Of a stretch of DNA of 53,713 nt, positions 1-53,713 are shown piece after piece. The notes beneath the pieces are model-generated. The model was not told where the DNA came from, did not search any database, and saw only the letters and a program-made list of their open reading frames with translations. Both the position numbers and the translations under genes were made by a program. Numbering within the stretch: position 1 is the first letter of the stretch; each line of letters starts with the position of its first letter. This stretch comes from Thermoleophilia bacterium (GTDB taxonomy: Bacteria > Actinomycetota > Thermoleophilia > Gaiellales > Gaiellaceae), in the NCBI GenBank assembly GCA_025936995.1, contig JAICSH010000010.1, positions 1 to 53,713 on the forward strand. The letters run 5' to 3'.

Positions 1-497
1 CACTTCCGCCGGGCTTTCCGCCCGACACGCTCGCGCGGGAAGTCACCGAGGCGACGGCCGAGCTCGGGATTCCCGCTGACTCGCTGACCGTGCACGACTT
101 CGACGTTCGCACCTTCCCCGGGCGACGCCAGGACATCCTCGAGCTGCTCGTCGCTCTGTGGGAAGAGTGGGAGCCGGACGTCGTCTTCCAACCAAGCCTC
201 CACGACGTCCACCAGGACCACCGCACCGTCGCCGAGGAGGGCCTGCGCGCCTTCAAGCGGACGACGATCCTCGGCTACGAGATCCCGTGGAACAACTTCG
301 ACTTCGAGTACCAGTGGTACGTCGCCCTCGAGGAAGAGCACGTGGAGCGGAAGGTCGCAGCGCTCGAGCGGTACGCCTCGCAGCACCATCGCCGCTACGC
401 GAACGCCGAGTACGTCCGGAACCTGGCCCGGATGCACGGCGTCAACGTGAACCGGGACTACGCCGAGGTGTTCCAGGTCTACCGCGTGGTCGCGTAG
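1..497 (+). CDS. PIG-L family (LmbE-like) deacetylase, C-terminal part
   Basis: The gene enters from the left edge in the frame starting at base 3 and ends at TAG 495-497, so only about the last 164 residues are visible. The motif HDVHQDHR is the second zinc-binding segment of PIG-L/LmbE N-deacetylases, which remove acetyl groups from GlcNAc-type or similar substrates. The following region (EIPWNNFDFEYQW and the C-terminal QHHRRY stretch) fits bacterial family members found in sugar-modification loci. The N-terminal AHPDD-type metal motif would lie outside the window. Substrate is unknown; presence in a glycan-rich neighbourhood suggests a sugar or lipid-sugar. Confidence 0.85.
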   Translation, partial: LPPGFPPDTLAREVTEATAELGIPADSLTVHDFDVRTFPGRRQDILELLVALWEEWEPDVVFQPSLHDVHQDHRTVAEEGLRAFKRTTILGYEIPWNNFDFEYQWYVALEEEHVERKVAALERYASQHHRRYANAEYVRNLARMHGVNVNRDYAEVFQVYRVVA

Positions 498-538
498 GAG
501 GCGGCGGCGGGCGGAGCGGAGCGGCTCTGCGACTGTCG

Positions 539-544
539 TAGGCT
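539..544 (+). promoter_or_regulatory. Possible -10 box of the ArsR-type gene
   Basis: TAGGCT lies 33 nt before the ATG at 578. This would give a short 5' leader rather than a leaderless mRNA. No clear -35 was seen. Confidence 0.3.
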
Positions 545-577
545 TCCGGCATCGCCGCCCAGCTCCCGATCGCTCCG

Positions 578-1141
578 ATGAATGCGGCCCAGCTGCGCGC
601 CCTCGCGCACCCGCTCCGCCTGCAGCTGTTGCACGTCCTGCACGCCGAGGGGCCCGCGACGGCGTCGCAGCTCGCACGCAGGCTCGGGGAATCGAGCGGC
701 GCGACCAGCTACCACCTTCGTGCGCTGAACCGGGCCGGGATGGTGGAGGAGGCGGAGCGGCGCAACGGGCGAGAGCGCTGGTGGCAGCGCCCTCCGGAGC
801 GCCTCATGATCCCCAACTCCGTTCCCGAGGATGCGTCCGACGCAGAGCGTGCCGAGCTGCAGGCGGCGCACGCGCAGATCGAGAGCATCCTCGTCGACCG
901 GGACGAGACGAGCCTGCGCCGCTGGATGGAGATCCGGTACGACCTGCCGCTCGAGTGGCAGGACTCGCAGTTCATCGGCAACTTCCGCATGTGGGCCGCC
1001 GCCGAGGAGGTACGCGAGTTCGTGACGGCCGTGCTTGACCTCGCGCAGTCGTTCCGCAAGGCCCCGGGGAGCGAGGCCCCCGAGCGCCAGGAGGTGCACT
1101 TCACCTTCCGCGTGCTTCCCCAGGAGCCGTCGCAACAGTGA
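578..1141 (+). CDS. ArsR-type winged-helix transcriptional regulator
   Basis: A 187-residue protein whose first 75 or so residues form an ArsR/HTH_20-like winged helix: ALAHPLRLQLLHVL, then the recognition-helix region SQLARRLGESSGATSYHLRAL, then the wing ERRNGRERWW. The rest is helical and probably senses a ligand or mediates dimerisation. There is no cysteine metal-binding motif, so it is unlikely to be a metal sensor. The TGA stop (1139-1141) lies inside a perfect palindrome (1133-1169) that also covers the -35 region of the next gene, so this regulator plausibly controls the secreted protein at 1243 (inference). Confidence 0.85.
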   Translation: MNAAQLRALAHPLRLQLLHVLHAEGPATASQLARRLGESSGATSYHLRALNRAGMVEEAERRNGRERWWQRPPERLMIPNSVPEDASDAERAELQAAHAQIESILVDRDETSLRRWMEIRYDLPLEWQDSQFIGNFRMWAAAEEVREFVTAVLDLAQSFRKAPGSEAPERQEVHFTFRVLPQEPSQQ

Positions 1142-1169
1142 TTGCAAAGTCCGTTTGCAATCACTGTTG
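1133..1169. promoter_or_regulatory. Perfect 16-bp palindrome, candidate operator
   Basis: CAACAGTGATTGCAAA (1133-1148) is repeated exactly inverted at 1154-1169, with a 5-nt spacer. It overlaps the stop codon of the ArsR-type gene and contains TTGCAA (1155-1160), which sits exactly 17 bp before TACTTT. The position over a -35 element favours an operator over a terminator, and no T-tract follows. A dimeric winged-helix protein would bind such a site. Confidence 0.65.
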
Positions 1170-1183
1170 GTAGACGCTACTTT
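1155..1183 (+). promoter_or_regulatory. Candidate sigma-70 promoter of the secreted-protein gene
   Basis: TTGCAA (1155-1160), a 17-bp spacer and TACTTT (1178-1183). Transcription would start near 1190, giving a leader of about 50 nt. The leader has a 7-bp GC hairpin (1184-1190 with 1195-1201, TGCG loop) and a strong AAGGGGGG ribosome site before ATG 1243. Confidence 0.5.
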
Positions 1184-1242
1184 CCGCCGGTGCGCCGGCG
1201 GTCGGCGCATGAGGGACCACCAAATCAAGGGGGGAACCACAC

Positions 1243-2421
1243 ATGAGGAGAGCACACATCGGAGGAGGCCTCCGCGCGCTTCTGGCCGTGGTCGCGCTGG
1301 CCCTCGTCGCTGTCGGGATCTCGGCGGCGGGGGGTACATCCGCGCGTGCCGCCGTGGGCTCGTCGCAGGCATCGAGCGACTGCTCCAAGGTCGGCATGCC
1401 GACTCGCGGTAGCCATTTCAGCGGCGTCATCGGCGCCGTGCCGGTCGACGCTCGCTGCTCCACGAACGACGACCACGCCAAGGGCGATCCGCCTCTGTTC
1501 TGGCACAACGGCCCCGTGATGGGGACCGACACCACCGGGCCGGTGGTCGTGACGCCGATCTTCTGGCACCCGGACGGATATCCGATGGACAGCGATTACG
1601 AGAGCATCATCACGAAGTACCTCGCCGACGTCGCCCACGACAGCGGCAAGCACACGAACGTGTTCTCGACGTTGACGGAGTACTTCGGGACCAACGGGTC
1701 GATCAACTACCAGCTCGTCGCAGGCTCGCCGATCGACGACACGAACCCGCTTCCCGCCGACGGTTGCACCCTCGCGCGCAAGGACCGCGCCGGCATCTAC
1801 GCCGACGGCTCCGGCTACACCGCCTGCCTCGACGACGATCAGGTGAGCGCGGAAACCGCGAGCGTCGTCAAGGCCGGGAATCTGCCCGTGAACATGTCCC
1901 ACATCTACGTGCTGTTCGTGCCGAAGCACGTCGAGACGTGCTTCATGCCGGGTTCCACAGGAAGCCTCAAGCAGGGCTTCCAGGCCTGCACCATCAACCA
2001 CGAGAAGACCGCGGCTTACTGCGCGTACCACTTCATCTCGGGCCAGATGGTCTACGCGAACCTGTCCTACCCGATCTACCACTCGCCGTTGCAGACGGTT
2101 CTCTACACGTGCGGTAGCGACTCCAAGAGCTCGTTCGGGGTGGTCGAGTCGCCGAACGGAAACGCGGACGCCGACACGGAAGTGAGCCCGACGAGCCACG
2201 AGATCATGGAGGCGATCACCGATCCCGACACCGAGACCGGCTGGTACGACGACATCGGTTACGAGAACGGTGACGAGTGCGCCTACGTGTACGGCTCGAC
2301 GCAGGGCGCCGCGGGGCAGCTCTACAACCAGCTGATCAACCACGACCAGTACCTGACCCAGGAGGAGTTCAGCAACAACGACTTCCTCAACACCGGGCTC
2401 GGTTGTCTGCCGTTCGACTAA
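1243..2421 (+). CDS. Secreted protein of unknown function with HEIMEAITDP motif
   Basis: A 392-residue protein that starts with a Sec signal peptide (RR near the N terminus, hydrophobic LLAVVALALVAVGI, cleavage near ARA at about residue 37). The start is supported by an AAGGGGGG ribosome site. The mature protein has about ten cysteines. Near residue 327 it carries SHEIMEAITDPD, then GWYDD and ENGDECAYVYG. A His-Glu helix followed by TDP and a later acidic/Cys segment recalls the EXORDIUM/PHI-1-like and zinc-peptidase-like secreted families, but the exact family and any catalysis are unproven. Regulation by the upstream ArsR-type protein through the palindrome is likely (inference). Confidence 0.7.
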   Translation: MRRAHIGGGLRALLAVVALALVAVGISAAGGTSARAAVGSSQASSDCSKVGMPTRGSHFSGVIGAVPVDARCSTNDDHAKGDPPLFWHNGPVMGTDTTGPVVVTPIFWHPDGYPMDSDYESIITKYLADVAHDSGKHTNVFSTLTEYFGTNGSINYQLVAGSPIDDTNPLPADGCTLARKDRAGIYADGSGYTACLDDDQVSAETASVVKAGNLPVNMSHIYVLFVPKHVETCFMPGSTGSLKQGFQACTINHEKTAAYCAYHFISGQMVYANLSYPIYHSPLQTVLYTCGSDSKSSFGVVESPNGNADADTEVSPTSHEIMEAITDPDTETGWYDDIGYENGDECAYVYGSTQGAAGQLYNQLINHDQYLTQEEFSNNDFLNTGLGCLPFD

Positions 2422-2444
2422 CCGCGAGCTCTGTCGATCTACCG

Positions 2445-2476
2445 GTGGAGGTGGCGAAAGCCACCTCCACTCGTTT
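2445..2476. terminator. Hairpin terminator between convergent genes
   Basis: An 11-bp perfect stem (2445-2455 with 2460-2470) closed by a GAAA tetraloop and followed by TCGTTT. It sits between the stop of the secreted-protein gene and the stop of the minus-strand sulfotransferase, so it can serve both. The T-tract is short. Confidence 0.7.
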
Positions 2477-3429
2477 CAGCCGAGCGGTGGATGCGAGCGC
2501 CGCCAGAGCGGTGAGCGCTGATACGCCGCGGCGGTCGTGTTCCAGCTCCGGCTCAGCGCCGCGAAGCGGGCGAGCTCGGCTCGTCCCCGCCTCGTCGGGT
2601 AGCCGACGCCGGGGTCGAGGAGCTCGTAGCCGGCGCTGCGCAGGACGTCGCCGGCGACCTCCTCGAAGGAGAGCGCGTCCTCGCGGCTCATCTGGCTGCG
2701 CCAGTCGCGGAGTCCGGGCGTCGGAGGCTGCGCGAGATTCCGGTGCTCGGGCATGTTCGCGGCATCGCTGATGCGGGTGTGGTCGAGCATGCCGGGCTCC
2801 CACCGCAGCGAGGCGTGTTCGCACACCCGGCGCAGCTCGCGCTCCGGCTCGGCCACGAGATCCTCGTAGCGGAGCTCGAGGTAGCGCTCGCCCGCGTGCC
2901 GGCCGAGCCGCCGGGCGGCGCGGATCTCGGTGCGCCACCGGGCTGCGAATTGCGCCACGGTGCGCGGGTGCGCCCACGTCTTGCCCGCGAATCCCGCGGG
3001 CAGCTCGAGGAACGAGAGCGCGGCGTCGCGCCCGTCGCGGACGAGGTGAACCCAGATCGCGTCCGGAAAGAGCCGCTCGAGCAGCGGGAGCTGCTGCATG
3101 TAGAGCGGCGTCTTGTCGCCCCAGCGCGGCTTTCCCTGCCGCTCGGCGTACGTCTCGAAGATCGCGCGGATCGCCTCGGTGGTCGTCATCCCTTCGCGCA
3201 GGTGCGGCCAGACGTCCTCGGGCGTGACGCCCCAGTCGTACAGCGTCCTCAGGCGCCCGAGGTCGTCGAGGAACTCGGCGAGCTTGGGCCGACGCCCGTG
3301 CCGGTGGGCGAGCTGCGGGACGAAGAACGTCTCGTAGGGGACTGCGAGCTCGCTGTTCCGGTCGAGCATCACGCGCAGGAGCGTCGTGCCGGAGCGGCCG
3401 ACGCCGAGGACGATCAGAGGTGGAGCCAT
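2476..3429 (-). CDS. Sulfotransferase family protein (PAPS-dependent type)
   Basis: A 317-residue protein with the 5'-phosphosulfate loop GRSGTTLL near residues 11-18, and a 3'-phosphate site around LVRDGRDAALS in the middle. This is typical of the bacterial Sulfotransfer_3/stf0-like group. Such enzymes move sulfate from PAPS to hydroxyls on glycans, lipids or small molecules; the substrate here cannot be read. The stop abuts the hairpin terminator. A TAGGCT box (3439-3444) lies 9 nt before the ATG and overlaps the stop codon of the upstream luciferase-like gene, so it may have its own leaderless promoter. Confidence 0.85.
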   Translation of the reverse strand: MAPPLIVLGVGRSGTTLLRVMLDRNSELAVPYETFFVPQLAHRHGRRPKLAEFLDDLGRLRTLYDWGVTPEDVWPHLREGMTTTEAIRAIFETYAERQGKPRWGDKTPLYMQQLPLLERLFPDAIWVHLVRDGRDAALSFLELPAGFAGKTWAHPRTVAQFAARWRTEIRAARRLGRHAGERYLELRYEDLVAEPERELRRVCEHASLRWEPGMLDHTRISDAANMPEHRNLAQPPTPGLRDWRSQMSREDALSFEEVAGDVLRSAGYELLDPGVGYPTRRGRAELARFAALSRSWNTTAAAYQRSPLWRRSHPPLG

Positions 3430-3438
3430 GGACGCGAG

Positions 3439-3444
3439 AGCCTA
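3439..3444 (-). promoter_or_regulatory. Candidate -10 box for leaderless sulfotransferase mRNA
   Basis: TAGGCT on the minus strand, 9 nt from ATG 3429. It overlaps the stop codon (3442-3444) of the gene upstream. Confidence 0.4.
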
Positions 3445-4452
3445 GAGGACCAGCTCGGCGAGCGTTCGCAACGCCTCGGGCTGCGTCGTGCCGAGGACGA
3501 GCGTCGTGATGGGCGTCTCCCGCCACGCAGCCAGCCGCTCCGCGATCCGCTCCTTCGGCCCGACGAGCGAGACCGCGTCGACGAGCTCGTCGGGCACCGC
3601 CGCAATCGCCTCTCGCTGCTTGCCCGAGAGGTACAGCTCCTGGATCCGCTCGGCCTCGTCCTCCCAGCCGAAGCGCCGGACGAGCGCGTTGTAGAAGTTC
3701 CGCCCCTTCGCGCCCATGCCGCCGACGTAGAGCGCGACGTGAGGCCGTAGCGCGTCGAGCAGCGCGGGCACGTCGTCGCCGACGAAGACGCTTGCCGTGG
3801 CCGCGATCTCGAAGCCGTCGCGCGCGGCCGCGAGGCTCGCGCCGAACGCCTCGTCGAACCGTTCGGGCGCGACGAAGATCGGCAGCCAGCCGTCGGCGAT
3901 CTCCGCCGCGAGCGCGACGTTCTTCGGTCCGAGGGCGGCGAGGTAGATCGGGATCTCGGCGCGCAGCGGGCGCAGCATGAGCTTGAGCGGCTTGCCGAGC
4001 CCGGTCGCGCCCGGCCCGTCCCAGGGGATCCGGTAGTGCTCCCCGTCGTGCTCCACGACCTGCCGTCGCAGTGCGGCGCGGACGATCTCGACGTACTCGC
4101 GCGTCTTGCCGAGCGGCTTCCCCCACGGCTGGCCGTGCCAGCCCTCCACGACCTGCGGGCCCGAGGTGCCGAGCCCGAGCAGAAAGCGTCCGCCGGAGAG
4201 GAGGTCGAGCGTCGCCGCAGTCATCGCCGCGTTCGCGGGCGTACGGCCTGGGATCTGCATGATCGCCGAGCCGAGTTTGATGCGCTCCGTCCGCGCGGCC
4301 AGCCAGCCGAGGACGCTCACCGCATCGGTTCCCCACGCCTCGGCGACCCAGACGGAGTCGAAGCCGAGCCCCTCCGCCTCCTCCACTAGTGGAAAGAGGT
4401 CGGCCGGGTTCGTTCCCGGGGGCGCGTAGCCGAGGCTCAGGCCCAACTTCAT
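3442..4452 (-). CDS. LLM-class flavin (F420)-dependent oxidoreductase
   Basis: A 336-residue bacterial-luciferase-like TIM barrel. It begins MKLGLSLGYAPPGTNPADL, continues with AEGLGFDSVWVAEAWGTDAV and the IKLGSAIMQIPGRTPANAAMTAATLDLLSGGRFLLGLG block, and ends with the PITTLVLG strand. This layout is typical of actinobacterial F420-dependent (or FMN-dependent) monooxygenase/reductase family members. Substrate unknown. The same frame stays open far upstream through the antisense of helD, but the start at 4452 is fixed by the family N terminus and by a TACAGT box 7 nt upstream. It is divergent from helD with only 12 bp between start codons. Confidence 0.88.
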   Translation of the reverse strand: MKLGLSLGYAPPGTNPADLFPLVEEAEGLGFDSVWVAEAWGTDAVSVLGWLAARTERIKLGSAIMQIPGRTPANAAMTAATLDLLSGGRFLLGLGTSGPQVVEGWHGQPWGKPLGKTREYVEIVRAALRRQVVEHDGEHYRIPWDGPGATGLGKPLKLMLRPLRAEIPIYLAALGPKNVALAAEIADGWLPIFVAPERFDEAFGASLAAARDGFEIAATASVFVGDDVPALLDALRPHVALYVGGMGAKGRNFYNALVRRFGWEDEAERIQELYLSGKQREAIAAVPDELVDAVSLVGPKERIAERLAAWRETPITTLVLGTTQPEALRTLAELVL

Positions 4453-4465
4453 TAGGGTGACTGTA
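4453..4465. promoter_or_regulatory. Interlocked divergent leaderless promoters
   Basis: Plus strand: TAGGGT (4453-4458), 6 nt before ATG 4465 of the helicase. Minus strand: TACAGT (4465-4460), 7 nt before ATG 4452 of the oxidoreductase. The minus-strand box includes the first base of the helicase start codon. Both boxes fit the recurring TANNNT spacing in this window. Confidence 0.6.
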
Positions 4466-6429
4466 TGGCGCATCCCGAGCTCGAAGCGGAACAGGCCTAC
4501 GTCGACCGCGCCTACGACCAGCTCGACCACATGCGGTCGACGGTCGCGCGCACGCAGGAGGCGATGGCGACCGAGTGGGCGGCGCTCAACATGGAGGCCT
4601 GGGTCAAGCGCCGGATGCGGACCTTCGAGGACGCCGAGCGCGGGCTCGTCTTCGGGCGACTCACGCTCGACGGCACCCCGCGTCCGCTCTACGTCGGCCG
4701 GCGCTGGGTGCACGACGACGAGCACGAGTCCCTCGTCGTCAACTGGCAGGCGCCCGCGGCCCGGCCGTTCTACACGGCGACGCCCCAGACCCCGCACGGC
4801 GTCCAGCAGCGCCGCCGCTTCCGCGCAGACGGACGCCGCCTCCTGGACATCTCCGACGAGTCGCTCGACGGCAGCGCAGTCGAGGGCGCGAGCGTCTCCG
4901 ACTTCCTCCTCGAGGAGCTCGAGCGCCGGCGCGACGCGCGCATGCGCGACATCGTCGCGACGATCCAGTCCGACCAGTACCGGCTGATCACGGCCGAGCC
5001 CGAAGGCGCGCTGGTCGTGCAGGGCGGGCCCGGAACCGGGAAGACGGCCGTCGGCCTCCACCGCGCGTCGTGGCTGCTCTACACCCATCGCGAACGGCTC
5101 CGCCGCGTGCTCGTCGTCGGGCCGAACCCCACCTTCATGGACTACGTCTCGCACGTCCTCCCGACGCTCGGCGAGGAGGCGGTCGAGCAGCGCGCGGTCA
5201 CCGAGCTGGTCGACGGGATCGAGGTCGGGCGCGAGGAGGAGCCCGACGTCGCGCGCCTGAAAGGCGATCCGCGGCTGCGCGAGGTCGTGGCGCGCGCGGT
5301 CGAGATCGCGGTCGTCCCGGCGCCGCAGGAGCTCGTCACGCTCGTCGACGGCGTCTACGTCCGCGTCCGCGAGCGAGACGTTGCAGTGCTCCTTGACGAG
5401 GCGCTCGACGCGGGCTCGCCGGTGGGGCTCGCGCGCGAACGGTTCCGGATGGCCGTGCTCCGCCGTTTCTACGAGCGCTACGGGGAGCTGTTCGGCCCGC
5501 GCGCGCTGCGCAGCTTCGACGAGCTCGAGCGCGCGCTCCGCCGCGGCGGCTTCCTCACGCGCTGGCTCGACCGGGTCCTGCCGCTCCCGCAGCCCGAGAA
5601 GCTCGTCGCGCGGCTCCTGACCTCGCCGGCCGCGCTCGAAGCGGCGTCCGAAGGCGTGCTGGAGGCGGACGAGCGCAAACTCCTGCTCCGCGACCGGCCC
5701 CGCCGGATGTCCGATCTCTGTTGGAGCGACCACGACGTCGCGCTGCTGGACGAGGCGCGAGCGCTGCTCGCCGGCGCGCCGCGGACGTACGGCCACGTGA
5801 TCGTCGACGAGGCGCAGGACCTGTCGCCGATGCAGCTGCTCGCGATCTCGCGACGCGCGATCGACGGCTCGCTCACGATCCTCGGCGACGTGGCGCAGGC
5901 GACCGGCCCCGTCGTCTACCGACGGTGGCAGGAGCTCGAGCCGTATCTCCCCGACGAGGCCGAGATGGAGATCGAGGAGCTGCGCCACGCCTATCGCGTC
6001 CCGGCCGAGATCATGGACTTCGCGCTGCCCCTGCTCGATCTGATTGCGCCCGAGGTCGAACCGCCGCTCGCGTATCGCAAGGGTGGAGATCGGCCGCGGC
6101 TCGTGCAGGTCGGCGAGGAGGAGCTGCTGCCGGCCGCGCTGCGCGAGGCGTCCGAGCTCGCCGAACGCGACGGGCTGCTCGCGATCATCGCGCCGCGCTC
6201 GCTGGCGGGTGCAGTGCCGGACGCCGACATCTTCGACGAGCTCTCGGTGCCGGTGCTGACCCCGCGGCAGGCGAAGGGCCTCGAGTTCGACCACGTGGTC
6301 GTCCTCGAACCGGCGGCGATCGCGGACGACGGAGATCGCGGGCTACGGGAGCTCTACGTCGCGCTGACGCGTCCGACGAAGACGCTCGTCGTCGTCCACG
6401 CGAGGCCCCTGCCGGAGGGCCTCGGCTAG
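4465..6429 (+). CDS. helD: HelD-like ATP-dependent helicase / RNA polymerase recycling factor
   Basis: A 654-residue UvrD/Rep-type superfamily 1 ATPase. The N-terminal coiled coil (residues about 1-60) would enter the RNA polymerase secondary channel. Walker A GGPGTGKT is at residues 187-194 within the HelD-typical VVQGGPGTGKTAVGLHR; Walker B VIVDEAQD is near residues 445-452; motif TPRQAKGLEFDHVVV and the final LYVALTRPTKTLVVVH close the second RecA domain. HelD proteins release RNA polymerase from stalled complexes, and some actinobacterial members (HelR) protect against rifamycins. It is not a DNA-repair UvrD: it lacks that length and has the HelD N terminus. The stop codon overlaps that of the convergent sulfotransferase by CTAG. 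Confidence 0.88.
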   Translation: MAHPELEAEQAYVDRAYDQLDHMRSTVARTQEAMATEWAALNMEAWVKRRMRTFEDAERGLVFGRLTLDGTPRPLYVGRRWVHDDEHESLVVNWQAPAARPFYTATPQTPHGVQQRRRFRADGRRLLDISDESLDGSAVEGASVSDFLLEELERRRDARMRDIVATIQSDQYRLITAEPEGALVVQGGPGTGKTAVGLHRASWLLYTHRERLRRVLVVGPNPTFMDYVSHVLPTLGEEAVEQRAVTELVDGIEVGREEEPDVARLKGDPRLREVVARAVEIAVVPAPQELVTLVDGVYVRVRERDVAVLLDEALDAGSPVGLARERFRMAVLRRFYERYGELFGPRALRSFDELERALRRGGFLTRWLDRVLPLPQPEKLVARLLTSPAALEAASEGVLEADERKLLLRDRPRRMSDLCWSDHDVALLDEARALLAGAPRTYGHVIVDEAQDLSPMQLLAISRRAIDGSLTILGDVAQATGPVVYRRWQELEPYLPDEAEMEIEELRHAYRVPAEIMDFALPLLDLIAPEVEPPLAYRKGGDRPRLVQVGEEELLPAALREASELAERDGLLAIIAPRSLAGAVPDADIFDELSVPVLTPRQAKGLEFDHVVVLEPAAIADDGDRGLRELYVALTRPTKTLVVVHARPLPEGLG

Positions 6430-7196
6430 ATCCCGCGCTCGGGAAAGAGCAGGCTGTAGCCGTAGCGCCGGACGCGGCGCTCGTAGCGGAGCGAGACGAG
6501 GTCGAGGTAGACCCGCATCCGCGGGTCCCGCCTCAGCTCCTGCCAGCGCCGGAAGTACTTCTCGTTCGCCCCGGTGTCGACCGCCTCGCTCGGCGGGACG
6601 GGCTCAAGCTGGAGGAAGTCGAAGATCGCGCGCAGCTCAGCCGCCGGGTCACGTATGAGCTGCTCGTACTGGAGGACGTACACGCGCTCCAGGTGCCCGC
6701 GGTCCTCCTCGAACAGCGCATGGCAGCGGAGCCAGTGCTCGAACATCCGGTCGAAGCGTCTCGTGCCGCGCCACTTGGCCGTCGGGATCGAGACAGGAAT
6801 CGGGTGGCGGACGATGACGACGAACGAGGAGTTCGGATAGAGCTCCTGGAGGAATCGCGTCTTGATCAGGTTCGGCGGGGACTTCTCGAGCAACAGCGGT
6901 CGCGAGAGGTCCCAGTGCGGCGACCACTCCTCGAACAGCCTCCTCGCGCTCTCCTCCGAGACGAGCGGCGAGCTCTCGGTCAGGTGCATCTCGGGCGCGA
7001 AGCCGAAGCGTCCGGGGCGCCCGTACTCGTGGTCGCTCGGGTAGACGCTCTGGAGATGCTGCCCCTCGTCGGCCGGCGCGCCGGTACCCGAGAAGCCGCT
7101 GACCTGCGGGTGCGCCGCCAGCAGCCGCGCGAGCAGCGTCGTGCCGCTGCGGTGCAGGCCGGCGAGGAAGACGAGCCGGTGCGCCTGCCCCTCCAT
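6426..7196 (-). CDS. Sulfotransferase family protein (second)
   Basis: A 256-residue protein. The PAPS loop LAGLHRSGTTLLARLL lies near residues 12-27, followed by LLLEKSPPNLIKTRFL and the 3'-phosphate motif FVVIVRHPIPVS. It is shorter than and clearly different from the first sulfotransferase. I placed the start at ATG 7196 because the P-loop must lie near the N terminus and a TACGAT box is 9 nt upstream; the frame is open further but reads as antisense sequence. Substrate unknown; a role in sulfating cell-surface glycan is possible only by neighbourhood. Confidence 0.85.
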   Translation of the reverse strand: MEGQAHRLVFLAGLHRSGTTLLARLLAAHPQVSGFSGTGAPADEGQHLQSVYPSDHEYGRPGRFGFAPEMHLTESSPLVSEESARRLFEEWSPHWDLSRPLLLEKSPPNLIKTRFLQELYPNSSFVVIVRHPIPVSIPTAKWRGTRRFDRMFEHWLRCHALFEEDRGHLERVYVLQYEQLIRDPAAELRAIFDFLQLEPVPPSEAVDTGANEKYFRRWQELRRDPRMRVYLDLVSLRYERRVRRYGYSLLFPERGI

Positions 7197-7205
7197 CGGC
7201 GGCGA

Positions 7206-7246
7206 ATCGTACGCAGCGGCCCAGCCCTCCCCGCATGAAGTAGCGT
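7206..7246. promoter_or_regulatory. Divergent -10 boxes, sulfotransferase and aldo/keto reductase
   Basis: Minus strand TACGAT (7211-7206), 9 nt before ATG 7196. Plus strand TAGCGT (7241-7246), 7 nt before ATG 7254. No Shine-Dalgarno sequence precedes either start. Confidence 0.5.
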
Positions 7247-7253
7247 CGAGCCG

Positions 7254-8165
7254 ATGCGCACGCGCTTCCTCGGCGAAGGCGGTCCGGAGGTCTCGGTCGT
7301 CGGGCTCGGCACGAACAACTTCGGCGGACGCATCGACTACGAGCAGTCGCTGGCCGTGATCGACGCCGCGCTCGAGGCCGGCGTGACGCTGTTCGACACG
7401 GCCGACATCTACGGCCAGGGAGCGAGCGAGGAGTACATCGGCCGCGCGCTCGAGGGCCGTCGCGACCGCGTGCTCATCGCGACGAAGTTCGGGAAGCCGA
7501 TGGACGAGCTCCCGGAGGAGCGGCGCGGCACGCCCGACTACATCCGGTGGGCGGTCGAGAGCTCGCTCCGGCGCCTGCGTACCGACGTGATCGACGTCTA
7601 CCAGATGCACGAGCCCGACCCGTCGACTTCGATCGAGGAGACGCTGGGCGCGCTCAACGACCTCGTTCACCAGGGCAAGGTGCGCTGGATCGGCTCGTCG
7701 AACTTTTCCGCCGGGCAGATCGAGGTCGCGGAGGAGGTCGCGCGCGGCGCCGGCTTCCACCGCTTCGTCTCGGCTCAGAACCACTACTCGCTCGCCGTGC
7801 GCGAGGCGGAGGACGAGGTCCTGCCGGCCTGCGAGATGCTGCGGATCGGCTTCCTGCCGTACTTCCCTCTTGCGAGCGGGCTGCTGACGGGCAAGTACAG
7901 CCGCGGCGAGCAGGCGGCGGAGGGACGGCTGGCCGGACGCGAGATCGCGGAGGAACGCTGGGATCGCGCCGAGGCGCTGCAGCGCTACGCCGAGCAGCGC
8001 GGCATCTCGCTCCTCGAGGTCTCGACCGGCGGCCTGCTCGCGATGCCGGCCGTCACGTCGGTGATCGCCGGCGCGACGAAGCCGGAGCAGGTGCGCGCGA
8101 ACGTCGCCGCGGGCGAGTGGGAGCCGAGCGCCGAGGACGTGGAGGAGCTGCGGGCGCTCCGCTGA
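7254..8165 (+). CDS. Aldo/keto reductase
   Basis: A 303-residue NADPH-dependent (beta/alpha)8 reductase. The catalytic tetrad is visible: Asp48 and Tyr53 in LFDTADIYGQG, Lys78 in IATKFG, His119 in YQMHEPD. The strand GKVRWIGSSNFSAGQI and the C-terminal VIAGATKPEQVRAN (cofactor phosphate binding) match the YhdN/Tas-like family. The substrate is an unspecified carbonyl compound. It is preceded by a TAGCGT box 7 nt upstream of the ATG. Its TGA overlaps the first codon (CTG) of the broken GNAT frame that follows, so the two were probably one operon. Confidence 0.9.
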   Translation: MRTRFLGEGGPEVSVVGLGTNNFGGRIDYEQSLAVIDAALEAGVTLFDTADIYGQGASEEYIGRALEGRRDRVLIATKFGKPMDELPEERRGTPDYIRWAVESSLRRLRTDVIDVYQMHEPDPSTSIEETLGALNDLVHQGKVRWIGSSNFSAGQIEVAEEVARGAGFHRFVSAQNHYSLAVREAEDEVLPACEMLRIGFLPYFPLASGLLTGKYSRGEQAAEGRLAGREIAEERWDRAEALQRYAEQRGISLLEVSTGGLLAMPAVTSVIAGATKPEQVRANVAAGEWEPSAEDVEELRALR

Positions 8166-8509
8166 TCGACGACGCGGGCGCCGGCGACGCCGGGTCGCTC
8201 CGCGAGCTCTTCCGCGAGTACGCGGCCTGGCTCGGGCCGGAGGGCTGGTTCGGCGACCCCGAGGCGGAGCTCGCGGCGCTTCCGCGCGGCTACGTCCGTC
8301 CCGCCGGCCGCGGCTCGGGCGTCGGTCGCGCACTCGTCGTGGCAATCGTGGACAAGGCACGGGAGCTCGGCCACCGGACGCTGCGGCTAGACACGCTGCC
8401 GACGATGGACGCGGCGCGGGAGCTCTACCTCTCGCTCGGCTTCCGCCCGATCGAGCGCTACGACGACAACCCTGTCGCGGGCGTCCTCTTCTTCGAGCTG
8501 CGGCTCTGA
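8162..8509 (+). pseudogene. GNAT N-acetyltransferase with internal deletion and no normal start
   Basis: This 115-residue frame has the N-terminal helix LRELFREYAAWLG and the C-terminal half of a GNAT: VRPAGRGSGVGRALV (acetyl-CoA loop, motif A) and LRLDTLPTMDAARELYLSLGF. Between them EAELAALPRGY runs straight into VRPAGRG. Relatives have some 35-40 residues there that form the central beta strands and the substrate site. The loss is in frame. No ATG, GTG or TTG precedes the N-terminal helix; the only possible start is CTG 8162 overlapping the reductase stop as CTGA. I read it as an inactive remnant. Confidence 0.7.
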
Positions 8510-8523
8510 TGTAGCAGGGTGCC

Positions 8524-8613
8524 ATGAGGACGTTCGCGGTGGCGCTCGCCGTTGTCGCAGCCTCGATGGGGTTCCGATCAGAGGCCGGTAGCAGCTACTG
8601 CACGTCTCTGTAA
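8524..8613 (+). pseudogene. Possible truncated secreted-protein start (29 codons)
   Basis: ATG 8524 opens a 29-residue frame (MRTFAVALAVVAASMGF, then a short polar tail) that ends at TAA 8611. It resembles a signal peptide with no mature protein. The frame is cut off inside the left end of the inverted-repeat element at 8585-8707, as if that element had entered a secreted-protein gene. Coding status is uncertain. Confidence 0.3.
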
Positions 8614-8707
8614 CGCCGCGTTTTGGCTTGAACAAGCGGAATTCGTCCGAGCGGCGTTACGGCTTCGTGACGTGACGGCACGCTTTCGTGAGGGTAGCTG
8701 CTACCGG
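8585..8707. repeat. Nested inverted-repeat element, MITE-like or structured RNA
   Basis: Three nested dyads: outer 14-bp perfect arms CCGGTAGCAGCTAC (8585-8598) and its inverse (8694-8707); middle 10-bp perfect arms GTAACGCCGC (8610-8619) and inverse (8651-8660); inner GCTTG-AA-CAAGC (8626-8637). Total 123 bp. No clear target-site duplication flanks it. It could be a small non-autonomous element or a structured RNA; it also lies between convergent transcripts and may help terminate them. Confidence 0.6.
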
Positions 8708-8715
8708 TCTGGCGG

Positions 8716-9012
8716 TCAGGCGGCGGCGACGTCGCCGAGCCGGAACCGGAGGTCGTTGAGCCGGTCGTGCCAGTCGTCGGAGAGTGCCGCGACGCATTTC
8801 ATCGAGCGGCAGGCCAGCTCGAGGAGCTCGTCGGACGGGATCCCGTGCATCTCGACCCATTCGCGGTCGGCCGGAGGAAGCTCGTCCGGCGGCTCGCCCG
8901 CGGTCGCTGCGACGAGCTCCGCCGCCCGCACCGCGCGCTCCACCGTCTGCTCGTCCGGTTGCTCCTTGCAAGCCGCATCGAGCGTCAGTCGGAGCGAGTC
9001 CCAGTCCTCCAT
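8716..9012 (-). CDS. Small protein (98 aa), weak DUF4259-like resemblance
   Basis: A 98-residue acidic, helical protein starting MEDWDSLRLTLDAA. The segment VERAVRAAELVAATAGEPPDELP and later ELLELACRSMKCVAALSD recalls the C-terminal helices of DUF4259 proteins, but the family's N-terminal glycine-rich motif is missing. No signal peptide or membrane helix. The ATG overlaps the TGA of the ATP-grasp gene by one base (TGATG), so it is translationally coupled as third gene of an operon. Function unknown; a partner of the ATP-grasp enzyme is possible. Confidence 0.65.
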   Translation of the reverse strand: MEDWDSLRLTLDAACKEQPDEQTVERAVRAAELVAATAGEPPDELPPADREWVEMHGIPSDELLELACRSMKCVAALSDDWHDRLNDLRFRLGDVAAA

Positions 9013-10028
9013 CACGGATCGAATTCCACCTGGTCGAAGAAACGAAGCACGGTGTGCCCGGGGCGCACGCGATCTTGCACTCCCCGCAGCTCGTCGTCGG
9101 AAACCTCGCCCAGCGCCCGCTTGACGGCGAGCCACGGGAGGTTGAAGTCCTCCTGGATCATCATCGTCGAGATCCGCGGGTTGATCTCGATCACCTTCTC
9201 GCCCATGAACTGGATGCTGAAGAACCACTCGAGCCCGAACTCCGCCACGACGCGCTCGGACGCGGCGACGAGCTCCGGCGCGTCGAGGGTGACGAAGTAC
9301 ATGCCGAGGCCGCACCGCACGGACTCGCGCGTCCGCGTTGCCTGGAGGACGATGCGGCTGCCGTCCGCGATGCCGTCGACCGTCCGCTCCGGCTCCGTGA
9401 GGAACTCCATCACGAGCAGGTCGAGGCCGTCGTCCGGCAGCAGCTCCACCGCCTCCTCGAGCCGCATCGCGAGCGCGCCGGGCCGCTCGTTGAGCAGCTG
9501 GTGCGCGCGGTCGACGCTCGGGTCGAGCACGCGGAAGCCGCGCGAGCCGGAGGAGAAGACCGGCTTGAAGCAGACGGGCCGCTCGGGGTAGCCGAGCTCA
9601 CGGGCCGCCTCCTCGACGCCGGCGGCACCGGTCACGCGGCGGAACTCGGGAGCGCCGACGCCGATCCGGTGCGCCGCGTCGAACGTCTCCGCCTTGTCGT
9701 TCGAGCGGCGCTCCGCGTCCGGGTTGCAGATCATGACCGGCACCGGAAACTCGCCGCGCCGCGGCGCCAGGTGGTGCAAGTCGTGCGACGACTCCGGCAA
9801 CACGACGTCGACGCTCTCCTTCTCGACGAGCGCGAGGAGCGCGTCCGGGAACATGGGGTCGGCCCCGGGCGGGACGAGGTGGAACGCGTCGCACAGATGG
9901 CGGCCGATCGCGCGCTCGGACATGTCCACTCCGACGAGGCGCACCTCCCGCTCACCGTTGTCGCGCAGCGCGCGGAGGAGCCGGGCCGCTCCCGGCGCGC
10001 CGCACGCCGTGACGAGGATCGTCGTCAC
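9012..10028 (-). CDS. ATP-grasp enzyme, carbamoyl-phosphate-synthase-like
   Basis: A 338-residue protein: N-terminal preATP-grasp Rossmann-like fold (TTILVTACGAPGAARLLRALR), a linker with NDKAETFDAAHRIGVGAPEF, the ATP-binding part with CFKPVFSSGSRGFRVL (lysine and glycine-rich loop) and the metal-binding end FMGEKVIEINPRISTMM. The family makes acyl phosphates and joins them to amines or thiols; substrates are not deducible. I placed the start at GTG 10028 because it overlaps the methyltransferase stop as GTGA and fits the family N terminus; the frame is open upstream only as shadow sequence. A second protein with the same overall layout is at 48635. Confidence 0.8.
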   Translation of the reverse strand: MTTILVTACGAPGAARLLRALRDNGEREVRLVGVDMSERAIGRHLCDAFHLVPPGADPMFPDALLALVEKESVDVVLPESSHDLHHLAPRRGEFPVPVMICNPDAERRSNDKAETFDAAHRIGVGAPEFRRVTGAAGVEEAARELGYPERPVCFKPVFSSGSRGFRVLDPSVDRAHQLLNERPGALAMRLEEAVELLPDDGLDLLVMEFLTEPERTVDGIADGSRIVLQATRTRESVRCGLGMYFVTLDAPELVAASERVVAEFGLEWFFSIQFMGEKVIEINPRISTMMIQEDFNLPWLAVKRALGEVSDDELRGVQDRVRPGHTVLRFFDQVEFDP

Positions 10029-10657
10029 GCCTGCGCGAGCACCCACTGGAACGTCACCTCCCCCGGCTCCGGCTCCGGTTCCTCGAACGTGACGAGCGCG
10101 TCCCGCTCGATCGTGAATCCCGCCTCGCGGACGAGCCCCGAGTTGACCGCAGGATCGAAGCCTGCAAAGAACGTCGGAGCTCCGAGCCACTCCCCGGTCC
10201 AGCCGGGATTGTCGGCGGCGCCGAACGCCGTGAGCAACCAGCCGCCCGGCACGAGCCAGCCGTGGATCCGCTCGAGGAGCGGTCCGAGCAGCTCGCGCGG
10301 GACGTGGTTGAAGACGTAGAACGAGGCGACGGCGTCGAACGAGGCAGGCGGGAGCTCGAGCTCGGTGAAGTCGGCGCAGAGGAACTCGGCCCCCGGGATC
10401 GCGACGCGCGCGCGTGCGACCTGGTGCGTCGAGATGTCGACGCCGGTCACTGCGAACCGCCCGGCGAGCCGCTGCGTCTCCGGGGTGCCGGCGCCGCAGC
10501 CGAGCTCCAGGAGCCGAGCCCCCGCGCCGAGCCGCGAGACGAGCTCGTCCTCCCACTCGCGGCGGGGATCGCCGACGATGCGCGTGCGCCACTCGGCGAA
10601 CGTGTCGCCGATGGCGTCGTAGCCGTCCGCGACGATCTGCGTCCGTGGATCGGGCAC
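10025..10657 (-). CDS. Class I SAM-dependent methyltransferase
   Basis: A 210-residue enzyme. Motif I LLELGCGAGTPET is near residue 50, followed by GVDISTHQVARAR, the acidic EFLCADFTELELPPASFDAVASFYVFNHV and the LLGPLLERIHGWLVPGGWLL block. This is the common small-molecule (UbiE/COQ5-like) fold. First gene of a coupled trio with the ATP-grasp and 98-residue proteins. The GTG start is set by a TAGCAT box 7 nt upstream; an upstream ATG in the same frame would run across the divergent promoter. Substrate unknown. Confidence 0.82.
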   Translation of the reverse strand: MPDPRTQIVADGYDAIGDTFAEWRTRIVGDPRREWEDELVSRLGAGARLLELGCGAGTPETQRLAGRFAVTGVDISTHQVARARVAIPGAEFLCADFTELELPPASFDAVASFYVFNHVPRELLGPLLERIHGWLVPGGWLLTAFGAADNPGWTGEWLGAPTFFAGFDPAVNSGLVREAGFTIERDALVTFEEPEPEPGEVTFQWVLAQA

Positions 10658-10664
10658 GGGAGCG

Positions 10665-10692
10665 ATGCTACTTCGGGGCCGCCCACTACACT
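10665..10692. promoter_or_regulatory. Divergent -10 boxes, methyltransferase and flippase-like operons
   Basis: Minus strand TAGCAT (10670-10665), 7 nt before GTG 10657. Plus strand TACACT (10687-10692), 9 nt before GTG 10702, the first codon of a micro-ORF that overlaps the start of the flippase-like gene. Confidence 0.5.
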
Positions 10693-10701
10693 CGCGGTCG
10701 G

Positions 10702-10725
10702 GTGAAGGTGGTGGCCACAGCGTGA
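10702..10725 (+). other. Possible leaderless 7-codon upstream ORF
   Basis: GTG 10702 begins GTG AAG GTG GTG GCC ACA GCG TGA, whose stop overlaps the GTG of the membrane-protein gene at 10722 (GTGA). The preceding TACACT box makes it the first start on the mRNA. It may load ribosomes that restart at the overlap. Purely sequence-based. Confidence 0.35.
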
Positions 10726-11696
10726 GCCGTTCCCGCGCACTGCGCGCCGGCGGGACGCTCGTGATCACCGGCCTGGCCGCCGCGTACATCCTCTGGCGGA
10801 TCGACCTCGGCCAGACGGGACACGTCCTCGCGCACGCGAGCATCGGCTGGTGGCTCGCCTCCTGCGGGATCTGGATCGTCTCGGTCTGGCCGCTCTCGTG
10901 GCGCTGGCTGAAGCTCCTCGCAGCGGGAGGGGTGCACGAGCGCCTCGGCTGGCTCGTGCGGACGACGTTCGTCGCCTATGCCGCCGCGCAGGTGCTTCCG
11001 ACCTCCCTCGGTGGCGACGCGTCGCGCATCTACGAGACGACGCGCCGTCATCCCGGCTCGCGCGGTCCGGTGGCGGGCACCGTGTTGCTCGAGCGCGCGC
11101 TCGGCGGGGCGGCCACCCTCGTTCTCGCGGCCGCAGGCTTCGCGCTCGCCGTCGGCCGCTACTCGGTTGGCGGCTACCTCTGGGTCGAGCTCGCGTTCGT
11201 CGTGCTCAGCGCGGGCGCCGCGTTCGTCCTCTTCTCGACCCGCCTCCATCCGCTCCTGCACCGGCTGCGCCCGCTGCTCCAACGCCTGCGCGTGGAGTCG
11301 GTCCTGCGTGACGTCTATCTCGCGCTGCACGCGTACCGGACGCGGCTGCGCGTGCTCGGCTGGGCGTTCGCGCTGACGGTCGGAGTGCAGGCGGCGCGCG
11401 TGCTCGCGATCTGGTGCGCCGGCAAGGCGGTCGGCGTCGACCTCTCGCCGCGGCCCTACTACGTGATGGGCCCGCTCCTCTTCCTCGTCATGCTCGTGCC
11501 GTTCACGATCAACGGTCTCGCCGTGCGGGAATCGTTCTTCGTGAGCTTCCTCGGGGCACTCGGCGTCTCTGCCGACCGCGCGTTCTCGGCCGGCTTCCTC
11601 TTCTTCGTCGTCACGGTCGCCGTCGCCCTGCCGGGCGCGGTCCTCGTCGCGTGGGAGGCCATGCATCCGCGGGCCGTGCCGGGGACGGCGCGATGA
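10722..11696 (+). CDS. Lysylphosphatidylglycerol synthase TM-like / flippase-like membrane protein
   Basis: A 324-residue protein with about eight hydrophobic segments and the UPF0104/AglD hallmarks: RWLKLL after the second helix, FVAYAAAQVLPTSLGGDASRIYETTRR, ERALGGAATLVL, and the late MLVPFTINGLAVRESFFVSFLGALG. Family members work in lipid or polyprenyl-linked glycan steps (AglD) or form the membrane part of MprF. In this locus it may move or process lipid-linked sugars, since no Wzx is visible (inference). The GTG start overlaps a micro-ORF stop; its own stop overlaps the next ATG (ATGA). Confidence 0.82.
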   Translation: MSRSRALRAGGTLVITGLAAAYILWRIDLGQTGHVLAHASIGWWLASCGIWIVSVWPLSWRWLKLLAAGGVHERLGWLVRTTFVAYAAAQVLPTSLGGDASRIYETTRRHPGSRGPVAGTVLLERALGGAATLVLAAAGFALAVGRYSVGGYLWVELAFVVLSAGAAFVLFSTRLHPLLHRLRPLLQRLRVESVLRDVYLALHAYRTRLRVLGWAFALTVGVQAARVLAIWCAGKAVGVDLSPRPYYVMGPLLFLVMLVPFTINGLAVRESFFVSFLGALGVSADRAFSAGFLFFVVTVAVALPGAVLVAWEAMHPRAVPGTAR

Positions 11697-13813
11697 ACTG
11701 GCTCGCGCCTCCGGTGGTCGAGCTGCGGAGGCCCGCCGCGGTGCCCGCGGGTGCGTTGTGGCGACTCGTGACGCCGGCCGCCGTGGCCGCGCTGCTCGGA
11801 ATCTCGCGTCTCCTGCCGGAGACGGGATTCGGGCTATGGGTGCGGCTCGCCGCCGGGACACTGGTCGTGATCCTGCCGGGCGTGTTCGTCGCGCGCTGCC
11901 TCGGCCAGCGGAGCGCCGCCGCGGCCTTCGCATCGTCCGTCACGCTCGTGGGCGCCGGGCTGGCGCTGACCTTCGCCGTCGGAGGGTCGCTCGACGTGAC
12001 GCTCGCCTTCCTGCTCGCCGCCGGCGCGCTCGCCTTCGTCTGGTCGCTCACGGGCCGCAACGCGCGGGAGGTCAGGCTGCCCGGCGCGGCGCGTTTCATG
12101 CGCGGCTTCCTCGTGGTCGGCGGCCTCGGGCTCGGCGTCGGCCTCTGGTTCGTGCAGGGCGCGTTCACCGGCGACACGTTCTTCCATCTCGGACGGATGC
12201 GGAAGCTCGACGCGCTCGGCTCGCTCTCGCTGCACAACGTGGGCGAGTTCGCGCACGGCGGCCTCCATCCCGGCTACGCGTTCCCGATGTGGCACGCGTG
12301 GCTCGCGCTGGTGGCGAGACTCGCCGGCGTCGATCCCGCGAGCGTCGCAGCTCACGAGTCGAGCCTGCTCGCGCCGCTCGCCCTCGTCCTCGCCTTCGAG
12401 ATGGGCTGGGCGATCTTCCGCTCGACGGGCCTCGCGTTCGCCGTCGTGCTCGGCCAGGTCGCGATCAAATGCCTCGCGCCGGGACACGCGGGCGTATATC
12501 CCTTCCTCTGGGAGCCGTCGACGGTCGCCACGCAGCTGCTCGTGCCCGCCGCGATCGCGTTCTTCTTCCACTTCGTCCGGAGGCCGAGCCGGCCGGTTGC
12601 GATCATGCTCGCCGCGACCTCGGGCTCGCTCGCGCTCGTCCACCCGACGTACGCGCTGTTCCTCGCGATTCCCCTGGGAGCGTTCGTCGTCGCGCGTGTG
12701 CTGCTCACGCGAGGTACCGATCTCCGGAACGGCGTCCTCGGGTTTGCCGTCTTCGGCCTGCCGATGTCGCTCGCCTTCATCTGGCTCGAGCCGGTCGTGC
12801 AGCAGACGATTCCGGTGTCCCCGGGGCCGAAGCAGCTCCAGGCGAACCTCGACCACTACCACGTGGATCTCGTCGTGCACTCGCTCTCGCGCTACAGTCT
12901 CCAGGCCGCTCGTATCGACCGGAACGGATCGATCGCGATCGCGGCGCTGCTTCTCGTGCCTCTGGCGGTCTTCGCCCGGCGGCGGCGCTGGGGTGCGCTC
13001 GTGCTCGGGGGCGCCGTCGCGGTGCTCGGCACCGAGCTGTGGCCGCTCGTCTTCCCGCACTTCTCGGACGCAGTGTCGCTTTCGCAGTCACGGCGACTGT
13101 CCGGCTTCATCCCGTTCGCGGTCGCCCTCGCCGGCGGCGCCGCGATCGTGAGCCGCTTCTCCCGGACGCTCGCGATCCTGCTCGGCCTGATCTCCGGGAT
13201 CTGGCTCCAGGTCGTCTACGCCGGAGACTTCGGCCTGCGCGCACGGGCAACCGAGCCGGCCGCGCCCGTGTGGATCGCGCTCTACGGCGGGATCGCCGCG
13301 CTCGTGATCGGAGCCTTGCTCGCGTGGCGGCGCCGGGACCGCCCGGTGGCGGCGGTCGGCCGTCAGCGCGGGATCACGACCGCGCTCGCCGTCCTCCTCT
13401 TCGCGCTGCCCGTGGCCGTGCACGGCTTCTCGAACTGGTCGCCGAAGACGGCGGAGGACAAGTACGCCCTGACTCCCGGCCTGATCCGCTTCCTGCAGCG
13501 GGACGTACCGCCCCGGTCGGTCGTCATCGCCGACCTCGGGACGAGCTACCGGGCCACGGCGTTCGCTCCGGTCTACGTCGTGGCGGTGCCGCCGACGCAT
13601 GCGGCGAACACGCGGCCGAACGAGCTGCGCAAGCGGAGACTCGCCGTGCTGCGGTTCCTCAGGCAGCCCACGCTCGACGTCGCGCAGCGCTGGCGGGCAC
13701 AGTGGATCGTCCTGACCCGCGACGAGCGCCTGCGGGCGATCGCCCGGCTGGGCCGGCCCGTCTACGAGGACGAGCGGTTCGTGGTCTTCCGCGCATTACC
13801 GTTGCCGCGGTGA
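11693..13813 (+). CDS. GT-C-type polytopic glycosyltransferase-like membrane protein
   Basis: A 706-residue protein with about 14-16 hydrophobic helices and a soluble C-terminal region of about 120 residues. After an early helix lies GDTFFHLGRMRKLDAL, resembling the acidic loop-1 motif of GT-C enzymes that use polyprenyl-phosphate sugars; HPGYAFPMWHAWLALVARL follows. The C-terminal part (DKYALTPGLIRFLQRDVPPRSVVIADLGTSY) matches the periplasmic segment of large actinobacterial membrane proteins of this type. It probably adds a sugar on the outer face of the membrane. ATGA overlap with the flippase-like gene and GTGA overlap with the next GT4 show one operon. Confidence 0.75.
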   Translation: MNWLAPPVVELRRPAAVPAGALWRLVTPAAVAALLGISRLLPETGFGLWVRLAAGTLVVILPGVFVARCLGQRSAAAAFASSVTLVGAGLALTFAVGGSLDVTLAFLLAAGALAFVWSLTGRNAREVRLPGAARFMRGFLVVGGLGLGVGLWFVQGAFTGDTFFHLGRMRKLDALGSLSLHNVGEFAHGGLHPGYAFPMWHAWLALVARLAGVDPASVAAHESSLLAPLALVLAFEMGWAIFRSTGLAFAVVLGQVAIKCLAPGHAGVYPFLWEPSTVATQLLVPAAIAFFFHFVRRPSRPVAIMLAATSGSLALVHPTYALFLAIPLGAFVVARVLLTRGTDLRNGVLGFAVFGLPMSLAFIWLEPVVQQTIPVSPGPKQLQANLDHYHVDLVVHSLSRYSLQAARIDRNGSIAIAALLLVPLAVFARRRRWGALVLGGAVAVLGTELWPLVFPHFSDAVSLSQSRRLSGFIPFAVALAGGAAIVSRFSRTLAILLGLISGIWLQVVYAGDFGLRARATEPAAPVWIALYGGIAALVIGALLAWRRRDRPVAAVGRQRGITTALAVLLFALPVAVHGFSNWSPKTAEDKYALTPGLIRFLQRDVPPRSVVIADLGTSYRATAFAPVYVVAVPPTHAANTRPNELRKRRLAVLRFLRQPTLDVAQRWRAQWIVLTRDERLRAIARLGRPVYEDERFVVFRALPLPR

Positions 13814-15063
13814 AAGTGCTCCTCGTGACGCGCCACTTCCCGCCCGGCGGCGGGGGCGGCGTCCAGCGGCCGCTCAAGTTCGCCACGCACCTGCCCGCGC
13901 TCGGGATCGAGACGCACGTCCTCGCGCCGGACGTTCCCGGCTCGGCGCCGGAGGACGACGAGCTCGAGCTGCCGACGCAGGCGTGGATCCATCGCGTGCG
14001 CTACGTCGGCCCGCGCGCCGGCCGTCCGTCGGAGCGGCTCCTCGCGACGCAGGGACTCGCGCGGGTCGGGACGCAGGCCGCGCTGCTCGGCCGGCGGCTC
14101 CTCGTCCCCGACGAGAACGTCCCGTGGAGCACCGTCGCGCTGCCGTTCGCGATCCGGCTCGTGCGCCGCGAGGGAATCGACGTCGTATTGACGACCTCGC
14201 CGCCGCCGTCGCTCCACCTCCTCGGCGCCGCGGTGAAGCGGACGACCCGCGCGGCCTGGGTCGCCGACCTCCGCGATCCGCTCACGTCGCACCCGCACCG
14301 GCGCGGGTACGAGTCCCAGCTCGCCCGGCTGAAGGAGAAGACCGCCGGCGGAGTGGGGCGGCTCGTCGCGTCGCGGGCCGACGCGATCGTGGCGGTGTCC
14401 GACGCGATCGCGGACGAGATGCGGGCGCTCGAGCCGAAGGGCAAGGTCGTGACGATCGCCAACGGCTGCGACTTCGACGACTTCGCCGGGCTCGAGCATC
14501 ACGCGAGCGAGCGGCTCCGGATCACCCACGCCGGCCACTTCCACGGCAAGCGCGACCCGAAGCCGTTCCTGCGTGCGCTCGCCGACTCGGGCCTCGACGA
14601 CGTCGTCGTCCGCTTCGCCGGAGACTTTCGCTCCGCCGACCGCGAGTACGCGGAGGAGCTCGGTCTCGGCGACCGGATCGAGCTGCTCGGTGACCTCTCC
14701 CGCCGCCGCTCGCTCGAGCTCCAGCGGGACTCCGAGGCGCTGCTCCTCCTGATCCCGGAGTCGGGGGGCCGGGGACGGGGCGTGATCACCGGGAAGATCT
14801 ACGAGTACCTGGCCGCGGAGCGCCCCATCCTCGCCGCCGTGCCGCCGGACGGTGCCGCCGCGAAGCTCGTGCGCGACACGGGAGCGGGCGTCGTCGTCCC
14901 CTCCGACGACGTCGATGCGCAGCGCGACGCGCTGCTCGACCTCCACCGGCGCTGGCGGGCGGGAAGCCTGAACGGGACCCCGCTCTCGGCGGAGTGGCGA
15001 CAGCGGCTGTCGCGCGGGCGGCGGGTCGAGGAGCTCGCCGACCTGCTGAGGAGCGTCGCGTGA
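13810..15063 (+). CDS. Glycosyltransferase family 4
   Basis: A 417-residue GT-B enzyme. The N-terminal acceptor domain begins KVLLVTRHFPPGGGGGVQRPLKF. The donor domain follows VVTIANGCDFDDF, with ITHAGHFHGKRDPKPFLRAL and the nucleotide-sugar site LLLIPESGGRGRGVITGKIYEYLAAERPILAAVP. It is a cytosolic, membrane-associated enzyme that transfers a sugar from a nucleotide donor to a lipid-linked acceptor; sugar unknown. The start is GTG 13810, overlapping the preceding stop as GTGA; the very long open frame further upstream in this phase is a shadow of the GT-C gene. The stop again overlaps the next GTG. Confidence 0.88.
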   Translation: MKVLLVTRHFPPGGGGGVQRPLKFATHLPALGIETHVLAPDVPGSAPEDDELELPTQAWIHRVRYVGPRAGRPSERLLATQGLARVGTQAALLGRRLLVPDENVPWSTVALPFAIRLVRREGIDVVLTTSPPPSLHLLGAAVKRTTRAAWVADLRDPLTSHPHRRGYESQLARLKEKTAGGVGRLVASRADAIVAVSDAIADEMRALEPKGKVVTIANGCDFDDFAGLEHHASERLRITHAGHFHGKRDPKPFLRALADSGLDDVVVRFAGDFRSADREYAEELGLGDRIELLGDLSRRRSLELQRDSEALLLLIPESGGRGRGVITGKIYEYLAAERPILAAVPPDGAAAKLVRDTGAGVVVPSDDVDAQRDALLDLHRRWRAGSLNGTPLSAEWRQRLSRGRRVEELADLLRSVA

Positions 15064-16427
15064 CCGCCGCCACCATCACCGCGGGCCGTGCCGTTGCCGT
15101 GCCGCGCGTCCAGGCACGGATCGTGACGGGGCTCTTCTTCGCCTCGCTCTTCGTCGCCACCTTCGAGAAGGTGCATTGGAGCTTCGCCGGACAGATCGGG
15201 ATCAACGACATCACGACGATCCTGTTCCTGATCGCGTACGTCGCGACCGAACGGCGCCCTCTGCCGCGGACGAGCGCGATCGTGCTCGCCTTCTTCGCGG
15301 CCTTCGCGCTCGCTTACCTCGCGGGCTACTGGAACATCGACACGAAGCAGGGGCTGACCCAGTTCGTGAAGGGGATGACGAAGTTCGTCATCCACTACGC
15401 ATTCGTCGTGGCCGCGATCGGCTACCTTGCGCAGCGCGGCGAACGCTTCTTCTGGCGGGCGCTCGGCTGGTTCACGGTCGGCTTCGTCGCGAACGCGGTC
15501 TACGGGATCCTCGAGCTGCTCGCCGCGCTCGGCGGGCGCAATCTCGACAACCTGATCCTCGTGCCGCTCACCGGCGGCGCGAGCAGGATCAGCGTCTTCG
15601 GGATCATCGGCGGCCACAACATCTATCGCGTCAACGCGCTCACCGGCGACCCGAACCACTTCGGCGTGATGCTCGCGATCCCGCTGCTGTCGCTGACGCC
15701 CGTGTACCTGCGGCTCGAGCGCCGACACCGGCTCAAGGTGCCTCTCGCAGTGACGCTCGCCTTCCTCCTGCTCGTGGACATCGCGACGTTCTCCCGCAGC
15801 GGCGGCCTCGGGCTGATCGCCGGCCTGCTCGTGCTCGCCCTGCCGTACCGGCGCTTCGTCCGCTCGAGGCAGTTCCTCTATCCCGTCGGCGCCCTCGCGG
15901 TCGTCCTCCTCGGCGTGCTCTACACGCACAAGCACTTCTTCGAGACGTTCCTGAGCCAGCGACTCTCGACGAACGGCCGCTCGACGAGCGCGCATTTCGC
16001 CGTCTACGACTTCATCGGCCAGATCCTGCACCTGCATCCGCTGCTCGGCCTCGGCAACAACAACTTCTCCGTCTACTACGAGTTCGTGACCGGGAAGAGC
16101 AACTTCGGCGCCCACTCGTACTGGGTCGCCGTCGTCGTCGAGTCCGGGCTGATCGGGCTCGTCCTCTGGATCGTCTTCCTGCGCTACATCTTCGTGCGGC
16201 TGCAGGCGGCGCGCCGGCTCGGACGGCTGCTCGACGGCCTGGGGGACGTGGAGGGCCCGCACGTCAGGCCGCTCGCCTTCGGGATGACGGCCGCCCTGGT
16301 GGGGACGATCGCCGCCAACTTCTTCTACCTGACGATGCAGTTCTATTACTTCTACGCCTTCATCGCCTTCGCGCTCGCGCTGCCCGTCGTCTTCGCCGGC
16401 CGCGCGCGAGGTCAGCCCGGCCCGTAG
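15060..16427 (+). CDS. O-antigen polymerase/ligase-like membrane protein (Wzy-type), first of three
   Basis: A 455-residue protein with about 11 hydrophobic segments. It has a large extracytoplasmic loop late in the chain with the Wzy_C features RSTSAHFAVYDFIGQILHLHPLLGLGNNNFSVYYEFVTGKSNFGAHSYWVAVVVESGLIGL. These match the O-antigen ligase/polymerase superfamily (WaaL, Wzy), acting on polyprenyl-linked glycans at the outer face. Earlier ALTGDPNHFGVMLAIPLL and TFSRSGGLGLIAGLL are also typical. The GTG start overlaps the GT4 stop (GTGA); the stop overlaps the next GTG by one base. Confidence 0.85.
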   Translation: MTAATITAGRAVAVPRVQARIVTGLFFASLFVATFEKVHWSFAGQIGINDITTILFLIAYVATERRPLPRTSAIVLAFFAAFALAYLAGYWNIDTKQGLTQFVKGMTKFVIHYAFVVAAIGYLAQRGERFFWRALGWFTVGFVANAVYGILELLAALGGRNLDNLILVPLTGGASRISVFGIIGGHNIYRVNALTGDPNHFGVMLAIPLLSLTPVYLRLERRHRLKVPLAVTLAFLLLVDIATFSRSGGLGLIAGLLVLALPYRRFVRSRQFLYPVGALAVVLLGVLYTHKHFFETFLSQRLSTNGRSTSAHFAVYDFIGQILHLHPLLGLGNNNFSVYYEFVTGKSNFGAHSYWVAVVVESGLIGLVLWIVFLRYIFVRLQAARRLGRLLDGLGDVEGPHVRPLAFGMTAALVGTIAANFFYLTMQFYYFYAFIAFALALPVVFAGRARGQPGP

Positions 16428-17452
16428 TGCGCGTCGCCGTCCTCACGACGTCGTGGCCGCGGAGCGAGCGGGAGTTCGCGGGCCGCTTCGTCGCCGACGC
16501 CGTCGAGCGCCTGCGGGAGCGCGGCGTGGAGGTGGACGTCCTGGCGCCGGGATCCGGATACCGCGACTACGGCCTGGCCTACGGCGGCGGGATGGCGGCG
16601 AACGTGCGCCGGCGTCCCTGGCTGGCTCCGCTCATGCTCCTCTCGATGTGGCGAGCGGTGCGGCGCGCGGCACGCGGTGCGGATCTCGTGCACGCGCACT
16701 GGCTCCTCACCGCAGCCGTCGCGCGCTTCGCCGGGAAGCCGTTCGTCGTCACGCTGCACGGGTCGGGATCCGCAGGCCGCTTCTCGGACGTCGAGCTCGC
16801 GCTGCGCCGGCCGCGTCTCGTGCGCCGCCTCCTGCGCCGGGCCGCGGCGGTGATCTGCGTCTCCGAGACCGTCGCCGCCGCTGTCCGCTCGGCGGGAGTG
16901 GAGGTCGTCGTGATCCCGAACGGCGTGCGCGTCCCGGACGAGGTGGCGTCGCCCGCCGAGCCGCCGGAGGTGCTCTACGTCGGGCGGCTCGCTCCGGAGA
17001 AGAACGTCGACACGCTCGTAGAGGCCGTGGGCGACCTGAACCTCGTCGTCGCGGGCGACGGGCCGCTGCGCGAACGCGTCCCGAACGCGCTCGGCGCGGT
17101 GCCGCATGCCGAGGTCGAGCGGCTCCTCGAGCGCGCGTCGATCGTCGTCGCGCCGTGCGAGCGCGAGGGCTTCGGCCTCGCCGCCGCCGAGGCGATGGCC
17201 TTCGGACGGCCGGTCGTCGCAGCCAACGGAGGCGCGCTGCTCGAGCTCGTCGCCGACGGGGAGACCGGCCTGCTCGTGCCGCCCCGCAACGCCCATGCCT
17301 TGCGTGGGGCAGTCGAGCGCCTGCTCGCGGACGCGGACTTGCGTGAGCGGCTCGGCCGCGCCGCGCGGGCACGGGCGCGTGAACGCTTCGGCTGGGAGCC
17401 GGTGATCGAGCGGACGCTCGAGGTCTACCGGCGCGCGGCCGCCGGCGCCTGA
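16427..17452 (+). CDS. Glycosyltransferase family 4 (short)
   Basis: A 341-residue GT-B enzyme starting [22 protein letters not shown]. The middle has [29 protein letters not shown]; the donor domain has [32 protein letters not shown] and the EX7E element [21 protein letters not shown]. Donor and acceptor unknown. The GTG start shares one base with the Wzy-like stop (TAGTG). Last gene of the 10702-17452 operon; its end overlaps the convergent fcl by 28 nt. Confidence 0.88.
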
Positions 17453-18345
17453 GCGCGGTACCAGGCGATCGTGCGCTCGAGGCCCTCGCGCAGGCTGGTG
17501 CGCGCCCCGAACCCGAACAGCTCGCGCGCGCGTGACGTGTCGAGCGAGCGGCGCGGCTGGCCATTCGGCATCGACGTGTCCCAGACGATCTCGCCCTCGA
17601 AGCCGGTCAGCTCCGCGATCAGCTCCGCGAGCTCGCGGATCGAGGTCTCGGTGCCGGTGCCGAGGTTGACCGGCTCCGGACCGTCGTAGCGGTCAGCCGC
17701 AAGCAACAGGCCTTCGGCGGCATCGTCCACGTAGAGGAACTCCCGCGTGGGCGACCCGTCGCCCCAGAGCACGACCTCGTCGGGCGACTCGACCATCTTC
17801 CGGATCAGGTCCGGGATCACGTGCGCGTTCGTCGGATGGAAGTTGTCGCGCGGCCCGTACAGGTTCGCCGGGAGGAGGAAGATCGCGTCCAGCCCGTACT
17901 GCTCGCGGTAGGCCTGCGCACCGACGAGCACCGACTTCTTCGCGACGCCGTACGGCGCGTTCGTCTCCTCCGGATAGCCGTTCCAGAGGTCGTCCTCCTG
18001 GAACGGGACCGGCGTGAACTTCGGGTAGGCGCAGACGGTGCCGACGACCACGACCTTGCCGACGCCCTGCAGCCGTGCCTGCTCGAGCACGTGCGCGCCC
18101 ATCATCAGGTTCGCGTACCAGTAGCGGCCGGGATTGGCCCGGTTCGCGCCGATGCCGCCGACCTCGGCGGCGAGGTGGTAGACGAGCTCCGGCCGGGCGT
18201 CCTCGAACAGGCGCGCAACATCGGCCTCCCGCGTCAGGTCGTAGTCGCTCCGTCGGGCGACGAACGGATCGGCCCCGTCCGCGCGCAGCCGCTCGACGAG
18301 GTGGGAGCCGAGGAAGCCGCCGCCGCCGGTGACGAGCGTGCGCAT
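17425..18345 (-). CDS. fcl: GDP-L-fucose synthase (GDP-4-keto-6-deoxymannose epimerase/reductase)
   Basis: A 306-residue short-chain dehydrogenase: NADP loop [10 protein letters not shown] near residue 8, [27 protein letters not shown] (characteristic of WcaG/Fcl), catalytic SxYxxxK as CAYPK and [10 protein letters not shown], then [25 protein letters not shown]. The enzyme converts the Gmd product to GDP-L-fucose. It is divergent from gmd with 41 bp between start codons; a TACCCT box lies 7 nt before the ATG. The last 28 nt overlap the convergent GT4. Confidence 0.93.
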
Positions 18346-18352
18346 GTCCGCA

Positions 18353-18378
18353 AGGGTAGACGCCGGGGCCGGTACGGT
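18353..18378. promoter_or_regulatory. Divergent leaderless promoters of fcl and gmd
   Basis: Minus strand TACCCT (18358-18353), 7 nt before ATG 18345. Plus strand TACGGT (18373-18378), 8 nt before GTG 18387. The two boxes are 14 bp apart, so fcl and gmd are likely co-controlled. Confidence 0.55.
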
Positions 18379-18386
18379 AAGGCGCC

Positions 18387-19367
18387 GTGGCGAAGCGGAA
18401 GGCGTTCATCACGGGCATCACGGGCCAGGACGGCTCGTATCTCGCCGAGATCCTGCTCGAGAAGGACTACGAGGTCTACGGGATGATCCGCCGCTCGAGC
18501 TCGTTCAACACCGCGCGGATCGACCACATTTTCGGGGATGTCGAGCTCGTCTTCGGCGACCTCACCGACGGCTCCGTTCTCAACCGGCTGATGCGCACGA
18601 TCCAGCCGGACGAGGTCTACAACCTCGGCGCGCAGAGCCACGTCCAGGTCAGCTTCGAGATCCCGGAGTTCACTGCCGACACGACAGGCATGGGCACGTT
18701 GCGGCTGCTCGACGCGATCCGCGAGGAGGGCGTGCGGTGCCGCTTCTACGAGGCAGGGTCGAGCGAGATGTTCGGCAAGGTGCTCGAGACGCCGCAGACC
18801 GAGGCGACGCCGTTCTATCCGCGCAGCCCGTACGGCGTCTCGAAGGTCTTCGGCTACTGGATCACGCGCAACTACCGCGAGGCGTACGGGATGTACGCCG
18901 TCAACGGGATCCTGTTCAACCACGAGTCGCCGCGTCGCGGCCCCACCTTCGTCACGCGCAAGGTGACGCGCGCCATCGGCGCGATCCTGCGCGGCGAGCA
19001 GGACGAGCTGCGGCTCGGGAACCTCGAGGCGAAGCGCGACTGGGGCTTCGCGCGCGACTACATGGAAGGCGCGTGGCAGATGCTGCAGGCGGAGGAGCCC
19101 GACGACTACATTCTCGCCACGGGTGAGACACATTCGGTGCGGGAGCTGCTCGACGAGGCGTTCGGCTACGTCGAGCTCGACTGGAACAAGTACGTGAAGA
19201 TCGACGAGCGGTACTTCCGGCCCTCCGAGGTCGACCTGCTGCTCGGCGACGCGTCGAAGGCGCGGGAGAAGCTCGGCTGGGAGCCGCGGGTCCGCTTCCC
19301 GGAGCTCGTGCGGATGATGGTCGACCACGACCGCGAGCGCCGCCACACCGAAGAGCACTACGTTTAG
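18387..19367 (+). CDS. gmd: GDP-mannose 4,6-dehydratase
   Basis: A 326-residue extended SDR enzyme: NADP loop [56 protein letters not shown], the active site [10 protein letters not shown] with Tyr/Lys in [21 protein letters not shown], and [18 protein letters not shown]. All are Gmd signatures. It makes GDP-4-keto-6-deoxy-D-mannose, the shared precursor of GDP-L-fucose (Fcl, divergent neighbour) and GDP-perosamine (aminotransferase at 28427). The start is GTG with a TACGGT box 8 nt upstream and no ribosome site. Confidence 0.94.
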
Positions 19368-19371
19368 CGCG

Positions 19372-20115
19372 ATGAAGGGTGTCATCCTCGCCGGCGGCTC
19401 CGGGAGCCGGCTCGCGCCGCTCACCCGGATCACGAACAAGCACCTGCTGCCGTTGTACGACCGGCCGATGGTGACCTACGCGGTCGAGGCGCTCGTCGAG
19501 GCCGGCGTCCAGGAGCTGATGCTCGTCACCGGCGGCACGCATGCCGGCGAGTTCTTCCGGCTCCTCGGCAACGGCCACGACTACGGGATCGACCGTCTCT
19601 TCTACGCCTACCAGGAGCGCGAGGGAGGAGTCGCCGAGGCGCTCGGCCTGGCAGAGCGGTTCGTCGCCGGCGATCGCTGCTGCGTGATGCTGGCCGACAA
19701 CGTCTTCGAGCGCGCCCTCGGCCCGGTCGTGCGACGGTTCGAAGCGCAGGAGCACGGAGCCCTGATCGTCCTGAAGGAGATCGAGGAAGACGAGCACCTC
19801 CGCCATCTCGGGGTCGCCGAGCTCGACGGCGACCGGATCGTCCGCATCGTCGAGAAGCCGGCGAATCCGCCGAGCCGGCTCGGGGCCACCGGGCTCTACT
19901 TCTACGACGAGCAAGTCTGGGAGGTGCTGCCCTCACTCGTGCCGTCGGGCCGGGGAGAGCTCGAGATCACCGACGTCATCAACTGGTATCTCGAGCGCGA
20001 TCAGGTGGAGTTCGAGGTGATCGACGGCTACTGGGGCGACGCGGGCGAGTCGATCGACGCCTACTACGAGGTGAACGACTTCGTGCGGAGCATCCGACGA
20101 GGTCAGGCGACATGA
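19372..20115 (+). CDS. rmlA: Glucose-1-phosphate thymidylyltransferase-type nucleotidyltransferase
   Basis: A 247-residue short RmlA-type enzyme: MKGVILAGGSGSRLAPLT (nucleotide-binding loop), TNKHLLPLYDRPMVTYAVEAL, VMLADNVFERAL with the metal-binding Asp, VEKPANPPSRLGATGLYFYD and ELEITDVINWYLE. It couples dTTP (or UTP) and glucose-1-phosphate. Without the C-terminal allosteric extension it resembles the StrD/short RmlA type. It follows gmd by 4 nt and overlaps rmlB by ATGA. Confidence 0.88.
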   Translation: MKGVILAGGSGSRLAPLTRITNKHLLPLYDRPMVTYAVEALVEAGVQELMLVTGGTHAGEFFRLLGNGHDYGIDRLFYAYQEREGGVAEALGLAERFVAGDRCCVMLADNVFERALGPVVRRFEAQEHGALIVLKEIEEDEHLRHLGVAELDGDRIVRIVEKPANPPSRLGATGLYFYDEQVWEVLPSLVPSGRGELEITDVINWYLERDQVEFEVIDGYWGDAGESIDAYYEVNDFVRSIRRGQAT

Positions 20116-21116
20116 GCGGCCGGCGGCTCCTCGTCACCGGCGCCGCCGGCTTCATCGGCTCGAACTTCGTGCGTTACTGGTCGCAACGCCATCCGGACGA
20201 CCACGCGGTGGCGCTCGATCTGCTCACGTACGCAGGGGATCCACGGAACCTGGAGGGGCTGGGCGTACGCCTCGTGGAGGGGGACATCGGGGACCTCGAG
20301 CTCGTCGAGCGGGTCCTCGCGGAGGAGGCCATCGCCGTGGTCGTCAACTTCGCCGCGGAGTCGCACAACAGCCTCGCGGTGCTCGACCCGGGGCGCTTCT
20401 TCCGTACGAACGTCCTCGGCACGCAGACGCTCCTCGAGGCCGCGCGCCGGCACGGCGTCGCCCGGTTCCACCACGTCTCGACGTGCGAGGTGTACGGAGA
20501 CCTGCCGCTCGACTCGGGCGAGAGCTTCACCGAGGAGTCGCCCTACCGCCCGCGCACGCCGTACAACGCCTCGAAAGCCGCCGCGGACCACGCCGTCCGC
20601 GCGTACCACGAGACCTTCGGCCTCCCGGTGACCATCACGAACTGCTCCAACAACTACGGCCCGCGCCAGTTCCCGGAGAAAATCGTCCCGCTCTTCGCCA
20701 CGAACGCGCTCGACGACCGCGAGCTGCCGCTCTACGCCTCCACGCAGAACCGGCGCGAGTGGCTGCACGTGGACGATCACTGCCGGGCGATCGAGCTCGT
20801 CCTCGACGCGGGCCGCGAGGGCGAGACGTACAACGTCGGCTCGGGCGTGGAGCGCTCGATCGAGGAGATCGCAGACCTCGTGCTCGGGCTGACCGGCAAG
20901 CCGGAGTCGCTGAAGACGATCGTCCCCGACCGCCCCGGCCACGACCGCCGCTATCTGCTCGACTCCTCGAAGCTCCGCGCGGAGCTCGCCTGGGAGCCGG
21001 AGATCCCGTTCGAGGGGGGGCTGCGGACGACCGTCGAGTGGTATGCGGCCAACCGCTCCTGGTGGGAGCCGCTCAAGGAGCGTGCGCCCGTCGCCGAGAC
21101 GAGCGCCTGGCGCTGA
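20112..21116 (+). CDS. rmlB: dTDP-glucose 4,6-dehydratase
   Basis: A 334-residue extended SDR: LLVTGAAGFIGSNFVRYW, NFAAESHNSLAVLDPGRFFRTNVLGTQTLLEAA, HVSTCEVYGDLPLD, active-site Tyr/Lys in RPRTPYNASKAAADHAVRAYHETFGLPVTITNCSNNYGPRQFPEK, and EWLHVDDHCRAIELVL. These are RmlB hallmarks. Together with RmlA it yields dTDP-4-keto-6-deoxyglucose. No rmlC or rmlD is in the window, so the final sugar is open: rhamnose if these lie elsewhere. ATGA overlap with rmlA; the next GTG directly abuts its stop. Confidence 0.92.
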   Translation: MSGRRLLVTGAAGFIGSNFVRYWSQRHPDDHAVALDLLTYAGDPRNLEGLGVRLVEGDIGDLELVERVLAEEAIAVVVNFAAESHNSLAVLDPGRFFRTNVLGTQTLLEAARRHGVARFHHVSTCEVYGDLPLDSGESFTEESPYRPRTPYNASKAAADHAVRAYHETFGLPVTITNCSNNYGPRQFPEKIVPLFATNALDDRELPLYASTQNRREWLHVDDHCRAIELVLDAGREGETYNVGSGVERSIEEIADLVLGLTGKPESLKTIVPDRPGHDRRYLLDSSKLRAELAWEPEIPFEGGLRTTVEWYAANRSWWEPLKERAPVAETSAWR

Positions 21117-22301
21117 GTGCGCGTCGTCGTCCACGACTACTTCGGGCACGCCTTTCCCGCGCAGCTGGCCCGTGCGCTCGCGGGCCGCGGGCACGAGGTG
21201 CTTCACCTCCACTGCCGCTCGTTCGTCTCCGGTAAGGGACGGCTCGAGCGCACGGACGCGGATCCCCCGGGGCTCGAGTTCGGCGCCGTCGACCTCGGAC
21301 GGCCCTTCGCGAAGTACGACGTCCCGAGAAGGATCGGGCACGAGCGGAAGACGGCGCGCGCCCTCGGCCGGCAGGTTCGCGACTTCCGCCCAGACGCCGT
21401 CCTTTCGATCGGGCCGCTGCTCGTCCAGACGGAGCTGCTTCGCGCGAGTCAGGCGCTCGACGCGCGCTTCGTCTTCTGGCAGCAGGACGTGATGGCCGTC
21501 GCGGCCCGTCGCGTCCTCGGACGGCGCTCCCGCGTCCTCGGCGCGGCCGCCGGCGCGGCCGTCGGGCGGCTGGAACGGCGGCTGCTCCGGCGGAGTGACG
21601 CCGTCGTCGTGATCTCCGAGGACTTCCTGCCTCGCCTGCGCCGCTCCGGAGTCGACGACGCGCGCGTCTCGGTGATCGAGAACTGGGCGCCGCTCGACGA
21701 GCTACCGGCGTTGCCGCGAGAGACCGCGTGGGCGCGCGAGCACGGGCTCGAGGGCCGTCCCGTTCTCCTCTACTCGGGAACACTCGGGTTCAAGCACGAT
21801 CCGAGCCTGCTCCTCGACCTCGCCGGCTGGGCCGCCGGGCGTGGCGGGCTCGTGGTCGTCGTCTCGGAAGGGCCGGGCGCGGACTGGTTCGCCGAGCGCG
21901 GGGCCGGCGAGCCTTCCCTGCGGCTGCTGCCCTACCAGCCGCACGAGCGACTGCCCGAGGTGCTCGCATCGGCCGACGTACTCATCGCGCTGCTCGAGCC
22001 GGAGGCGGGCGCCTTCTCCGTCCCGTCGAAGATCCTGACGTACCTCTGCGCCGGCCGGCCGATCCTCCTCTCGGTGCCGGGAGACAACCTCGCGGCGCGT
22101 GTCGTGCAGCGGAGCGGAGGAGGCGTCGCCGTGGCGCCCGGCGACTCGGCCGCCTTCCTCGCCGCGGCCGAGCGGCTGCTCGAGGACGAGGCCCTTCGCT
22201 CGGAGCTCGGGCGGCGCGGTCGCGCCTACGCCGAGACCACGTTCGAGATCGACGCGGTGGCCGATCGCTTCGAGGACGTGCTCGAGCGCGCTACGCGTTA
22301 G
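21117..22301 (+). CDS. Glycosyltransferase family 4 (WbuB-like)
   Basis: A 394-residue GT-B enzyme starting VRVVVHDYFGHAFPAQLARALAGRGHEV. It has FVFWQQDVMAVAARRVL, RRSDAVVVISEDFLPRLRRSGV, VIENWAPLDELP, LLYSGTLGFKHDPSLLLDLA and LLEPEAGAFSVPSKILTYLCAGRPILL. The SVPSKxLxYLxAGRP block resembles WbuB/WcaI-type transferases of O-antigen and colanic-acid clusters. Fourth gene of the gmd-rmlA-rmlB run; it starts right after the rmlB stop (TGAGTG). It ends with an 11-nt overlap with the convergent surface-protein gene. Confidence 0.86.
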   Translation: MRVVVHDYFGHAFPAQLARALAGRGHEVLHLHCRSFVSGKGRLERTDADPPGLEFGAVDLGRPFAKYDVPRRIGHERKTARALGRQVRDFRPDAVLSIGPLLVQTELLRASQALDARFVFWQQDVMAVAARRVLGRRSRVLGAAAGAAVGRLERRLLRRSDAVVVISEDFLPRLRRSGVDDARVSVIENWAPLDELPALPRETAWAREHGLEGRPVLLYSGTLGFKHDPSLLLDLAGWAAGRGGLVVVVSEGPGADWFAERGAGEPSLRLLPYQPHERLPEVLASADVLIALLEPEAGAFSVPSKILTYLCAGRPILLSVPGDNLAARVVQRSGGGVAVAPGDSAAFLAAAERLLEDEALRSELGRRGRAYAETTFEIDAVADRFEDVLERATR

Positions 22302-22779
22302 TGCGGCGGCGCCGCCAGCTGCGTAGTCCGGTGTGCCCAGCGAGGGCCAGCATCGTCGCGAGCAGGATCGCCAGCAGGACCGTCGGTCCCGAGCCGAGAT
22401 CGAACGCGGCCCCGAGGGCGCTCGGCGAAGCGACGCTCGCGGTGCCGGACCCCGGGTTCCCGAGGCCGGCGTCGCCGAGGAGGTTCTTGAGGGCCGACCG
22501 CTCGGTTCCGGCTTGCGCAAGCGCGCGCGCGGACTTGCCCGGGGTCGGAGCCGGCGTCTGGTGCTTCCCGCCGCTCGTGGCCGGGCCGCTCGAGCTCTGC
22601 TGCGGCGGCTTGGGTCCCGAGCCCCCCGGATGCGGGGAACCACCCTGCTCGACGTAAACGAGGCACGCCGAGGCCTTGCACTTGTGTCCCTTGCTTGCGA
22701 AAGCGCCGGCAGGAAGTGCAAGGGCAATGAAAAATGCGGCGGTTGCCACCCAGGCAACGTGCCTCCGTGCGGCAGGCAT
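22291..22779 (-). CDS. Small exported protein with C-terminal membrane anchor
   Basis: A 162-residue protein. Signal peptide RRHVAWVATAAFFIALALPAGAFA; a short Cys pair in KCKASACLVYVEQGG; a Gly/Pro/Ser-rich linker (residues about 45-80); then a small helical part, LGSGPTVLLAILLATMLALAG as a transmembrane helix, and a final RSWRRRRTNA. That tripartite tail (motif, helix, basic cluster) resembles sorting signals, but no LPXTG is seen. It may be a wall- or glycan-associated surface protein. It is divergent from a Wzy/ligase gene, with overlapping start codons and promoters, suggesting a linked function (inference). Confidence 0.65.
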   Translation of the reverse strand: MPAARRHVAWVATAAFFIALALPAGAFASKGHKCKASACLVYVEQGGSPHPGGSGPKPPQQSSSGPATSGGKHQTPAPTPGKSARALAQAGTERSALKNLLGDAGLGNPGSGTASVASPSALGAAFDLGSGPTVLLAILLATMLALAGHTGLRSWRRRRTNA

Positions 22780-22784
22780 GGCGC

Positions 22785-22791
22785 TACTGTA
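22785..22791. promoter_or_regulatory. Overlapping divergent -10 boxes
   Basis: TACTGTA: plus-strand TACTGT (22785-22790) lies 8 nt before GTG 22799; minus-strand TACAGT (22791-22786) lies 6 nt before ATG 22779. The two boxes share five base pairs, so the two promoters should exclude each other. Confidence 0.55.
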
Positions 22792-22798
22792 CTGCCCG

Positions 22799-24736
22799 GT
22801 GGAGCTGGCCGCGCGGGGGATTACAAAGCTCGAACAGGACTGGGTTGCGCTCTCGCGCAACGCCGTTCTCGGGCTCGCGGTGGCGGGCTGCGTGTTTGCC
22901 CTTTCGTATACGAACGGCGGCTTCGACACGACCACGAAGTCGTACGCCGGCATCTCTGCGTGGTGGCTGCTCGGCACCGGCGCGGCGATCGGGATCGCCG
23001 GTGCGAGGGCGCGCGTCGACCGGCTGGCCCTCGTCTGCCTCGGCCTGCTTGCGTGCTTCGCGATCTGGACGCTCCTCTCGATGAGCTGGTCGTCCGACGG
23101 TGGACGAGCTTTCGACCAGTTCAACGAGGTTTCCTTCTACGTGGCGGTTCTCGCGCTCGCGATCGTCATTGCGAGGCTCGTTCCGTCGTCCGTGATCGTC
23201 ACGGGCGTCGCGCTTGCCATCTCGGCGATCGGATGCGTGGCGCTGGTCAGCCGGTTCTTCCCGAGCACGTTCGGCGTCGAGCCGTCGACGATCCTGCCGG
23301 CGATCAACAGCCGCCTGAGCTTCCCGCTCGGCTACTGGAACGGGCTCGGAATCGAGATGGCGCTCGCGTACCCGCTCTTGCTCTCCATCATGGCGTCCCG
23401 CAGGTCGCGGCTCGCGAGCGCGCTCGCCGCTCTGCCGCTGCCGATCCTCGGCGCGGTCATGTACCTCACGTCCTCGCGCGGGGCATTCGTCGCCGCGGTC
23501 GTCGCGGTCGCGGCGTATCTTCTCCTCGCGCCGAATCGCTGGCCCGCGCTCGCCGCGACCGCCCTCGCCGGCTGCGCCGGAGCCTTCTCCGTGCGGGCGC
23601 TCGTGCACAAGACGGTGCTTCTCTCCGGCGCGATGACGGACCCCGTCGGCGTCCACCAGGGCCATCGAGCGGCGCTCCTCATCGGGATCGCGTGCGTGGT
23701 CTCGGCGCTTGTCTGGGTGGGCCTCGTGGAGGCGGGGCGACGCCTGCGGACGCCTCCGCGGCGCGCAGGCTGGGCCGTAGCCGGCCTGATCGTCGTGGCC
23801 GCCGTGCTCGCCGTCGCCCTCTCACACCCGATCGCGAAGTTCGACGACTTCAGGAGCAACAGCTTCGCCACCAGCGGGTCGAGCGCCAGCTACATCAACA
23901 ATCACCTGCTCAGCAGCTCGGGCAGCGGCCGCTGGCAGTTCTGGGGAGTCGCCAGCCACGAGTTCCAGGCCCATCCGCTGAACGGCGGCGGGGCGGGCTC
24001 GTGGCAGTCGTGGTGGCTGCAATATGGCACGCTCGGGTCGTTCTTCAGCCAGTACGCGCACTCGCTCTACCTCGAGTCGCTCGCCGAGCTGGGGATCGTC
24101 GGGCTGTTGTTGATCGGAGGCGCCGTCCTTGTCGGCGCCTTGGGTGCCGTCCGCGCTGCGGTCGAGACCCGCAGCGGCGACGTGGCCGCAGCGGCGGCCG
24201 TCGGGATCGCCTTCTTCGCAGCCGCGGCCTACGACTGGATCTGGCAGTTGGCTGGCCTCGCGATCGTCGGAGTCGGCCTGCTCGGGGTCGCGCTCGGTGC
24301 GCGCCCCTCGACGCGCGCGGTCGAGTGGGGACGCTTCGGAATGGTGCGGCCGCTCCTCGCGCTCGTGGCCGTCTCGGCGATCATCCCGCAGGTGGTCGCC
24401 CTCGCCTCCGGGATCCACCTCCAGAAGAACCAGGACGCCTTCGATGCCGGGCAGCTGGCCAAGGCCAAGCGCGAGGCGCTCGCAGCCAAGGCGGTCGAGC
24501 CGTGGAACTCGGACGCGTATTACTGGCTCGCGGTGACGGACAGGTATCTCGGGCAGCTCCCCGCGGCGTCGGCCGCGATCCGCTCCGGGATCCGGCGCGC
24601 TCCGCGGAACTACCTCATGTGGGAGGAGGCGGCGCGGATCGACGCGTATCGCGGCGACGCCGTGAACGCCCGCCGCGACATCGACCAGGTGCGTCGCCTG
24701 AACCCCAATTCCCCGATCTTCCCAAAGTCATCATGA
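22799..24736 (+). CDS. O-antigen ligase/polymerase-like protein with C-terminal TPR region (second of three)
   Basis: A 645-residue protein with about 12 hydrophobic segments. Wzy_C-type loop: RWQFWGVASHEFQAHPLNGGGAGSW, YAHSLYLESLAELGIVGLLL. Earlier SFPLGYWNGLGIEMALAYPLL and MYLTSSRGAFVAAVVAV are typical of bacterial O-antigen ligases. After the last helix a TPR-like stretch follows: GQLAKAKREALAAKAVEPWNSDAYYWLAVTDRYLGQLPAASAAIRSGIRRAPRN. It may join glycan to a protein or lipid acceptor. I chose GTG 22799 because TACTGT lies 8 nt upstream; ATG 22778 in the same frame overlaps the divergent start codon and precedes that box. Confidence 0.78.
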   Translation: MELAARGITKLEQDWVALSRNAVLGLAVAGCVFALSYTNGGFDTTTKSYAGISAWWLLGTGAAIGIAGARARVDRLALVCLGLLACFAIWTLLSMSWSSDGGRAFDQFNEVSFYVAVLALAIVIARLVPSSVIVTGVALAISAIGCVALVSRFFPSTFGVEPSTILPAINSRLSFPLGYWNGLGIEMALAYPLLLSIMASRRSRLASALAALPLPILGAVMYLTSSRGAFVAAVVAVAAYLLLAPNRWPALAATALAGCAGAFSVRALVHKTVLLSGAMTDPVGVHQGHRAALLIGIACVVSALVWVGLVEAGRRLRTPPRRAGWAVAGLIVVAAVLAVALSHPIAKFDDFRSNSFATSGSSASYINNHLLSSSGSGRWQFWGVASHEFQAHPLNGGGAGSWQSWWLQYGTLGSFFSQYAHSLYLESLAELGIVGLLLIGGAVLVGALGAVRAAVETRSGDVAAAAAVGIAFFAAAAYDWIWQLAGLAIVGVGLLGVALGARPSTRAVEWGRFGMVRPLLALVAVSAIIPQVVALASGIHLQKNQDAFDAGQLAKAKREALAAKAVEPWNSDAYYWLAVTDRYLGQLPAASAAIRSGIRRAPRNYLMWEEAARIDAYRGDAVNARRDIDQVRRLNPNSPIFPKSS

Positions 24737-24818
24737 GTGGCAACCGGCCGCACGCGCAGCTACGGTATCTCGCACCCAAAGACCCGGTTGGAGCCGCACC
24801 GAGCGGGAGGCTGTGGGG

Positions 24819-26225
24819 ATGAGCGACATCGAATCCATCGTCGGCGCGTCGGCAGAGCTCACGAAGGGCGGAGCTGCCTCGGGCCGACTCTTCCCGCGCT
24901 ACAGCAGCGATGCGCTCCTGCATCGGATGCTGGCGGTGGCGGACACGCTCACGATCGCGACCGCCGCCGTCGTCGTCGGGATCTGGGGCAGCGGCCCGGG
25001 CGCAGCCGGGCTCCTCGTCCTGTCCGCGCCGGTCTGGATCGTGATCGGAAAGCTCGTCGGCCTCTACGACCGCGACCACCGGACGCTGCGGCACCTCACC
25101 GTCGAGGAGCTGCCGTGGATCTTCGTCTGGGCGCTCGGCGGCACCGCCGTCCTCACGCTCCTCGTCGCGCCCTTCCCGGGGCTCGACCTGAGCTCCGGCG
25201 ACCGGCTGATCGTCTGGGGCCTCGCCCTCGTGCTCGGCTTCGTCTCCCGCGGCACCGCGAGAGCCGTCTGGCGGCGCGTCACGCCGCCGGAGCGGATCCT
25301 GATCGTGGGCGAGGGCCCGCTCGCCGACGCGGTGACCCGCAAGCTCGAGCTCTTCCCGGACATCCACGCCACGATCTCAGGGCGCATCCCGAGCTGCACC
25401 ACGCTGCACGAGCGGCTCGACGAGCTCGAGACCGCGAATCGGGTGGTCGTCGCGTGCGCGGAGCTGAGCGAGGGCCTCCTCGAGACGCTCCTCCCCGCGT
25501 GCCGCCTGCGCGGCGTCAAGCTCACGGTGGTCCCGCCGACGCGCGGCATCTTCGGCACGGCGACGCACCTCGGACACGTCGCCGACCTGCCGCTCCTGGA
25601 CTACAACACCTGGTACGTCTCGCCGTCGACGCTCGCGCTGAAGCGCATCTTCGACGTGGTGGTCTCCACCCTCGGGCTCGTGGTCGCAGCGCCGCTGTTC
25701 GTGCTCATCGCGCTGGCGATCCTCGTCGACGACGGGCGGCCCGTCATGTTCCGCCAGCCGCGGGCCGGCGAGAACGGGCGCACCTTCCGGATCTTCAAGT
25801 TCCGAACGATGGTGCGGAACGCCGAGGCGATGCTGCCCGAGCTCATCTCGATCGAGGAGCTCAGGGACCCGATGTTCAAGCTCAGGTCCGACCCGCGCGT
25901 GACCCGCGTCGGGCGCTTCCTCCGCCGGACGAGCCTCGACGAGCTGCCGCAGCTCGTCAATGTCCTCCGGGGCGAGATGTCGATCGTCGGGCCGCGCCCG
26001 GAGCTGCTCGACCTCGTGGAGCGGTACACGGCCGAGCACGAGGTGCGGCTGAGGGTCAAGCCCGGGATCACCGGGCCCTGGCAGGTCTACGGGCGCAGCG
26101 AGCTCACCTTCGACGAGGTGCTCGCCGTCGAGCGCGAGTACGTCGAGAACCTCTCGCTCGGACGCGACCTCCGCATCGTCCTCATGACGCTGCCGGCGGT
26201 CTTCGGCCGGCGCGGCGCGTACTAG
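24819..26225 (+). CDS. Polyprenyl-phosphate sugar-1-phosphate transferase (WbaP/exopolysaccharide initiating type)
   Basis: A 468-residue protein: four or five N-terminal helices, a Rossmann-like middle domain (ERILIVGEGPLADAVTRKL), then the conserved bacterial sugar transferase domain with helix LKRIFDVVVSTLGLVVAAPLFVL, FRQPRAGENGRTFRIFKFRTMV, DELPQLVNVLRGEMSIVGPRPELLD and VKPGITGPWQVYGRSELTFDE. It loads the first sugar phosphate onto undecaprenyl phosphate and so starts a repeat unit. ATG 24819 has GGGAGG at 24805-24810; GTG 24813 in the same frame is too close to that site. TACGGT at 24761 may be the promoter, leaving a leader of about 46 nt. Confidence 0.9.
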   Translation: MSDIESIVGASAELTKGGAASGRLFPRYSSDALLHRMLAVADTLTIATAAVVVGIWGSGPGAAGLLVLSAPVWIVIGKLVGLYDRDHRTLRHLTVEELPWIFVWALGGTAVLTLLVAPFPGLDLSSGDRLIVWGLALVLGFVSRGTARAVWRRVTPPERILIVGEGPLADAVTRKLELFPDIHATISGRIPSCTTLHERLDELETANRVVVACAELSEGLLETLLPACRLRGVKLTVVPPTRGIFGTATHLGHVADLPLLDYNTWYVSPSTLALKRIFDVVVSTLGLVVAAPLFVLIALAILVDDGRPVMFRQPRAGENGRTFRIFKFRTMVRNAEAMLPELISIEELRDPMFKLRSDPRVTRVGRFLRRTSLDELPQLVNVLRGEMSIVGPRPELLDLVERYTAEHEVRLRVKPGITGPWQVYGRSELTFDEVLAVEREYVENLSLGRDLRIVLMTLPAVFGRRGAY

Positions 26226-26269
26226 CCCGGACCCCCGACGGTCCTAACAGGATGCTTTCCGGGCTGGGC

Positions 26270-26275
26270 TATGTT
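26270..26275 (+). promoter_or_regulatory. Candidate leaderless -10 box
   Basis: TATGTT, 9 nt before GTG 26285. Confidence 0.35.
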
Positions 26276-26284
26276 GGCGGCGTC

Positions 26285-27202
26285 GTGAATTGGGCCCCGA
26301 TCGTCCTGTTCGCCTACGAGCGTCCCGAGCACACGCGGCGGACGATCGAGGCTCTGGCCGCGAACGACGGAGCCGCCGAGTCCGATCTGCTCGTCTACTG
26401 CGACGGGGCGAAGGACGCGGCCGGCGCCGACTCCGTGCGCGCGGTCCGGGAGTGCGTGCGGTCCGCGACCGGCTTCAGGTCGGTGACCGTGATCGAGCGC
26501 GAGCGGAACATGGGGCTCGCGAGCTCGGTGATCGCCGGCGTCACCGAGGTCCTGAGCCGCTCGAGCTCCGTGATCGTGATGGAGGACGACCTGCTGACCT
26601 CGCGGAACTTCCTCGCGTTCGTCAACTCGGCGCTGTCGACGTACGAGCAGCGGCCGGACGTCTTCTCGGTCACCGGCTACAACTACCCGCTCCAGATCCC
26701 GCAGAGCTACCGAGAGGACGCGTACCTCTCGTATCGCAGCTCGTCGTGGGGCTGGGGCACCTGGCGGGACCGCTGGGACAAGGTCGACTGGGCGGTGAAC
26801 GACTACGGCGAGTTCCTGCAGGATCCTCGCGCGCAGGAGCTGTTCGCGCGGGGCGGCGACGACCTGCAGCAGATGCTGGGCATGCAGATGGCGGGCGAGC
26901 TCGACTCCTGGTCGATCGGCTTCGACTACGCGCACTACAAGCACGACGCGTTCTGCGTCCATCCGGTGGTCTCGAAGGTGCAGAACATCGGCTTCGACGG
27001 CACCGGCGTGCATTGCGACTACTCCGAGGACTATCTCGTCGAGCTGGACCCGGGGGACACGCAATTCGAGCTCCGCGCGGACCTGGCAGTCGACGCATCC
27101 GTGCTTCGCGCCTTCGATCGCAAGTTCCGGCCCACGTCCGGCGTGGCTCGCCTGAGGAGCGGGAAGAGGATCGTGAGGCGACTCGTGGGATCTCTGCGGT
27201 GA
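26285..27202 (+). CDS. GT-A-fold glycosyltransferase-like protein
   Basis: A 305-residue protein. It starts VNWAPIVLFAYERPEHTRRTIEALAAN; the strand DLLVYCDGAKD and SSSVIVMEDDLLTSRNFLAFVNSAL supply an acidic DxD-like EDD motif; SVTGYNYP and SSWGWGTWRDRWDKVDW follow. This matches sugar transferases that share the GT2/GNT-I-like fold found in O-antigen loci. GTG 26285 is favoured by the box 9 nt upstream; ATG 26252 in the same frame is an alternative and would add 11 residues. It is followed after 7 nt by the next GT. Confidence 0.75.
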   Translation: MNWAPIVLFAYERPEHTRRTIEALAANDGAAESDLLVYCDGAKDAAGADSVRAVRECVRSATGFRSVTVIERERNMGLASSVIAGVTEVLSRSSSVIVMEDDLLTSRNFLAFVNSALSTYEQRPDVFSVTGYNYPLQIPQSYREDAYLSYRSSSWGWGTWRDRWDKVDWAVNDYGEFLQDPRAQELFARGGDDLQQMLGMQMAGELDSWSIGFDYAHYKHDAFCVHPVVSKVQNIGFDGTGVHCDYSEDYLVELDPGDTQFELRADLAVDASVLRAFDRKFRPTSGVARLRSGKRIVRRLVGSLR

Positions 27203-27209
27203 CGATGCG

Positions 27210-28430
27210 ATGACAGTCGGCATCAACTGCCTTCGCATCGATCCCGGGTACCGAGGCGGAACCACCTCCTACACGATCGGACTGCTCGACGCTTTCGCAC
27301 GTGTGGGTGCAAGGCACGAATTCAAAATATTCGTGACGCCTTGGAATAGAGACATGTTCGAAAGCTACGACGGTTTCCCCAACTTCCAGGTACTGGAAGT
27401 CAAGGAGTTCAATCATCGCTGGCCTTATGCAATCTATCACCGCCTTCCTCTTCGGTTGAAGCGTCGCACGCCGCTAGAGGCTGCGAGCCGAGCGTTTAGC
27501 GCCCGCCTTGGAGATGTTCTCGCGAGTCACGTAGATTTGCTTTATGTCCCGTATGTTCCGTCCGCGGTATTCCCGCGACCGAACGTCCCGACTGTGTATT
27601 CAATGCACGACATTCAGCAGGTGCATTATCCGCAGTTCTTCACGGATAGTGAACTGCAAGAACGCGAGGTCGCATTCGCGAGGTGCGTCGAGCACGCCAC
27701 GGTCATCCAGGCGAGCAGCCGGTTCATGTTCAACGATTTTTGCAAGCACTTTGCGAAGCTCGACCAGAGCAATGTCGAGGTGATCCCAGAGGGCGTCGAC
27801 ATCGGACTCTTCTCAACGCGTCATCCTGACAGCGATGTGACGAAGCGATACGGCCTTCCGCAGTCGTTTCTTTTTCTGCCAGCGCAGCTTTGGCACCACA
27901 AGAACCACATCACACTCCTGAGAGCTCTGAGCCGGTTAAACGAACGTGGACTCGTACTTCCGTTGGTGCTTACGGGGGCGCAATACAATGCATCGGAGGA
28001 TGTCTTCAAGTTCATCGAGAAAAACGAGCTCGATGGCCAGGTGCTCTATCTCGGAGTCGTCCCGTTCGACGACGTCATTGCGCTCTATCAGCATGCGCGC
28101 TTTCTCGTCATGCCGTCGCTTTACGAGTCGAGCAGCATTCCGATCTTGGAAGCCGCTGCCGCTGGAACCCCGATCATTGCCGGCCGCATCCCGCCAAACG
28201 AGGAGTTTGCAGAGCACCTCGAGATGCGGCTCTTCGCCCCGACGGACGACGCCGAGCTTGCGCGGGTCATCGAAGAGGCGTGGGACGACGAGGAGACGAG
28301 CCGCGCCCAGGTCGCGGCCAACAGGGGCGGCGTCCAGCGGTACTCGTGGGACAATGCCGCGCGCATGTACCTCCAGCTCTTCGAGCGCCTCCAGGCGCGG
28401 GAGTCGGTGTTGGCGGGGGAGCGCCCGTGA
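27210..28430 (+). CDS. Glycosyltransferase family 4, atypical base composition
   Basis: A 406-residue GT-B enzyme: MTVGINCLRIDPGYRGGTTSYTIGLLDAF, VPTVYSMHDIQQVHYPQFF, VIPEGVDIGLFS, LPAQLWHHKNHITLLRALSRL, VPFDDVIALYQHARFLVMPSLYESSSIPILEAAAAGTPIIAG. The family resembles mannosyltransferases of O-antigen synthesis. The DNA from about 27300 to 28250 is visibly richer in A+T and in A/T-ending codons than its neighbours (28 G+C in the 60 bases 27301-27360), suggesting later arrival. Its stop overlaps the next GTG (GTGA). Confidence 0.88.
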   Translation: MTVGINCLRIDPGYRGGTTSYTIGLLDAFARVGARHEFKIFVTPWNRDMFESYDGFPNFQVLEVKEFNHRWPYAIYHRLPLRLKRRTPLEAASRAFSARLGDVLASHVDLLYVPYVPSAVFPRPNVPTVYSMHDIQQVHYPQFFTDSELQEREVAFARCVEHATVIQASSRFMFNDFCKHFAKLDQSNVEVIPEGVDIGLFSTRHPDSDVTKRYGLPQSFLFLPAQLWHHKNHITLLRALSRLNERGLVLPLVLTGAQYNASEDVFKFIEKNELDGQVLYLGVVPFDDVIALYQHARFLVMPSLYESSSIPILEAAAAGTPIIAGRIPPNEEFAEHLEMRLFAPTDDAELARVIEEAWDDEETSRAQVAANRGGVQRYSWDNAARMYLQLFERLQARESVLAGERP

Positions 28431-29569
28431 GCGTGGCGAAGCGCCTCGATCCTGAGTCCGAGCGCCGCGACTTCATCCCGGTCGCAGAGCCGTCGCTCGG
28501 CGAGCGGGAGGTGGAGCTCGTCACGGACGCCGTCCGCTCTGGCTGGGTCTCGTCGATCGGGGCATACGTGACCGCGTTCGAGGCCGAGCTCGCCTCGCGC
28601 TGCGGCGTCGATCATGCGGTGGCGACCTCGAACGGCACCACCGCGCTCCATCTCGCGCTCGCCGTCGCCGGGATCGGCCCGGGGGACGAGGTGATCGTCC
28701 CGTCGCTCACCTTCGTCGCGACCGCGGCGGCCGTGCGATACGTCGGCGCGTCGCCGGTGTTCGCCGAGTCGGACCCGTCGCACTGGTGCATCGATCCCGA
28801 GGACGTCGCCCGCCGCATCACCCCGCGCACCCGCGCGATCGTCGCGGTCGATCTCTACGGCCATCCGGCCGACATGGACGCGCTCGGGGAGCTCGCGGCG
28901 GGGCACGACCTCGTCGTCGTGGAGGACGCCGCAGAGGCGCTCGGCGCCGTCTATCGCGGCCGCCCGGCCGGCGGTCTTGGCCGCCTCGGCGTGCTGAGCT
29001 TCTACGGGAACAAGCTGATCACGACCGGCGAAGGAGGCGCGCTGCTCGTCGACGACCCGGCGCTCCTCGCGCGAGCCAGGCTGCTGCGCGACCATGCGAT
29101 GGATCCGGACCGGCGCTACTGGCACGGCGAGATCGGCTTCAACTACCGGATCACGAACATGCAGGCAGCGCTCGGCGTCGCGCAGCTGGAGCGGCTCGAC
29201 GAGTTCCTGCGGCGCAAGCGCGAGATCGCCGCCGTCTACCGCGCGGGCCTCCAGGACGTCCCGGGCGTCACGTTGCAGAGCGAAGCGGACTGGGCCAAGA
29301 GCTCGTGGTGGATGACGACCCTGCGCATCGATGCTGCCCACGGCGTCGACCGTGAAGAGGTCGCAGCGCAACTCCGCGCCGACGGTGTCGATTCCCGTCC
29401 GGCGTTCGTTCCGATCCACCTGCTTCCGCATCTCCGCCAGGACGGCTCGCTCCCGGTCGCGGAGGCGGTCGGACGGGAAGGGCTTTCGCTGCCGAGCAGT
29501 ACGTCGCTGACCGACGCGGAGCTCGAGCACGTGATCGGCTCCGTGCGCCGGGCCGTCACCCGCGGCTGA
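28427..29569 (+). CDS. DegT/DnrJ/EryC1 aminotransferase, GDP-perosamine-synthase-like
   Basis: A 380-residue PLP-dependent sugar aminotransferase. FIPVAEPSLGEREVELVTDAVRSGWVSS, ATSNGTTALHLALAVAGIGPGDEVIVPSLTFVATA, Asp167 in VVEDAAEALG, Schiff-base Lys196 in SFYGNKLITTGEGG, then DHAMDPDRRYWHGEIGFNYRITNMQAALGVAQLERL. The DPxRRYWH / GFNYRxTNxQAA pattern is that of perosamine synthases (Per/RfbE), which aminate GDP-4-keto-6-deoxymannose at C4. The substrate would come from Gmd, 9 kb away. Substrate choice is inferred from motifs and context. GTGA overlap with the upstream GT4. Confidence 0.85.
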   Translation: MSVAKRLDPESERRDFIPVAEPSLGEREVELVTDAVRSGWVSSIGAYVTAFEAELASRCGVDHAVATSNGTTALHLALAVAGIGPGDEVIVPSLTFVATAAAVRYVGASPVFAESDPSHWCIDPEDVARRITPRTRAIVAVDLYGHPADMDALGELAAGHDLVVVEDAAEALGAVYRGRPAGGLGRLGVLSFYGNKLITTGEGGALLVDDPALLARARLLRDHAMDPDRRYWHGEIGFNYRITNMQAALGVAQLERLDEFLRRKREIAAVYRAGLQDVPGVTLQSEADWAKSSWWMTTLRIDAAHGVDREEVAAQLRADGVDSRPAFVPIHLLPHLRQDGSLPVAEAVGREGLSLPSSTSLTDAELEHVIGSVRRAVTRG

Positions 29570-29572
29570 GCG

Positions 29573-30250
29573 TCAGCTCCCGAGCCTGAACTCGACGACC
29601 GGCCACGGGTGAGCCTCGAGCTCGTGCCGGACGACGTCTCGCAGCTCGAGCTCGGTCTCGACGATCGCGAGCTCGCCGTAACCCGGGATGTCGTCCTCCA
29701 TCACGACGACCGTTTCGGGTCGGAGCCAGGGCGCTGCCGCGCGGAGGATCGCGAGATGCGTGTAGCGCACGCTGTCGATGAGGAGCAGGTCGATCGGCCC
29801 GGGCGGGGTCGTCGCGAGGAAGTTCTCCTTCGCCGCGACCGCCTCGAACTCGGGGAGATACACGTCGCGGTCGTCCGGCGCGATGTGCGGCTTCACGGCG
29901 CGGTCGAGGTCCTCGCGGTGCATGAAGTACTCGTTGACGACGCGCACGTCGCCGTCGTCGCTCCAGTGTCGTGCTGCCTGCGCGGCCAGGCCGGCGTCCC
30001 CTTCGTAGCCGATCAGCTCGAAACTGCAGTCGGCCGCCGTGAGCGGACGATGGATCGCGACGGTGCTTCCCTCGCCACCCCCGGTGCCGACCTCGACGAC
30101 GAGCCGCACGCGGCCGTCGTGCCAGTCACCTCGCGCGACGATGCCGCCGACGATCGCTTCCAGCTCGGGATTGTCGAGCTGGCCGGTGCTCTGGGCGGGT
30201 GGCGTCGGAGGTTCCGCCCGGGCTCTCCGGGACAGAAGTCGCCGAAGCAT
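29573..30250 (-). CDS. Class I SAM-dependent methyltransferase-like protein
   Basis: A 225-residue protein. Motif I LVVEVGTGGGEGSTVAI at about residue 50, the acidic strand FELIGYEGDAGLAAQA, and a late PIDLLLIDSVRYTHLAILRAAAPWLRPETVVVMED. The fold resembles class I methyltransferases and the CmcI-like group found in glycan loci; whether it methylates sugars is not proven. It ends 3 nt from the convergent aminotransferase. ATG 30250 has a TAGAGT box 6 nt upstream, so it is probably transcribed separately from the GT2 gene behind it. Confidence 0.7.
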   Translation of the reverse strand: MLRRLLSRRARAEPPTPPAQSTGQLDNPELEAIVGGIVARGDWHDGRVRLVVEVGTGGGEGSTVAIHRPLTAADCSFELIGYEGDAGLAAQAARHWSDDGDVRVVNEYFMHREDLDRAVKPHIAPDDRDVYLPEFEAVAAKENFLATTPPGPIDLLLIDSVRYTHLAILRAAAPWLRPETVVVMEDDIPGYGELAIVETELELRDVVRHELEAHPWPVVEFRLGS

Positions 30251-30256
30251 CAGGCA

Positions 30257-30262
30257 ACTCTA
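30257..30262 (-). promoter_or_regulatory. Candidate leaderless -10 box
   Basis: TAGAGT on the minus strand, 6 nt before ATG 30250. Confidence 0.45.
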
Positions 30263-30282
30263 ACGAGGTCCGCCGGGACGGC

Positions 30283-31092
30283 TCAGCGCCGGGCGAAGCG
30301 GCCGCCGAACCATCGCTGTCGCACGCCGAGGAGGCCGAGCCGCTCCCGGATGCGGTACTGCGCGCGAAACGGCGCGTCGGCCGCGCGTTCCCACCAGGCG
30401 AGGCGACCTCGTAGGCCCGGGGCGACCTTCGTCGCATACTCGCGGTCGAAGCGCGACCGCTCGGCCGACTTCGCCTCGTCGTGCATGTACCGGACTGCGA
30501 GCGGCCTGTCGAAGGTCAACGGGAGCACGCCCCCGAGCGCGACCCGGAGCCCGAACTCGGTGTCGAAGACGAAGTTCAGATCCTCGCGGAGCAGACCGAA
30601 CTCGTCGAAGACGTCGCGCCGCCAGAACGAGGATGCCTGGGGCACGTACCACGGGCCCCGCACCCATCGTCCGCGCAGCCCCGGCGGCGGTTTCGGGTTC
30701 CAGAACGTCTCGAGCGTCCCGTCCACCTCGCGGTACTCGGTCGCGCCGGCGACCCAGCGGACGGTCGGATCCGCGAAGTAGGGGAGTGCGGCCTCGAAGG
30801 CGCCGGGTAGGTAGTAGTCGTCGCTGTTGATGTAGGCGACGACCTCTCCCGTGGAGCGCTCGATTGCCCGGTTGATCGCCCACGATTGGCCCTGGTCGGG
30901 CTCGCTGACCCAGTGGGCGAGCCGCTCGTCGTAGCGGCGGAGGATGTCCGTGGAGCCGTCGGTGGAGCCGCCGTCCATGACGATGTACTCGAGGTCGGGG
31001 TAGTCCTGGTCGAGGACGGAGCGCAACGTGCGCTCGAGATACTTCGCCTGGTTCAGCGACGGCGTGATCACCGTCAGGCGCGGCGGCGTCAC
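30283..31092 (-). CDS. Glycosyltransferase family 2, copy A of a duplicated pair
   Basis: A 269-residue GT-A enzyme: RLTVITPSLNQAKYLERTLRSVL, YIVMDGGSTDGST (first aspartate), VSEPDQGQSWAINRAI, VVAYINSDDYYLPGAFEAAL (DxD-like NSDD), VPQASSFWRRDVFDEFG. It belongs to the SpsA/WcaA-like GT2 group. It is a close copy of the gene at 34975 at both protein and DNA level, sharing an exact 39-bp run near the start codon (31046-31084 and 35756-35794). The GTG start lies 3 nt after the FkbM gene stop. Sugar unknown. Confidence 0.88.
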   Translation of the reverse strand: MTPPRLTVITPSLNQAKYLERTLRSVLDQDYPDLEYIVMDGGSTDGSTDILRRYDERLAHWVSEPDQGQSWAINRAIERSTGEVVAYINSDDYYLPGAFEAALPYFADPTVRWVAGATEYREVDGTLETFWNPKPPPGLRGRWVRGPWYVPQASSFWRRDVFDEFGLLREDLNFVFDTEFGLRVALGGVLPLTFDRPLAVRYMHDEAKSAERSRFDREYATKVAPGLRGRLAWWERAADAPFRAQYRIRERLGLLGVRQRWFGGRFARR

Positions 31093-31095
31093 GGG

Positions 31096-31764
31096 TCAGG
31101 AGTCGCTCGGCCGCGCGATCACGTGGTAGACGCGCTCACCGGCCGGATCGATCGGCGTGCCGTCCGTCCGGCTGAGCGCGTACCCGGCGTCGAGGAGCTC
31201 CTGTCGCGAGCCCCACGCCTCGTCGTCGTGGAACTCCACGGCGAGCGCAGGGCGCGCCTCGCGCAGGACGCGGCGCATCCCGGCGAGGACGAGGCCCTCC
31301 GCTCCCTCCACGTCGATCTTCACGAAGTTCAGCGCCTCGCCCGGCGAGAACCAGGAGTCGAGGGAGACTGCCGGCACCTCGAGCACCTGCCGGGTCGGCG
31401 TGCCCTCGACGTCGTGTCCGAGGACGTTCCACTCCGTGGTGTGGTCGTGCCGGCCGGCGTAGAGAGCGACCGTTTCGCGGCTACCGTCACTTACGGCGGC
31501 GTTGACGACCTCCACGCCTGGCGAGCGCTTGAACCGGTCCTGGATCTCCGCTGCATTCGTCGGGTGCGCCTCGAACGCTACGACAAGACCGCGCTTGCCG
31601 ACGAGGCGAATGAGCGTCGCCGTGATGTTCCCGACATGGGCCCCGACGTCGGCGCACGTCCATCCGGGCTGCACAATCCGCTCGATCGCGGCCGTCAGTT
31701 CCGGCTCGTACGGCTCCGCCGCTTCGTGCGCATGCCCGAGTAACCGGTGGTAGACGCTTCTCAA
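31096..31764 (-). CDS. FkbM family methyltransferase
   Basis: A 222-residue protein: CADVGAHVGNITATLIRLVGKRGLVVAFEAHPTNAAEIQ (SAM motif I and II), VNAAVSDGSRETVALY, the FkbM hallmark LNFVKIDVEGAEGLVLAGMRRVL and PALAVEFHDDE. Family members O-methylate sugars and other hydroxyls. No ATG or GTG fits the N terminus; TTG 31764 overlaps the stop of the exostosin gene (TTGA) and has GAGGAAGG just upstream, so I take it as the start. It may cap or decorate the glycan exported by the neighbouring Wzm/Wzt pair (inference). Confidence 0.82.
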   Translation of the reverse strand: MRSVYHRLLGHAHEAAEPYEPELTAAIERIVQPGWTCADVGAHVGNITATLIRLVGKRGLVVAFEAHPTNAAEIQDRFKRSPGVEVVNAAVSDGSRETVALYAGRHDHTTEWNVLGHDVEGTPTRQVLEVPAVSLDSWFSPGEALNFVKIDVEGAEGLVLAGMRRVLREARPALAVEFHDDEAWGSRQELLDAGYALSRTDGTPIDPAGERVYHVIARPSDS

Positions 31765-32798
31765 CCTTCCTCGAAATGTCGGTGGAAGAACGCGAAGAAC
31801 CCTTGGGGCGAGATATGAGTCTCCCAGAGCCGGCGGCAGGCGCGCTGCCGTTCCTCGAACTCGTGGTCGTCGAGCGACTCGTGGAACTCGAGCACTCGGT
31901 CGCCGATGCGATCGATCTCGGTCTCGTCCACCCACACGCAGTAGTCGCGCCATTCGATGTCGAAATCGAGCGGCAGCACGCAGTCGGTGTCGACGAAGAT
32001 CGGGATCCGGCCCATGGAAAGGGTCTCGTAGAGGCGATACGAGAAGTTCCCGGCTCCTCGTACGCAGACCATGTAGTCGCTCTCGAGCATGTTGTCCACG
32101 TACTCGCGACGTGCCTCCAGCAGCGACGCCGCGTCGCCGAGGGCCCCGGCCCAGAAGGTGCTGCGGAGAATGAAGTTTTGCTCCAGGCGTCGATCGCGGT
32201 GCACAGCCACGAGCGCGGCCGTCCGGGGATGGTCGAGGAGGAGGCCACGCCATGTCTCGGTGCCCGGAATGCCGAGAAGCTGACGGATCATTCCGCGTCG
32301 CGTCCTCGAGGCCATCCTGTTGCCGCAGAAGCCGACTACTGGCCGAGGACGCCTTGCCCGTGGGCTGAGCTCGCCGCTGAAGTAGCGAAACAGGAAATCC
32401 CCGCTCCACGCGGGCAGGGCGAACTCTCTCGGACCGCGCTGCGAGCGGAGGAGCGACGCGCGAAACACCGTGGCGTCGACGGGAAGCGGCTCGGTCGCGT
32501 CGGAGCCGTGGAAGATCACGGCAGGCTTGTCCGCGTCGCGGCAGATCGCGACGAAATGCTCTGCGAGCTCGCCGGCCCGGTCCCCTGCCGCCTCCCAGTT
32601 CTGTGGGAAGACGCCGACGTCGCATCCGGCGAGGGAGCTCAGACGGAGGAACGACCTGCCGACCTCTGCGTAGTCGTCGAACCGTCCCTCGTCCGGATCA
32701 TGGGGGGTCCTCGGCGCCCCCCAAAAGGGACTCAAGATGACCGCGTGAGGAGTCGCCTCCGAAGCGAGAAATCTCCTGTCCGAGAAGATCGAGAACAT
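31761..32798 (-). CDS. Exostosin-like (GT47-type) glycosyltransferase
   Basis: A 345-residue protein with the exostosin core VRGAGNFSYRLYETLSMGRIPIFVDTDCVLPLDFDIEWRDYCVWVDETEIDRI; earlier VGFCGNRMASRTRRGMIRQL and RREYVDNMLESDYMVC fit the same fold. Such enzymes use nucleotide sugars and occur in bacterial surface-glycan loci. ATG 32798 is preceded by GAAGG with 7-nt spacing; TTG 32825 overlapping the ABC gene stop (TTGA) is an alternative that adds 9 residues. Somewhat lower G+C than flanking genes. Confidence 0.8.
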   Translation of the reverse strand: MFSIFSDRRFLASEATPHAVILSPFWGAPRTPHDPDEGRFDDYAEVGRSFLRLSSLAGCDVGVFPQNWEAAGDRAGELAEHFVAICRDADKPAVIFHGSDATEPLPVDATVFRASLLRSQRGPREFALPAWSGDFLFRYFSGELSPRARRPRPVVGFCGNRMASRTRRGMIRQLLGIPGTETWRGLLLDHPRTAALVAVHRDRRLEQNFILRSTFWAGALGDAASLLEARREYVDNMLESDYMVCVRGAGNFSYRLYETLSMGRIPIFVDTDCVLPLDFDIEWRDYCVWVDETEIDRIGDRVLEFHESLDDHEFEERQRACRRLWETHISPQGFFAFFHRHFEEG

Positions 32799-32821
32799 CG
32801 ACGAGCCTTCATCCGAAAACG

Positions 32822-34060
32822 TCAACTTGCGCTTCGACGAAGCTCGATCGGCGCAAGAACGTTCGGCTCGCTGGTCCACGAGTGGTCGATGCAAACCATC
32901 CCGTAAGCCTGAGACGGCAACCTTCCGGTTCCGAAGTAGTCGCCTTCAACGACCTCCAAGACGCCGGCGTGCTCGACCCAGTCGGCAATCTCGCCGTCGA
33001 TTTCGCAGAAGATGCTGATCGTGTAGTGGCCAGGCAGGAGCGGAAGCCTCGGAATTGTGCACTTGAACGAGCCTGTACTTCCGAGCTCGGTGATCGCGTC
33101 ACCCGTCTGGTCGCTCGAGCAATGAACGATGGGCTCCACGAGCGCTCCGTAGACGGTGAGGCCCACCCGGACGCTTGCGGAGGCTGGCGAGCTCGCATAG
33201 TCGAGTGCGACCTCGCAGACTCCGCCGGTGCTCATTGATGAGCCGGTGCCGACCCGTATATGGCTGAAGCGAAGGCGTCCATTGCCCTCCCTGTCCATAC
33301 GCTCGCCCACTTCCACTCGTGCGCTCGACCTTGCATCGTCGACGTAGCGGCCGATCACCTCTCGAGTCGGTCCCTGCAAAGCGATCTCGCCAGCCTTGAG
33401 GTACATCGCAGTCGGGCAGATCGCTGAGACGGCGGCGAGGTTGTGGCTGACGAAGAGCACTGTCCGCCCCCCTCCGGCAAGCTCCCCCATGCGGCCCAGG
33501 CACTTCTGCTGGAAGGCGAGGTCACCGACCGAGAGCACTTCGTCGACGATGAGGATGTCCGGCTCGAGGTGTGCGGCGACAGCGAATCCGAGCCGGATGT
33601 ACATCCCGCTCGAGTACCACTTCACCGGCTTGTCTAGGTGCTGTTCCACGCCAGCGAAGGCGACGATCTCGTCCAGGCGGCTGTCGATATCCCGCCGGCT
33701 CATCCCGAGGAGGGTTCCGTTCAGGTAGACGTTCTCCCGGCCTGTCAGTTCGGGACTGAAGCCGGTCCCCACCTCTATGAGTGCACCCACACGCCCCGCG
33801 ACGTCGGCGTAGCCGGTCGTCGGTTCGGTGATCCGGGCGAGGATCTTGAGAAGCGTTGACTTCCCAGCACCGTTGCTCCCGACGATCGCGAGCGAGGAGC
33901 CTCGCGGTACGTCGAAGGTAAGATCCCGAAGGGCCCAGATGTGGCCGGATCCTGGCCTTCGTCGGGCGAGCCGGTGCATACGTCGGAGACCGGATTCGAG
34001 TCTGCCGAGGCGATATCGCTTACCCAGACCGTGGGCACTGATCGCAGACTCGATCGTCAT
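32822..34060 (-). CDS. wzt: ABC exporter ATP-binding protein with C-terminal glycan-binding domain
   Basis: A 412-residue protein. Walker A GSNGAGKST (61-69), ENVYLNGTLLGMSRRDIDSRLDEIVAFAG, signature YSSGMYIRLGFAVA (149-162), Walker B ILIVDEVLSVGD (169-180), FVSHNLAAV. Residues about 245-412 form a beta-rich extra domain like Wzt_C, which in O-antigen exporters recognises the modified chain end. The regular domain order and the permease neighbour (ATGA overlap) identify a polysaccharide/teichoic-acid-type exporter acting at the inner face of the membrane. Confidence 0.92.
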   Translation of the reverse strand: MTIESAISAHGLGKRYRLGRLESGLRRMHRLARRRPGSGHIWALRDLTFDVPRGSSLAIVGSNGAGKSTLLKILARITEPTTGYADVAGRVGALIEVGTGFSPELTGRENVYLNGTLLGMSRRDIDSRLDEIVAFAGVEQHLDKPVKWYSSGMYIRLGFAVAAHLEPDILIVDEVLSVGDLAFQQKCLGRMGELAGGGRTVLFVSHNLAAVSAICPTAMYLKAGEIALQGPTREVIGRYVDDARSSARVEVGERMDREGNGRLRFSHIRVGTGSSMSTGGVCEVALDYASSPASASVRVGLTVYGALVEPIVHCSSDQTGDAITELGSTGSFKCTIPRLPLLPGHYTISIFCEIDGEIADWVEHAGVLEVVEGDYFGTGRLPSQAYGMVCIDHSWTSEPNVLAPIELRRSAS

Positions 34061-34923
34061 AACATGTCCACCATGAGTCGCTCGGTTCGCCGGAAAACGA
34101 ACAATCCCGATGCGGTGGCTCCGACGCCGATGCAGACACTTGTGGCCAAGCCCAGCGGACTCCCGATAGGCAGGCCTAGCAGACACCAGCGGAATCCGGT
34201 CGCTACCGCAGTTAGCGGATTGAGGTCGAGGAGCCAGTGGTACCTCTGCGGGACGAGGGACACCGGATAGATGACCGGAGTCGCGTACTGCCAGACCTGC
34301 ACCAGAAAAGGTACGCCCACCACCATGTCGCGGTAACGGGCCGTGTACGCGGAGAGCCAGAGTCCGACGCCCGTGACGATGAGCACAGCAAGTAAGAGGA
34401 ATGCGGGGAGAAAGATGATGTGCCAGCTCGGAGCGCGGTGGAAATAGGCGAAGAGGCCGAGCAGAACGAGTAGCCCGAGTATGAAGTCAGCGATGGGTGT
34501 GAGACCTGGTGAGATAGGGACGTAGAGGCGGGGGAAGTAGACTTTGGTGATGAGCTGACTGTTCGTGATGAGGCTGGCTGTCATGCCCGTCAGTGCGGAG
34601 GAGACATACCCGAAGAGAAGCACTGCCGGCGTGACCCAGAGCGCGTACGGAACGTTGGCGTCGGTCGTGATGTTGGCCAATCCTCCGAAGATCAGGGAGA
34701 ACACCACGATCGTCATAACCGGTCGGAGAACCGCCCAGGACGCGCCCAGATATGTCTGCCGGTAGCGCGTTTTCAGGTCACGCAGCACGAAGAACCATGC
34801 GAGATCCCGGTACCGCCAGAGTTCGGCGACGTCGACCGGCACGATCCACCGAGAGGGCTGGATCCGTCGGACGCTGTTCGCGTGGGCGGAAATGCTGCGC
34901 GGGACGAGGGCCTGGGACTTCAT
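34057..34923 (-). CDS. wzm: ABC-2 type polysaccharide exporter permease
   Basis: A 288-residue membrane protein with about six helices. ELWRYRDLAWFFVLRDLKTRYRQTYLGASWAVLRPVMTIVVFSLIFGGLA is the Wzm/TagG signature (cytosolic gate helix then first membrane helix). ITKVYFPRLYVPIS and FLVQVWQYATPVIYPVSLVPQRYHWLLDLNPLTAVATGFRW also match. It forms the channel for a lipid-linked glycan with the Wzt-like protein. A TATCCT box lies 9 nt before ATG 34923, so wzm probably opens its own transcription unit. Confidence 0.92.
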   Translation of the reverse strand: MKSQALVPRSISAHANSVRRIQPSRWIVPVDVAELWRYRDLAWFFVLRDLKTRYRQTYLGASWAVLRPVMTIVVFSLIFGGLANITTDANVPYALWVTPAVLLFGYVSSALTGMTASLITNSQLITKVYFPRLYVPISPGLTPIADFILGLLVLLGLFAYFHRAPSWHIIFLPAFLLLAVLIVTGVGLWLSAYTARYRDMVVGVPFLVQVWQYATPVIYPVSLVPQRYHWLLDLNPLTAVATGFRWCLLGLPIGSPLGLATSVCIGVGATASGLFVFRRTERLMVDML

Positions 34924-34932
34924 CGGCGGGCA

Positions 34933-34938
34933 AGGATA
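34933..34938 (-). promoter_or_regulatory. Candidate leaderless -10 box of wzm
   Basis: TATCCT on the minus strand, 9 nt before ATG 34923, in the 51-bp gap behind GT2 copy B. Confidence 0.4.
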
Positions 34939-34974
34939 GCCTTGGCTCTTGCGAGCGAGGCCACCCCAGGCGAG

Positions 34975-35802
34975 TTAGCGCCGTACGAACCGGCTCCCGA
35001 ACCAGCGCTTCCGCAGATGAAGGAGGCCGAGCCGCTTGCGCGCCAGGTACTGCGCGCGCAAGGCGGAGTACCCCATCCTGAATGCGAGATCCTGAATGCG
35101 CTCCAGCCGGGTGAGCCGCCGGCGCAGTTGTCGTGCGACCTTCCTGTACTCGCGGTCGAAGCGAGCCCGCTCGGCGGACTTAGCCTCGGGGTGGAGATAG
35201 CGGACGGCGATCGGTCGTTCGACCATGACCGGTTGAACACCGCTCAGGGCGAGACGCAGGCCGAACTCGGTATCGAAGACGAAGTCGAGATCCTCCCGCA
35301 GGAGCCCGTACTCGTCGAACACGTCTCGCCGCCAGAACGACGAGGCCTGGGGGACATACCAGCTGCTGCGAACCAATCCCGGCCGGGATCCGGTAGCTGG
35401 AATCGGGAACACAACCGCCTTGAGCGCCCCGTCTGCCTCCCGGATCTCGCAGCCGCCGGCCACCCAGCGGACGGTCGGGTCCTGGAAGGACGGAAGCGCC
35501 GCGTCGAAGGCGCCGGGGAGGTAGTAGTCGTCGCTGTTGATGTACGCGATCACCTCGCCGGTGGAGCGCTCGATCGCCCGGTTAATCGCCCACGACTGCC
35601 CTTGGTCGGGCTCGCTGACCCAGTAAGCGAGTCGGTCGTCGTAGCGGCGGAGAATCTCGACGGAGCCGTCGGCGGAGCCACCGTCCATGACGATGTACTC
35701 GAGATCGGGGTAGTTCTGGTTGAGCACCGAGCGCAGGGTTCGCTCGAGGTACCTAGCCTGGTTCAGCGACGGCGTGATCACCGTCAGGCGCGGCAACGTC
35801 AC
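34975..35802 (-). CDS. Glycosyltransferase family 2, copy B of a duplicated pair
   Basis: A 275-residue GT-A enzyme nearly identical in layout to the gene at 30283: RLTVITPSLNQARYLERTLRSVL, YIVMDGGSADGSV, VSEPDQGQSWAINRAI, VIAYINSDDYYLPGAFDAAL, VPQASSFWRRDVFDEYG. Differences cluster in the acceptor-side middle (residues about 120-140) and the C terminus, suggesting a changed acceptor. GTG 35802 overlaps the methyltransferase stop (GTGA). The two copies are direct repeats around the FkbM/exostosin/ABC segment. Confidence 0.88.
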   Translation of the reverse strand: MTLPRLTVITPSLNQARYLERTLRSVLNQNYPDLEYIVMDGGSADGSVEILRRYDDRLAYWVSEPDQGQSWAINRAIERSTGEVIAYINSDDYYLPGAFDAALPSFQDPTVRWVAGGCEIREADGALKAVVFPIPATGSRPGLVRSSWYVPQASSFWRRDVFDEYGLLREDLDFVFDTEFGLRLALSGVQPVMVERPIAVRYLHPEAKSAERARFDREYRKVARQLRRRLTRLERIQDLAFRMGYSALRAQYLARKRLGLLHLRKRWFGSRFVRR

Positions 35803-36503
35803 CGCGGCGCGACGAGAAAGAGCCCGAGCGCGTAATAGGCCTGCGAACCTGACTCGGCGAGCGCCACATCGCGCGCCACCGGCTCGAACCGCTCGCCGCT
35901 CGGCTTTGCCCAGAAGCCTTCCTCGCGGATCTCCCAGTGCTCCAGCAGGCGACTGAGCCGTTGCTCGCCGTAGATTCGGTGCAGCGGAGCGTAGACCGCG
36001 TCGAGGCCCACCGGGATCGTGAGAATCATTTCTCCGTCCGGCTTGACAACGCGCGCCATCTTCTCCATCGCACGGAGGTCACCGTCCGGCTCGTCGGGTG
36101 AGCCGTAGCGACCGGCGAGCCCCACGTGCTCGACGGAAGAGCAGTTGATGATCTGGTCGAAGGAGGCGGACGCGAGCTCGAGCTCGTTGAAGTCCCCTTG
36201 CACGTACTCGATCCCGTGGGGGTGGAAGGGGTACAGCTCGGGCTCGAGGTCGACGGCGAGGACGTCGTTTCCTGCGAAGGCTGCGCCGAGCGCCATCATC
36301 CCGTTCCCCGAGCCAAAGTCGAGCACCCGCCCAGGACCACGCCTGACGTGCGCGAGCGTCCACGTCCACTCGATCTCCCTGTCGCCTGCGAGTGTCCGCT
36401 GGGCGGGCGACGACGCGGGCGCTGCCTGCAGCCGCTCGGCGGCGCGCATGAGATGGACGCCGGCGAACCCGGTGGCCCGGACGAGGAACTCGCGAACGGT
36501 CAC
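35799..36503 (-). CDS. Class I SAM-dependent methyltransferase
   Basis: A 234-residue protein: RVLDFGSGNGMMALGAAFAGNDVLAVDLEPELYPF (motif I and post-I), IEYVQGDFNELELASASFDQIINCSSVEHVGL, and KMARVVKPDGEMILTIPVG. A typical small-molecule or sugar methyltransferase. The start is GTG 36503, 7 nt after a TAGGAT box; the long open frame upstream is a shadow of the divergent methyltransferase. It opens a unit that continues with GT2 copy B by GTGA overlap. Confidence 0.83.
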   Translation of the reverse strand: MTVREFLVRATGFAGVHLMRAAERLQAAPASSPAQRTLAGDREIEWTWTLAHVRRGPGRVLDFGSGNGMMALGAAFAGNDVLAVDLEPELYPFHPHGIEYVQGDFNELELASASFDQIINCSSVEHVGLAGRYGSPDEPDGDLRAMEKMARVVKPDGEMILTIPVGLDAVYAPLHRIYGEQRLSRLLEHWEIREEGFWAKPSGERFEPVARDVALAESGSQAYYALGLFLVAPR

Positions 36504-36510
36504 GCGGGCG

Positions 36511-36547
36511 ATCCTAGCCACGAACCCCGGAGCACCCGCCCTAGACT
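36511..36547. promoter_or_regulatory. Divergent -10 boxes of two methyltransferase genes
   Basis: Minus strand TAGGAT (36516-36511), 7 nt before GTG 36503. Plus strand TAGACT (36542-36547), 25 nt before ATG 36573, which would give a short leader. Confidence 0.4.
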
Positions 36548-36572
36548 GACATTCCCGAAGCTCCGGGACGCC

Positions 36573-37358
36573 ATGACGATTGAAGACCAGGTCAGCGACT
36601 TCTACGAGAAGACCGGTTGGCAGGACGACTCCGGGGAGTACGCCGACGCGCAGCTCTGGGAGGATCTTCGCCCCGCTGCGGCGGCGTACGTGTCCGCGTG
36701 TCGGCGCAAGGTGCTCGACTTCCTCCCGGCGAGCGGGGAGCGCATCCTCGACGCCGGCTCGGGGCCGATCCAGTACCCCGAATACGTTGAGTACTCGGCC
36801 GGCTTCGCGAAGCGGGTCTGCGTCGACCTCTCGCAGCGGGCGCTCGACGAGGCTCGCGACAAGCTCGGGGATCGCGGCGAGTACGTGCGCGCGAGCCTGC
36901 TCGACCTCCCGTTTCCCGACGGCCACTTCGACGCAGCCGTGAGCCTGCACACGATCTACCACGTCGACCGGGAGCGGCAGGAGGACGCCGTGCGGGAGCT
37001 GCTCCGCGTGCTGAAGCCGGGCGCCCGCGCGGTCGTGGTCTACGCGAACCCGGACCGACTCGCGGCCCGGCTCATGCGCCTGGCGCGCCGCGGGCGGAGA
37101 GGGAGCCCGGACGCCGGGCCGATCTACTTCTTCGCGCATCCGCTCTCGTGGTGGCGGCGGTTCTCCGACGAGGCGGCGGTCGAGATCGTGCCGTGGCGGT
37201 CGCTCAACGCGAACGAATCGCGCAGGCTGATTCCCGACAACGCGCTCGGCGCCCGGATGTTCCGAGCGCTGCTTGCATTCGAGAACGCGTTTCCCCGAGC
37301 CGCAACCTGGTCGGGCTGCTATCCGATGGTCGTCCTGACGAAGCGCGGGCGGCCCTAG
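36573..37358 (+). CDS. Class I SAM-dependent methyltransferase
   Basis: A 261-residue enzyme: N-terminal DQVSDFYEKTGWQDD, motif I RILDAGSGPIQYPEY, VDLSQRALDEARDKL, YVRASLLDLPFPDGHFDAAVSLHTIYHVDRERQEDAVRELLRVLKPGARAVVVY. A UbiE/Methyltransf_11-like enzyme. The next GT2 gene starts 2 nt after its stop, so they are one unit. Its product is probably a methylated sugar or lipid carrier intermediate; no specific substrate can be read. Confidence 0.85.
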   Translation: MTIEDQVSDFYEKTGWQDDSGEYADAQLWEDLRPAAAAYVSACRRKVLDFLPASGERILDAGSGPIQYPEYVEYSAGFAKRVCVDLSQRALDEARDKLGDRGEYVRASLLDLPFPDGHFDAAVSLHTIYHVDRERQEDAVRELLRVLKPGARAVVVYANPDRLAARLMRLARRGRRGSPDAGPIYFFAHPLSWWRRFSDEAAVEIVPWRSLNANESRRLIPDNALGARMFRALLAFENAFPRAATWSGCYPMVVLTKRGRP

Positions 37359-37360
37359 CC

Positions 37361-38275
37361 GTGGCGGGCGACCCCCCGCTCGTCTCGATCCTCACGCCGT
37401 CGTTCGAGCAGGGCCGTTTCCTTCGCGACTGTCTCGACTCGGTCGCGCGGCAGACCTACCCGCGGATCGAGCACGTCGTCGTCGACGGTGCCTCGACCGA
37501 CGGGTCGGTGGAGATCCTCGAGGAGCGAAGTGACGCCGTGCGGTGGACGAGCGAGCCGGATCGGGGACAGGCCGACGCGGTCAACAAGGCGTTCGAGGCC
37601 AGCACCGGCGAGATCGTCGGCTGGGTCAACAGCGACGACGGGCTCTTCGCCGTGGACACGATCGCGCGGGTCGCCGCCGCATTCGCCGAGAACCCGGACG
37701 CGGGAGTCGTGTACGGCGACGCAGCGCTCGCCGACGAGGACGGGCGCATCCTCCGCCACCACCGCTCGCGCTGGCCGGACGGCTCGCTGCCCCTCGCCTC
37801 CCCGCTCGTGCAGCCGGCCGCATTCCTCCGCCGGTCGGTCATCGAGCCGGGAGAGCCTCTGCTGCGGATCGAGCTCAACCGCTTCCTCGACTACGAGCTC
37901 TGGTTGCGCCTGCGCGCACGCGGTGTCCGTTTCGTGCACCTCCGCTCAGTGCTCGCGGTCGACCGCGACCATCCGGACCGCAAGGTCAGGACGACGGACG
38001 ACGTCTTCGTCCGCGAGAGCGCGCAGCTCGTCGAGGAGTACGGGCCCGTGTTCGCAGTGCCACGCTCCCGCCGCGTCGGGGGCCTGGTCCGCAGGTTGCA
38101 GGGGCTGCCCGAGGTCTGGGCCTGGGAGCGGCACGAGCCGGCGTTTCCCTGGCGCGTGGACGGGCGGGCGCGTCGCCTGCTTCGGCACGTGGCGAAGCTC
38201 GATCCGGTCCAGCTGAGCGCCGAGCAGCGGCGCTACGGACGAGAGGTCGCCGGTGTCAAGCGGCGTCTCTCCTGA
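37361..38275 (+). CDS. Glycosyltransferase family 2
   Basis: A 304-residue GT-A enzyme: PLVSILTPSFEQGRFLRDCLDSVARQTYPRIEHVVVDGASTDGSVEIL, WTSEPDRGQADAVNKAF, IVGWVNSDDGLFAVDTI (NSDD), and LVQPAAFLRRSVIE. It belongs to the same general GT2 group as the duplicated pair but is clearly divergent. GTG 37361 starts 2 nt after the methyltransferase stop. The last 20 nt overlap the convergent methyltransferase. Confidence 0.87.
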   Translation: MAGDPPLVSILTPSFEQGRFLRDCLDSVARQTYPRIEHVVVDGASTDGSVEILEERSDAVRWTSEPDRGQADAVNKAFEASTGEIVGWVNSDDGLFAVDTIARVAAAFAENPDAGVVYGDAALADEDGRILRHHRSRWPDGSLPLASPLVQPAAFLRRSVIEPGEPLLRIELNRFLDYELWLRLRARGVRFVHLRSVLAVDRDHPDRKVRTTDDVFVRESAQLVEEYGPVFAVPRSRRVGGLVRRLQGLPEVWAWERHEPAFPWRVDGRARRLLRHVAKLDPVQLSAEQRRYGREVAGVKRRLS

Positions 38276-39173
38276 CCGCCTGCAGCGTCAGCTTGTTGCC
38301 GACGGCGCCCGCGACCGCGTTGAAGGCGCGCAGCGCGGCGACCGTGACGGAGCGGACGCCCGGGAGCGAGAGGGCACGAGCCGCGCGCCCCGGCTCGTGC
38401 CGGTAGACCATCGCGTAGCGCTCGATCCTCACGACGTCGAAGCCCGCCGCCGACACGTCCGCGGCGAGCGTCTGCGGATCCATTCTCGCGATGAAGTTGC
38501 CGGCCTCCTCGTAGTGCTCGGAGAGCCCGACCCGCGCCGCGAGCAGCGTCGCGCGGGCCCGCGCGGGCTCGTTGATCGACACCGCGAGCCGGCTCGTCCG
38601 CAGCATCTCCCGCAGCCCGGCCTCGGGCGAGTCGAGGTGGTGGAGCCCGTCGTGGACGTAGAGCAGGTCGACGGAGCGGTCACGGAGCGGCAGCGCCTCG
38701 GCGTCGGCGACGACCGGGAGCACCTCGAACCCGTAGCGCTCCGCCCGTTGCCGCGTGCGCTGGGCGGCGCCGAGCGAGATGTCCGTCGACATGACCGAGG
38801 CGCCGGCGCGGGCGAGGAACTCGGCGTCCATCCCGGAGCCGCCGCAGATCGTCGCTGCCGTCATCCCCGCGGCCGGAACGGGAAGACCGGCGAGGCTGCG
38901 ACGGAACTTCTCCGCGAGCAGCCAGCGGTAGAGCCAGGGCGTCCCGTGCGGCCGGCTCACCTCGAACTCGGGGTCGGCCTCGTCGAAGTACGCCGCCTGC
39001 TCGTCCTTCTGCCCGGCCGCGCCGTCGTTCTCCGGCGGCCGGAGGACGGGGATGCCGTCGGCGATCTCGTAGGCGGCGCCGCACCCCGTGCAGCGGGCGG
39101 CCCGATCCTGCCACTCCAGGTCGCTCCGGCAAGCGGGGCACACGAGCAGTTGCAGGAGGGCGTCGGCTTGCAC
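38256..39173 (-). CDS. SAM methyltransferase with N-terminal Trm112-like zinc ribbon
   Basis: A 305-residue protein. Residues about 10-50 hold CPAC...CTGC with AYEIADGIPVLRP, a Trm112-like zinc ribbon. A class I methyltransferase core follows: AATICGGSGMDAEFLARAGASVMSTDISLGAAQRTRQRAERYG, VVADAEALPLRDRSVDLLYVHDGLHHLDSPEAGLREMLR. This fusion is common in glycan and antibiotic clusters. I start it at GTG 39173. The promoter may be the palindromic AGGCTAGCCT shared with the divergent GT4. Confidence 0.82.
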   Translation of the reverse strand: MQADALLQLLVCPACRSDLEWQDRAARCTGCGAAYEIADGIPVLRPPENDGAAGQKDEQAAYFDEADPEFEVSRPHGTPWLYRWLLAEKFRRSLAGLPVPAAGMTAATICGGSGMDAEFLARAGASVMSTDISLGAAQRTRQRAERYGFEVLPVVADAEALPLRDRSVDLLYVHDGLHHLDSPEAGLREMLRTSRLAVSINEPARARATLLAARVGLSEHYEEAGNFIARMDPQTLAADVSAAGFDVVRIERYAMVYRHEPGRAARALSLPGVRSVTVAALRAFNAVAGAVGNKLTLQAVRRDAA

Positions 39174-39187
39174 GGTTCGCTCGGCGC

Positions 39188-39197
39188 AGGCTAGCCT
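39188..39197. promoter_or_regulatory. Palindromic shared -10 box for a divergent pair
   Basis: AGGCTAGCCT reads the same on both strands and supplies TAGCCT to each: 12 nt before ATG 39210 on the plus strand and 14 nt before GTG 39173 on the minus strand. The leaders would be about 5-8 nt. Confidence 0.4.
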
Positions 39198-39209
39198 CGC
39201 CACGCCTCG

Positions 39210-40388
39210 ATGAAGGTCCTCTGCGTCGTCCACTACGCCAACTTCGGCGGTCCGCACAACGAGGCGCTGCGGCTCAGAGAGCCTCTGCGCCGTCAGGGCT
39301 GGGAGATCGAGGTCGCGATCCCGGACGAGCCTGGATCTGCGGCGGAGCGGCTCGGCGCGGAGGGCGTGCCCGTCCACGTGCTGCCGCTCTCGCGGCTGCG
39401 GGCCTCGCCCGACCCGCGGTTGCTCGGGCGGTTCCTACGGGACTTTCGGCCCACTGTCCGCGGACTCGAGGCGACGATCGAGGCGGCCGGCGCCGACGTC
39501 GTGCAGATCGGCGGCCTCGTGAACCCGCATGCCGCCTTCGCCGCGCGCCGCGCGGGAGCCGCGGTCGTGTGGCAGATCGTCGACTCACGGGCTCCGGCGA
39601 CTCTGCGGCGCCTTGCGATGCCCTTCGTCCGGCGCCTTGCGGACGCGGTCATGTTCGACGGCGAGGCGCTCATCGAGCTCCACGGCGGTCGCGACTCGCT
39701 CGCTGCGCCGGTGTTCGTCTACTTTCCTCCTGTCTCCACCGCGCGGCTCGTCCCCTCGACGGAGCATCGCAAAGAGGTCCGCGAGGAGCTCGGGATCCCG
39801 GCGGACGCCCCGGTGGTCGGAATGGTCTCGAGTTTCAACCCGATGAAGGGCGTCGAGCACTTCCTCGACGCCGCGGCGCTGGTCGCGGAGGCTCGTCCCG
39901 ACGCCTGGTTCGTGCTCGTGGGGGGCGCGCCGGAGTCTCACCGTTCCTACGAAGAGCGGCTGCGTCGCCGCGCAGCCGAGCTCGCGCTGCCGAACCCGGT
40001 CGTGTTCGCCGGGGAGCGCACCGACGTCGAGCGCTGGTATCCGGCCTTCGACGTCGACTTGATCACGTCGCTGCCTCGCTCCGAGGGCACCACGACGACG
40101 GCGATGGAGGCGCAGGCGTGCGGCATCCCCGTCGTCGCGACGCAGGTGGCCGCGGTGGCGGAGGTGGTCGCCGACGGCGTCACGGGCCTCCTCGTCCCGC
40201 CCGAGGAGCCGCGAGCGATCGCCGACGCGGTCCTGGAGCTGCTCGGCGACGACACGCTGCGGAGGCAGATGGGGGCGGCCGGCCGGAAGGCCGCCGTGGA
40301 GCGGTTCGACTCCGAGCGGGCTGCCGACGTCTATGTGCGGGCGTACGAGGCCGCCCTCTCCCACGCGGGCAGGCGCCGAGCTACTTGA
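39210..40388 (+). CDS. Glycosyltransferase family 4
   Basis: A 392-residue GT-B enzyme: MKVLCVVHYANFGGPHNEALRLREPL, VVQIGGLVNPHAAFAARRAGAAVVWQIVDSRAP, VVGMVSSFNPMKGVEHFLDAAALV, WFVLVGGAPESHRSYEERLR, DVDLITSLPRSEGTTTTAMEAQACGIPVVATQVAAVAEVV. The SEGTTTTxMEAQACGIPVV block is the donor-binding EX7E region. It stands alone between divergent and convergent neighbours; its end overlaps the Wzy-like gene by 8 nt. Confidence 0.88.
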   Translation: MKVLCVVHYANFGGPHNEALRLREPLRRQGWEIEVAIPDEPGSAAERLGAEGVPVHVLPLSRLRASPDPRLLGRFLRDFRPTVRGLEATIEAAGADVVQIGGLVNPHAAFAARRAGAAVVWQIVDSRAPATLRRLAMPFVRRLADAVMFDGEALIELHGGRDSLAAPVFVYFPPVSTARLVPSTEHRKEVREELGIPADAPVVGMVSSFNPMKGVEHFLDAAALVAEARPDAWFVLVGGAPESHRSYEERLRRRAAELALPNPVVFAGERTDVERWYPAFDVDLITSLPRSEGTTTTAMEAQACGIPVVATQVAAVAEVVADGVTGLLVPPEEPRAIADAVLELLGDDTLRRQMGAAGRKAAVERFDSERAADVYVRAYEAALSHAGRRRAT

Positions 40389-42444
40389 CCTTGTCGCCCT
40401 TGGTGTGAGGGTGCTTATGAGGGGACGGGGGGTTGACCTGGATGGACGCGATGAGCTCGACCATTGTGGTCTGCGCTACGTGTGGCGCATCCGGCCCGAG
40501 CCAGAGGATCGCGCGATAGTCCCGTCCCTTGACGCTGAAGATTGAACCGCCCTGCTCCGTGGCCCTCGGCAGTCCGGTGATGTTGGGGTAGTCCTTGAGG
40601 TCGTGCGGCAAGCGGTTGATCGCGGCGTGGCCTCTCTGGCGGGGAATCTGGTAAAGCTCGAAGAAGATGCCGTCCACCGGGAACGTCGCGCCCGGCCCGC
40701 CGAGCTCGGGGTCCCGCTTGAGCGGGTAGCTAGCGACGACGACGCCGTTAACTCGGACGCCGTGCCTTCCGGAGACCGCGTGGCGCGAGCTGACGAAGTA
40801 GCGCTGGTGGAAGTTTCCCGGGTATCCGAACCGGACGTCACCGACGACCGCAGCCTTCGTCGGCTGGCCGGCCGCGATCGACCCTACGAACTGTGGGGGC
40901 TTGGCCACAAACGCGGCTGCGCCGATCGCGATGCCGGCGACAGCTGCTGCCGGCAGGGCGAGGCCGACGCGGAGCCAGGAGGACGATCGGAAGTCGATGC
41001 GCGTGACGAGGACGCCCAAGGCGAAGGCGTTTAGCGGATTGTCCTGCAGGTGTGTGGCGGCGGCAAACGCTGCAGTGATCCCGAGGAGCGGCAGCGCCGC
41101 ATAGACGACCGGCGTCGGGTCGCGGCGTTCAAGCGCCGTTTCGAGCGCGCGTATGCCGAGGAGCGCAGCGCCCATCACGAATGCGGCCAGCCAGGCGAAG
41201 CCGAGCAAGCCATACTTGAGCAGGAACTCGTAGGGCAGGTTGTGGATTTCCTGCACGTGGGCTAGATCTCGCCCGCCGTAGACGAGCGTGTTGGCAAAGA
41301 TCGCCGGTGCGTTCGTCTCGTCGACGGATCCGCCGAGACCGCGTCCGAAGACGAACGAGACTGGGGAGCTCCGGATCGCCGATCGAACCTGGTACGCCTC
41401 GTAGCTCCGCCCGACGTTCGACGGGTCGCTGCCGCGGTACTGGCCACGCAGGGTCGCACCGTCTGCGGTGAAAGCAATGAACCCCGCAAGCGCGACCACA
41501 GCCAGGCATGCGACGAGCCACTGCGGCATGAGCGGTCGCAGGCGGACGAGAAGATAGGCGATGACCCCGAGCGCGGCCGCGAGTTCGATTGCGGTCGTCG
41601 TGCCCGACCCGTGCTTGATCGCGAGGACGTCGGCGCCGAGCAGGACGAGTGCAAGGCCGGGCTTGAGGAAGCCCGTCGCTCGCGGCTGGAGCAGGGCGAA
41701 CGCCAGCGCTGCGGCGCAAGCGGCCTCCAGATACGTGAAGAGTGGCGTCGTGTCCCAGACAAGGATTCCCTGGGCCACCGCCAGTGCGAGGAGCAGATCC
41801 ACGAGCTCGCTTGCCCCCAGACGGCTGGCCTCTGCGGTGACTGCCCGGCCGGCGATGTAGGCGAAAACGAAGAACACGACCAAGCCGAGGTCCTGCGCGA
41901 TGTAGGACTTCGGCGCATGGTGGACGAGACCGAGGACGAGATCGGGCGCGATGAACAACGCGTATGCCGCGAAGAGCCAGTCCATCGTGGTCGCGTCGCG
42001 CCAGACGAGCGCTCGGTCCCGCCACAGCGCACGAGACCTGAGGCGAATGGGGAGTGCCTGCAGCACCACCGGTGCGAGCAGCACGAACATCAGCGGCAGC
42101 GCGATTCGCGTGTCGAGGCCCGAGTTCACGAAGCCGTTGGTGGTCGAAAGGCGCGTCAGTATCCAGTCGCCGCCGACGGAGACGGCCACCATCGCTCCGA
42201 CGAGCGAGCGGAAGTAGCGGCGAGCTGGATCAGGCGTCAGTCGGCGGACGACGAGGATGATGGCGATGCCGGCGAACGCGGCTCCGGCCGCCGCCAGCCG
42301 GCGGTCGTTGTTCGCCTGTGCAAGCGTTACGACCGCCGAACCGAGCAGCCAGACAGCGCCGGTGGCAAGGTTGCTGCGTTGAGCGCGGCGAGCCGGGCGA
42401 TCCGTCGTGACTGCGCCCGCCACCAGACCCTCCTTCACGCTCAC
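40381..42444 (-). CDS. O-antigen ligase/polymerase-like membrane protein with C-terminal extracytoplasmic domain (third of three)
   Basis: A 687-residue protein with about 12 hydrophobic segments over the first 500 residues. Wzy_C-like features: YQVRSAIRSSPVSFVFGRGLGGSVDE, VQEIHNLPYEFLLKYGLLGFAWLAAFVMG, and LQDNPLNAFALGVL. After a helix at about residue 510, some 160 residues look soluble and outside the membrane (QRYFVSSRHAVSGRHGVRVNGVVVASYPL, FPVDGIFFELYQIPRQ) and end in a His/Lys-rich tail. I do not recognise this domain. GTG 42444 is 7 nt after a TACACT box; a second GTG two codons on is possible. Confidence 0.75.
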   Translation of the reverse strand: MSVKEGLVAGAVTTDRPARRAQRSNLATGAVWLLGSAVVTLAQANNDRRLAAAGAAFAGIAIILVVRRLTPDPARRYFRSLVGAMVAVSVGGDWILTRLSTTNGFVNSGLDTRIALPLMFVLLAPVVLQALPIRLRSRALWRDRALVWRDATTMDWLFAAYALFIAPDLVLGLVHHAPKSYIAQDLGLVVFFVFAYIAGRAVTAEASRLGASELVDLLLALAVAQGILVWDTTPLFTYLEAACAAALAFALLQPRATGFLKPGLALVLLGADVLAIKHGSGTTTAIELAAALGVIAYLLVRLRPLMPQWLVACLAVVALAGFIAFTADGATLRGQYRGSDPSNVGRSYEAYQVRSAIRSSPVSFVFGRGLGGSVDETNAPAIFANTLVYGGRDLAHVQEIHNLPYEFLLKYGLLGFAWLAAFVMGAALLGIRALETALERRDPTPVVYAALPLLGITAAFAAATHLQDNPLNAFALGVLVTRIDFRSSSWLRVGLALPAAAVAGIAIGAAAFVAKPPQFVGSIAAGQPTKAAVVGDVRFGYPGNFHQRYFVSSRHAVSGRHGVRVNGVVVASYPLKRDPELGGPGATFPVDGIFFELYQIPRQRGHAAINRLPHDLKDYPNITGLPRATEQGGSIFSVKGRDYRAILWLGPDAPHVAQTTMVELIASIQVNPPSPHKHPHTKGDKVK

Positions 42445-42451
42445 GTCGACG

Positions 42452-42457
42452 AGTGTA
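42452..42457 (-). promoter_or_regulatory. Candidate leaderless -10 box of the third Wzy-like gene
   Basis: TACACT on the minus strand, 7 nt before GTG 42444. Confidence 0.45.
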
Positions 42458-42546
42458 GCCCTCCTTTGTGAGAACGGACCTCGTGCTTCGCGGGCGCCGT
42501 TCTTGAAGCTTCCGTAAAGGGCGGCGGTGGGCGCCGACGCGTCCGC

Positions 42547-42552
42547 TAGCGT
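42547..42552 (+). promoter_or_regulatory. Candidate leaderless -10 box of glycoside hydrolase 1
   Basis: TAGCGT, 8 nt before GTG 42561. Confidence 0.45.
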
Positions 42553-42560
42553 GTGCCGCC

Positions 42561-44078
42561 GTGCCGTTGAGGGTCTCGCGGAGGTCGCTGTGGGTCGGTG
42601 TCGCAGGTGCCTGCGCCCTCGGGCTTGCGCTTGCCGGTGGTACGGCGAGCTACGCCAGTGCCGGGGGCCGGCTTCGCACGACACAGCAAGTCCACACGTA
42701 CAGCACCAAGTCGACGCTTCCTCTCCGTACGTCCCTGCTCGATCCCTATTCGTTCACCGGCACCCAGCAGGAGACCGCGTTCCAGATGGCGCACGCCGCC
42801 GGCGTGAGTTATGTCCGCCTCGTTGTGCCCTGGTCGGAAGTCGCGCCGAGCGCCCGTCCGAGCGACTTCGTACCGACCGATCCCAAATCTCCGTACTACA
42901 ACTGGGCCTGGTTGGACCGCACCGTCGAGGCGATGGTGGCGAACCGGCTTACGCCGATGCTCGACATCACGAGCGCTCCGAGCTGGGCTCTCGCGCGGCA
43001 GGGCAACGGCCGCACGGCGGGCGCGCCGAGCGCGAGTCAGCTCGCGGCTTTCGCGAAGGCTCTGGCTCTCCGCTACGACGGCTCCAACGGCGAGCCGCCG
43101 GTGCACGTCTACCAGGTCTGGAACGAGCCCAATCTCAGTCTCGACCTCTCCCCGATCAAGGCGGCGAGTGTCTACCGGGGGATGGTGAACGCGTTCGCCG
43201 CCGCCGTCCACGGGGTCAGTCACTCGAACCTCGTCGTCGCCGGGGCGCTGGATCCGTTCGAGAACCTGGCGAACACGTTCGTCTCGCAGGCTCCGCTCGC
43301 GTTCATGCGCTCGTTCCTCTGCCTCTCGATGGGAAATCCCAAGGCGAAGAGCCCCGCGAAGAGGAAGCCCCGAGCGACCTGCAAGGCCAAGGTGCACTTC
43401 GACGCCTGGTCACACCACCCGTACACCTTCGGTGGGCCGTTCGGACACGCGAAGCGCAAGGACGACGTCTCCCTCGGCGATCTGCCGAAGATGCGGGACA
43501 TGCTCCGCACCGCGGCGAAGCTCCACCGCGTCGTCTCCTCGCGCCCCGTGCAGTTCTGGGTGACCGAGATCGGCTGGGACACGAACCCGCCGAGGAGGCA
43601 CGGGGTGCCGCTCGGCCTCGAGGCGCGCTGGACGTCGGAATCGCTGTACCAGATGTGGCACTCGGGCGTGTCGCTCGTCACTTGGTTCCTGCTGCAGGAC
43701 CAGGCGAGCCCGAGCGCGTACCAGTCGGGTCTCTTCTTCCACTCGAAGACGCTGAAGCAGGCGAAGCCGAAGCCGATGCGGACCGCCTACCGCTTCCCGT
43801 TCGTCGCCTACCTCGGCCAGGGGACCGTGCAGGTCTGGGGACGCGACGCGACGAGCAAGAAGACGCTCGTCACCGTTCAGGAACGGCACGGAACGCACGG
43901 CCGCTGGAGGACCGTCGCGCGGATCCGCGCGAACCGGTCCGGGATCTTCCTCGCGACGCTGCGTCTCCACGCGGCCACGACGGACTGGTTCAGGGCGACC
44001 GCAGCAGGCTCCGGGAAGTCCCTGGCCTTCTCGCTCGCGGTGCCGAAGAACCAGCGGTACGGACCCTGGGGCAACTGA
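42561..44078 (+). CDS. Secreted clan GH-A-like glycoside hydrolase, tandem copy 1
   Basis: A 505-residue exported protein. The signal peptide covers residues about 7-35. The (beta/alpha)8 core has VSYVRLVVPWSEVAP, the acid/base Glu189 in YQVWNEPNLS and the likely nucleophile Glu336 in FWVTEIGWDT, as in GH5/GH39-like clan A enzymes. WSHHPYTFGGPFGHAKRKDDVSLGDLPKM lies between. A C-terminal beta domain (about residues 415-500) ends RYGPWGN. A glycosidase inside a polysaccharide locus (compare PslG in Psl clusters) may trim or release the polymer. The next gene is a paralogue in tandem. Confidence 0.85.
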   Translation: MPLRVSRRSLWVGVAGACALGLALAGGTASYASAGGRLRTTQQVHTYSTKSTLPLRTSLLDPYSFTGTQQETAFQMAHAAGVSYVRLVVPWSEVAPSARPSDFVPTDPKSPYYNWAWLDRTVEAMVANRLTPMLDITSAPSWALARQGNGRTAGAPSASQLAAFAKALALRYDGSNGEPPVHVYQVWNEPNLSLDLSPIKAASVYRGMVNAFAAAVHGVSHSNLVVAGALDPFENLANTFVSQAPLAFMRSFLCLSMGNPKAKSPAKRKPRATCKAKVHFDAWSHHPYTFGGPFGHAKRKDDVSLGDLPKMRDMLRTAAKLHRVVSSRPVQFWVTEIGWDTNPPRRHGVPLGLEARWTSESLYQMWHSGVSLVTWFLLQDQASPSAYQSGLFFHSKTLKQAKPKPMRTAYRFPFVAYLGQGTVQVWGRDATSKKTLVTVQERHGTHGRWRTVARIRANRSGIFLATLRLHAATTDWFRATAAGSGKSLAFSLAVPKNQRYGPWGN

Positions 44079-44156
44079 GCGGCTTCCCCGGAATCCCTTC
44101 TCCGCTAACGCTGTAAAGGCTTCGCAAGGACTTCGGCGACCCTGCCGTATCGCGGC

Positions 44157-44162
44157 TAGCTT
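44157..44162 (+). promoter_or_regulatory. Candidate leaderless -10 box of glycoside hydrolase 2
   Basis: TAGCTT, 8 nt before GTG 44171. It suggests the second hydrolase has its own promoter. Confidence 0.45.
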
Positions 44163-44170
44163 GTCCGCCG

Positions 44171-45661
44171 GTGGGGGTCACCAGTCGCAACCTCTTCGTA
44201 CTCGTCGCAATCGTGGTCTTGGCCGCGACGGCGGCGTCGTCCGGCTCGGCCAGCGCGCGCCACGCGTCGAATGCCGTCCGGACGTACTCGACGCATGGCA
44301 CTGCTCCTCTGCGGACGTCGCTCGACGATCCGTTCACGTTCACCGGGGCGCAGAGGGCCGCCGGATTCCTGAAGGCCGCGTCGGCCGGCGCCTCGTACGT
44401 CCGGATGATCGTGCCCTGGAATCTGATCGCGCCTTCCTCGCTGTCCTCCGATTTCGACGCGGCCGATCCCGCGTCGAAGGACTATTCGTGGGGCTGGATG
44501 GACAGCACGGTCGATGCCGCCGAGAAGGCAGGTCTGACGCCGATCCTCGACATCGCACGCGCGCCGGACTGGGCGCTGGCCAAGAAGCACGGCAAGCGCA
44601 TCAACACGCCCAAGATCTCGTCGCTCGGCCAGTTCGCCAAGGCGGTCGCGCTCCATTACGACGGGAAGCACGATGCACCGGCCGTCCACGTCTTCCAGGT
44701 CTGGAACGAGCCGAATCTCAGCCAGGACCTGTCGCCCGTCAACGCGGCCACCTACCGCTCGATGGTGAATGCCGTCGCGACGTCCGTCCACGGGGTCAGC
44801 AGGTCGAACCTCGTTGTCGCCGGCGGCCTCGACCCGTTCGGGCACAAGGGGAAGACCTGGAACTCCGTCTCCCCGCTCGCCTACATGCGCTCCCTCCTCT
44901 GCGTCTCGATGGGGAATCCCAAGGCGAAGTCGGCACGGCTACGGAAGCCTCACGCGACCTGCAAGGCGCGGGCGCAGTTCGACGTCTGGTCGCACCACCC
45001 GTACACGTTCAACGGCCCGTTCGGCCATGCGAGGCGGAAGGACGACGTCTCCCTCGGCGACCTGCCGGAGATGCGCTCGGTCCTGCGCACCGCGCTCAAG
45101 CTGCACCGGATCTCGTCCAGGCACGGCGTCCAGTTCTGGGTCACCGAGTTCAGCTGGGACACGAAGCCGCCCCGCCGCCACGCAGCGCCGGTCAGCCTCG
45201 CGTCGCGCTGGACGGCGGAGGCGCTGTACCAGATGTGGAGGTCCGGCGTCTCGCTCGTGACGTGGTTCGGCCTCGAGGACAAGGGCGGCAAAAGCCCGTA
45301 TCAGAGCGGCCTCTACTTCCACGCGAAGTCGCTCGAGAACGCCCGCGCGAAGCCGGTGCGGACCGCCTTCCGCTTCCCGTTCGTCGCCTATCTCGGCCAC
45401 GGCAAGATCACCGTCTGGGGCCGGAACGCGACGAGCAACAAGCAAATCGTGACCATCCAGCGCCGCCTCGGCACGCACGGGCACTGGCGGTCGGTGGCGC
45501 GGATCCGCTCGAACGCCGCGGGGATCTTCCAGGCGAAACTCGAGGTCTCGGCAACGGGTAAGGACTGGCTCCGCGCCAGGGCTGCCGGCTCGGGCAACTC
45601 ACTCGCGTTCTCACTGACGCGGCCCTCGCCGAAGCTCCGTTACGGCCCCTGGGGCAACTGA
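44171..45661 (+). CDS. Secreted clan GH-A-like glycoside hydrolase, tandem copy 2
   Basis: A 496-residue paralogue of the preceding gene with the same layout: signal peptide (LFVLVAIVVLAATAASSGSASA), RTYSTHGTAPLRTSLDDPF, VIVPWNLIAP-like strand, acid/base Glu180 in FQVWNEPNLS, WSHHPYTFNGPFGHARRKDDVSLGDLPEM, nucleophile Glu326 in FWVTEFSWDT, the same C-terminal beta domain and the same last residues RYGPWGN. IGWDT changed to FSWDT and other differences near the active site hint at a distinct linkage or sugar. Both catalytic glutamates are kept, so it is probably active. Confidence 0.85.
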   Translation: MGVTSRNLFVLVAIVVLAATAASSGSASARHASNAVRTYSTHGTAPLRTSLDDPFTFTGAQRAAGFLKAASAGASYVRMIVPWNLIAPSSLSSDFDAADPASKDYSWGWMDSTVDAAEKAGLTPILDIARAPDWALAKKHGKRINTPKISSLGQFAKAVALHYDGKHDAPAVHVFQVWNEPNLSQDLSPVNAATYRSMVNAVATSVHGVSRSNLVVAGGLDPFGHKGKTWNSVSPLAYMRSLLCVSMGNPKAKSARLRKPHATCKARAQFDVWSHHPYTFNGPFGHARRKDDVSLGDLPEMRSVLRTALKLHRISSRHGVQFWVTEFSWDTKPPRRHAAPVSLASRWTAEALYQMWRSGVSLVTWFGLEDKGGKSPYQSGLYFHAKSLENARAKPVRTAFRFPFVAYLGHGKITVWGRNATSNKQIVTIQRRLGTHGHWRSVARIRSNAAGIFQAKLEVSATGKDWLRARAAGSGNSLAFSLTRPSPKLRYGPWGN

Positions 45662-45675
45662 GCCGCCCTCGCCGC

Positions 45676-45681
45676 TAGCGT
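45676..45681 (+). promoter_or_regulatory. Candidate -10 box
   Basis: TAGCGT, 11 nt before ATG 45693; slightly longer spacing than most in this window. Confidence 0.35.
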
Positions 45682-45692
45682 TCGGCCGCGAG

Positions 45693-46790
45693 ATGGTCGC
45701 GGCTGTCGTCCTGTTCTGGGCCTCGCTCGCCGCGCTCGCGTGGACGCATGCTCTCTATCCGCTCGCGATCGCGCTCCTGGCGCGCGCCAGAACGAGGACG
45801 GTCGCGCGTGACGACGCCTACCTCCCGTCGGTCGCTCTCATCGTGACCGCGTACAACGAGGAGGACGCGATCGAGCGCCGCCTCGAGAATCTCCGCGGCC
45901 TCGACTATCCGCCGGAGCTGCTCGAGCTCGTGGTCACCTCCGACGCGTCCACCGACCGCACCGAGGAGCTCGCCGAGGGGGCGGGTGCGCGCGTGATCCG
46001 CAACGCGCGCGGGGGCAAGGTCGCAGCGCAGGACGCCGCCGTGCGCGCCACGGACGCGGAAGTCGTCGCCTTCTCCGACGCGAACGCGACCTGGGCTCCC
46101 GACGCCCTCCGGAAGCTCGTCCGGAACCTCGCCGACCGGGGAGTCGCGTATGTCTGCGGCCGCCTCAGGCTCGAGTCCGCAGACGGTGCGAACAAGGAAG
46201 GTGTCTACTGGCGGTACGAGCTCGTGACCCGCGCGGGGGAGTCGCGGCTCGGCTCGGTTACGGCCGGCAACGGCGCGATCTACGCGCTCCGGCGCTCCGA
46301 CTACGCGGAGGTCGACCCGCGCTTCGGCCACGACCTCGCCCTCCCGTACCTGATGGTGCAGCGCGGCCGCCGTGCGGTCTACGAGCCGGAGGCGCTCGCC
46401 CTCGAGCGGCCTACGCCGACGAACGAGACCGAGTACCGGCGCAAGGTGCGGATGTTCGAGCACTCGTGGCTCATCGTCCTCCGCGGCCGGATGCTGCGCG
46501 GCCAGCCGCCGGGCTACCTCCTCGCGCTCCTCTCCCACCGGCACCTGCGCTACGCGAGCGGGCTGCTCCACCTGATTCTGTTGGGCAGCTCGCTCGCCCT
46601 ACTCGCACACGGCACGGTTTACGCTGTCCTTCTCGGCCTGCAGCTCGGCCTCCTAGCGGCCGCGCTTGCCGGCGTCGGGATCGCCCGCTACTACGTCCTG
46701 ATCACATGGGCCACCGTCGTCTCGCTCTGGAACTACTTCCGCCGCGGCGCTCCGGCGACGTGGACGCCTCAGCGCGAGAGGGTCGCCTGA
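45693..46790 (+). CDS. Membrane-bound glycosyltransferase family 2
   Basis: A 365-residue processive-type GT2. One N-terminal helix, then SVALIVTAYNEEDAIERRLENL, VVTSDASTDRTEELAEGAGARVI, VVAFSDANATWAPDALRKLV (DxD-like SDAN), TAGNGAIYALRRSDYAEVD, GHDLALPYLMVQRG, YRRKVRMFEHSW (place of the QxxRW-type motif), and two or three C-terminal helices. Similar to IcaA/hyaluronan-synthase-like enzymes that both polymerise and translocate, but it lacks a clear QxxRW, so processivity is uncertain. Its stop lies inside the next reading frame. Confidence 0.83.
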   Translation: MVAAVVLFWASLAALAWTHALYPLAIALLARARTRTVARDDAYLPSVALIVTAYNEEDAIERRLENLRGLDYPPELLELVVTSDASTDRTEELAEGAGARVIRNARGGKVAAQDAAVRATDAEVVAFSDANATWAPDALRKLVRNLADRGVAYVCGRLRLESADGANKEGVYWRYELVTRAGESRLGSVTAGNGAIYALRRSDYAEVDPRFGHDLALPYLMVQRGRRAVYEPEALALERPTPTNETEYRRKVRMFEHSWLIVLRGRMLRGQPPGYLLALLSHRHLRYASGLLHLILLGSSLALLAHGTVYAVLLGLQLGLLAAALAGVGIARYYVLITWATVVSLWNYFRRGAPATWTPQRERVA

Positions 46791-48025
46791 ACCAGGCCGT
46801 CGAGACGCAGGGCGTCGCCCTGACCCGTCGTCCGACAGCAGCTGAGGCCGGATTCGCCCTCGCGTGCTTCGTCGCCTCGGCCGCGACGGTGCAGAAATAC
46901 GGGGGAACCGCAGGCACGCTCGTGTACCTCGTGGTGCTGCTCGGCGGGGTGCCGCTGTTCCTGCGCACGGCGGTGCGCCATTTCCCACATCTTCCGATGT
47001 CGGCGATCGTTCTGATCGCGGTCGGGAGCCTCCTCCTGCTGGCAGTGCTCTTCTTCGTGCTCTACCCGCACGCGAACACACACGCCGCAGGAGTGGGGAG
47101 CGATCGGGACGACGCCGCGGACATGGGTGCTCATGCGCTGCTGCGCGGCCAATGGCCGTACTACGGACGAACGTATCTCGGTGGGCACGTCTCCCAACTA
47201 CCGGGCCTGCTGGTGCTCGCGGTGCCCTTCGTCGCGCTCGGCCACAGCGCCTACGCGGCGTTCTTCTGGCTTCCAGTCCTGTTCGGGCTCCTGTCGCGTT
47301 TGCGAGGAGAAGGGCGAGTGCCGCTCATCCTCACGTTGCTCGTGCTGATCGCGTCGCCGGTCGTGGTGCGAGAGGTCGTGACCGGGGGCGACCTGCTTGC
47401 GAACACGGTCTCAGTGATGCTCGCGATGTGGTTTGTCGCGGCCGCACTCGTGCGTGACTACCGGTGGAGGCTCGTGCTCGCCGACGTGTTCCTCGGCTTC
47501 GTCCTCTCGTCGAGGGTCAACTTCCTCTTCATCCTGGTGCCGCTCGCCGCGCTTGCGTGGAAGCGGTTCGGCGTGAGACGCGCGCTCGACTTCCTGGTGC
47601 CCACCGGTGTTGGCTTCTTGGCCGTGACCCTGCCGTTCTATGTCGGAAAGTCGTCGTTCCCGCCGTTCGCGGCGAGTGACCACCTCGCCAGCTTCGACGG
47701 CAACGTTCCCGGTGGAGAGGCGCTCGTCATCGCGGCTGCGATCGTGCTCGCGATCATCCTGGCCTTGGTCGCGCAGCCCAACCTCGGGAGCGTGTTCGCC
47801 CAGGCTGCGACCGTCCAGGCGTTCTTCATCGTCGCCGTCGCGGTGCACGATGCGATAACGGCCGGGGCGCTCGATCTCACGGAGCTGGCGCCGGGATACG
47901 GACTCCCGGTCGCATTGCTCGCGCTGGGGGCGCTGACGTGCGCGACGCCCTACTTTCGCAGCCTGGAGGGATCCGTCCCGCAACGCGTCGGCCGCGTCAA
48001 AGCCGCCGCCCGAGCGGCTGACTGA
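46760..48025 (+). CDS. Polytopic membrane protein, GT-C-like
   Basis: About 421 residues with some 10 hydrophobic segments. After two helices it has GVGSDRDDAADMGAHALLRGQWPYYGRTYLGGHVSQLPG, an acidic loop and TYLGGHxSxxPG pattern seen in actinobacterial polyprenol-phosphate-sugar-dependent membrane transferases (GT-C/GT87-like). LLSRLRGEGRVPLILTLLVL and SSRVNFLFILVPLAALAWKRF follow. The start is unclear: GTG 46760 lies inside the preceding gene; CTG 46787 overlaps that gene's stop as CTGA and is preceded by GAGAGGG. The stop overlaps the next ATG by one base (TGATG). Confidence 0.68.
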   Translation: MDASAREGRLNQAVETQGVALTRRPTAAEAGFALACFVASAATVQKYGGTAGTLVYLVVLLGGVPLFLRTAVRHFPHLPMSAIVLIAVGSLLLLAVLFFVLYPHANTHAAGVGSDRDDAADMGAHALLRGQWPYYGRTYLGGHVSQLPGLLVLAVPFVALGHSAYAAFFWLPVLFGLLSRLRGEGRVPLILTLLVLIASPVVVREVVTGGDLLANTVSVMLAMWFVAAALVRDYRWRLVLADVFLGFVLSSRVNFLFILVPLAALAWKRFGVRRALDFLVPTGVGFLAVTLPFYVGKSSFPPFAASDHLASFDGNVPGGEALVIAAAIVLAIILALVAQPNLGSVFAQAATVQAFFIVAVAVHDAITAGALDLTELAPGYGLPVALLALGALTCATPYFRSLEGSVPQRVGRVKAAARAAD

Positions 48026-48609
48026 TGAACCGCGCCGCCGACGTCGCCCTCGCGGGCGGGGGGCTGCTTCTCGCGTCGCCCGTCCTCGCGCTCGCCGCGC
48101 TTGCGGTCAAGCTCGAGGACGGCGGACCCGTGCTCTACCGGCAGACGCGTGTCGGCAGGGACGGCGCCGACTTCCAGCTGCTCAAGCTGCGGACGATGGT
48201 CGTCGGCGCCGAGACGCTGGGCGCCGGCCTCGCGGTCAATCGCGGCGATCCGCGCATCACCCGGGTGGGGCGGCTCCTGCGCAAGCTCTCGCTCGACGAG
48301 CTGCCGCAGCTCTGGAACGTCGTCTGCGGCGAGATGAGCGTGATCGGCCCACGTCCGACGCTCCGCTACCAGGTCGAGCAGTACGACGAGCGGCAGCGGC
48401 GGCGCCTCGACGTGAAACCGGGCGTCACCGGCTGGGCACAGGTGAACGGCCGGGCTTCGCTGCCCTGGGCGGAGAGGATCGAGCTCGACGTCTGGTACGT
48501 CGAGCACCGCTCACCGCTCCTCGACCTGAAGATCCTCGCCCGCACGCCGTTCGCGCTCTTCAGCGGCACGTACAAGGGAGAAACAGGCGGCTGGCACACA
48601 ATGCCGTAA
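48025..48609 (+). CDS. Short polyprenyl-phosphate sugar-1-phosphate transferase (PglC-like)
   Basis: A 194-residue protein with only the catalytic part of the bacterial sugar transferase family: membrane helix [114 protein letters not shown]. It lacks the N-terminal helices of the WbaP-type gene at 24819, so the locus holds one of each form. It loads a sugar phosphate on undecaprenyl phosphate. ATG shares one base with the preceding stop (TGATG). Confidence 0.92.
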
Positions 48610-48620
48610 CGCGCCCGGGC

Positions 48621-48626
48621 TATCCT
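48621..48626 (+). promoter_or_regulatory. Candidate leaderless -10 box
   Basis: TATCCT, 8 nt before GTG 48635. Confidence 0.45.
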
Positions 48627-48634
48627 CGACAGCA

Positions 48635-49705
48635 GTGGCGCCCCTGAACATCCTCGTGACCGGGGCGTGCGGCGTTACGCCGAGGGCGATCGTCCGCTCC
48701 CTCCGCGCGAGCCGTGCTTTCTCGGACGCGACCCTCGTCGGCGCCGACCGCGGAGGCAACTGGTACGGCTTCTACGAAGGCCTCTACGACCGCGTGTACC
48801 GCGTGTCCGGGCCGAGCGATCCCGGTTATCCCGAGCTCGTCGCCGAAATCTGCCGGAGCGAGAGCATCGACGCGGCCGTCGTCGGGCCCGAGGCGGAGGT
48901 GCTCTTCTGGAGCGGGCGGGAGTTTCCCGTGCCGGCGCTGTTGCCTCCGCCCGGTCTCGTCGAGATCGCCATCAGCAAGAGCAAGCTCTACGACGCCCTG
49001 CGTGAGACAGGCCTCGTGCCGCGCTACCGCATCGTGAGCCGGGACGATCTGCTCGCGCGGAGCGGCCTCGACCTCGACGGCGGCCCGGCGTGGCTCCGCG
49101 ACTACTCCGACGCGTCCTCGAGCGGCATCGGCTCGATCCAGGTGACAGAGCCGGAGGAGGCGTACGCATGGGCCTACCTCAACCCGGAGATCCCGAGCTA
49201 CATGGTCGCCGAGCACCTGCCCGGCCGGAACATCGCGTGCTCGCTCCTCTTTCACGACGGCCGGCTGCTCAAGGCGGGCTGTTACGAGCGGCTCGAGTAC
49301 TTCATGGGACACCTCGCCGTCTCTGGTGTGACCGGGAACATCAACCGCGGGCGTCTCGTCAACGACGAGCGAGCGCGCACGCTCGCCGAGCAGGCGCTTC
49401 GCTTCCTCGCCGAGATCACGGGCGAGCCCGTGCACGGCCTCCTCACCGTCGACCTCCGCGAGGACCGCACCGGCGCGCTCAAGATCACGGAGATCAACGT
49501 CCGGCACGTCGCGGCCACCTCGGCTCTCGCCGCCGGCGGGGCGAACATGGCCGAGGCGCAGGTCCTCGCGACGCTCGGCCGGCTCGACGAGATCGGCGAG
49601 CCCGTCCCGCACTTCCCCGACGACAACGTGATCCTGCGCGACATCGACGGCGTGCCGCTCTGGCTCACGGACTACCGGGAGCTCGCGGTCGGGGAGCACG
49701 CGTGA
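48635..49705 (+). CDS. ATP-grasp enzyme, carbamoyl-phosphate-synthase-like (second)
   Basis: A 356-residue protein with the same order as the one at 9012: N-terminal LNILVTGACGVTPRAIVRSLRAS, AAVVGPEAEVLFWSGREFPVPALLPPP, SKSKLYDALRETGLVPRYRIV, a catalytic region with YMVAEHLPGRNIACSLLFHDG, and the metal-binding end LKITEINVRHVAATSALAAGGANM. The family activates carboxylates with ATP for ligation. Substrates unknown; in a glycan locus it may add an amino acid or similar group. GTGA overlap with the PQQ-propeller lipoprotein suggests coupled expression. Confidence 0.78.
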   Translation: MAPLNILVTGACGVTPRAIVRSLRASRAFSDATLVGADRGGNWYGFYEGLYDRVYRVSGPSDPGYPELVAEICRSESIDAAVVGPEAEVLFWSGREFPVPALLPPPGLVEIAISKSKLYDALRETGLVPRYRIVSRDDLLARSGLDLDGGPAWLRDYSDASSSGIGSIQVTEPEEAYAWAYLNPEIPSYMVAEHLPGRNIACSLLFHDGRLLKAGCYERLEYFMGHLAVSGVTGNINRGRLVNDERARTLAEQALRFLAEITGEPVHGLLTVDLREDRTGALKITEINVRHVAATSALAAGGANMAEAQVLATLGRLDEIGEPVPHFPDDNVILRDIDGVPLWLTDYRELAVGEHA

Positions 49706-51135
49706 GACGCCGGATCGTCGTCCTGGTCGCTCTCGCTGCGCTGCTCGCCGGCTGTGCGGGCGCGCACCATCGTCGGGCGGTGTCTCCGTCCTCCGCGAAG
49801 CCGAAGCCCAAGGTGAGCCACGCGCACCGGTCCGTCCACCACCGCCGCGTGAAGCTCTTCGTGACGGTCCTCGACGGCGATCGCCGCGTCCGCGTGCACG
49901 GTGCGCGCGTAAGGCTGTGGGGCGAGAGCCGGCGCAGCGACCGGCACGGAGTCACCGAGTTCAGAGCGCCGCGACGGCGGCTCGAGGTCTCCGTCTCGGC
50001 GCTCGGCTACACGTCTACCACCTTCCGGGTGAACTTCCCGCACCGGCGCCGCCAGACGCTCCGCATCTACCAGCCGGACCTGCAGTGGCCTCTCTACGGC
50101 GCGACGAACGCGCGGACGCAGGCACCCGCGCGCATCCGGCTACGACCGCCGTTCCGGCTCGTCTGGAGCCGGGGGATGGGGCACCTGATCGAGTTCCCGG
50201 CCGTCGTCTGGAACGGCTTTGCGTACATCGGGAACCAGCGCTCGACCGTCCACGCGATCTCGATGCGCTCCGGCAAGGTCGCCTGGCAGCACGACACGGC
50301 GGGTGCTCCGCGCATGGCGTCCTCGCCCGCGGTCGACGGCGACGAGGTCGTCTACCACACGATGGGGGGCCGGGTGTATGTCCTCGACCGTAGGAACGGA
50401 CACCTGAAGTGGAGCTGGAACGCCGGCTCGGCCATCGAGTCGTCGCCGGTGGTCGTGAAGGGAATCGATTACTTCGGCACCGCAAGCGGCGAGATGTACG
50501 CGCTCGACCTGCGCAGGCACACGCTGCGGTGGCGGCGCTACCTCGGCGCGAAGATCACGTCGAGCGCCGCGCTCGCCGGCACGCGGCTGTTCATCGGCGA
50601 CTACGCCGGCCGGATCTGGGCGCTCTCGCCGAGGACCGGCGCGACTCGCTGGGTCGGCAGCGTGAACGGCAAGGTCTACGGCACTCCCGCGGTCGCGCAC
50701 GGCCGCGTCTTCGTCCCGTCGTCGACCGGCAACTCCCTCACCGCGTTCACGACGAGCGGCCGCTATCTGTGGCGGGACACGGCGGGTTACTACGTCTACT
50801 CGTCCCCGGCGGTGGCGGGCGGCGTCGTCTGCTTCGGCTCCTACGACGGCTGGTTCTACGGCGCCTCGACCGTGACGGGCCGCATCCTGTGGCGCGTTCC
50901 GACCGGTGGTGCAATCTCCGGAGCCGCCGTGATCGTGGACGGCGTCGCCTACGTGGGGAGCTTCTCGCATCGCATCGTCGGCGTGAACGTCCGCACCGGA
51001 CACCGGGTGCTCACGTTCCCGCACGGCCAGTACGTGCCGGTGTCGGGAAACGGGATGCGGCTGCTGCTGAACGGCTTCTCGCGGATCTACGCCGTCGAGC
51101 CGCGCCGTCCCCGCTCCCGACGGCTGGCGCACTGA
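49702..51135 (+). CDS. Lipoprotein with PQQ-type beta-propeller
   Basis: A 477-residue protein. Type II signal peptide with lipobox LLAGC (lipid-bound Cys18), a basic Ser/His-rich linker, a carboxypeptidase-regulatory-like beta sandwich (residues about 50-115: VHGARVRLWGESRRSDRHGVTEFRA, VSVSALGYTSTTFRVNF), then about seven propeller repeats with AISMRSGKVAWQ, VLDRRNGHLKWSW, ALDLRRHTLRWRR, ALSPRTGATRWVG, GASTVTGRILWRV. Repeats of this type form BamB-like scaffolds; PQQ cofactor binding is not shown. Outer-surface scaffold for glycan assembly is possible. The start GTG overlaps the ATP-grasp stop. Confidence 0.82.
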   Translation: MRRRIVVLVALAALLAGCAGAHHRRAVSPSSAKPKPKVSHAHRSVHHRRVKLFVTVLDGDRRVRVHGARVRLWGESRRSDRHGVTEFRAPRRRLEVSVSALGYTSTTFRVNFPHRRRQTLRIYQPDLQWPLYGATNARTQAPARIRLRPPFRLVWSRGMGHLIEFPAVVWNGFAYIGNQRSTVHAISMRSGKVAWQHDTAGAPRMASSPAVDGDEVVYHTMGGRVYVLDRRNGHLKWSWNAGSAIESSPVVVKGIDYFGTASGEMYALDLRRHTLRWRRYLGAKITSSAALAGTRLFIGDYAGRIWALSPRTGATRWVGSVNGKVYGTPAVAHGRVFVPSSTGNSLTAFTTSGRYLWRDTAGYYVYSSPAVAGGVVCFGSYDGWFYGASTVTGRILWRVPTGGAISGAAVIVDGVAYVGSFSHRIVGVNVRTGHRVLTFPHGQYVPVSGNGMRLLLNGFSRIYAVEPRRPRSRRLAH

Positions 51136-51176
51136 GCCTCGGCCCGCTTCCTAAGAGCGCCTTCATGTCCGTCGGC

Positions 51177-51182
51177 TATCGT
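51177..51182 (+). promoter_or_regulatory. Candidate leaderless -10 box of the Wzz-like gene
   Basis: TATCGT, 8 nt before GTG 51191. Confidence 0.45.
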
Positions 51183-51190
51183 CGCCACTC

Positions 51191-52033
51191 GTGACAGCGC
51201 CTGCTCCCCCCTCGCACGGCTTCGATCCGGAGGCCGAGCAGGAGGTCGACTTCGCGAAGTACGTCCGTCTCCTGGCCGTCCGCTGGTGGCTGCTCGCGGC
51301 GGGAGTGGTCGCCGGCGCGGTTATCGGCTACCTCGTCTCGCTCGGCGGGACGCAGGTCTATGCGGCAACCGCGACGCTCTACCTCGGCCAGCCGTACTCG
51401 GCCAGCGGCACCGTCGCCCTGCAGTCGCCGCAGACGAATCCGTCCACGGTCGGCACGGTCGTCCACAGCCAACAGGTCCAGCAGGCGGTGGCCGTCCACT
51501 GCAAGGCAAGCGTGAAGGACTTTCGCAAGGGGATCTCGACCAAGACGGTCACCGGCTTCATCGCCAAGAACGGCCAGACTCCGCTCGTCCAGCTCACCGT
51601 CCAGGCGAAGAAGGCGAAGGTCGCCCAGTGCGCGGCGAACGGGCTCGCGAATGCGGCCGTGAAGAAGCTCAGCTCCTACGCCGACCAGAAGATCTCGACT
51701 CTGAGCAAGCAGATCGAGTTCGACAACAGCGACATCAAGACGATCACCGCCGCGATCTCGAACCCCGCCATCGCATCCACCGACAAGCTGATCCTCGAGA
51801 CGACGCTCCGCACGGACCAGCAGGACAAGATCGCTGCGACCCAGCTTCTCTCGCAGGCCAAGCAGGTGGAAAAGCCGCACGTGCTCGTCGGCGCGGCGGC
51901 GCGCAAGGTAACGGCGCGCAGCCGGCGCAACACCGTCGTCGTCGCCGCCCTGATCGGGCTGATCCTCGGCGCGCTCGCAGCGCTCCTCTGGGACAGCGTC
52001 GTCCCGCGGCTCGCACCGCGCAACGGCGACTGA
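51191..52033 (+). CDS. Wzz-like polysaccharide chain-length/co-polymerase protein
   Basis: A 280-residue protein with two membrane helices: KYVRLLAVRWWLLAAGVVAGAVIGYLVSL near residues 25-53 and VVVAALIGLILGALAALLWDSV near residues 252-273. Between them is an extracytoplasmic region with a beta start (VYAATATLYLGQPYSASG), SSTVGTVVHSQQVQQAV-like stretch and a long helical part (KKLSSYADQKISTLSKQIEFDNSDIKTITAAI). This is the Wzz/polysaccharide co-polymerase layout without the cytosolic tyrosine-kinase domain. It would set glycan length with one of the Wzy-like proteins. Confidence 0.8.
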   Translation: MTAPAPPSHGFDPEAEQEVDFAKYVRLLAVRWWLLAAGVVAGAVIGYLVSLGGTQVYAATATLYLGQPYSASGTVALQSPQTNPSTVGTVVHSQQVQQAVAVHCKASVKDFRKGISTKTVTGFIAKNGQTPLVQLTVQAKKAKVAQCAANGLANAAVKKLSSYADQKISTLSKQIEFDNSDIKTITAAISNPAIASTDKLILETTLRTDQQDKIAATQLLSQAKQVEKPHVLVGAAARKVTARSRRNTVVVAALIGLILGALAALLWDSVVPRLAPRNGD

Positions 52034-52035
52034 CT

Positions 52036-52041
52036 TAGGCT
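52036..52041 (+). promoter_or_regulatory. Candidate leaderless -10 box
   Basis: TAGGCT, 7 nt before GTG 52049, just after the Wzz-like stop codon. Confidence 0.45.
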
Positions 52042-52048
52042 CTCGCTC

Positions 52049-52990
52049 GTGTTCGAAGGGAAGCGCGTCGGGGTGGTCGTCCCCGCGTACGACGAGGAGG
52101 TGCTGATCGGCGCGACCATCGGCGGCATCCCGCCTCTCGTGGATCGGATCATCGTCGTGAACGACGCCTCCACGGACGGCACGAGCGAGCGCGCCGGGGA
52201 GGTCGGCGATCCGCGCGTCGAGGTGCTGTCGCACGAGCGGCGCGGCGGGGTCGGAGCGGCGATCCTCACCGGCTACCGCAAGGCGCTCGCCGAGGGGCTC
52301 GACGTCGTCGTGGTGATGAACGGCGACAACCAGATGGACGCGGACGACCTGCCCACGCTCGTCGAGCCGGTTGCGCGCGGCGAGCTCGATTACGCGAAGA
52401 CGAACCGCCTCTTCACCGGCCAGGCGTGGCAGCTCATCCCGAAGACGCGGTTCTTCGGCAACGCCGTCCTCTCGATGCTGACGAAGATCGCGTCGGGCTA
52501 CTGGCACGTCGCCGACTCGCAGTCCGGGTACACGGTGATCTCGCGGGAGATGCTCGAGCGGCTCGACCTCGACCATGTCTACACGAGCTACGGCTTCCCG
52601 AACGACATGCTCGTCCATCTCAACGTCTGGAACGCGCGGGTGCGCGACTTTCCGTCGCGTCCGATCTACGGGGTCGGCGAGCGCTCCAACATGCGCTATC
52701 GCCACGTCGTGCCGAGGATCGCGTGGCTGCTGGTGCGCGGCTTCTTCTGGCGGCTCTGGGAGAAGTACGTGAAGCGCGACTTCCACCCGCTCGTGTTCTT
52801 CTACGTCATGGGATTCATCGCGACGATCGCGGGCGTGGGGCTCGGGTTCGTCGTCGTCGGGTTCCGGATCGCCGGCGACTCTATTCCCGTCGCGACGGTC
52901 GTGCTCGTCGCGCTGCTCGTGATCTCGGGGCTCCAGTTCATCCTGTTCGCCATGTGGTTCGACATGGAGAGCAACAAAGACCTCCGCTGA
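52049..52990 (+). CDS. Glycosyltransferase family 2, Dpm/polyprenyl-phosphate-sugar-synthase-like
   Basis: A 313-residue GT2 with two C-terminal membrane helices. GVVVPAYDEEVLIGATIGGI, RIIVVNDASTDGTSERA, VGAAILTGYRKALAEGLDVVVVMNGDNQMDADDLPTLVEPV (DxD-like NGDNQMD), TKIASGYWHVADSQSGYTVISREML. The DSQSGY pattern and the two tail helices fit polyprenyl-phosphate mannose/glucose synthase-like enzymes. Its product could feed the GT-C-like membrane transferases at 11693 and 46760. Confidence 0.86.
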   Translation: MFEGKRVGVVVPAYDEEVLIGATIGGIPPLVDRIIVVNDASTDGTSERAGEVGDPRVEVLSHERRGGVGAAILTGYRKALAEGLDVVVVMNGDNQMDADDLPTLVEPVARGELDYAKTNRLFTGQAWQLIPKTRFFGNAVLSMLTKIASGYWHVADSQSGYTVISREMLERLDLDHVYTSYGFPNDMLVHLNVWNARVRDFPSRPIYGVGERSNMRYRHVVPRIAWLLVRGFFWRLWEKYVKRDFHPLVFFYVMGFIATIAGVGLGFVVVGFRIAGDSIPVATVVLVALLVISGLQFILFAMWFDMESNKDLR

Positions 52991-53041
52991 CCGCTCGGCC
53001 TCGTCCCGGCGGGACAGGTCCCGGTGCCGGGCTCGCGGCCA

Positions 53042-53137
53042 TGTCCGCACCGGACAGGCTTGCGGCGCGGCCGCGCTCCATCACGTGATGCGGGGCTTTT
53101 AGGGCCACGTCCGCGTGCCTGGCACCAAGACGTGGCC
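53042..53137. repeat. Intergenic hairpins
   Basis: The 183-bp gap 52991-53173 holds a hairpin TGTCCG-CAC-CGGACA (53042-53056) and a nested pair: GGCCACGTC (53103-53111) with GACGTGGCC (53129-53137), enclosing GTGCC-T-GGCAC (53115-53125). CTTTTA lies at 53096-53101, but no hairpin ends directly at it. They may be terminators for the upstream gene or copies of a dispersed palindromic repeat. Confidence 0.5.
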
Positions 53138-53161
53138 GCACGAGACGGGCTTCGCCACAGC

Positions 53162-53167
53162 TAGCAT
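53162..53167 (+). promoter_or_regulatory. Candidate leaderless -10 box of the decarboxylase gene
   Basis: TAGCAT, 6 nt before GTG 53174. Confidence 0.5.
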
Positions 53168-53173
53168 CGCCCC

Positions 53174-53713
53174 GTGCCAACCGCACTCGTAACGGGAGGC
53201 GCCGGCTTTCTCGGCTCGCACCTCTGCGAATACCTCCTCGAGCGCGAGCACCGCGTCATCTGCGTCGACAACCTCGTCACCGGCTCGCTGCACAACATCG
53301 AGCACATCCGCGACGACCGGTTCCGCTTCGTGCCGCATGACGTCTCCGAGCCGATCTACATCGAGGAGCCCGTCGACTTCGTCTACCACTTCGCGGCGCT
53401 CGCGAGCCCGCAGGACTACCTGCGGATGCCGCTCCACTCGCTCAAGGTCGGCTCATACGGGACGCATCACGCGCTCGGGCTCGCGAAATTCAAGCGCGCG
53501 CGCTTCCTCGTCGCCTCGACGAGCGAGGTCTACGGCGACCCGCAGGTGCACCCGCAGCCGGAGACGTACTGGGGCCACGTCAACCCGATCGGCCCGCGCG
53601 GCGTCTACGACGAGGCGAAGCGCTACGCGGAAGCCCTGACGACCGCCTACCGAACGGCCTGCGGGGGCAATACCGGGATCGTGCGGATCTTCAACACGTA
53701 CGGCCCCAGGATG
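53174..53713 (+). CDS. UDP-glucuronate decarboxylase-like SDR, N-terminal part
   Basis: The first 180 codons are present; the gene runs off the right edge. [21 protein letters not shown] is the NAD loop; [14 protein letters not shown] follows; [83 protein letters not shown] holds the [35 protein letters not shown] block of UXS/UDP-xylose synthases, including the Tyr/Lys pair. It would convert UDP-glucuronate to UDP-xylose. The start is GTG with a TAGCAT box 6 nt upstream. Confidence 0.85.

Follow-up and report, generated by a model that had tools for sequence, protein, structure and literature searches.

TANNNT boxes before gene starts in a Thermoleophilia genome: candidate leaderless promoters, some sharing letters with stop codons and opposing boxes

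In the genome of an uncultured, soil-type member of the Thermoleophilia, the hexamer TANNNT stands 6-9 nt before the start codons of many genes, usually in place of a Shine–Dalgarno (SD) site, and some of its letters also belong to the stop codon of the gene upstream or to a second box on the opposite strand. The best fit to this pattern, with a probability of roughly 0.87, is leaderless transcription from promoters that consist of a -10 element only, and whose letters are sometimes shared with neighbouring genes. TANNNT would then be the -10 element recognised by what is probably the housekeeping sigma factor, and a box at this distance would place the RNA start at, or within ~3 nt of, the first base of ATG or GTG, such that the ribosome could bind the 5′-terminal start codon without an SD interaction. 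Because the promoter seems to need the box alone, its letters could be common to neighbours. In some tandem genes the upstream TAG or TAA supplies the T-A-G/A of the box, so that 15-19 nt would end one protein, promote transcription, and start both a transcript and the protein that follows. Certain divergent genes lying close together have boxes that fuse (as ANNNTANNNT or TANNNTA) or interlock within a 12-bp gap, and polymerase could presumably take just one direction at once.

The TANNNT box before gene starts

The genome analysed is a metagenome-assembled genome (70% complete, without a 16S gene), from which 1.11 Mb and 1,099 motif-blind starts entered the genome-wide counts; the window, the whole 53,713-nucleotide stretch, contributed 49 motif-blind starts. 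Gene starts came from a home-made caller, and are termed blind when called without the motif and refined when moved to the nearest boxed candidate; boxed means exact TANNNT, and spacing is the number of nucleotides between box and start codon. The original prediction listed 22 starts in the window, and at all 22 positions TANNNT lies before ATG or GTG at the spacing it gave. As gene starts, 19 of the 22 match those of the caller, with 11 motif-blind and eight resting on the box itself through refinement; 10702 fails, and 42561 and 22779 stand apart. The boxes of the window are as follows.

3439..3444, minus: TAGGCT, box of 2476-3429, spacing 9; its TAG doubles as the stop of gene 3442-4452 (luciferase-like)
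4453..4458, plus: TAGGGT, box of the helicase-like gene 4465-6429, spacing 6; adjoins the opposite gene's start codon
4460..4465, minus: TACAGT, box of the luciferase-like gene 3442-4452, spacing 7; blind start 4473
7206..7211, minus: TACGAT, box of 6426-7196, spacing 9
7241..7246, plus: TAGCGT, box of 7254-8165, spacing 7
10665..10670, minus: TAGCAT, box of 10025-10657, spacing 7
13797..13802, plus: TANNNT, box of 13810-15063, spacing 7; within the upstream gene's end; blind start 13816
18353..18358, minus: TACCCT, box of 17425-18345, spacing 7
18373..18378, plus: TACGGT, box of 18387-19367, spacing 8
19359..19364, plus: TACGTT, box of 19372-20115, spacing 7; extends into the upstream gene's end
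22785..22791, both strands: TACTGTA, fused boxes of 22799 (plus, spacing 8) and 22779 (minus, spacing 6); gap 19
26270..26275, plus: TATGTT, box of 26285-27202, spacing 9; blind start 26252
30257..30262, minus: TAGAGT, box of 29573-30250, spacing 6; blind start 30109
34933..34938, minus: TATCCT, box of 34057-34923, spacing 9; blind start 34842
36511..36516, minus: TAGGAT, box of 35799-36503, spacing 7
42452..42457, minus: TACACT, box of 40381-42444, spacing 7; blind start 42192
42547..42552, plus: TAGCGT, box of 42561-44078, spacing 8
44157..44162, plus: TAGCTT, box of 44171-45661, spacing 8; blind start 44411
48621..48626, plus: TATCCT, box of 48635-49705, spacing 8; blind start 48656
51177..51182, plus: TATCGT, box of 51191-52033, spacing 8
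52036..52041, plus: TAGGCT, box of 52049-52990, spacing 7; 15 bp after the preceding gene, without stop fusion
53162..53167, plus: TAGCAT, box of 53174 onwards, spacing 6

The boxes at 13797..13802 and 19359..19364 had not been listed originally. The start at 10702 (plus, TACACT at 10687..10692) is rejected, its frame closing after seven codons. At 22779 a 162-aa minus-strand frame opens (22291-22779) that has no Pfam match and is unproven as a gene, while the plus-strand gene at 22799 has its blind start at 22778. The 42561 gene fell outside the refinement range, and its Pfam match (residues 69-231) requires a start upstream of the blind call at 42912; that of 44171-45661 likewise begins upstream of its blind call.

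TA-led genes are marked by a TANNNT-like box roughly 10 bp ahead of the start codon. Here the box is found at 6-9 nt before 219 of the 1,099 blind starts, far above shuffled sequence (200 shuffles: mean 14.9, maximum 23), and after refinement before 350 of 1,149 genes; when the distance is shifted, this procedure picks out 17-48 of the 1,149, and with a TNNNAT control motif 113. Within the window the blind figure is 12 of 49 (200 shuffles: mean 0.75, maximum 3). The positional peak that had been predicted is sharp, with 73, 76, 41, 29 and 16 blind starts at spacings 6-10 and a maximum at 6-7 nt, against 0-9 starts for any remaining spacing between 0 and 44; among 9,926 internal ATG and GTG codons none has TANNNT 6-8 nt upstream. 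Among unboxed divergent starts GANNNT and CANNNT are in excess and T[CGT]NNNT is not, which indicates that the A at base 2 and the final T matter most, and the degenerate boxes GANNNT, CANNNT and TANNNC add some further starts.

Boxed and SD starts are nearly mutually exclusive: a GGAGG-like site 5-10 nt before the start, present for many unboxed genes (206/754), occurs in only eight of the 350 boxed ones, bearing out the expectation that boxed starts usually lack it. Nor does the column composition of 200 boxed divergent sites reveal a shared -35 element, in agreement with the first reading. Four of these sites carry TTGAC upstream of the box, at -26 to -23, and the strongest 5-mers of the zone are rare (AGCGT 9, TCAAC 7 and TTGAC 4 per 200; shuffles 1.5, 1.0 and 0.8), so that a few boxed sites may possess a -35; across 31 orthologue pairs the zone contains no conserved stretch. 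The box itself is conserved: in a second class genome, G021, 51 of 58 boxed starts are still boxed (1/58 at a control distance), and seven of 93 unboxed starts have a boxed counterpart, 132 of 283 orthologue hits having been left out of this comparison.

How far this extends to the first genes of transcription units is a separate matter. Spacing, SD, TTG, -35 and conservation data all fit a -10 box that would set the transcript start at the start codon; the extension of leaderless transcription to most first genes was too strong, since exact TANNNT precedes 245 of 596 (41%, chance hits not subtracted). Of the divergent genes, 200 of 368 (54%) are boxed, and of the same-strand genes at least 60 bp behind their neighbour, 45 of 228 (20%). 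The listed genes were likewise taken to open transcription units, which suits the nine of 19 that are divergent and the three with a same-strand gap of at least 60 bp, but seven lie at gaps below 60 bp, two of the listed same-strand starts being only 12 and 15 bp behind the upstream gene. The caller leaves five of 14 divergent genes of the window unboxed, including the 42561 gene that does carry a listed box; unboxed first genes do not figure in the original list.

SD-led genes coexist with boxed ones and their SD use is canonical in this genome. The 16S tails recovered from 35 of 199 class genomes end in CACCTCCTTTC in 35 of 36 cases, G162 alone differing, in a search where the single mismatch allowed per match fell on the last letter and variants elsewhere in the pattern were missed; with normal tails and canonical SD use, loss of the anti-SD is rejected as a cause. 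RbpA, which helps open promoters in mycobacteria (PMC5302886), has no match in any of the 61 class genomes searched; this counts against the favoured explanation, and RbpA is rejected as a helper.

Fused and interlocked boxes of divergent genes

Overlapping, symmetric boxes on both strands are present in 17 of 184 divergent pairs, at an offset of -1 in six and +4 in 11, and among both-boxed pairs with gaps <80 these are the only offsets between -6 and +7. The 17 fused pairs have total gaps of 18-27 bp, with start codons 19-28 apart and spacings of 6 to 10. The fused motif with both start codons at one spacing has nine matches in the genome against two control matches. The helicase/luciferase-like pair of the window is arranged differently, its boxes interlocking at offset -7 in a 12-bp gap, where the minus-strand box and the ATG of the opposite gene have base 4465 in common. 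In nine genomes all 18 orthologous starts of this pair are boxed at 6-10 nt, across gaps of 12, 12, 12, 13, 33, 37, 354, 388 and 607 bp.

It is about an even chance that close box pairs and stop fusions alike reflect passive compaction of the genome together with cheap sharing of letters, and carry no regulatory meaning. Any TANNNT becomes a fused pair by one extra A, and this A shows no enrichment across the 200 boxed divergent genes as a whole (0.10 and 0.16). A general enrichment is thus rejected, and fusion may be chance kept by gene packing; the symmetry of bidirectional promoters is, moreover, already known (PMC12825309). Against this, the interlocked 12-13 bp layout occurs in four genomes, of which three share 74-81% protein identity with the genes described here, and stop fusion recurs behind different upstream genes. 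Both observations argue for the function of each box rather than for sharing itself. The 12-bp layout is absent from the closer G199 and G202 (91-92% helicase identity) and present in more distant relatives, which counts against the favoured explanation.

Upstream stop codons within the box

In tandem genes, the letter sharing takes the form of a stop codon whose TAG or TAA is half of the next gene's box. Counted from motif-blind starts, the T at +5 that completes the box is present in 50 of the 77 TAG/TAA junctions 9-13 nt long, versus three of 23 equally long TGA junctions and 39 of 312 TAG/TAA at gaps >40 (p ~1e-19). These 50 fusions come from 1,672 tandem pairs in five class genomes; refined starts give 26/720, 17/421 and 14/279 tandem pairs. 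In one class member, G007, the signal is weak, with T at +5 in one of three TAG/TAA junctions of 9-13 nt.

The junction at 3429 reads TAGTCT at spacing 8 in G199, whereas G021, one of three genomes keeping the neighbour, has a TGA stop there and lacks the fusion, which counts against the favoured explanation. At the best 30 loci of the GATase family, 24 genes are boxed and ten stop-fused, behind DUF72 genes in five cases, Aminotran_4 in four, and one gene without a Pfam match; at four of the six unboxed loci the stop and start codons overlap.

These overlaps are what might be expected if the same junction could use translational coupling, of which the stop-box would then be a by-product, stops 9-13 nt upstream favouring re-initiation and TAG being merely preferred; TAG and TAA do make up 77 of the 100 stops at gaps 9-13. 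Re-initiation leaves the T at +5 unexplained, given its contrast between TAG/TAA and TGA junctions of equal length, and this account is unlikely. There is a somewhat better than even chance that stop codons here are a standing source of promoters, in which TAG or TAA, a T at +5 and ATG or GTG would form a complete leaderless start, and junctions might toggle between overlap, giving one coupled transcript, and TAG-box, giving an independent leaderless one, with genes leaving or joining operons by very few changes.

The sharing of letters looks new, both with an upstream stop codon and between the fused or interlocked boxes of divergent pairs. No mention of stop-codon sharing was found in the accessible portions of three studies of TA-led leaderless genes (PMC3160421, PMC3898074, PMC12340547), nor was stop/-10 sharing found in a search of openly available full text that included passages of PMC2784483, PMC12548453, PMC10653884, PMC3160421 and PMC3898074.

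Transcript starts and relation to known systems

Were TANNNT a promoter box followed by short leaders (5-15 nt), the genes would be leadered and SD-less, a possibility slightly more remote again than coupling: spacings of 9-10 (45 of 235 blind starts) and a spacing unchanged in just 31 of the 51 conserved boxes, which also counts against the preferred reading, would suit it, but the peak at 6-7 nt matches the best box-to-start distance of 7 bp in E. coli (PMC12825309) and would put the RNA start at about the start codon, and TTG is nearly absent from boxed starts. That absence (2/235 boxed versus 71/864 unboxed blind starts, p = 5e-6) is expected if the 5′ end must be AUG or GUG; the choice of codon is observed, and from it we infer where the 5′ end lies.

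Leaderless transcription of this kind has precedents, TA-led leaderless genes being known from Actinobacteria and Deinococcus-Thermus (Zheng 2011, PMC3160421; Cortes 2013, PMC3898074; Zhong 2025, PMC12340547). These share TANNNT ~6-10 nt before the start, the lack of an SD and coexistence with SD-led genes, and the leaderless genes of M. tuberculosis also have no conserved -35. Unlike those systems, about half of divergent genes are boxed here, and box letters sometimes fall in stop codons and opposite boxes.

Beyond the class, the comparison sets are small (78-160 genes each). Boxed genes number 38/160 in Microbacteriaceae loci (controls 12 and 6), 21/113 on the D. peraridilitoris plasmid (controls 7 and 11), 11/137 in Streptomycetaceae loci (controls 4 and 5; hardly a peak), 9/108 in Niveispirillum (controls 11 and 11) and 14/78 in a mixed set of GC 0.53 (controls 11 and 11). 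Stop fusions with blind starts are absent from all five sets (0/74, 0/97, 0/71, 0/64 and 0/59 tandem pairs); because the sets are small, restriction of stop fusion to the class is only suggested.

Bidirectional promoters with a common symmetric -10 have been described, transcript starts 18 bp apart being commonest in E. coli, with 10 and 23 also common (Warman 2026, PMC12825309); the offsets of -1 and +4 would give 18 and 23 if both starts lay 6 nt from the box. In contrast to those promoters, each direction here would lead to the start codon of a protein gene, seemingly without a leader. Stop codons that overlap the SD of the next gene, as in TAGGAGG of B. subtilis (Palleja 2009, PMC2784483), offer a parallel in which upstream stop choice adapts to the next gene's signal. 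There the stop overlaps a ribosome site within a single mRNA, whereas the element described here is an apparent promoter box with a probable new transcript start.

A working gene start may be tiny, as 15-19 nt could combine the stop codon of one gene with a promoter and the starts of the next transcript and protein. This offers a concrete route by which genes in a tight tandem array could acquire promoters of their own. It would also alter the annotation of starts and operons in uncultured bacteria of this kind, where a 10-nt gap after TAG need not mean an operon.

The TANNNT box and the genes that carry it

The MAG that holds the window (contig C5) comprises 1.85 Mb in 69 contigs, is 70% complete and has a GC content of ~0.70. 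Its nearest named relative is palsa_556, an Actinomycetota MAG from palsa soil, with blastn blocks against stretches of this genome at 79–87% identity in six of nine cases and 65–76% in three. A home-made, motif-blind finder called 1,149 genes in 1.114 Mb (the window and 60 further stretches), and at least 80 upstream bases were present for 1,099 of 1,104 called starts.

The original prediction, that TANNNT recurs 6–9 nt before start codons, was correct: the hexamer stands there at 219 of the 1,099 blind starts, against a mean of 14.9 after dinucleotide shuffling of the 40 upstream bases, and in the window at 12 of 49 (shuffle mean 0.75). Over these 1,099 starts the distances peak sharply at 6–7 nt, with 73, 76, 41, 29 and 16 cases at 6, 7, 8, 9 and 10 nt, and 0–9 at any other single distance between 0 and 44 nt. 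In-frame ATG/GTG codons inside genes (9,926 in all) have the hexamer in 3, 0, 0, 0, 2 and 1 cases at 5–10 nt. Moving each start to the nearest boxed candidate (6–10 nt) marked 350 of the 1,149 genes; the same procedure marked 17, 32, 43 and 48 at four shifted distances, and 113 when the pattern was reversed to TNNNAT (TANNAT fits both patterns).

At orthologues in G021, a comparison genome of the class, 51 of 58 boxed starts are also boxed (1/58 at a control distance), and 7 of 93 unboxed starts are boxed there. This comparison used tblastn of the proteins against 706 kb of G021; of 283 hits, 96 were dropped for <50% identity or <60% coverage, 30 for having no nearby start codon and six for having no aligned N-terminus.

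With refined starts, the box precedes 200 of 368 genes in divergent orientation, 45 of 228 that stand on the same strand as their neighbour at 60 bp or more, and 18 of 211 overlapping genes; tight tandem genes carry it more commonly than overlapping ones (32/111 at gaps of 0–14, 22/70 at 15–29). These shares make "first genes" too narrow, and "most" too strong, a description of where leaderless transcription was proposed. The true boxed share is somewhat higher, since 293 unboxed divergent starts (this genome and G021) show excesses at 6–9 nt of GANNNT (38 against 8–19), CANNNT (26 against 5–12) and TANNNC (14 against 2–8).

Probable leaderless promoters

The leaderless promoter mechanism originally proposed is itself likely, judged from sequence, because Shine-Dalgarno (SD) sites are few (8/350 boxed, 206/754 unboxed starts), TTG start codons are nearly absent (2/235 against 71/864, p = 5e-6) and, as had been noted, boxed sites have no common -35. 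GGAGG-peaked, SD-led genes coexist with boxed genes in this genome, and of 36 16S tails matched in the class, 35 are normal. In one family member (G162, locus L141) the 16S 3' end reads CACCTCTTTTT instead of CACCTCCTTTC, altering the anti-SD core, which may be an assembly error.

CarD-type matches (PF02559) occur in 41 of 41 class genomes, with two or more in 38, of which one usually lies inside a frame of ~1,100 aa, which we take to be the repair-coupling factor. RbpA (PF13397) gave no match in 61 of 61 class genomes and was found in the Corynebacterium control. In M. tuberculosis, one study places the same box at 73% of primary starts, sees no conserved -35 there and classes as leaderless 26% of the genes that have a primary start (PMC3898074).

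Shared boxes in divergent pairs

Among 184 divergent pairs, both starts are boxed in 52, one in 96 and neither in 36. Where both are boxed and the gap is below 80 bp, the two boxes fuse at offset -1 (TANNNTA) in six pairs and at +4 (ANNNTANNNT) in 11, with no other offset between -6 and +7. Were both starts 6 nt from the box, start-to-start distances would be 18 and 23 bp; in E. coli bidirectional promoters, 18 bp is the commonest start distance and 23 is among two other common ones (PMC12825309). Actual start-codon distances in fused pairs are 19–28 bp, and the blind call already lay at 21 of 34 fused starts. One spacing of the fused motif with both start codons has nine matches in this genome against two for its control. 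Within the order it outnumbers the control in 40 of 53 genomes, and within the family in 33 of 43. In the other 146 class genomes it looks, by eye, nearer parity.

A fused box, TACTGTA, also occupies the 19-bp gap between the gene starting at 22799 and a frame divergent from it:

22291–22779, minus strand: possible small gene, a 162-aa open frame without a Pfam match, missed by the caller

The TACACT at 10687–10692 has no gene start in frame behind it; the next gene downstream, LPG synthase-like and called at 10761, may have a leader, or a frame error may be present.

In the window's pair of a luciferase-like gene (start 4452, minus strand) and a helicase-like gene (start 4465, plus strand), both starts are boxed in all nine genomes holding both gene starts, at gaps of 12, 12, 12, 13, 33, 37, 354, 388 and 607 bp. 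The helicase was found in 10 of 16 genus genomes, one copy being cut. With a 12-bp gap, the box of either gene touches or overlaps the opposite gene's start codon; layouts of 12 or 13 bp occur in this genome and three others at 74–81% protein identity, and the 12-bp layout is absent from the two closest genomes. Among the ten helicase hits, an internal stop is reported for two, and a contig end truncates one (loci L229, L230 and L231).

Stop codons as half a box

Where the second gene of a tandem pair is boxed, the stop codon of the gene before it can coincide with the opening three letters of the box, as it does in 26 of 720 tandem pairs (23 TAG, three TAA) here, in 17 of 421 pairs in G021 and in 14 of 279 pairs in G009. 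No other stop-to-box offset within 30 bases either way exceeds five cases. Upstream stops in this genome's tandem pairs are TGA in 457, TAG in 223 and TAA in 40, TAG being far above TAA.

At blind starts with gaps of 9–13 nt, the T at +5 that completes the box is present at 50 of 77 junctions with a TAG/TAA stop (21/39, 13/17, 10/11, 5/7 and 1/3 in the five genomes pooled) and at 3 of 23 with TGA. The proportions are 19/112 and 25/167 at gaps of 14–40, and 39/312 and 42/348 beyond 40 (Fisher test for the 9–13-nt TAG/TAA junctions, 1e-5 against TGA and 1e-19 against TAG/TAA at gaps >40). An in-frame stop effect is ruled out as the cause, since the gaps include non-multiples of three.

The window holds one such box:

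2476–3429: gene with the stop-fused box TAGGCT, whose TAG also ends the gene 3442–4452

Across nine genus loci of this gene the neighbour is kept in three (TAGGCT here, TAGTCT in G199, an unfused TGA in G021); four lack it and carry TGA, and two are cut or rearranged. For six of the 26 fusions a downstream orthologue aligned in the G021 stretches; four of the six have the upstream orthologue next to it, and three of these four are fused. A GATase-type gene has some match in 61 of 61 family genomes searched; among the best 30 loci, 24 are boxed (6–9 nt) and ten stop-fused. Upstream of those ten lie DUF72 (five), Aminotran_4 (four) and a gene without a Pfam match (one); the fusion therefore arose, or was retained, beside more than one kind of neighbour. 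The six unboxed loci comprise four with overlapping stop and start codons, one divergent and one cut.

Leaderless TANNNT genes are of a known kind: in Actinobacteria they make up ~20% of genes, and in D. radiodurans as many as 46.1% (PMC3160421). A Deinococcus study reports the box acting as a -10 region (PMC12340547). Shared -10 elements have been described (PMC12825309), as have stop codons overlapping SD sites (PMC2784483). A full-text literature search, which had most subscription papers outside its reach and included excerpts of PMC2784483, PMC12548453, PMC10653884, PMC3160421 and PMC3898074, found no description of stop codons as -10 boxes. In small samples of Streptomycetaceae and Microbacteriaceae, divergent gaps of at most 35 bp number 0/26 and 0/25, whereas this genome has 43/184, and stop fusions are found in 0 of 171 tandem pairs from the two families together. 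It is the stop-codon fusion that is the part worth pursuing.
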